Assembly: GCA_037039925.1 (NCBI GenBank)
Contig: JAXRKP010000337.1
Coordinates: 41,001-105,000, forward strand
DNA length: 64,000 nt
Direction: 5' to 3'
Origin: Doris montereyensis
Taxonomy: Eukaryota > Mollusca > Gastropoda > Nudibranchia > Dorididae
This document shows positions 1 to 64,000 of this stretch, in pieces. Below the pieces are notes generated by a model. It ran no database searches. It saw only the letters and a list, made by a program, of their open reading frames with translations, and was not told the origin of the DNA. Position 1 is the stretch's first letter. Each line of letters begins with the position of its first letter. The position numbers were made by a program, and so were the translations under genes.

Positions 1-2680
1 CATAGGGTAGAAGAATGGTAATTTCGATATGATGATAATCATGGGATAGAAGAATGGTAATTTTAATATGATGATAATCATAGCATAGGAGAATGGTAAT
101 TTTAATATAATGGTAATCATGGGATAGAAGAATGGTAATTTTAATATGATGATAATCATAGCATAGGAGAATGGTAATTTTAATATGATGATAATCATAG
201 CATAGGAGAATGGTAATTTTAATATGATGATAATAATAGCATAGGAAAATGGTAATTTTAATATGATGATAATCATAGGATAGAATGGTAATTTTAATAT
301 GATGATAATCATAGGATAGAATGGTAATTTTAATATGATGATAATCATAGGATAGAAGAATGGTAATTTTAATATGATGATAATCATAGGATAGAAGAAT
401 GGTAATTTTAATATGATGATAATCATAGGATAGAAGAATGGTAATTTTAATATGATGATAATCATAGGATAGAAGAATGGTAATTTTAATATAATGGTAA
501 TCATGGGATAGAAGAATGGTAATTTTAATATGATGATAATCATAGGATAGAAGAATGGTAATTTTAATATGATGGTAATCATAGGATAGAAGAATGGTAA
601 TTTTAATATAATGGTAATCATAGGATAGAATGATAATTTTAATATGATGATAATCATAGCATAGGAGAATGGTAATTTTAATATGATGATAATCATAGCA
701 TAGGAGAATGGTAATTTTAATATGATGATAATCATAGGATAGAATGGTAATTTTAATATGATGATAATCATAGGATAGAATGGTAATTTTAATATGATGA
801 TAATCATAGGATAGAAGAATGGTAATTTTAATATGATGATAATCATAGGATAGAAGAATGGTAATTTTAATATGATGATATTCATAGGATAAAATGGTAA
901 TTTTAATATGATGATAATCATAGCATAGGAGAATGGTAATTTTAATATGATGACAATCATAGGATAGAAGAATGGTAATTTTAATATGATGATAATCATA
1001 GGATAGAAGAATGGTAATTTTAATATAATGGTAATCATGGGATAGAAGAATGGTAATTTTAATATGATGATAATCATAGGATAGAAGAATGGTAATTTTA
1101 ATATGATGGTAATCATAGGATAGAAGAATGGTAATTTTAATATAATGGTAATCATAGGATAGAATGATAATTTTAATATGATGATAATCATAGCATAGGA
1201 GAATGGTAATTTTAATATAATGGTAATCATGGGATAGAAGAATGGTAATTTTAATATGATGGTAATCATAGGAGAGAACAGTAATTTTAATTGATGGTAA
1301 TCATAGGATAGAATGGTCATTTTAATATGATGGTAATCATAGGATAGAACAATGGCAATTTTAATATGATGGTAATCATAGGAGAGAACAGTAATTTTAA
1401 TTGATGGTAATCATACAATAGAATGGTAATTTTAATATGATGATAATCATAGGGTAGAAGAATGGTAATTTTAATATGATGGTAATCATAGGATAGAAGA
1501 ATGGTAATTTTAATATGATGGTAATCATAGGATAGAAGAATGGCAATTTTAATATGATGGTAATCATAGGATAGAATGGTAACTTTAATATGATGGTAAT
1601 CATAGGATAGAATGGTAATTTTAATATGATGGTAATCATAGGATAGAATGGCAATTTTAATATGATGGTAATCATAGGATAGAATGGTAATTTTAATATG
1701 ATGGTAATCATAGGATAGAATGGTAACTTTAATATGATGGTAATCATATGATAGAATGGTAATTTTAATATGATGGTAATCATAGGACAGAATGGTATTT
1801 CAATATGATGGTAATCATAGGACAGAATGGTATTTCAATATGATGGTAATCATAGGATAGAAGAATGGTATTTTAATATGATGATAATCATAGGATAGAA
1901 GAATGGAAATTTTAATTGATGGTAATCAGAGGATAGAATGGTGATTTTAATATGATGGTAATCATAGGATGTAAGAATAGTAATTTTAATATGATGGTAA
2001 TCATAGGATAGAATGGTGATTTTAATATGATGGTAATCATAGGATAGAAGGGCAATTTTAATATGATGGTAATCATAGGATAAAATGGTAATTTTAATAT
2101 GATGGTAATCATAGGATAAAATGGTAATTTTAATATGATGGTAATCATGATGGATAGATAAAAGAATGGTATAGGATAGAAGAATGGTAATTTTAATATG
2201 ATGGTAATCATAGGATAGAAGAATGGCAATTTTAATATGATGGTAATCATAGGATAGAATGGTGATTTTAATATGATGGTAATCATAGGATAGAAGAATG
2301 GTAATTTTAATATGATGGTAATCATAGGATAGAATGGTAATTTTAATATGATGGTAATCATAGGATAGAATGGCAATTTTAATATGATGGTAATCATAGG
2401 ATAGAATGGCATATTTAATATGATGATAATCATAGGACAGAAGAATGGTAATTTTAATATGATGGTAATCATAGGACAGAAGAATGGTAATTTTAATATG
2501 ATGGTAATCATAGGATAGAATGGTAATTTTAATATGATGGTAATCATAGGATAGAATGGCATATTTAATATGATGATAATCATAGGATAGAATGACAATT
2601 TTAATATGATGATAATCATAGGACAGAAGAATGGTAATTTTAATATGATGGTAATCATAGGACAGAAGAATCGTAATTTT
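1..2680. repeat. minisatellite A, 36/39-bp unit
   Basis: Tandem array of roughly 70 AT-rich units that already runs at base 1, so it continues to the left. Core parts of the unit are GGTAATTTTAATATGATG and GTAATCATAGGATAGAA. Units of 36 and 39 bp alternate by presence of AGA, and subtypes GCATAGGAGA and GGACAGAAGA form local blocks, as expected from unequal exchange. Long open frames through the array exist only because both unit lengths are multiples of three; they are not genes. Confidence 0.97.
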
Positions 2681-2829
2681 AAATAAAATAAATCGCAACA
2701 TTATTACTATAGTGTGAATATCAACAATAACAGCATCCCTCATGATGATGATAAGGGGGATTATTATAATAACAAGAACAATAATGATACAATGAGACTA
2801 ATGAGAGAGAGAGAGAGAGATCTAATATC

Positions 2830-2861
<32 letters not shown>

Positions 2862-3310
2862 TATCTTTACTGTCTATTCAAGGCAATTTTTCATTTGACA
2901 TAGTGCTTGGGAAATCGAAAACATGGGATATACACAAGGGCGTCTTCTGCTTGGAACCTCCTATAAATATTGCATTACACCGAGAAGGAACTATTTAAAT
3001 TTTTTTAGCCATACACTCCCATCACATCAATTTGCTTTATCAAACACACACACTCACACGCACCAGCGTTACAGTATTTTTCAACTCCTCCCCTGTCTGT
3101 AGGGCCATTGGTAACGTCACGTGCGTGAGACGTGGTTCGTCAATGAACAATAAACTCAAATTTTGGAGCCAGGCACCAATCTATCCTGCAACTGGTGATG
3201 TATGGCGCACGAGCAGTTCCTGCTGGTCGACGATATCTATTTTATCTCGATTCAAGCCATCGAGGTTTGGAAGCTAGGTTCAAGTCGACATGCTGATACA
3301 CACTAGTTTG
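2681..3310. other. mostly unique non-coding DNA with short microsatellites
   Basis: Holds a GA run near 2,806-2,820 and an (AAT)n run near 2,834-2,862. The rest is unique sequence with no convincing exon on either strand. Confidence 0.6.
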
Positions 3311-3316
3311 TTTTGT

Positions 3317-3655
<339 letters not shown>

Positions 3656-3658
<3 letters not shown>

Positions 3659-4267
3659 CATAATGTACTCTAATCTTTTAATCTAGATATTTTAGACTTG
3701 TTTACATGAAGCTGGGGAGTTTCTTTTCTTCTGCCTGGGCCAATGTGAGGGGAAATTGTAATCAGCTGGTATCGCATGGTGCACTATGACTAGCTCTATA
3801 CTATGTGTAAAACTGAGATCAGCTGACAAGAAAGCTTTTGGAATGCATGGCAAATCAAGGGCACAAACGCTTTTGTGAAGACAAGAAGACTTTATTTTAT
3901 TTTCTGCCAGAACGGCTACTCCGGCCACCTGGCTCTCCACCGGGACTCTGTCCCTGAACGCCATGAGCCTTTGCGGCGCTCTGGACCCCCGGCAGATTTG
4001 TCAAGGTTTTTTAAGGGCTCTGGTTGCATCTCTGATCATAGTCCCTGGGTATTTATCCATCTTACTTTTTATGTATTTGTATTTTTTAATATTTCATTAT
4101 TTATTTATTTTGGTTTCTCACAACTGCACAGGGCTTGGGTATGGTTCTACATTGTTGCTAGCCATAACGTTAAGCCAGCGTTAATGCACAACTTTGTATA
4201 AGCATGAAATTCCATGTGGAATCTAATAGTGGCAGGTCCCCTACATGTTTGTATTATTAAACCAAAG
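3656..4267. other. unique sequence, no supported gene
   Basis: AT-rich except for a GC-richer island at about 3,890-4,015. On the minus strand that island is followed closely by AATAAAATAAAG, which could be a poly(A) signal, but no family is recognisable in any frame and no clear splice structure is visible. Confidence 0.4.
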
Positions 4268-4575
4268 GGCTTTTTCTTTTATATTTCATTTCATTTGCCC
4301 ACATTCACCATTAAGGCGATCAGAGAGGTTTTGATAGGATTTTTCTTCTTGTTAGAACTGTCCTGTATACAGTCAAGGCATCTTTAACGTGCACAGAGTG
4401 TTTTGATCTGCACACATGACCTCCTTTTTTATCGTCCATATCCCATTGGTCATAATATTATGACAGCTTTACGTACCTAACCCCAAAATAACTCAACAAA
4501 ATTATTCAACCAGTCGGGTACGAATCCACTACCCTTTGGTTGAGAGCCCGACACCTCACCTCTAGACCATCGAGT
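4268..4575 (-). mobile_element. tRNA-derived SINE (family 1)
   Basis: Read on the minus strand, it begins with a tRNA-like head: GGGGACTCGATGGTCTAGAG, then CTCTCAACCAAAGGGTAGTG and a B-box-like GGATTCGTACC. A body follows, and it ends in an A-rich tail near 4,268-4,298. The region 4,298-4,385 (CCACATTCACCATTAAGGCG on the plus strand) is shared with 62,846-62,950, and the head is shared with 53,757-53,840. The neighbouring 60-bp array repeats the first 20 bases of this SINE. Confidence 0.75.
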
Positions 4576-7500
4576 CCCCTTGATGGAAAGTAGCAATATA
4601 CCAGATTGAAACAAGTTACCTCTAAACTATCGAGTCCCCTTGATGGACAGTAGCAACATACCAGATTGAAACAAGTTACCTCTAAACTATCAGAGTCCCC
4701 TTGAGTCCCCTTGATGGACAGTAGCAACATTCCAGATTGGAACAAGTTACCTCTAAACTATCGAGTCTCCTTGATGGACAGTAGCAACATACCAGATTGG
4801 AACAAGTTACATCTCTAAACTATCGAGTCCCCTTGATGGACAGTAGCAAGATACCAGATTGGAACAAGTTACCTCTAGACCATCGAGTCCCCTATATAGA
4901 AAATAGCAACATACCAGATTGAAACAAGTTACCTCTGAACAATCGAGTCCCCTTCATGGACAGTAGCAACATACCAGATTGGAACAAGTTACCCTACCAT
5001 CGAGTCCCCTTGATGGAAAGTAGCAACATACCAGATTGGAACAAGTTACTCTACCATCGAGTCCCCTTGATGGACAGTAGCAACATACCAGATTGGAACA
5101 AGTTACCTACCATCGAGTCCCCTTGATGGACAGTAGCAAGATACCACATTGGAACAAGTTACCTCTAGACTATCGAGTCCCCTTGATGGAAAGTAGCAAC
5201 ATACCAGATTGGAACAAGTTACCTCTAAACTATCGAGTCCCCTTGATGGAACAAAAGTAGTCCCCAACATACCAGATTGGAACAAGTTACCTCTAAACTA
5301 TCGAGTCCCCTTGATGGAAAGTAGCAACATACCAGATTGGAACAAGTTACCTCTAAACTATCGAGTCCCCTTGATGGAAAGTAGCAACATACCAGATTGG
5401 AACAAGTTACCTCTAGACCATCGAGTCCCCTTGATGGAAAGTAGCAACATACCAGATTGGAACAAGTTACCTCTAGACCATCGAGTCCCCTTTGATGCAC
5501 AGTAGCAATATACCAGATTGGAACAAGTTACCTACCATCGAGTCCCCTTGATGCACAGTAGCAATATAACAGATTGGAACAAGTTACCTCTAGATCATCG
5601 AGTCCCCTTGATGGAAAGTAGCAACATACCAGATTGGAACAAGTTACCTACCATCGAGTCCCCTTGATGTACAGTAGCAATATACCAGATTGGAAGAAGT
5701 TACCTCTGAACAATCGAGTCCCCTTGATTGACAGTAGCAAGATACCAGATTGGAACAAGTTACCTCTGAACAATCGAGTCCCCTTGATGGAAAGTAGCAA
5801 CATACCAGATTGGAACAAGTTACCTCTGAACCATCGAGTCCCCTTGATGGACAGTAGCAACACACCAGATTGTATCAAGTTACCTCTGAACCATCGAGTC
5901 CCCTTGATGGACAGTAGCAATATACCAGATTGGAACAAGGTAGTCCCCTCTAGACCATCTAGACCATCGAGTCCCCTTGATGGTTACCTCTAGACCATCA
6001 GTCCCCTTGAGCAGTAGCATACCAGATTGGAACAAGTTACCTCTAGACCATCGAGTCCCCTTGATGGAAAGTAGCAAGATACCAGATTGGAACAAGTTAC
6101 CTCTAGACCATCGAGTCCCCTTGATGGACAGTAGCAAGATACCAGATTGGAACAAGTTACCTCTAGACCATCGAGTCCCCTTGATGGAAAGTAGCAACAT
6201 ACCAGATTGGAACAAGTTACCTCTAGACCAGAGTCCCCTTGATGGAAGTAGCAACATACCAGATTGGAACAAGTTACCTCTAGACTATCGAGTCCCCTTG
6301 ATGGAAAACAACATACCAGATTGAAACAAGTAGACCATCGAGTCCCCTTGATGGACAGTAGCAAGATACCAGATTGGAACAAGTTACCTCTGAACCATCG
6401 AGTCCCCTTGATGGAAAGTAGCAACATACCAGATTGGAACAAGTTACCTCTATACCATCGAGTCCCCTTGATGGAAAGTAGCAACACCAGATTGGAACCT
6501 ACCTCTAGACCATCGAGTCCCCTTGATTTAAAGTAACAACATACCAGATTGGAACAAGTTACCTCTAGACCATCGAGTCCCCTTGATGGAAATAGCAATA
6601 TACCAGATTGGAACAAGTTACCTCTAGACCATCGAGTCCCCTTGATGGAAAGTAGCAACATACCAGATTGGAACAAGTTACCTCTAGACCATCGAGTCCC
6701 CTTGATTTAAAGTAACAACATACCAGATTCGAACAAGTTACCTCTGAACCATCGAGTCCCCTTGATGGAAAGTAGCAACATACCAGATTGGAACAAGTTA
6801 CCTCTAGACCATCGAGTCCCCTTGATGGAAAGTAGCAACATACCAGATTGGAACAAGTTACCTCTAAACTATCGAGTCCCCTTGATGGAAAGTAGCAACA
6901 TACCAGTTTGGAACAAGTTACCTCTAGACCATCGAGTCCCCTTGATGGAAAGTAGCAACATACCAGATTGGAACAAGTTACCTCTAGACCATCGAGTCCC
7001 CTTGATGGAAAGTAGCAACATACCAGATTGGAACAAGTTACCTCTAGACCATCGAGTCCCCTTGATGGAAAGTAGCAACATACCAGATTGGAACAAGTTA
7101 CCTCCATCGAGTCCCCTTGATGGAAAGTTACCTCTAGACCATCGAGTCCCCTTGATGGAAAGTAGCAACATACCAGATTGGAACAAGTTACCTACCATCG
7201 AATCCCCTTGATGGAAAATAGCAACATACCAGATTGGAACAAGTTACATCTAGACCATCGAGTCCCCTTGATGGAAAGTAGCAACATACCAGATTGGAAC
7301 AAGTTACCTCTGGACCATCGAGTCCCCTTGATGGAAAGTAGCAATATACCAGATTGGAACAAGTTACCTACCACCGAGTCCCCTTGATGGAAAGTAGCAA
7401 TATAACAGATTGGAACAAGTTACATCTAGACCATCGAGTCCCGTTGATGGAAAGTAGCAATATACCAGATTGGAACAAGTTACATCTAGACCATCGAGTC

Positions 7501-7878
7501 CCCTTGATGGAAAGTAGCAACATACCAGATTGGAACAAGTTACCTCTAGACCATCGAGTCCCCTTGATGGAAAGTAGCAACATACCAGATTGGAACAAGT
7601 CACCTCTAGACCATCGAGTCCCCTTGATGGAAAGTAGCAACATACCAGATTGGAACAAGTTACCTCTAGACCATCGAGTCCCCTTGATGGAAAGTAGCAA
7701 CATACCAGATTGGAACAAGTTACCTCTAGACCATCGAGTCCCCTTCATGGAAAGTAGCAACATACCAGATTGGAACAAGTTACCTACCATCGAGTCCCCT
7801 TGATGGAAAGTAGCAATATACCAGATTGGAACAAGTTACCTCTGGACCATCGAGTTTCCCTGATGGACATTAGCAACA
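4550..7878. repeat. minisatellite B, about 60-bp unit, seeded at a SINE end
   Basis: About 55 units. Parts of the unit: CTCTAGACCATCGAGTCCCC, TTGATGGAAAGTAGCAACAT, ACCAGATTGGAACAAGTTAC. The first part is the reverse complement of the 5' end of the SINE at 4,268-4,575, and the first unit runs directly out of that SINE. Units are very similar in 6,600-7,800 and more broken (deletions, partial units) before 6,550. Open frames on both strands are repeat translations. Confidence 0.97.
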
Positions 7879-8804
7879 TAAGAGATGAAGAAATTACTGT
7901 CAGATTTCATCTTCGAGAGCAGTAACATTCTCATAACCCTTTTTTCATACGTAAAAATAAATGTACATAAATTTGGAATATTATTTCCTGATAATAAGGT
8001 AAAAATATTTAATGATGAAGAAAGAAATCAAATTCTTAGAATGATAGTGATAGTGATAACACATAATTTCGAGAGAAAAAATTATGGATAAACTAGACCA
8101 TAATAAAAAATAACTATGACGAAGAATAAGTATTGGTTTGAATGACGCTAAAGATATGTTATAGAAAGAAAGTTGTACTATTATTCTTAATGCTACTATT
8201 TTTATTTATAGTTGTAGGAAAGGAAGGGGATCGGGCCCCTACTACTAACATATTCTTTTCTGTAATAAAAAATACCATTTTTACATAAGAACGATATATG
8301 CTATTTTATAAAATTCATTTTTTTTTAAATTATCCAAAATATCTGAAAATCCCTAAGTCATTCTTTACATGTTGAATGGAAAAAAACGATCTGCACAGGT
8401 GTTGAGTTATTTTTTCCTATTAATTTTCCTATAGACTTTTCAATGGATTCTTTGGAAATTTGGCATGTACATGCTTGGTATCAGGAGTAAGCTCTCTACA
8501 CAGTTGAATATGTCCTTTTTTTCATATCTTAAAGACTCTGAGAAATTCATGACTTTTGGTGCAAAATTGAGAAAAAAAATGTTTTTTCCTAACCTCCATT
8601 TTTGAAATTTTGTCAATCAAAACACTTTTCAAGATATAAAAAAAATCGATGCGAGAATGCAATGACATCGGTTTGAAGTTTCTACATGCAAAACTATAAA
8701 CACCTTAAACGAAACAAAGGTTGCAAAATTGCAAAAGACAACAACAAACAAACAAACAAAACCCAAGTTTGATACAGAATAGCCTTGGTACCAATCAGCG
8801 TTCA
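7879..8804. other. AT-rich unique sequence
   Basis: No exon, RNA gene or transposon could be supported. It contains several short A and T runs. Confidence 0.5.
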
Positions 8805-9475
8805 GTGGCCCTCTCTGGCTAATGACGTAATAGCTTTTTGGCTAATGACGTAATAGCTCTTTGGCTAATGACGTAATAGCTCTTTGGCTAATGATGTAAT
8901 AGCTCTTTGGCTGATGATGTAATAGCTCTTTGGCTAATGATGTAATAGCTCTTTGGCTAATGATGTAATAGCTCTTTGGCTAATGATGTAATAGCTCTTT
9001 GGCTAATGACGTAATAGCTCTTTGGCTAATGATGTAATAGCTCTTTGGCTAATGACGTAATAGCTCTTTGGCTAATGATGTAATAGCTCTTTGGCTAATG
9101 ATTTAATAGCTCTTTGGCTACTGATGTGATAGCTCTTTGGCTAATGATGTAATAGCTCTTTGGCTAATGATGTAATAGCTCTTTGGCTAATAACGTAATA
9201 GCTCTTTGGCTAATGATGTAATAGCTCTTTGGCTAATGGTGTAATAGCTCTTTGGCTAATGATGTAATAGCTCTTTGGCTAATGACGTAATAGCTCTTTG
9301 GCTAATGACGTAATAGCTCTTTGGCTAATGATGTAATAGCTCTTTGGCTAATGATGTAATAGCTCTTTGGCTAATGATGTAATAGCTCTTTGGCTAATGA
9401 TGTAATAACTCTTTGGCTAATGATGTAATAGCTCTTTGGCTAATGATGTAATAGCTCTTTGGCTAATGATGTAGT
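8805..9475. repeat. minisatellite C, 23-bp unit
   Basis: About 28 copies of a unit containing TAGCTCTTTGGCTAATGATG and TAA. The main variation is GATG versus GACG (a CpG/TpG site), so part of the diversity looks like deamination of a methylated CpG. Confidence 0.97.
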
Positions 9476-9519
9476 CGGCTGTCGTTTTCCCCAACCCTTC
9501 TGTCAATACTACTTTTTAT

Positions 9520-9740
9520 TATTCCCAATCAGGTTGTGAAAACCATTATTTCATTTTCCAAACCTGCTGTTGGGAATACTGCTAAATCTACTCTTTCTTA
9601 TTCCCAACCGGGTGTTGGGAATACTGCTAAATCTACTTTTTCTTATTCCCAACCGGGTGTTGGGAATCCACGCAAATGTACCTCTTTTTCTTATTCCCAA
9701 CAGAAAGTTGTGAATACACTTTTTTCTTCTTATTCATAAC
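9520..9740. repeat. foldback repeat cluster (TTCCCAAC...GTTGGGAA)
   Basis: About four to five copies of a roughly 40-bp unit. Each carries an inverted pair TTATTCCCAAC and GTTGGGAATA around a short loop, followed by CTGCTAAATCTACT. Related hairpins recur at 10,200-10,280, 12,665-12,830 and 13,745-13,770, so this is a dispersed short foldback family that is locally tandem here. Confidence 0.75.
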
Positions 9741-9744
9741 CGTT

Positions 9745-10032
<288 letters not shown>

Positions 10033-10819
10033 TCTACTGTCACTATTATTATAGGTTACGATCATAGATCTGTAACTTTATCAACTATCTCGGGAAGTCG
10101 CGGCTATCATCCGGCAGTTTCTTGTTAAATGTATTTTGTGCTAGTATTAGATTTGATTTTGATTTGATATACGTCTTTGATAGGTATATGGTTGGAAATA
10201 ACAAAAAAGGAGTAGATCTATTCCCAACACCCGTTTGGGAATAATAAAAATTCTTATTCACGTCACGGTTGGGAATAATCACTTCGAAAGTAATAACGTC
10301 CTGAGTCACGCTTTCAAACGATTTCCAAGAAACGAGAAACGATCGTATAGAACTACAGGCAGGATACGCTCAATAGTTATACTAACAAAATAATCTAGAA
10401 GGTATCGATTATTATGTTTATCAACGAAAACAAATACTGTAATGCTTCCGTTTGACTCTATTTACCATAGATTTACATGTTTAAGAAAGACATTATCTGA
10501 CATGATTCAGATAACTCCCAACGGTAGTGTTCGTTTTACTAAGTAGGTACCGCATGCTGTTTCTGTTTGTTGCAACACTGGACAAACATTTTTTGTGGTA
10601 TCGAACATGATGACTCCAACTAATGAGGGGAAAAGTAAGAGGTTTGCCAGTTACGCAATTTTGAGGCAAAATTTTAAAAAGATTTGAAAGGATTTTGAAA
10701 AAAAAAACAACTCTCTTTGCGATTCTATGACAAATACGAAGGAAACGACATTGAGTGGTATTAAAGCCCCATAGGAACAAAGACGAAACAAATACAAGAA
10801 ATATCCAGAAAAGAACCTG
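10033..10819. other. unique sequence with two foldback-repeat copies
   Basis: The foldback family appears near 10,218-10,245 (ATTCCCAACACCCGTTTGGG) and 10,265-10,280. No gene is supported. Confidence 0.5.
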
Positions 10820-10912
10820 TCCACCATGAGGATCGAATCCACGACCTCTGCGTCGGCACCCAACGCCAAGCCAAGAAAGGAAAGCGTGCTACCAACCGAG
10901 CTAACTTCACAC
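10820..10912 (-). mobile_element. tRNA-like SINE head or tRNA pseudogene
   Basis: On the minus strand it contains an A-box-like TTAGCTCGGTTGGTAGCACG and a B-box-like GTGGATTCGATCC. About 50 bases separate the two boxes. That is too long for an ordinary cloverleaf and there is no clean anticodon stem. A tRNA-derived SINE fragment is more likely than a working tRNA gene. Confidence 0.55.
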
Positions 10913-11927
10913 TATGACAAACACGTGTAGAAGTACTTCGATAAAAATGGACATATTGGAGATATATTTTTATGTATATTTTAGACGCATATGTTGGGGG
11001 CAGGTATATTTCATGGCAACGGTGACGATCTACATTTCTTGATTAAACCAAGATAATTTTATCATCGAACTTTCTTGGCCTAATAATTGGGGATTTTGAC
11101 TGTAAATCCGGGTTTTTGTGAAAAAAATATTTTCATTTACATAGATCTATGCATGATTTTTATTTATTAATTTGAATATTTTTCATAGTGGTTCTAACGC
11201 AGTGAAAATATTGTCGTGCCAAGTTTTAGGTTTTGAGGCATCATTTTTATTGTTCAAACATATCAAACGCCATGAGGTGGGCCCAACGAAACAGAATACT
11301 TCTATCTCGCGTGGGTGGGTCCAACGCCTTCTATGTATAAATTACTATAAAGGATAAAGCTCTAGGTGATTTGGTGGGTCACAAAGTCATCAAGAAGAGA
11401 TGTTGTAACTTAAGAGTTTTCAAACTTTACTTCACGTGTGCTTCCTATTTTATTTATTGCAAAACAAACTGTTCCCAAAGATAATTCCTTTCATTCCATT
11501 GCGAAGTTGGCAGTATGGCAAGTAAGATATGTATTGAACATTGACAGTTTTAGGCTCTCTTCCCCGATATCTTCCTCCTCCCTCCCCACCCCATACTCTC
11601 CGGATTTTTGGTGGGTCATAAATTTTATTTTGGCATTACAACTGAAAAATATCAGACAATATTCCTTCACTTGTTCTCTGAACTTCCTTATTCTTTTACG
11701 CCGCTAAACTGTAAAATTATCATTTGCCTAGAATTGAGATCTAGATCTAGGTTTATTATTATTATTATTAGTATAGCTAGATCTGATTTGTTTATTAAAA
11801 ATAACTTTTAGTTATGTCTTCTGTTGACCACATAGCATTGTTATAAGTTCATAAATGATCGTTGGGGTTACTATTGATAATTTCTAGATCTAGATCAGTC
11901 AGGAGTGGATCTGGATCTAATGCGACT
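10913..11927. other. region upstream of deltex exon 1, no clear promoter motif
   Basis: AT-rich unique sequence with a short (ATT)n near 11,755-11,770 and AGATCTAGATCT-type palindromes near 11,736 and 11,884. No TATA box or 5'UTR exon can be assigned with confidence. Confidence 0.4.
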
Positions 11928-41059
<29,132 letters not shown>

Positions 41060-41090
41060 TTTATTTGCTTAAGTTATAAAAAATTTAAAA

Positions 41091-41096
41091 ATTAAA
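41091..41096 (+). terminator. possible deltex poly(A) signal ATTAAA
   Basis: ATTAAA lies 32 bp after the stop, just before the palindromic array starts at about 41,140. A short 3'UTR is possible; otherwise the array itself would be transcribed. Confidence 0.4.
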
Positions 41097-41139
41097 CCAG
41101 TACGAACAAACAGCAAATAAGGGTGTTTTTCCTTCAACT

Positions 41140-44100
41140 CATTGAAACATAATATGAGTGTAGTAAGTAAATCTAGAGACATCTCTAGTAGATATAATAT
41201 GAGTGTAGAGTGAATCTAGAGACACTAGTAGATATAATATGAGTGTAGACTAGTAAGTGAATCTAGAGACATCTCTAGTAGATGTAATATGAGTGTAGAC
41301 TAGTAAGTGAATCTAGAGATATCTCTAGTAGATATAATATGAGTGTAGTAAGTGAATCTAGAGATATCTCTAGATATAATAGATATAATGAATAGAGACA
41401 TCTCTAGTAGATATAATATGAGTAAGTGAATCTAGAGATATCTCTAGTAGATATAATATGAGTGTAGTAAGTGAATCTAGAGACATCTCTAGTAGATATA
41501 ATATGAGTGTAGTAAGTGAATCTAGAGACATCTCTAGTAGATATAATATGAGTGTAGACTACTAAGTGAATCTAGAGACATCTCTAGTAGATGTAATATG
41601 AGTGTAGACTAGTAAGTGAATCTAGAGATATCTCTAGTAGATATAATATGAGTGTAGTAAGTGAATCTAGAGACATCTCTAGTAGATATAATATGAGTGT
41701 AGACTAGTAAGTGAATCTAGAGACATCTCTAGTAGATATAATATGAGTGTAGACTAGTAAGTGAATCTAGAGACATCTCTAGTAGATATAATATGAGTGT
41801 AGTAAGTGAATCTAGAGACATCTCTAGTAGATATAATATGAGTGTAGACTAGTAAGTGAATCTAGAGACATCTCTAGTAGATATAATATGAGTAGTAAGT
41901 GAATCTAGAAACATCTCTAGTAGATATAATATGAGTCTAGTAAGTGAATCTAGAGACATCTCTAGTAGATATAATATGAGTGTAGTTAGTGAATCTAGAG
42001 ACATCTCTAGTAGATATAATATGAGTGTAGACTAGTAAGTGAATCTAGAGATATCTCTAGTAGATATAATATGAGTGTAGACTAGTAAGTGAATCTAGAG
42101 ATATCTCTAGTAGATATAATATGAGTGTAGTAAGTGAATCTAGAGATATCTCTAGTAGATATAATATGAGTGTAGTAGTAAGTGAATCTAGAGATATCTC
42201 TAGTAGATATAATATGAGTGTAGTAAGTGAATCTAGAGATATCTCTAGTAGATATAATATGAGTGTAGTAAGTGAATCTAGAGACATCTCTAGTAGATAT
42301 AATATGAGTGTAGTAAGTGAATCTAGAGACATCTCTAGTAGATATAATATGAGTGTAGTAAGTGAATCTAGAGACATCTCTAGTAGATATAATATGATAG
42401 AGTGAATCTAGAGATCTCTAGTAAGTGAATCTAGAGACATCTCTAGTAGATATAATATGAGTGTACTAGTAAGTGAATCTAGAGATATCTCTAGTAGATA
42501 TAATATGAGTGTAGTAAGTGAATCTAGAGACATCTCTAGTAGATATAATATGAGTGTAGTAAGTGAATCTAGAGATATCTCTAGTAGATATAATATGAGT
42601 AGTAAGTGAATCTAGAGACATCTCTAGTAGATGAATCTAGTAAGTGAATCTAGAGACATCTCTAGTAGATATAATATGAGTGTAGACTAGTAAGTGAATC
42701 TAGAGACATCTCTAGTAGATATAATATGAGTGTAGACTAGTAAGTGAATCTAGAGATATCTCTAGTAGATATAATATGAGTGTAGTAAGTGAATCTAGAG
42801 ATATCTCTAGTAGATGTAATATGAGTGTAGTAAGTGAATCTAGAGATATCTCTAGTAGATGTAATATGAGTGTAGTAAGTGAATCTAGAGACATCTCTAG
42901 TAGATGTAATATGAGTGTAGTAAGTGAATCTAGAGATATCTCTAGTAGATGTAATATGAGTGTAGTAAGTGAATCTAGAGACATCTCTAGTAGATATAAT
43001 ATGAGTGTAGTAAGTGAATCTAGAGACATCTCTAGTAGATATAATATGAGTGTAGACTAGTAAGTGAATCTAGAGACATCTCTAGTAGATATAATATGAG
43101 TGTAGACTAGTAAGTGAATCTAGAGACATCTCTAGTAGATATAATATGAGTGTAGTAAGTGAATCTAGAGATATCTCTAGTAGATATAATATGAGTGTAG
43201 TAGTAAGTGAATCTAGAGACATCTCTAGTAGATATAATATGAGTGTAGTAGTAAGTGAATCTAGAGACATCTCTAGTAGATATAATGAGTGTAGACTAGT
43301 AAGTGAATCTAGAGATATCTCTAGTAGATATAATATGAGTGTAGTAAGTGAATCTAGAGACATCTCTAGTAGATATAATATGAGTGTAGTAAGTGAATCT
43401 AGAGACATCTCTAGTAGATATAATATGAGTGTAGACTAGTAAGTGAATCTAGAGACATCTCTAGTAGATATAATATGAGTCTAGTAAGTGAATCTAGAGA
43501 CATCTCTAGTAGATATAATATGAGTGTAGGTAAGTGAATCTAGAGACATCTCTAGTAGATATAATATGAGTGTAGACTAGTAATGAATAGAGACATCTCT
43601 AGTAGATATAATATGAGTGTAGTAAGTGAATCTAGAGATATCTCTAGTAGATATAATATGAGTGTAGACTAGTAAGTGAATCTAGAGACATCTCTAGTAG
43701 ATATAATATGAGTGTAGTAAGTGAATCTAGAGATATCTCTAGTAGATATAATATGAGTGTAGTAAGTGAATCTAAAGACATCTCTAGTAGATATAATATG
43801 AGTGTAGTAAGTGAATCTAGAGACATCTCTAGTAGATATAATATGAGTGTAGTAAGTGAATCTAGAGACATCTCTAGTAGATGTAATATGAGTGTAGTAA
43901 GTGAATCTAGAGACATCTCTAGTAGATATAATATGAGTGTAGACTAGTAAGTGAATCTAGAGATATCTCTAGTAGATATAATATGAGTGTAGTAAGTGAA
44001 TCTAGAGATATCTCTAGTAGATATAATATGAGTGTAGTAAGTGAATCTAGAGACATCTCTAGATATAATAGATATAGTGAATCTAGAGATATCTCTGTAG

Positions 44101-46215
44101 ATGTAATAGAGTGTAGTAAGTGAATCTAGAGACATCTCTAGTAGATATAATATGAGTGTAGACTAGTAAGTGAATCTAGAGATATCTCTAGTAGATATAA
44201 TATGAGTGTAGTAAGTGAATCTAGAGATATCTCTAGTAGATATAATATGAGTGTAGTAAGTGAATCTAGAGACATCTCTAGTAGATATAATATGAGTGTA
44301 GACTAGTAAGTGAATCTAGAGACATCTCTAGTAGATATAATATGAGTCTAGTAAGTGAATCTAGAGACATCTCTAGTAGATATAATATGAGTGTAGTAAG
44401 TGAATCTAGAGACATCTCTAGTAGATATAATATGAGTGTAGTAAGTGAATCTAGAGACATCTCTAGTAGATATAATATGAGTGTAGTAAGTGAATCTAGA
44501 GATATCTCTAGTAGATATAATATGAGTGTAGACTAGTAAGTGAATCTAGAGACATCTCTAGTAGATATAATATGAGTGTAGTAAGTGAATCTAGAGATAT
44601 CTCTAGTAGATATAATATGAGTGTAGAGTGAATCTAAAGACATCTCTAGTAGATGTAATATGAGTGTAGTAAGTGAATCTAGAGACATCTCTAATAGATA
44701 TAATATGAGTGTAGTAAGTGAATCTAGAGACATCTCTAGTAGATGTAATATGAGTGTAGTAAGTGAATCTAAAGACATCTCTAGTAGATATAATATGAGT
44801 GTAGTAAGTGAATCTAGAGACATCTCTAGTAGATATAATATGAGTGTAGTAAGTGAATCTAGAGACATCTCTAGTAGATATAATATGAGTGTAGTAAGTG
44901 AATGTAGAGACATCTCTAGTAGATATAATATGAGTGTAGTAAGTGAATGTAGAGACATCTCTAGTAGATATAATATGAGTGTAGTAGTAAGTGAATCTAA
45001 AGACATCTCTAATAGATATAATATGAGTGTAGTAAGTGAATCTAGAGACATCTCTAGTAGATGTAATATGAGTGTAGTAAGTGAATCTAAAGACATCTCT
45101 AGTAGATATAATATGAGTGTAGTAAGTGAATCTAGAGACATCTCTAGTAGATATAATATGAGTGTAGTAAGTGAATGTAGAGACATCTCTAGTAGATATA
45201 ATATGAGTGTAGTAAGTGAATGTAGAGACATCTCTAGTAGATATAATATGAGTGTAGACTAGTAAGTGAATCTAGAGACATCTCTAGTAGATATAATATG
45301 AGTGTAGTAAGTGAATCTAGAGACATCTCTAGTAGATATAATATGAGTGTAGTAAGTGAATCTAGAGACATCTCTAGTAGATATAATATGAGTGTAGACT
45401 AGTAAGTGAATCTAGAGACATCTCTAGTAGATATAATATGAGTGTAGTAAGTGAATCTAGAGACATCTCTAGTAGATATAATATGAGTCCAGTAAGTGAA
45501 TGTAGAGACATCTCTAGTAGATATAATATGAGTGTAGTAAGTGAATCTAGAGACATCTCTAGTAGATATAATATGAGTGTAGTAAGTGAATCTAGAGATA
45601 TCTCTAGATATAATAGATGTAATGAATCTAGAGATATCTCTAGTAGATGTAATATGAGTGTAGTAAGTGAATCTAGAGATATCTCTAGTAGATATAATAT
45701 GAGTGTAGACTAGTAAGTGAATCTAGAGACATCTCTAGTAGTTGTAATATGAGTGTAGTAAGTGAATCTAGAGATATCTCTAGTAGATATAATATGAGTG
45801 TAGTAAGTGAATCTAGAGACATCTCTAGTAGATATAATATGAGTGTAGACTAGTAAGTGAATCTAGAGACATCTCTAGTAGATATAATATGAGTCTAGTA
45901 AGTGAATCTAGAGACATCTCTAGTAGATGTAATATGAGTGTAGTGAGTGAATCTAGAGACATCTCTAGTAGATATAATATGAGTGTAGTAAGTGAATCTA
46001 GAGACATCTCTAGTAGATATAATATGAGTGTAGACTAGTAAGTGAATCTAGAGACATCTCTAGTAGATGTAATATGAGTGTAGACTAGTAAGTGAATCTA
46101 GAGACATCTCTAGTAGATATAATATGAGTGTAGTAAGTGAATCTAGAGATATCTCTAGTAGATGTAATATGAGTGTAAGTGAATCTAGAGAAATCTCTAG
46201 TAGATGTAATATGAG
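41140..46215. repeat. 45/50-bp minisatellite carrying a 16-bp palindrome per unit
   Basis: About 110 units with GATATAATATGAGTGTAG, optional ACTAG, TAAGTGAAT and CTAGAGATATCTCTAG. The last part is a perfect palindrome; the common variant GACATC breaks only its centre. Open frames on both strands are repeat translations. Confidence 0.98.
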
Positions 46216-46284
46216 TGTAAGTGTAACTGCACAACTGCAATTGGGGATGGGGGTCAAAGATGAGACAAAATCATTAATAATAAT

Positions 46285-46292
46285 ATACTAGA

Positions 46293-46347
<55 letters not shown>

Positions 46348-46350
46348 TCT
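46285..46350. repeat. (TA)n(GA)n microsatellite
   Basis: TATATA run of about 30 bp followed by a GA run of about 25 bp. Confidence 0.95.
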
Positions 46351-46399
46351 AGTACTAAATCTAGTATAGATTATATCTTTTTATTCTTAAAGATTAAAA

Positions 46400-46950
46400 A
46401 AAATATTTAATTAATAGGCTAGAGATGTAGTTAGATCTTTTTTTAATTAATAGGCTAGAGATGTAGTTAGATCTTTTTTTTAATTAATAGGCTAGAGATG
46501 TAGTTAGATCTTTTTTTTAATTAATAGGCTAGAGATGTAGTTAGATCTTTTTTTAATTAATAGGCTAGAGATGTAGTTAGATCTTTTTTTTTAATTAATA
46601 GGCTAGAGATGTAGTTAGATCTTTTTTTAATTAATAGGCTAGAGATGTAGTTAGATCTTTTTTTTAATTAATAGGCTAGAGATGTAGTTAGATCTTTTTT
46701 TTAATTAATAGGCTAGAGATGTAGTTAGATCTTTTTTTTAATTAATAGGCTAGACATGTAGTTAGATCTTTTTTTAATTAATAGGCTAAACATGTAGTTA
46801 GATCTTTTTTTTAATTAATAGGCTAAACATGTAGTTAGAACTTTTTCAAATTAATAGGTTAAACATGTAGTTAGAACTTTTTCAAATTAATAGGCTAAAC
46901 ATGTAGTTAGAACTTTTCAAATTAATAGGTTAAACATGTAGTTAGATCTT
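46400..46950. repeat. 36-bp minisatellite
   Basis: About 15 units of TTTTTTTAATTAATAGGCTA plus GAGATGTAGTTAGATC. T-run length varies from unit to unit. Later units change GAGATG to AACATG and GATC to GAAC. Confidence 0.96.
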
Positions 46951-47444
46951 TTTTCAAAAAAATATAAAGCTGGAGCTTTACATGCATCTGTCCTAACTGC
47001 TGATAAGCTACGTACGTTGTCATGAAATTAGTTTAATACATGTACCGGTACTACTATTACTATTACTACTAATACTTAGGGATCATAAGGAGTGGAGTCT
47101 CAAAATAAACAGGAATTATTCCCCTTTAAACTTTAAAATGTCATTGATGCTATTTTTGTACGATTTTTCACGGCTTTGTTGTTCAAGTTAATAAAAGCGA
47201 GGTGGGTTCAACACGGTCTTGCGTTCCTTTGTCCCGAGAGCCTAAGAACCGCCTGTATGGGCTCTAAAACAAAATATTCAATAAAATACGTATTATAAAC
47301 CACATACATTTACATGACAAAGACAATCAAAGAAAAAGAAAAAGAACTTGTAAAAGGTCTTTATTTCAAGCAAAACACAGGTTTTCTGACAACTTTTGCT
47401 AGGCTTGAAATTTTTTCCATCAGCCCAAAGTGAGCGCTTGTAGT
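46951..47444. other. unique intergenic sequence
   Basis: No gene or known repeat recognised. Confidence 0.5.
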
Positions 47445-47995
47445 GCCTGTTACTACTCTTCTTAGATATTTCATTTCAGCTGCCTGTACTCTACTGTATT
47501 CTCTACTTCTCTTCTTAGATATTTCATTTCAGCTGCCTGTACTCTACTGTATTCTCTACTTTCTTCTTAGATATTTCATTTCAGCTGCCTTCTTAGTATT
47601 CTCTACTTCTCTTCTTAGATATTTCATTTCAGCTGCCTGTACATTACTGTATTCTCTACTTCTCTTCTTAGATATTTCATTTCAGCTGCCTGTACTCTAC
47701 TGTATTCTCTACTTCTCTTCTTAGATATTTCATTTCAGCTGCCTGTACTCTACTGTATTCTCTACTTCTCTTCTTAGATATTTCATTTCAGCTGCCTGTA
47801 CTCTACTGTATTCTCTACTTCTCTTCTTAGATATTTCATTTCAGCTGCCTGCACTCTACTGTATTCTCTACTTCTCTTCTTAGATATTTCATTTCAGCTG
47901 CCTGCACTCTACTGTATTCTCTACTTCTCTTCTTAGATATTTCATTTCAGCTGCCTGTACTCTACTGTATTCTCTACTTCTCTTCTTAGATATTC
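47445..47995 (-). repeat. 53-bp minisatellite made from LINE coding sequence
   Basis: About ten units. On the minus strand each contains GAATACAGTAGAGTACAGGC, AGCTGAAATGAAATATCTAA and GAAGAGAAGTAGA, encoding EYSRVQAAEMKYLRREVE. This is the segment after ETWTLDSR in the LINE C-terminus, in the same orientation as the LINE it adjoins. Confidence 0.95.
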
Positions 47996-48481
47996 CATTT
48001 CGGCTGCCTGCACTCTACTGTATTCTCTACTGTCTAAAGTCCAGGTTTCGCTGCCATAGAGGAGAGTAAACCAATAAACTGTGTTGTATACTACCATTTC
48101 GGTTTTTGTTGACAATACTTGCTTACCTACAAATGCCTTTCCTAGATAGTTATATATTGCACTTGTCTTTTTGATTCTCTGGCTGATTTCTTCTCTTAGT
48201 TTTCCCTCTGAGTTAATCATTACTCCTAGGTAATAGTAGCTGTCAACTTGTTCTAAACTCTCCCTACCCAATTTAAGATTTTGTGTTTTGGCTTCCCTAG
48301 TTACTAGCATTGTTTTGGTTTTCTTTGCATTTACTCTCATTCCTCTTTTATTTAGTTCATTGTTCATAATATTGATATTCGACTGAAGGTCATTTTCTGA
48401 TTTTCCAAACAGAACTAAATCATCAGCAAATGAAAGCATTGATACATTTACTGGTTTGAGCTTCCACATACCTTCATTCAT
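47942..48481 (-). mobile_element. truncated RTE-like LINE (RT palm to C-terminus), frame open
   Basis: An uninterrupted frame of about 179 residues starts MNEGMWKLKPVNVSMLSFAD and includes FADDLVLFGKSENDLQSNIN (the catalytic F/Y-x-D-D box), YYLGVMINSEGKLREEI and LLYGSETWTLDSREYSRVQA. It matches the LINE at 21,215-24,540 but has fewer disabling changes. The 3' side is replaced by the 53-bp array and the 5' side by the 41-bp array. Confidence 0.88.
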
Positions 48482-51400
48482 TTCTGATAGATTAGATTAG
48501 AAGGTAAAGAGAGATCTTTAATAGAAGGAAGATTAGATAAGAAGGTAAAGAGAGATCTTTAATAGAAGGCAGATTAGATTAGAAGGTAAAGAGAGATCTT
48601 TAATAGAAGGCAGATTAGATTAGAAGGTAAAGAGAGATCTTTAGTAGAAGGCAGATTAGATTTGAAGGTAAAGAGAGATCTTTAATAGAAGGCAGATTAG
48701 ATTAGAAGGTAAAGAGAGATCTTTAATAGAAGGCAGATTAGATTAGAAGGTAAAGAGAGATCTTTATAGAAGGCAGATTAGATTAGAAGGTAAAGAGAGA
48801 TCTTTAATAGAAGGCAGATTAGATTAGAAGATAAAGAGAGATCTTTAATAGAAGGCAGATTAGATTAGAAGGTAAAGAGAGATCTTTAATAGAAGGCAGA
48901 TTAGATTAGAAGGTAAAGAGAGATCTTTAATAGAAGGCAGATTAGATTAGAAGGTAAAGAGAGATCTTTAATAGAAGGCAGATTAGATTAGAAGGTAAAG
49001 AGAGATCTTTAATAGAAGGCAGATTAGATTAGAAGGTAAAGAGAGATCTTTAATAGAAGGCAGATTAGATTAGAAGGTAAAGAGAGATCTTTAATAGAAG
49101 GCAGATTAGATTAGAAGGTAAAGAGAGATCTTTAATAGAAGGCAGATTAGATTAGAAGGTAAAGAGAGATCTTTAATAGAAGGCAGATTAGATTAGAAGG
49201 TAAAGAGAGATCTTTAATAGAAGGCAGATTAGATTAGAAGGTAAAGAGAGATCTTTAATAGAAGGCAGATTAGATTAGAAGGTAAAGAGAGATCTTTAAT
49301 AGAAGGCAGATTAGATTAGAAGGTAAAGAGAGATCTTTAATAGAAGGCAGATTAGATTAGAAGGTAAAGAGAGATCTTTAATAGAAGGCAGATTAGATTA
49401 GATTAGAAGGTAAAGAGAGATCTTTAATAGAAGGCAGATTAGATTAGAAGGTAAAGAGAGATCTTTAATAGAAGGCAGATTAGATTAGAAGGTAAAGAGA
49501 GATCTTTAATAGAAGGCAGATTAGATTAGATTAGAAGGTAAAGAGAGATCTTTAATAGAAGGCAGATTAGATTAGAAGGTAAAGAGAGATCTTTAATAGA
49601 AGGCAGATTAGATTAGAAGGTAAAGAGAGATCTTTAATAGAAGGCAGATTAGATTAGATTAGAAGGTAAAGAGAGATCTTTAATAGAAGGCAGATTAGAT
49701 TAGAAGGTAAAGAGAGATCTTTAATAGAAGGCAGATTAGATTAGAAGGTAAAGAGAGATCTTTAATAGAAGGCAGATTAGATTAGAAGGTAAAGAGAGAT
49801 CTTTAATAGAAGGCAGATTAGATTAGAAGGTAAAGAGAGATCTTTAATAGAAGGCAGATTAGATTAGATTAGAAGGTAAAGAGAGATCTTTAATAGAAGG
49901 CAGATTAGATTAGATTAGAAGGTAAAGAGAGATCTTTAATAGAAGGCAGATTAGATTAGATTAGAAGGTAAAGAGAGATCTTTAATAGAAGGCAGATTAG
50001 ATTAGATTAGAAGGTAAAGAGAGATCTTTAATAGAAGGCAGATTAGAATTAGATTGGAATAGAAGGTAAAGAGAGATCTTTAATAGAAGGCAGATTAGAT
50101 TAGATTAGAAGGTAAAGAGAGATCTTTAATAGAAGGCAGATTAGAATAGAAGGTAAAGAGAGATCTTTAATAGAAGGCAGATTAGAGATTAGAAGGTAAA
50201 GAGAGATCTTTAATAGAAGGCAGATTAGATTAGAAGGTAAAGAGAGATCTTTAATAGAAGGCAGATTAGATTAGAAGGTAAAGAGAGATCTTTAATAGAA
50301 GGGATTAGATTAGATTAGAAGGTAAAGAGAGATCTTTAATAGAAGGCAGATTAGATTAGATTAGAAGGTAAAGAGAGATCTTTAATAGAAGGCAGATTAG
50401 ATTAGATTAGAAGGTAAAGAGAGATCTTTAATAGAAGGCAGATTAGATTAGATTAGAAGGTAAAGAGAGATCTTTAATAGAAGGCAGATTAGATTAGAAT
50501 AGAAGGTAAAGAGAGATCTTTAATAGAAGGCAGATTAGAATAGAAGGTAAAGAGAGATCTTTAATAGAAGGCAGATTAGAATAGAAGGTAAAGAGAGATC
50601 TTTAATAGAAGGCAGATTAGAATAGAAGGTAAAGAGAGATCTTTAATAGAAGGCAGATTAGATTAGAAGGTAAAGAGAGATCTTTAATAGAAGGCAGATT
50701 AGATTAGAAGGTAAAGAGAGATCTTTAATAGAAGGCAGATTAGAATAGAAGGTAAAGAGAGATCTTTAATAGAAGGCAGATTAGATTAGAAGGTAAAGAG
50801 AGATCTTTAATAGAAGGCAGATTAGATTAGATTAGAAGGTAAAGAGAGATCTTTAATAGAAGGCAGATTAGAATAGAAGGTAAAGAGAGATCTTTAATAG
50901 AAGGCAGATTAGATTAGATTAGAAGGTAAAGAGAGATCTTTAATAGAAGGATTAGATTAGATTAGAAGGTAAAGAGAGATCTTTAATAGAAGGCAGATTA
51001 GATTAGATTAGAAGGTAAAGAGAGATCTTTAATAGAAGGCAGATTAGATTAGAAGGTAAAGAGAGATCTTCAATAGAAGGCAGATTAGATAAGATTAGAA
51101 GGTAAAGAGAGATCTTTAATAGAAGAAGGCAGATTAGAATTAGATTAGAAGGTAAAGAGAGATCTTTAATAGAAGTAAAGAGAGATCTTTAATAGAAGGT
51201 AAAGAGAGATTTTAATAGAAGGTAAAGAGAGATCTTTAATAGAAGGTAAAGATTAGATCTTTAGATTAGAAGGTAAAGAGAGATCTTTAATAGAAGGCAG
51301 ATCTTTAATAGAAGGTAAAGAGAGATCTTTAATAGAAGGTAAAGAGAGATTAGAAGGTAAATTAGATTAGAAGGTAAAGAGAGATCTTTAATAGAAGGTA

Positions 51401-52000
51401 AAGAGAGATCTTTTAGAATTAGACCTTTTAGAAGGTAAAGAGAGATCTTTAATAGAAGGCAGATTAGATAAGAATAGAAGGTAAAGAGAGATCTTTAATA
51501 GAAGGCAGATTAGATTAGAATAGTAAAGGTAAAGAGAGATCTTTAATAGAAGGTAAAGAGAGATCTTTAATAGAACAGATTAGATTAGAATAGAAGGTAA
51601 AGAGAGATCTTTAATAGAAGGCAGATTAGATTAGAATAGAAGGTAAAGAGAGATCTTTAATAGAAGGTAAAGAGAGATCTTTAATAGAAGGTAAAGAGAG
51701 ATCTTTACTAGAAGGTAAAGAGAGACCTTTTAATAGAAGGTAAAGAGAGATCTTTAATAGAAGGTAAAGATTAGATTTAATAGAAGGTAAAGAGAGATCT
51801 TTAATAGAAGGCAGATTAGATTTTAATAGAAGGTAAAGAGAGATCTTTAATAGAAGGTAAAGATTAGATCTTTAATAGAAGGTAAAGAGAGATCTTTAAT
51901 AGAAGGTAAAGAGAGACCTTTAATAGAAGGTAAAGAGAGACCTTTAATAGAAGGTAAAGAGAGACCTTTAATAGAAGGTAAAGAGATATCTTTAATAGAA
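48482..52000. repeat. 41-bp minisatellite, 3.5 kb
   Basis: About 85 units of AGATTAGATTAGAAGGTAAA, GAGAGATCTTTAATAGAAGG and C. Units are almost identical from 48,600 to 50,000; units gain GATTA (46 bp) or lose the GATTAGATT part after about 51,100. It starts exactly where the LINE coding sequence stops. Confidence 0.98.
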
Positions 52001-52039
52001 GACACCCCTATCCCCGTGTTGAAAAAGGCCTAAAACAAA

Positions 52040-52255
52040 GCAGACACACACACACACACACACACACACATGCGCGCGAACACACATACCAACGAGTACA
52101 CATTTAAACGGCGTACCAGTGCGAAGCTATCTACACTACACTTAGGCCTTACCACGTGCTTACAACACTATACACTTACCACGTGCTTACAACACTATAC
52201 ACTTACCACGTGCTTACAACACTATACACTTACCACGTGCTTACAACACCACTTA
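52040..52255. repeat. (CA)n and a 26-27-bp direct repeat, 4 copies
   Basis: CA run at about 52,045-52,070; units TTACCACGTGCTTACAACAC plus TATACAC at 52,150-52,250. Confidence 0.92.
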
Positions 52256-52886
52256 CCACTAGCAAGCAAGAACATCTCGCCTGCGTGGTTCTACACCCCC
52301 ACCTCCCCCTTCCTGTGCCAGTCCCCCGCTGTCTTCCCTTTTCACTGTCACGATGTGCGGTGATTGAAGGGTTTGATTACCACCTCATCTCCTCAGTTAC
52401 GCTCTTTGTTTCGTATCGCTAGGCATTACGTGTGACCATGTGTGACCCCTTTGCGGAATTATTGAAATTGAAGAGGATGAAACCAAAGAAAAAAGGGGAA
52501 AGTTGTTTCGGTTTAAAGACATTTGCGCTTAGCATTTCGGTTTATCATACGAACTGATACAAAGACAAAGAATAAACTTGTACAATTTATCAATTTCTTT
52601 GCGGTTCATCGACTTTTTCGGTTTAGCTTCTTTCGGTTTAAAGTATTTCTACTGTAATAAGAATTTTTGTAAAAATTTTGAAAAAGTTCCTTCATACCAC
52701 AGAACATCATTTATGACTCAATAAGCATGTAAATTTACCAATTACAAAAAGAGAAGATTAAAGATTTAAATGAAACAAAGATTTAGATGAAATTTACTTT
52801 TAAAATCCATATATAATATACTCATACTCCTGAAATTTGAAATGATTATTGTGAAATAAAAAATAATTTATAAAAAGTCCCCATAC
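52256..52886. other. intergenic AT-rich sequence
   Basis: A TTTCGGTTTA motif recurs at 52,507, 52,536 and 52,630. No gene recognised. Confidence 0.5.
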
Positions 52887-53431
52887 TCATACACAATGTT
52901 TCTTAGAATGGAATTCTGAAAAGCAGCGAGTAATGCATAATGCCACCTTGCAGACAGCACACCAAAACAGTGTCTCTTTTCGAAATCTTGATGTGCGAGT
53001 TATCGCCGTTGAGCCGAAGAGGTTTTTTCTCCATCTCTGCACACTTTGCAAATTCTGTAGGGTTTTTGCTTAGAAGCAGTGCTGGGAATGTTCTCACCAA
53101 AGTGTGTGTGAAGAGCAGTAGAGGGGTTGGGCGCTGGGGTTGGAGGAATTGCGATGGGCACGGCTGATCGGTTCAGCCACTCAGCTTTGGGTCGATGAAA
53201 GTTGTCGGTGATTTCTCCTCCCAGCTGAATGAGATATTCCCGAACTGTTAGCTGTTTTGTTCGAAGCAGTGCCATTTTTTTTATTGAAGAGAATTCTGGT
53301 GACGATAGGTCGTGACCTCGCAAGATGTCGCCTAATTTCCGACGTCGGCAGCACCCGGCAGGCGCTAGCGGGTGCATTAGGCAGGATGCCGAAAAGGGTT
53401 TTAGCGAGCGCGTCAGGCAGGATTGGGTTAA
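52887..53431 (-). pseudogene. piggyBac transposase C-terminal remnant with element end
   Basis: On the minus strand: an end at TTAA (53,428-53,431) with CCCAATCCTGCCTGACGCGC and two subterminal GC-rich repeats. Then coding remnant LTVREYLIQLGGEITDNFHR, PKAEWLNRS, HFGENIPSTASKQKPYRICK and VCRDGEK. After frame changes comes FWCAVCKVALCITRCFSEFH, SKKHCV, stop at 52,887-52,889. C-x-x-C---L-C---C-F---(Y/F)-H is the cysteine-rich domain that ends piggyBac transposases. The catalytic domain is missing. The second terminal repeat was not found. Confidence 0.75.
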
Positions 53432-53433
53432 GG

Positions 53434-53688
53434 CCTATAGAGCCAGAGCTTATCCCGGATCTTATAGCATGAAACGAAACAGGTGACAATAATCACCTCC
53501 TGGCCAGGACGCTAGTCTGACACAGGTATTTACTCCCAAGCTAGTGCGTGTACCCATTTGCACCTAGGTAGAGTGGGGGAAATGCGTGTTAAGTGGCTTT
53601 CCCAAGGAACACAACGTCGGACCTGGCTTTGCTAGGATTCGAAATAGGGACCTCATGACCTAACCGTTCGGCCACCGACACCACATGG
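53434..53688 (-). mobile_element. tRNA-derived SINE (family 2), nearly complete
   Basis: On the minus strand it starts GGTGTCGGTGGCCGAACGGT (A-box), with GGTCATGAGGTCCCTATTTC and a B-box-like TTCGAATCCTAGC. A central part contains TTGGGAAAGCCACTTAACAC and CTAGGTGCAAATGGGTACAC, and it ends GATAAGCTCTGGCTCTATAG. The head looks Leu/Ser-tRNA-like. It abuts the TTAA end of the piggyBac remnant. Confidence 0.78.
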
Positions 53689-53756
53689 TACTTCCATTAA
53701 TGTACGTATAATTATAATTACTAGTTACATAAAATGTAATTATTAGTTTTGTAAAC

Positions 53757-54005
53757 TGGAGGGGACTTGGTAGTACAGAGGCAAGATGTCGGCCTCTCAA
53801 CCAAAAGGTAGTGGGTTCGAAACACCATGCCAAAGGGTGAACAATTTTCTTGTTTTTTCGAGCAAAATCTTGGACGAGAACATCAACAAGGTGTACAGGA
53901 TTTGGCTGATTGATATGAAGGGTTCCTTGTCCATCATGTGGTGCCATGATTTTGGGGGCAAATTCACAGTAAACAGCAAGATAAAACACAAGCGAAAAAA
54001 AAGGA
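53757..54005 (+). mobile_element. tRNA-derived SINE (family 1 head, different tail)
   Basis: GGGGACTTGGTAGTACAGAG, CTCTCAACCAAAAGGTAGTG and GGGTTCGAAACACC match the head of the SINE at 4,268-4,575. The tail (GTCCATCATGTGGTGCCATG, CAGCAAGATAAAACACA) instead resembles the family 3 repeat. Confidence 0.75.
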
Positions 54006-54487
54006 ATGGACAGATACAAATAAACTAACTTCTAAAAACCATTCATATTATCGTTTTGATCATGTCATTTTTTTTTTATTGTGGTAAAAATCTCAATGCA
54101 GCCAACTGAATGTGAGAAACAAGAAACACTATAATAATATTAGAAAGCAATCAATAGTAGTTTTGTGTGTGTGTGTGTATATAAAATCCTATCCAAGTCA
54201 CTAACAGTAACAACAAACCACAACATTGTCATGTACATGTATATATGAATAATTTACACTGGAACATTCCTCTCTATTAGTAGTAGTATTATTATTATTA
54301 TGACTATGTACTTATTTACAAACACACTCTAGAAAATTCTCAAACTAAGAACACACACACACACACAACTCAAGTCATGTGGGGGAAAGTCACGTCACGT
54401 TAGAGAAAGTCTCGTATCTCCTTCTCCACCTACATGGCAATGGTGGCATGCTGTGCTTTGTGTCAAATTGAGTTTCTTCTTTGTTTC
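54006..54487. other. intergenic AT-rich sequence with short GT and CA runs
   Basis: (GT)n near 54,164-54,178 and (CA)n near 54,353-54,366. No gene recognised. Confidence 0.5.
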
Positions 54488-54600
54488 TTTGAAATTTACC
54501 CCGTCCACCATTGCGGTGACCTCAGGGTGAATTAAGATAAAGCAGCAAGATAAGTGAAAGAAGGAAAGGAAAGAAGCAGGACCTACCAGCAGTGCCCACT
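54488..54600 (+). mobile_element. SINE-like dispersed repeat (family 3)
   Basis: TTTCTTTGAAATTTACCCCG, TCCACCATTGCGGTGACCTC and CAGCAAGATAAGTGAAAGAA, then GGACCTACCAGCAGTG. Confidence 0.7.
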
Positions 54601-54763
54601 AACCACCCACATGAAATTTAGAATTTGATCAGTCTTTGTCTTCTTTGTCTGACACGTTACGGTAGCACAGTACAATCTACCTTTTGTCTGAGATACTCAA
54701 AAAGGTACAAGAGGTGACTGCTGTTACTGTAATGAGGACTTTCCTACCCACCATATAGGGGAG

Positions 54764-54905
54764 ATGAACAAAACACCTCACCACCCACACTGGATACACG
54801 CATACACAGAAACAAAAGGAAGGATCCTATCGGGAATGATTTTTAAAAACTCACCACCCACACTGGATACACGCATACACAGAAACAAAGGAAGGATAAC
54901 TCCCT
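54764..54905. repeat. direct repeat, 2 copies of about 70 bp
   Basis: ACTCACCACCCACACTGGAT-type blocks with ACACGCATACACAGAAACAA, separated by GGATCCTATCGGGAATG. Confidence 0.85.
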
Positions 54906-55159
54906 TTAACTCATTACGGTTTACCCGGCCGAAAACGGCCACATGCTAGACAGCCTGAGCCAGCCGTGTTTAACCTGACCGCCCACCAACTGCTTCCCAT
55001 TGGTCAAGCCGGCCAAACCCAGCAGTGCATAACACCATCTCTTTCAACGATCAGATTGGCTCGGCAAACCTATTTTTGTTCCTTATTTTAAGCGTTATTA
55101 TTTCTAGAAAACTGATCCGTCCACTTAAGCCTCTTTCTGAAACTAAAGGTCATGACCCT

Positions 55160-55290
55160 AGTGTGCTATGGTGCTGATAGGTCCCATTTTTCCTTTCCTT
55201 CTTTTCCCTATTTTTCATCTTGCTGCTTCCTCTATTTCACTCTGAGATCACCATCATGGTGGACGGGTAAAGTTCAATCAATGAAACAAA
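55160..55290 (-). mobile_element. SINE-like dispersed repeat (family 3)
   Basis: TTTCATCTTGCTGCTTCCTC and ACCATCATGGTGGACGGGTA match the copies at 37,725 and, inverted, 54,488 and 60,355. Confidence 0.7.
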
Positions 55291-56725
55291 CAAATCACTT
55301 TCCACAAAGCCTGACATTGATCATATTTTTATCTACCGCCCTGCCTTTGTTCAACAGTATTAACATATATATTTCATCATTCTGCTTCAACCGTCCACGT
55401 ATTCTGCTTTCGTTTTTATTTTTATCAATAGTGACACGGAGAGAAAGGAATCCTTTTGCTAACGGCATCCATCAGAAGCGCACAGGAAGCTTAGAAAATA
55501 TAAAACACACACCGATCTGGTTGAGGGGAAATTAAATCTAGGTCAGTGCCTTCCGGTCAGGGAATCTACACATTAATAACTTATGGTAAATATAAAAAAA
55601 TCTGCCGAAGGCTGATCTTTCTGGCGAAATGTGCCAGTCGTTTTGCCAATTCAGAATGGTGCCTCTTGACTTTCACACCGATATATCACAATGTCTGCAC
55701 TTGCAGACAAAAGAAACCTACACAATATGTTTTTTTACGTACTGGTCAGCGGCTATATGAATTAAATGAAGCACTTGGCAACCAAACAAACAAAAACATT
55801 ATCTCCCTCAACACACACAGACACCAATCAAAGCTCTGGCGTTTTTAAAATGATGGGAAGGGAAGGGACGCAATGGATTGGAATTAAAAATCAATAAATG
55901 AAAATTCATGCAAGGGGGCAAGTTCAAGCAAAGCTCAGCAACACAGAAAATGTTTAAGAACTAAAATTAAAAATCTTTTTTTTCCATCCCAGATTCTAAA
56001 GCTTTGATGATCGTTTTCAAACCAAATTCATGGCGTTGAGAGAGACAAAGAACTTTGTTCTAAATCTAAACATGACTGCAAACCTGCTTACATTTCCATG
56101 ATCTAGTTTCAGCACAAAATTCAAAACTAGGTTTGTGACCAATGACCTAGTCGTGAATAACAGGGTTAGACTTGGATCTTCCATAAATTGGCTTTTTATT
56201 TGCTAAACCTTCTAGCGTGTATGACTTGACTTGACTTGACTTGACGTTACGATGTACTGGGGCCGGGGGGGCTGGGATGCCTTTGGACAAGTAACTTTTA
56301 CGTTGGTCTAAATGTAACACAAAACAGCTCACACTTTTACTCACGCAATAGACTGAAAGTACAATGTGATGATTCCCATTTTTTAAACATAAAATTTCCG
56401 TAAATATTTGCTGTTAAAGACAACCTTTCTTCAAAACATATTCAATAATAAACAATACATGCCTATTGCGTTTAATTCAACAATAATAAAACTTTGCACA
56501 CAAAAAATGCACACAAAAAATAAAAGAACAATCCCAAAAACCCAAACAAACCTCAAGGCCCTAACACGTCTTCTACTAATTCTAGGTCAACAAATGTTGA
56601 CAGTCAGGAAGCGCCCCCTTCTTTGAGTTCGCTTAATGCAAGGCCTAACAGAGCACTGACTCATCACCTATTCAACTCTTCCTTCATAGAATAAATTACT
56701 AGTTCTATGACACTGATGACGGGAT
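55291..56725. other. intergenic sequence, no supported gene
   Basis: Open frames of 60-120 codons exist (for example near 55,546-55,848) but show no family resemblance, no strong splice signals and ordinary composition. A short (TTGAC)n run lies near 56,223-56,245. Confidence 0.45.
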
Positions 56726-56729
56726 AACA

Positions 56730-57185
56730 AAATACAAAATTTCTTACCACACGCATCAAAACAAATTTCTTACCACACGCATCAAAACAAATTTCTTACC
56801 TCACATATTAAAACAAATTTCTTAACTCACGTACCATAATAAATTTCTTACCTCATGTATTAAAATTAATTTCTTACCACACGTATGAAAACATATTTCT
56901 TACCACACGTATCATAATAAATTTCATATTAATTAAAACAAATTTCTTACCTCACGTACCATAATAAATTTCTTACCTCACGTATTAAAACAAATTTCTT
57001 ACCCCACTTATGAAAAAATAATTTCTTACCACACGTATGAAAACAAAATTTCTTACCACATATAAAAACAATTTCTTACCATACGTATCAAAACAAAATT
57101 TCTTACCACATATCAAAACAAATTTCTTACCACACGTATGAAAACAAAATTCTTATCCCACGTATCAAAACAAAATTTCTCAACA
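56730..57185. repeat. degenerate 26-bp minisatellite
   Basis: About 17 units of AAATTTCTTACCACACGTAT plus CAAAAC, with ACCTCACGTATT variants and partial units. Confidence 0.9.
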
Positions 57186-57625
57186 TTATTATCACAAACC
57201 CACACAATCTTTCTTTTTCAACGGGAAAAAACCAAAATGCAATTTTGTGGAGAGACCATCAACCAACAAACGACACATCCTTAACACTTGCTATCAGTCT
57301 GACATGATACGGTGAAATGTTTCCCTAGAGAGAAACTGTTTGTAGTGTAAGTTTGTAGCAAGTTTGTAACAATTTTTGCAGGAAACGGCAGACATACACT
57401 GTCACTGTCAGACTTGGCTACTTCCCAAAGATCTCAATTATAAATATAAAACTTGTATACAACATTTATCTAAGTTGCAACCATGCATCCATCAGTCATG
57501 CCCAGTTTGCATATTCACCATATATATAATATATGATCACAATTTATTTGTAAGCGGTTTTGTTCTGTCATATATCTCTCTCCTCTCCCTTTTACCAACA
57601 GTGTATTTGTGTCTGGATGTGGATG
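57186..57625. other. sequence downstream of the minus-strand gene
   Basis: TTTATT at 57,543-57,548 is AATAAA on the minus strand, about 430 bp after the stop of the minus-strand gene. It is a possible poly(A) signal. Nothing else is seen. Confidence 0.35.
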
Positions 57626-57629
57626 GGAG

Positions 57630-57752
57630 AGCGGTAGAGATGGAGGGAGGGGGGAGAAAGGTAGAGAGGGAGGGGGGAGAGAGGTAGAGAGGAGGGAGGG
57701 AGAGAGAGAGAGAGAGAGAGAGGAGGGAAGGAGAGAGAGGGAGGGAAGGGAG

Positions 57753-57814
<62 letters not shown>

Positions 57815-57935
57815 AGGGAGAGAGGGAGAGACAAACAGAAAGAACGAGTGAGACTGAGGAACTGAGACAGATAAAGGAAAGAGAGAAACTGAGAGACACA
57901 CACACACACAGACACACACACACAGAAACAGAGAG
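57630..57935. repeat. GA-rich and CA microsatellite
   Basis: GGGAGGGAGAGA-type purine tract to about 57,840, then ACACACAC near 57,896-57,925. Confidence 0.96.
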
Positions 57936-57979
57936 TGGAGAAGAGTGTTTTGCCTTTCACCACCAGGCAAGCCAACTCA

Positions 57980-58103
57980 TCATAGCATCAGGGTGTTCAG
58001 GTAATACTGCTTGTGATGAAGGACTTCACAAATCTCCCGTGACGACTGTTGGACGCTACTCTCCACTTTGTTCCACACCAGGCGTTCCGCTTCCCCTGTT
58101 ATA
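57980..58103 (-). CDS. minus-strand gene, terminal exon D
   Basis: TTGCAG acceptor; the first base completes an AG-T serine codon; then 40 codons ITGEAERLVWNKVESSVQQS and SREICEVLHHKQYYLNTLML, then TGA at 57,980-57,982. Confidence 0.8.
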
Positions 58104-61100
58104 CTGCAAGGCATGCAATAAAAACAACGGCCAGTCACAAATATGACTACAATAACAACAAATCAAAGATGTTTTACCACCACATACTGTGATCTCAGGA
58201 TGAATTGAACCTCTGGAGTATGGGACTTACTTTATTTTACTTTTTATAATCATAAACATTAACCCTTAACCCGCTAAGCCATTTCGCTCCCTACGTAATC
58301 CCCAGTGCTAAAGTATTTTTAATGAAATTTCATGAAATTTGAGGTTTTATATGTAAAAAATCATAACTTTTTAACCACACATGATAAAGCAATGAAATTT
58401 TCAGGATTGCCAGAGGGATGAACAAGCTACATATCAAAATGATTGGATATGTAAATTAGGTCACATGACAATGGCGTAAGCACTTGTTCTTCTAAGACCT
58501 GAGCTGCATATCTGTTTGTTTCCTCCCTGACAGTATCAATTACTATAACAAGACAAAACAGTTTGAAAAAAGCCAGAGGCTTGTCTTCTGCCTCCATATC
58601 TGGATCAGTTGTTATATTTTGGGGCCCTATCTGATTTGGATTAAAATCCATGATCCATTCTCTAGAATAAAAGCTTCATCTTCACTTAGAATCTCCCAAT
58701 TCCACTCATGATCACCAGTAACACGTCTCCTCCCAGAAATTGAAGCTCTATTTATATTAGTACTATTGCCACTGTCACCCGCTTCATCAACGATGTTTTG
58801 ATTTGGATGGCTTGAACTAGATCTAGAATTATCTGTTTCGTGAAAATATTCATCTCCTGAATCAGCATCATGCTGATAAATGTTATTGTCATCATCGGAT
58901 TCCATGTCAGAAATGTAAACAAACGAATAACTGGTAAACGCCAATAAAAGAGCTAAAAAGATCAATAGATTTACGAATTTGATGTAAAAAAATTAGAAAG
59001 GAAGTGTAACGTGTCAAGCCAAGGGAGGCTACTCCCGTAAACTAAATCTACGCACTTTTTAGTATTCCCTCTTTAAAAGAGGTCTATTATAGAATCGCCT
59101 TTTAGCAAGCTCAGCATTCAGCCTACCTACCGGAACACTCGCCTGTTGGCAATGTTAGCGGGTTACGGGTTAAAGAGAAACAAGAAACAATTCGATCTTT
59201 CCTTGGCAAATCAGTTTCAATTATTTCATTCACAACGAAAGTGAAAATCCTCCTCTCCTCGCCTGAAAATGTTAAAAATCCACACCAAATTTACCTCTTC
59301 CTCCTCTGGGAAATTCGCCAATCTAAAGGAGGTCGTGTCCAGAGCGGAAAAGACGGATCTAGGCCTGATGCAATCTGATGGAGTTCTTTGGTGATGGATG
59401 ACAGTTCCTTGACTAAGTGGTTGAAATTTTCAAATGTGCTTGGCTGTGGCACAAAGGAATAAGAACACAATTTTAATCACATTTGCAACTAAAACGAAGA
59501 AAAAAAGGAAGAAAAAAAGTCATGGCTGTGTAACTTTCTTTTAAATCCATATATTCTTTTGTGTTATATTCTTTGTGTTATATTCTTGCACATTCTTAAT
59601 GATTTCAAACACAAGACACATTACGCAAACTCAAGCACAAGGCTCAAATCTAGCTTTACAATATCAAATTTCATTTCTCAAATTTATCTCTAATGAATAC
59701 TGGGATCAGTTTACAAAGCAACAGAAATAAAAAAAATTTAGACACTAATAAATCTTGCCACAGGAAAGTTAGAGAACAACGCTTAAGTTAAAGAGTTCAA
59801 TTAAATCAAACAGACATGGAAAATCCTTCAAGAATGTTCTCATTGACCATTGGTACAAACATCAGAATCAATCAGCAATTTCATAATTCTTCCTTCCACG
59901 TGTCTCGATATAAAAAAAGCAATGGCTCTGATGATAACCCTTAAGCGTTTAAACAGACAAATGCAAAACCTCTGCTAAAAGTTACAAACGACAGAAACAG
60001 ACAAATGCAAAACCACCGCTGAAAGCTCAAAAACGACAGAAACAGACAAATGCAAAACCCCGTTGAAAGTTCAAAACGACAGAAACAGACAAACGCAAAA
60101 GCTCCGCTGAAAGTCCAAACGACAGAAACAGACAAATACAAAACCCCCGTTGAAAGTTCAAAACGACAGAAAACAGACAGCTGCCAGTACAGGCCCACAT
60201 TGTTCCAAGCTGACAGAAAACGACAAGTGACACACCTCCTGTTTTGTTAGCTCTGATTGGTCACACAAATGATGCTATTGTTCTAAATTTAGAATAGAAC
60301 ACAAGATTAAAAAGTCAGTCAGGGAGAATTGAGAAGGGAACTGACTGATTGTGATGGATTAGATTGAAATTTACCCTGTCCGTCATATGCGGTGATTTCA
60401 AGGTAACTTCAGATAAAGCAACCAGGTGAAAAACATGTGAGTGAGAAAAAGAACAGAAGTAGGTACTACCAGCAGCATCCTCCAAACTGCCAGTAAGAGA
60501 AAAAGGAAACAGCAAGATGGAAGACACAAAGAACAGAAGTAGGTACTACCAGTAGTGTCCTCCAAACCGTCAGTAAGAGAAAGAGGAAACAGCAAGATGG
60601 AAGACACAAAGAACAGAAGTAGGTACTACCAGTAGTGTCCTCCAAACTGTCAGTAAGAGAAAGAGGAAACAGCAAGATGGAAGACACAAAGAACAGAAGT
60701 AGGTACTACCAGTAGTGTCCTCCAAACCGTCAGTAAGAGAAAGAGGAAACAGCAAGATGGAAGACACAAAGAACAGAAGTAGGTACTACCAGTAGTGTCC
60801 TCCAAACCGTCAGTAAGAGAAAAAGGAAACAGCAAGATGGAAGACACAAAGAACAGAAGTAGGTACTACCAGTAGTGTCCTCCAAACTGTCAGTAAGAGA
60901 AAGAGGAAACAGCAAGATGGAAGACACAAAGAACAGAAGTAGGTACTACCAGTAGTGTCCTCCAAACTGTCAGTAAGAGAAAGAGGAAACAGCAAGATGG
61001 AAGACACAAGAACAGAAGTAGGTACTACCAGTAGTGTCCTCCAAACTGTCAGTAAGAGAAAGAGGAAACAGCAAGATGGAAGACACAAGAACAGAAGTAG

Positions 61101-62619
61101 GTACTACCAGTAGTGTCCTCCAAACTGTCAGTAAGAGAAAGAGGAAACAGCAAGATGGAAGACACAAGAACAGAAGTAGGTACTACCAGTAGTGTCCTCC
61201 AAACTGTCAGTAAGAGAAAGAGGAAACAGCAAGATGGAAGACACAAAGAACAGAAGTAGGTACTACCAGTAGTGTCCTCCAAACCGTCAGTAAGAGAAAG
61301 AGGAAACAGCAAGATGGAAGACACAAGAACAGAAGTAGGTACTACCAGCAGTGTCCTCCAAACCGTCAGTAAGAGAAAGAGGAAACAGCAAGATGGAAGA
61401 CACAAAGAACAGAAGTAGGTACTACCAGCAGTGTCCTCCAAACCGTCAGTAAGAGAAAGAGGAAACAGCAAGATGGAAGACACAAAGAACAGAAGTAGGT
61501 ACTACCAGCAGCATCCTCCAACCGACCTGGACAGGAAGAGGAAAAGCAAAGCAAAGCAAAGCAAATTAAGACACATACCAGAATACACATCTACTGATCA
61601 TCCATGACAAAAGACAAGAATAACATACCATAATACTGTGACATAACAAATGTAACAAAACACATAACTTGCTCAAAATCATTCAATAGAAGCTTACTTG
61701 GGGTTTGACGTATTCTTGTTTTTCTTGGACTTCTTGGACCAGACTGATTTGAGTGGTTTCAAAATCTATTGCACACTCCCGTCAAAAGTGTTACATAGGA
61801 TATAGACTGGAGAAGACAAAAAAAAACTCGTCAAAAGCGTTACATAGAATATAGACTGATGAAAAAACAAAAAAACTACTGTCAAAAGTGTTACATAGGA
61901 AGGGGGGCTGCAATGTTTTGAAAGGAGATCTCAGAAAAACAGAAAAATGAAAGACATTCCAACTTTTCATAAATCGACGGTGAAAGTCGCAAGCCGTGCA
62001 GTCCAAATTTTAGATGTTTTGAGAAAATCAAAGAAAATGATAATGTGCATTTTAAACTATTTTCACAAACATACACGGATTGCAAGTGTCAAAACCTAGA
62101 CCCAATAGGGATACACGGACTGCAAGTGTCAAAACCTAGACCCAATAGGGATACACGGACTGCAGTCAAAATTGACTCATACACGGATTGGTTATTGTAT
62201 GGGTTTCTATTGGTTCTTGTATCACAGAATCCTAACTAGACGAAGCATACGGGTTTCCTAATGTTAAAAAATCAGACAAAAAGGTGTTACTAATTTTAGA
62301 CTAACACGGTTTGACACGGTTTGCGACTTTCACTATGCAATATATGCTTGTGATTATAACCCTACCCCTCTCCACACACTCACACTCACCCACACACACA
62401 CACCATGTCTGACTTCAATAAATAAGTAAAAAGTTGAACACATATAGCCAGTAAAACAATTGCCATGGTTGCATGTATTTATATATGAAACTTTATGACA
62501 AATCCAAAGCAACAACGCTCACCTCTACAGACGCAACTAATTGTTCTAAAGCTGTGGAATCAAGCTGCCTTTGCCGTTGATGTCTTTAAGTAAACCCTGA
62601 ACGTCTTTGGCAATTAATT
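57980..62619 (-). CDS. unrecognised helical protein, last four exons (5' end missing)
   Basis: Exons in coding order: 62619-62523, 61765-61698, 59443-59295, 58103-57980. All have GT-AG junctions. C-terminal part of about 145 residues: KDVQGLLKD, QRQRQLDSTALEQLVASVE; FETTQISLVQEVQEKQEYVK; PSTFENFNHLVKELSSITKE, LHQIASGLDPSFPLWTRPPL, DWRISQRRK; ITGEAERLVWNKVESSVQQS, SREICEVLHHKQYYLNTLML, stop. Phase agrees exactly at the exon C-D junction (2 to 1) and at B-C (0). The first two exons each need one extra base to keep the frame. Rich in Q, E, L and K, probably mostly helical or coiled coil. I do not recognise the family. The start is probably to the right of the window. Confidence 0.72.
58259..59173 (-). 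mobile_element. piggyBac deletion derivative with TTAA sites and inverted ends
   Basis: TTAA (58,259-58,262), CCCTTAACCCGCTAA, 0.9 kb, TTAGCGGGTTACGGG, TTAA (59,170-59,173). The 15-bp inverted ends differ at one base. Inside is a transposase N-terminal fragment on the minus strand, starting near the right end. It lies in the last intron of the minus-strand gene. Its ends differ from those of the 24,943 and 53,431 elements, so it is a second piggyBac family. Confidence 0.88.
58427..58905 (-). pseudogene. piggyBac transposase N-terminal fragment, frameshifted
   Basis: Starts MESDDDNNIYQHDADSGDEY (acidic N-terminus). A one-base loss near 58,640-58,650 then moves the frame to DFNPNQIGPQNITTDPDMEA and FFKLFCLVIVIDTVREETNR, YAAQVLEEQ. 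The D-P---F--F---L-x-x-I-V---E-T-N-R-Y-A block is the start of the DDE_Tnp_1_7 domain. The catalytic part is deleted after LEEQ, so it cannot encode a transposase. Confidence 0.82.
59295..59443 (-). CDS. minus-strand gene, exon C
   Basis: GTGCCACAG acceptor, GTAAAT donor, 149 bp, phase 0 to 2, 49 open codons: PSTFENFNHLVKELSSITKE, LHQIASGLDPSFPLWTRPPL, DWRISQRRK. Confidence 0.8.
59444..59939. other. intron of the minus-strand gene, first part
   Basis: AT-rich unique sequence; nothing recognised. Confidence 0.5.
59940..60185. repeat. about 53-bp direct repeat, 5 copies
   Basis: Units with ACGACAGAAACAGACAAATG, CAAAACC and TGAAAGTTCAAA. Copies differ by several bases. Confidence 0.92.
60355..60480 (+). 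mobile_element. SINE-like dispersed repeat (family 3)
   Basis: TTGAAATTTACCCTGTCCGT, GCGGTGATTTCAAGGTAACT and GATAAAGCAACCAGGTGAAA, running directly into the 80-bp array. Confidence 0.7.
60450..61520. repeat. 79/80-bp minisatellite extending from the SINE-like repeat
   Basis: About 13 near-identical units: AGAACAGAAGTAGGTACTAC, CAGTAGTGTCCTCCAAACTG, TCAGTAAGAGAAAGAGGAAA, CAGCAAGATGGAAGACACAA. The GTAGGTACTACCAG part matches the end of the family 3 repeat (GCAGGACCTACCAG at 54,575). Confidence 0.97.
61698..61765 (-). CDS. minus-strand gene, exon B (one base short)
   Basis: Acceptor GCAATAG, donor GTAAGC. Open frame FETTQISLVQEVQEKQEYVK plus PQ ends in phase 0, as exon C needs. Entering in phase 0 from exon A requires one more T in the ATTTTG run at the exon start. 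Confidence 0.65.
61777..61905. repeat. direct repeat, about 2.5 copies of 50-55 bp
   Basis: GTCAAAAGTGTTACATAGGA and TATAGACTG blocks followed by A-rich spacers. Confidence 0.85.
62065..62165. repeat. 39-bp direct repeat, about 2.5 copies
   Basis: ACACGGATTGCAAGTGTCAA plus AACCTAGACCCAATAGGGAT. Confidence 0.9.
62166..62522. other. intron of the minus-strand gene
   Basis: Unique sequence with a CACA-rich stretch near 62,375-62,402. Nothing else recognised. Confidence 0.5.
62523..62619 (-). CDS. minus-strand gene, exon A (one base short)
   Basis: TTCACAG acceptor, GTGAGC donor. The frame begins LIAKDVQGLLKD and, after a one-base change near 62,580-62,586, continues HQRQRQLDSTALEQLVASVE to the donor in phase 0. 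Without the shift it stops after IPQL. Confidence 0.62.
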
Positions 62620-62834
62620 CTGTGAAGAGAGAGAGAGAAGGAGACAAAATGGGTCGTATTAATTTGGGAAGAGTAATCAAAGTCGTAACACAGTGTAGAT
62701 CAACTGTCGCTAAGACAGGAAGTAACAGGGAGATAACAGACAGGAAGTAAAAACAAAGAGCAAAGAGACGCACATTTGAAATGAGACACCATCAACAGTA
62801 GGGTGTAGGTTGTAGCATGTTAGATTTTGATTTG
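62620..62834. other. intron or upstream region of the minus-strand gene
   Basis: Unique; no further exon could be assigned. Confidence 0.4.
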
Positions 62835-62950
62835 ATTTGATTTCTCCACATTCACAACTGAGGCGATCTCGGGGGTTTTGGTAGGATTATTTCTATGTTA
62901 AATTTTGCCCCGGACTGCCCTGTAGACAGCCAAGGGATTATTATCTATAA
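62835..62950 (-). mobile_element. SINE family 1 tail fragment
   Basis: CCACATTCACAACTGAGGCG and GGGGTTTTGGTAGGATTATT match 4,298-4,385. The A-rich tail on the minus strand is (AAATC)n, here TTTGATTTGATTTGATTT. Confidence 0.72.
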
Positions 62951-63290
62951 CTGTAGATTGCCCGAATGCCCTGTAGACAGCCAAGGGATCATTATCAATA
63001 ACTGTGGATCCAGACAGCCATTATCAAGGGATTAATAACTGTGGATTGCCCGGAATGCCCTGTAGACAGCCAAGGGATCATTATCTATAACTGGGGATTG
63101 CCCGGAATAGACAGCCAAAGGGATCATTATCAATAACTGTGGATTGCCCGGACTGCCCTGTAGACAGCCAAGGGATCATTATCTATAACTGTGGAATTGT
63201 AGACAGCCGAATGCCCTGTAGACAGCCAAGGGATCATTATCTATAACTGCCCGGACTGGAGCCAAGGGATCATTATCTATAATCAATTGG
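62890..63290. repeat. about 52-bp array grown from the SINE interior
   Basis: About seven irregular units of GCCCTGTAGACAGCCAAGGG, ATCATTATCTATAACTGTGG and ATTGCCCGGA. The first unit is the SINE itself. Several units are broken or nested. Confidence 0.92.
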
Positions 63291-63344
63291 ATTCAATCAT
63301 CAATACCGATTTTATGTCTGAAAATCAGTCCCATAATTGGTGGT

Positions 63345-63885
63345 TACGGTAGTTTTATATCATAAAGAAACGTTTATTAGCTCTCCTTTACACTATAGTG
63401 TAATGAAAACTCATGCGATATAATTAGTGTGAATTTAACCGGCTTGTTTGTTGTGTAATATCCTCAATTTTTGTTTCTCACTTGAGTGAAATATTCCATC
63501 TGAATATTGAAGATGTATAAATTCAAGAATTGTTTATTATTAATCAGTCTCCTAGTCCTGGGACAACATTGCCTTAATAAGTATTCTTTACACACACAAA
63601 AACAGTTAATGAATATTTTTGCGGCATAAATATTTCAATTTAACTTCTGATGGTTTAGGGACTTTTTATACCATAAGTGAATATTATATTAGATAGGCTC
63701 TCGTTTACTTTTTCACTATAGTATAATGAAAACTAACATAAATGCTATCGTGAGTTTAAATGGCTCGTTTGTTGTAGTAAGATGTCATGAATGTTTGTTT
63801 CTCGCTTTGTGAAAGATTCCAGCTGTAGACTGAAGATCTATACATTCCTAAATAAATAATTATTAATCAAGAAAGAAGGAGATGT
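63345..63885. repeat. old direct duplication of about 210 bp, spaced about 310 bp
   Basis: CACTATAGTGTAATGAAAAC (63,391) and CACTATAGTATAATGAAAAC (63,714); GGCTTGTTTGTTG and GGCTCGTTTGTTG; TTTGTTTCTC and TTTGTTTCTC; TATTATTAATCA and TTATTAATCA. They are clearly related, with many differences. Confidence 0.75.
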
Positions 63886-64000
63886 AAAAAGCACTAAATA
63901 ATACAACAAGGATCTAGTGCCCATGTGGGGTAGTCAATGATCTTTATGTGCGCCATGAATATACTAAGAAAGGTTTTAAACCCTCCACCTAGTGTAGTAG
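63886..64000. other. right edge, unique sequence
   Basis: Nothing recognised. Confidence 0.4.

Follow-up and report, generated by a model that had tools for sequence, protein, structure and literature searches.

Introduction

The closest described counterparts of the arrays reported here are the human minisatellites that derive from transposable elements (TEs). In the account of Ahmed and Liang (2012; PMC3389668), 23% of human minisatellites come from TE sequence, and the TE-derived arrays make up about 0.32% of the genome. According to the same source, these arrays enlarge by local duplication, 300 of them start at direct repeats of 5–20 bp, and 136 partial-Alu repeats adjoining an Alu are attributed to the Alu 5' end; the two known initiation models explain 6% of the TE-derived cases. 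In the model of Haber and Louis (1998), as it is presented in later work (PMC3389668, PMC6947457), direct repeats of 5–10 bp flank the unit, which is duplicated by slippage or by unequal crossing-over. Jurka and Gentles are credited with the description of Alu-derived minisatellites seeded by short direct repeats in the transposon (PMC3389668).

Here, we analyzed the tandem arrays of a 64,000-base stretch of Doris montereyensis DNA (hereafter, the window). Judged against these accounts, the arrays resemble the human set in their TE seeds and local duplication, and the human partial-Alu repeats are similar to our case at 4.55 kb. Unlike in the human set as reported, unexpanded copies in the same genome make the birth junction readable. 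The Haber–Louis model, in the form cited, fits our LINE array (9 bp of homology on a majority sequence, 5 bp against copy L008) and our DNA-element array (7 bp), whereas the SINE arrays have shorter homology than the model holds. The Alu case of Jurka and Gentles, as cited, is alike in its seeding by transposon direct repeats; here other elements of another animal are concerned. We place this new array set in a known class, in which a local duplication guided by microhomology is followed by expansion in steps. We consider it probable that these minisatellites arise in place through a microhomology template switch, followed by uneven stepwise expansion and without choice of seed. A replication or repair fork would jump from one short word to a matching one tens of bases away (words of 5–9 bp in the LINE and the DNA element, of about 1–2 bp in the SINE cases), and this template switch would duplicate the segment lying between the words. 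The duplication would then grow unevenly, by single copies and by blocks, over long times, and the seeds would include dispersed repeats and, in one instance, the end of an exon together with the splice donor.

Results and Discussion

Tandem Repeats Finder (TRF), run on the whole window, gave 51 merged arrays that cover 33,360 of the 64,000 bases (52%), 32,185 of them in arrays with a period of at least 10. This load is far beyond chance. Large arrays lie at 0.0, 28.7, 35.9, 37.9, 41.1, and 48.5 kb. In 18 loci elsewhere in the 513-Mb genome, all from one assembly, the mean tandem share was 33% (bootstrap 19–49%), a measure that differs from the human 0.32% in counting all arrays of sampled loci and not only the TE-derived ones. 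These loci include a separate array derived from a SINE (L022) and, in L026, one located at a different SINE family's end. Arrays are also present in three LINE copies outside the window. Hence, the proposal of an earlier note on this DNA, that local tandem amplification is a general habit of the genome, is supported. That note also named the seeds of eight arrays, and we could substantiate six of them (4.55, 28.46, 35.1, 47.4, 60.45, and 62.9 kb); the piggyBac and SINE-tail seeds remain unproven. At the gathering threshold, Rfam returned no match, and ARAGORN with bacterial settings returned no tRNA.

The array at 47.4 kb (47451–48031, minus strand) consists of 53-bp units of LINE reverse-transcriptase-ORF sequence. 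RVT_1 was the sole Pfam family above the cut-off and was detected in two of the ten ORFs searched. It marks the 5'-side LINE remnant at 48032–48488 (minus strand), which is 87% identical to the other LINE copy of the window. This second copy (21217–24291, minus strand) aligns without expansion at the equivalent site, 21548–21667, and the unit spacing of the array equals that of the TTCCCTACT repeat in unexpanded copies. Thirteen LINE copies align straight through with the unit present once; seven of these 13 were chosen for their likeness to the junction, and five partial copies were excluded. Six copies yielded a 563-bp majority sequence of the LINE 3' end. Among all its direct-repeat pairs spaced 25–100 bp, TTCCCTACT (9 bp, spacing 53) ranks first in length; this pair accounts for 10 of the 36,518 junction cells. 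In a genome-wide count with up to three mismatches, three LINE copies have arrays built on this junction: that of the window, with one half at C2635:136312, and those of C2823 and C3279. These data support LINE coding sequence as the seed. Read from sequence, the never-expanded transposon copies show that some arrays probably began between short matching words.

A fourth LINE copy, C83, also carries an array in the equivalent segment, as C2823 and C3279 do beyond the window. Its junction is different and lies at an equal offset, with 1 bp of homology by strict count. Before TTTCA or ATTCA, most of the matched C83 units have ATA and two have AGG, as though pairing had taken place between two imperfect repeats at a 53-bp distance. 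With one junction per class, the 9-bp junction thus gave arrays in three LINE copies and the 1-bp junction of C83 in one, and a single zero-homology control junction (spacing 48) had no genome-wide match. An exact 26-base junction match at C1652 was considered as a birth and rejected, as it is a single-copy LINE variant. A shorter form of the junction pattern occurs at 2,403 genome places, which we infer to be mostly unexpanded LINE copies from 100 listed places together with L027 and L029–L036. TRF detected no array in any of the eight near-junction copies L029–L036, of which seven align straight through and L030 does so partly.

Tandem duplication from blunt or staggered breaks, with no role for homology, would make the LINE case a coincidence or a single inherited array. 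Compared with copy L008, the window array has 5 bp of homology, and 9 bp is attained only with the majority sequence; on L008 alone, at least 5 bp is reached by chance at 8.7% of 207 positions for spacing 53. The SINE junctions, with only about 1–2 bp, also lean toward such an origin. Against this, the LINE unit corresponds to the highest-ranking repeat pair anywhere in the 563-bp region and recurs in three diverged copies, and the DNA element at 35.1 kb is in agreement through its 7-bp repeat. Taking both sides together, we regard duplication without homology as unlikely. In addition, the arrays of C2635, C2823, and C3279 could descend from one shared expanded LINE ancestor.

The DNA-element case has the same form. 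A dispersed element at 34540–35430, 69% identical to L016 over 34540–35124, contains an array of 53–54 bp units (35133–35408) between ATTTAG-type repeats. The array unit matches L016 at 90%, and in this unexpanded element ATTTAGA occurs twice, 53 bp apart. The 7-bp repeat of the unit ranks within the top 0.11% of junction cells, and two longer pairs were passed over (13 bp at spacing 100 and 11 bp at spacing 85). The seed had been described as the interior of a mariner-like element; its derivation from a dispersed element stands, the array lies near the element end and not in the interior, and the mariner name is that of the earlier reader.

Three arrays border or include SINE sequence, and alignment identified unexpanded SINE parent copies. 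At 4.55 kb, a single-copy tRNA-headed SINE (4283–4580, minus strand), with copies in L009, L012, L013, L019, and other loci, adjoins by its 5' end a 60-bp array (4558–7880, TRF) whose unit combines about 22 bp of the SINE 5' end with upstream flank. Foreign matches begin at query position 59 or beyond (window position of at most about 4582), save for a single one at 42 (C660). Among 40 scored of 3773 candidates, the unit was found at the window locus only. These observations support the SINE 5' end as the seed. At 60.45 kb, a SINE-like repeat (60364–60447, plus strand) lies upstream of an 80-bp array (60448–61521, TRF) that covers its 3' end, the core units being unlike both end units. The third case comprises a SINE 3' part (62830–62923, minus strand) and an array of 46–58 bp units (62924–63249, TRF) made of the SINE core and the flank of a 5'-shortened SINE. 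In both of these, matches to repeat copies and alignment confirm the proposed origin. The birth junction of the 4558–7880 array, read by eye, has about 2 bp of homology (GT), and the SINE arrays overall show about 1–2 bp by the same reading, close to a chance mean of about 0.8; this is below the direct-repeat size of 5–10 bp. We infer that slippage or microhomology-mediated template switching, and not unequal crossing-over, acted here, in the SINE cases as in the others.

A different explanation is that the arrays belong to dispersed satellite families carried by transposons, which would make local birth illusory. Certain arrays are indeed carried along by an element, since the array at 24292–24492 and those of L012 and L025 share one end of LINE copies; the first of these looks like part of the LINE and not a local birth. 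Tandem repeats carried by Helitrons or Helentrons would be a possible kind; there, the array would lie inside an element with Helitron-type ends. Moreover, L010 consists entirely of a 197-bp satellite, L014 consists mostly of related short units, and the C3279 array is absent from the scored LINE list (40 of 3356 candidates), so that foreign arrays can escape scored lists. However, the 4.55-kb unit occurs nowhere else among the scored candidates, arrays with the LINE junction exist at three places (up to three mismatches) vs. the 2,403 of the shorter pattern, and the units of C3279 and C2823 clearly differ from those of the window. For the two arrays covered, 4558–7880 and 47451–48031, no satellite family with the same unit at many unrelated loci was found. 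We therefore hold the satellite explanation to be quite improbable and favor local amplification, as the earlier note had proposed, on the strength of the 4.55-kb unit and of the LINE array with its unexpanded relatives.

Dispersed repeats are no special seeds, because matches to them occur in 12 of 73 arrays, vs. a mean of 13.1 of 73 (range 8–21) in 20 replicates of non-array controls. Array birth seems indifferent to its seed: dispersed repeats are used at roughly the frequency they have in non-array DNA. One seed is exonic. A deltex RING exon (28238–28455, plus strand), recognized in two separate pieces by matches to DTX1 and DTX2 in the PDB, ends at a GT donor, and a 57-bp array of 4.4 copies (28405–28652, plus strand, TRF) repeats the exon end together with the splice donor. 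The PDB matches uphold the exon end as the origin of this array. The three intronic copies share six differences from the exon copy and have one to three differences among themselves. Here, an exon end and its splice donor have been amplified into the intron, in a single exon case. A 28-bp array of about 124 copies (28650–32129, TRF) follows downstream.

Part of the pattern might also be an assembly artefact, with a collapsed or chimeric consensus. The deltex exon is in two reading frames, pointing to an assembly frameshift or a pseudogene, and three loci contain runs of 2500 or 7500 N. One LINE appears to have been split, along with its array, by a 47-kb inversion, the halves being inverted and 47 kb apart with both LINE ends cut. 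A mosaic zone (26045–26555) could likewise be an assembly chimera. It is composed of 9–45 bp pieces of GC-rich repeat block A (25651–26044, TRF), of array B with 56–58 bp units (26705–27030, TRF), and of the flank at 26556–26704. At nine of its 14 A/B switches the pieces abut, with a mean overlap of 2.44 vs. 0.83 under the null, where 0 of 500 values reached 2.44; the other five have unmatched gaps. Speaking against an artefact, units differ within arrays and show higher-order patterns, and one LINE junction recurs on three contigs. An artefactual contribution is, in our view, improbable. The suggestion of the earlier note, replication slippage or break-repair copying, is supported by the junctions at short direct repeats and by the excess microhomology of the mosaic zone.

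This region also holds the two seeds left unproven. For block A, labelled as piggyBac subterminal repeats, there is an 81% match over 62 bp to 53361–53422, and the name comes from the earlier reader and from a TTAA seen by eye. For the 50-bp array at 27244–27632 (TRF), a putative SINE tail, a tRNA-like stretch is visible by eye at about 27,080–27,155, and 27,040–27,243 has no match in loci L002–L026.

A transposon family with many unexpanded and few expanded copies makes birth junctions readable and countable; in this array-rich genome, births may be scored by the length and spacing of the repeats, with zero homology as the null. A bolder reading, which we find doubtful, is that pervasive microhomology-guided template switching turns any sequence, including exon ends and splice donors, into minisatellites over about a third of the genome, that similar transposon copies, numbering in the thousands, provide an internal assay of birth against repeat length and spacing, and that arrays act as breakpoints, as in the apparently split LINE.

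Finally, the arrays, the deltex copies among them, bear signs of stepwise growth. Array length modulo period was considered as a gauge of birth homology and judged unreliable because array edges decay. Mean unit identity at the longest lag was below that at lag 1 in nine of 11 arrays (a count without significance test). Identity climbs with distance in two of the 11, and it is almost flat in one, the array at 28.7 kb.

Tandem arrays and their seeds

We found, as the earlier note had proposed, that tandem arrays are a general habit of this genome and are not confined to the window. TRF assigned 33,360 of the 64,000 bases of the window to 51 merged arrays, and periods of at least 10 account for 32,185 of these bases. 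The assembly holding the window comprises 513 Mb in 3500 contigs. In a sample of 18 stretches, each starting at position 20,001, from evenly numbered contigs (20 requested, two contigs too short), taken without length weighting and with contigs under 20 kb absent, 33.1% of the sequence was tandem by TRF, N excluded (bootstrap 19-49%; upper median 34.6%). The share per locus spans under 1% to 100%: L010 is a 197-bp satellite throughout, and L014 consists mostly of related short units of the GCGATAAAGAGC type in both orientations. Loci L015, L017 and L018 contain 7500 or 2500 N, and 8 of 20 contigs checked have sizes in multiples of 2500. In the window, TRF also delineated a GA-rich block (17456-18290) and then a TC-rich block (18343-18767) with similar unit sizes, which together resemble a large degenerate inverted repeat.

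Alignment with SINE relatives bore out the SINE seeds proposed for the arrays at 4.55, 60.45 and 62.9 kb. The minus-strand SINE at 4283-4580 has relatives in L009, L012, L013, L016 and L019; in the genome search (40 of 3773 candidates scored) its foreign matches begin at query position 59 or beyond, with one exception at 42. The unit of the 4.55-kb array, about 60 bp, comprises flank and SINE head. Among the 40 of 3773 candidates scored it was seen at the window alone, which is no proof of uniqueness: such lists can miss arrays, because the LINE search (40 of 3356 scored) overlooked an array on contig C3279 that was later found by pattern. The 62.9-kb unit joins SINE core and flank, while the 60.45-kb array spans the 3' end of a further SINE-like repeat and continues into its flank. 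Another SINE family (53427-53684), whose head looks tRNA-like by eye, has copies in L009, L011, L013, L018, L023, L024 and L026, the last ending in a 37-bp array.

The 47.4-kb array was likewise confirmed as LINE coding sequence, next to an RVT_1 match. Two separate pieces of the exon at 28.24-28.46 kb (28238-28455) match DTX1 and DTX2 RING structures, in support of the deltex exon as the seed at 28.46 kb; this exon requires two reading frames, indicating an assembly error or a pseudogene. By eye, the ORF at 40,806-41,021 resembles the deltex C-terminal domain, in which case the arrays between it and the RING exon would lie in deltex introns. The 35.1-kb array sits in a dispersed element (69% copy in L016), for which the name mariner-like is putative, as are the seed names piggyBac and SINE tail for the 25.6-kb and 27.2-kb arrays. 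Tandem units of 65-69 bp at 24292-24492, L012 6880-7010 and L025 6568-6701 occur in three LINE copies, at the corresponding end in each, and are probably 5' monomers of the LINE itself rather than local births. Two inverted LINE stretches in the window (19438-19899 and 22161-22850) are 82-87% alike.

The idea that transposons are preferred seeds was not supported. Outside L010 and L014, 73 arrays had two or more copies and a period of 20-150; units of 12 had a BLAST match (E 1e-3) in TRF-masked DNA at a distance above 300 bp. Equal-length non-array segments, drawn 20 times, averaged 13.1 of 73 (range 8-21), so there is no sign of dispersed-repeat enrichment. The 12 is generous, since at least three (L011 6299, window 25887 and 26705) match within their own repeat zone, and also an undercount, since BLAST missed the SINE seeds of the 4.55-kb and 62.9-kb arrays.

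Birth junctions

Minisatellites derived from transposable elements are described in PMC3389668, and array origin by slippage at 5-10 bp repeats in PMC3389668 and PMC6947457. This genome is useful for its dense arrays and for the unexpanded relatives it offers, in which the unit segment stands once; together they make the initiation question a counting experiment. Judged from these sequences, homology probably guided some array births and is weak in others.

Unexpanded LINE copies (L006, L007, L008) carry CCCTACTACTC and, 53 bp further, CTACTGTC. In the six-copy LINE majority sequence, TTCCCTACT occurs twice at spacing 53, the longest direct repeat among pairs 25-100 bp apart; 9-bp homology occurs in 10 of 36,518 junction cells. 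The majority-sequence figure is more favourable to a homology reading than that against L008 alone, 5 bp, which 8.7% of 207 positions attain at spacing 53. A 26-base junction pattern (up to 2 mismatches) gave 2,403 matches genome-wide, 100 of them listed; most are taken as unexpanded copies, because two mismatches convert the pattern to the unexpanded form. A 32-base pattern (up to 3 mismatches) gave 27: eight in the window array, one at C2635:136312, three on C2823 and nine on C3279, where a 53-bp array of 15.2 units directly follows LINE sequence. The remaining six, each a lone match with 3 mismatches, are of unexpanded type; the one inspected, on C137, is unexpanded. Contig C83 (L002) has another junction at the same offset, with strict homology of 1 bp; genome-wide it yielded one array and one stray 3-mismatch match, and AGG replaces ATA in 2 of 13 matched C83 units. 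A zero-homology junction at spacing 48, our single control, had 0 matches in the genome pattern search.

Two ATTTAGA words at a spacing of 53 bp flank the unit of the 35.1-kb array and rank within the top 0.11% of cells, but two longer repeat pairs in this element are not those used for the array. Junction homology is about 1-2 bp, by eye, for the arrays at 4.55, 60.45 and 62.9 kb, L022 and L026.

Possible rearrangement and growth of arrays

The window reads as other DNA and then, at 47451-48488, eleven 53-bp units and the LINE 5' part. In inverted orientation 47 kb away, C2635:136080-136580 holds, in order, the LINE 3' part, a pair of units sharing the window array's derived junction, and other DNA. 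Window 47451-48488 and L037 (C2635:136275-136640) hold complementary LINE halves and a shared 53-bp array. On the simplest reading of these sequences, one LINE with one array would have been cut inside the array by a 47-kb inversion, genuine or assembler-made.

Between block A (GC-rich repeats, 25651-26044) and the flank (26556-26704) of array B (56-58 bp units, 26705-27030), about 392 of the 511 bases at 26045-26555 match block A, array B or this flank in pieces of 9-45 bp (412 of 531 less 20 bases of scanned zone overlapping its source), versus 0-56 bases in 20 shuffles. This mosaic may reflect template switching or, alternatively, an assembly chimera. Nine of the 14 A/B switches in 26131-26540 abut, with a mean microhomology overlap of 2.44 versus a null of 0.83 (0 of 500 reach 2.44); the remaining five have unmatched gaps of 2-10 bases.

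The three intronic deltex copies have 6 common differences from the exon copy and only 1-3 among themselves, which probably reflects an old duplication with later amplification. Core units of the 60-kb array have common bases absent from its first and last units. Mean unit identity at the longest lag was below the lag-1 value in 9 of 11 arrays and higher in two (8.8 and 41.1 kb); in the 28.7-kb array it is nearly flat with lag.
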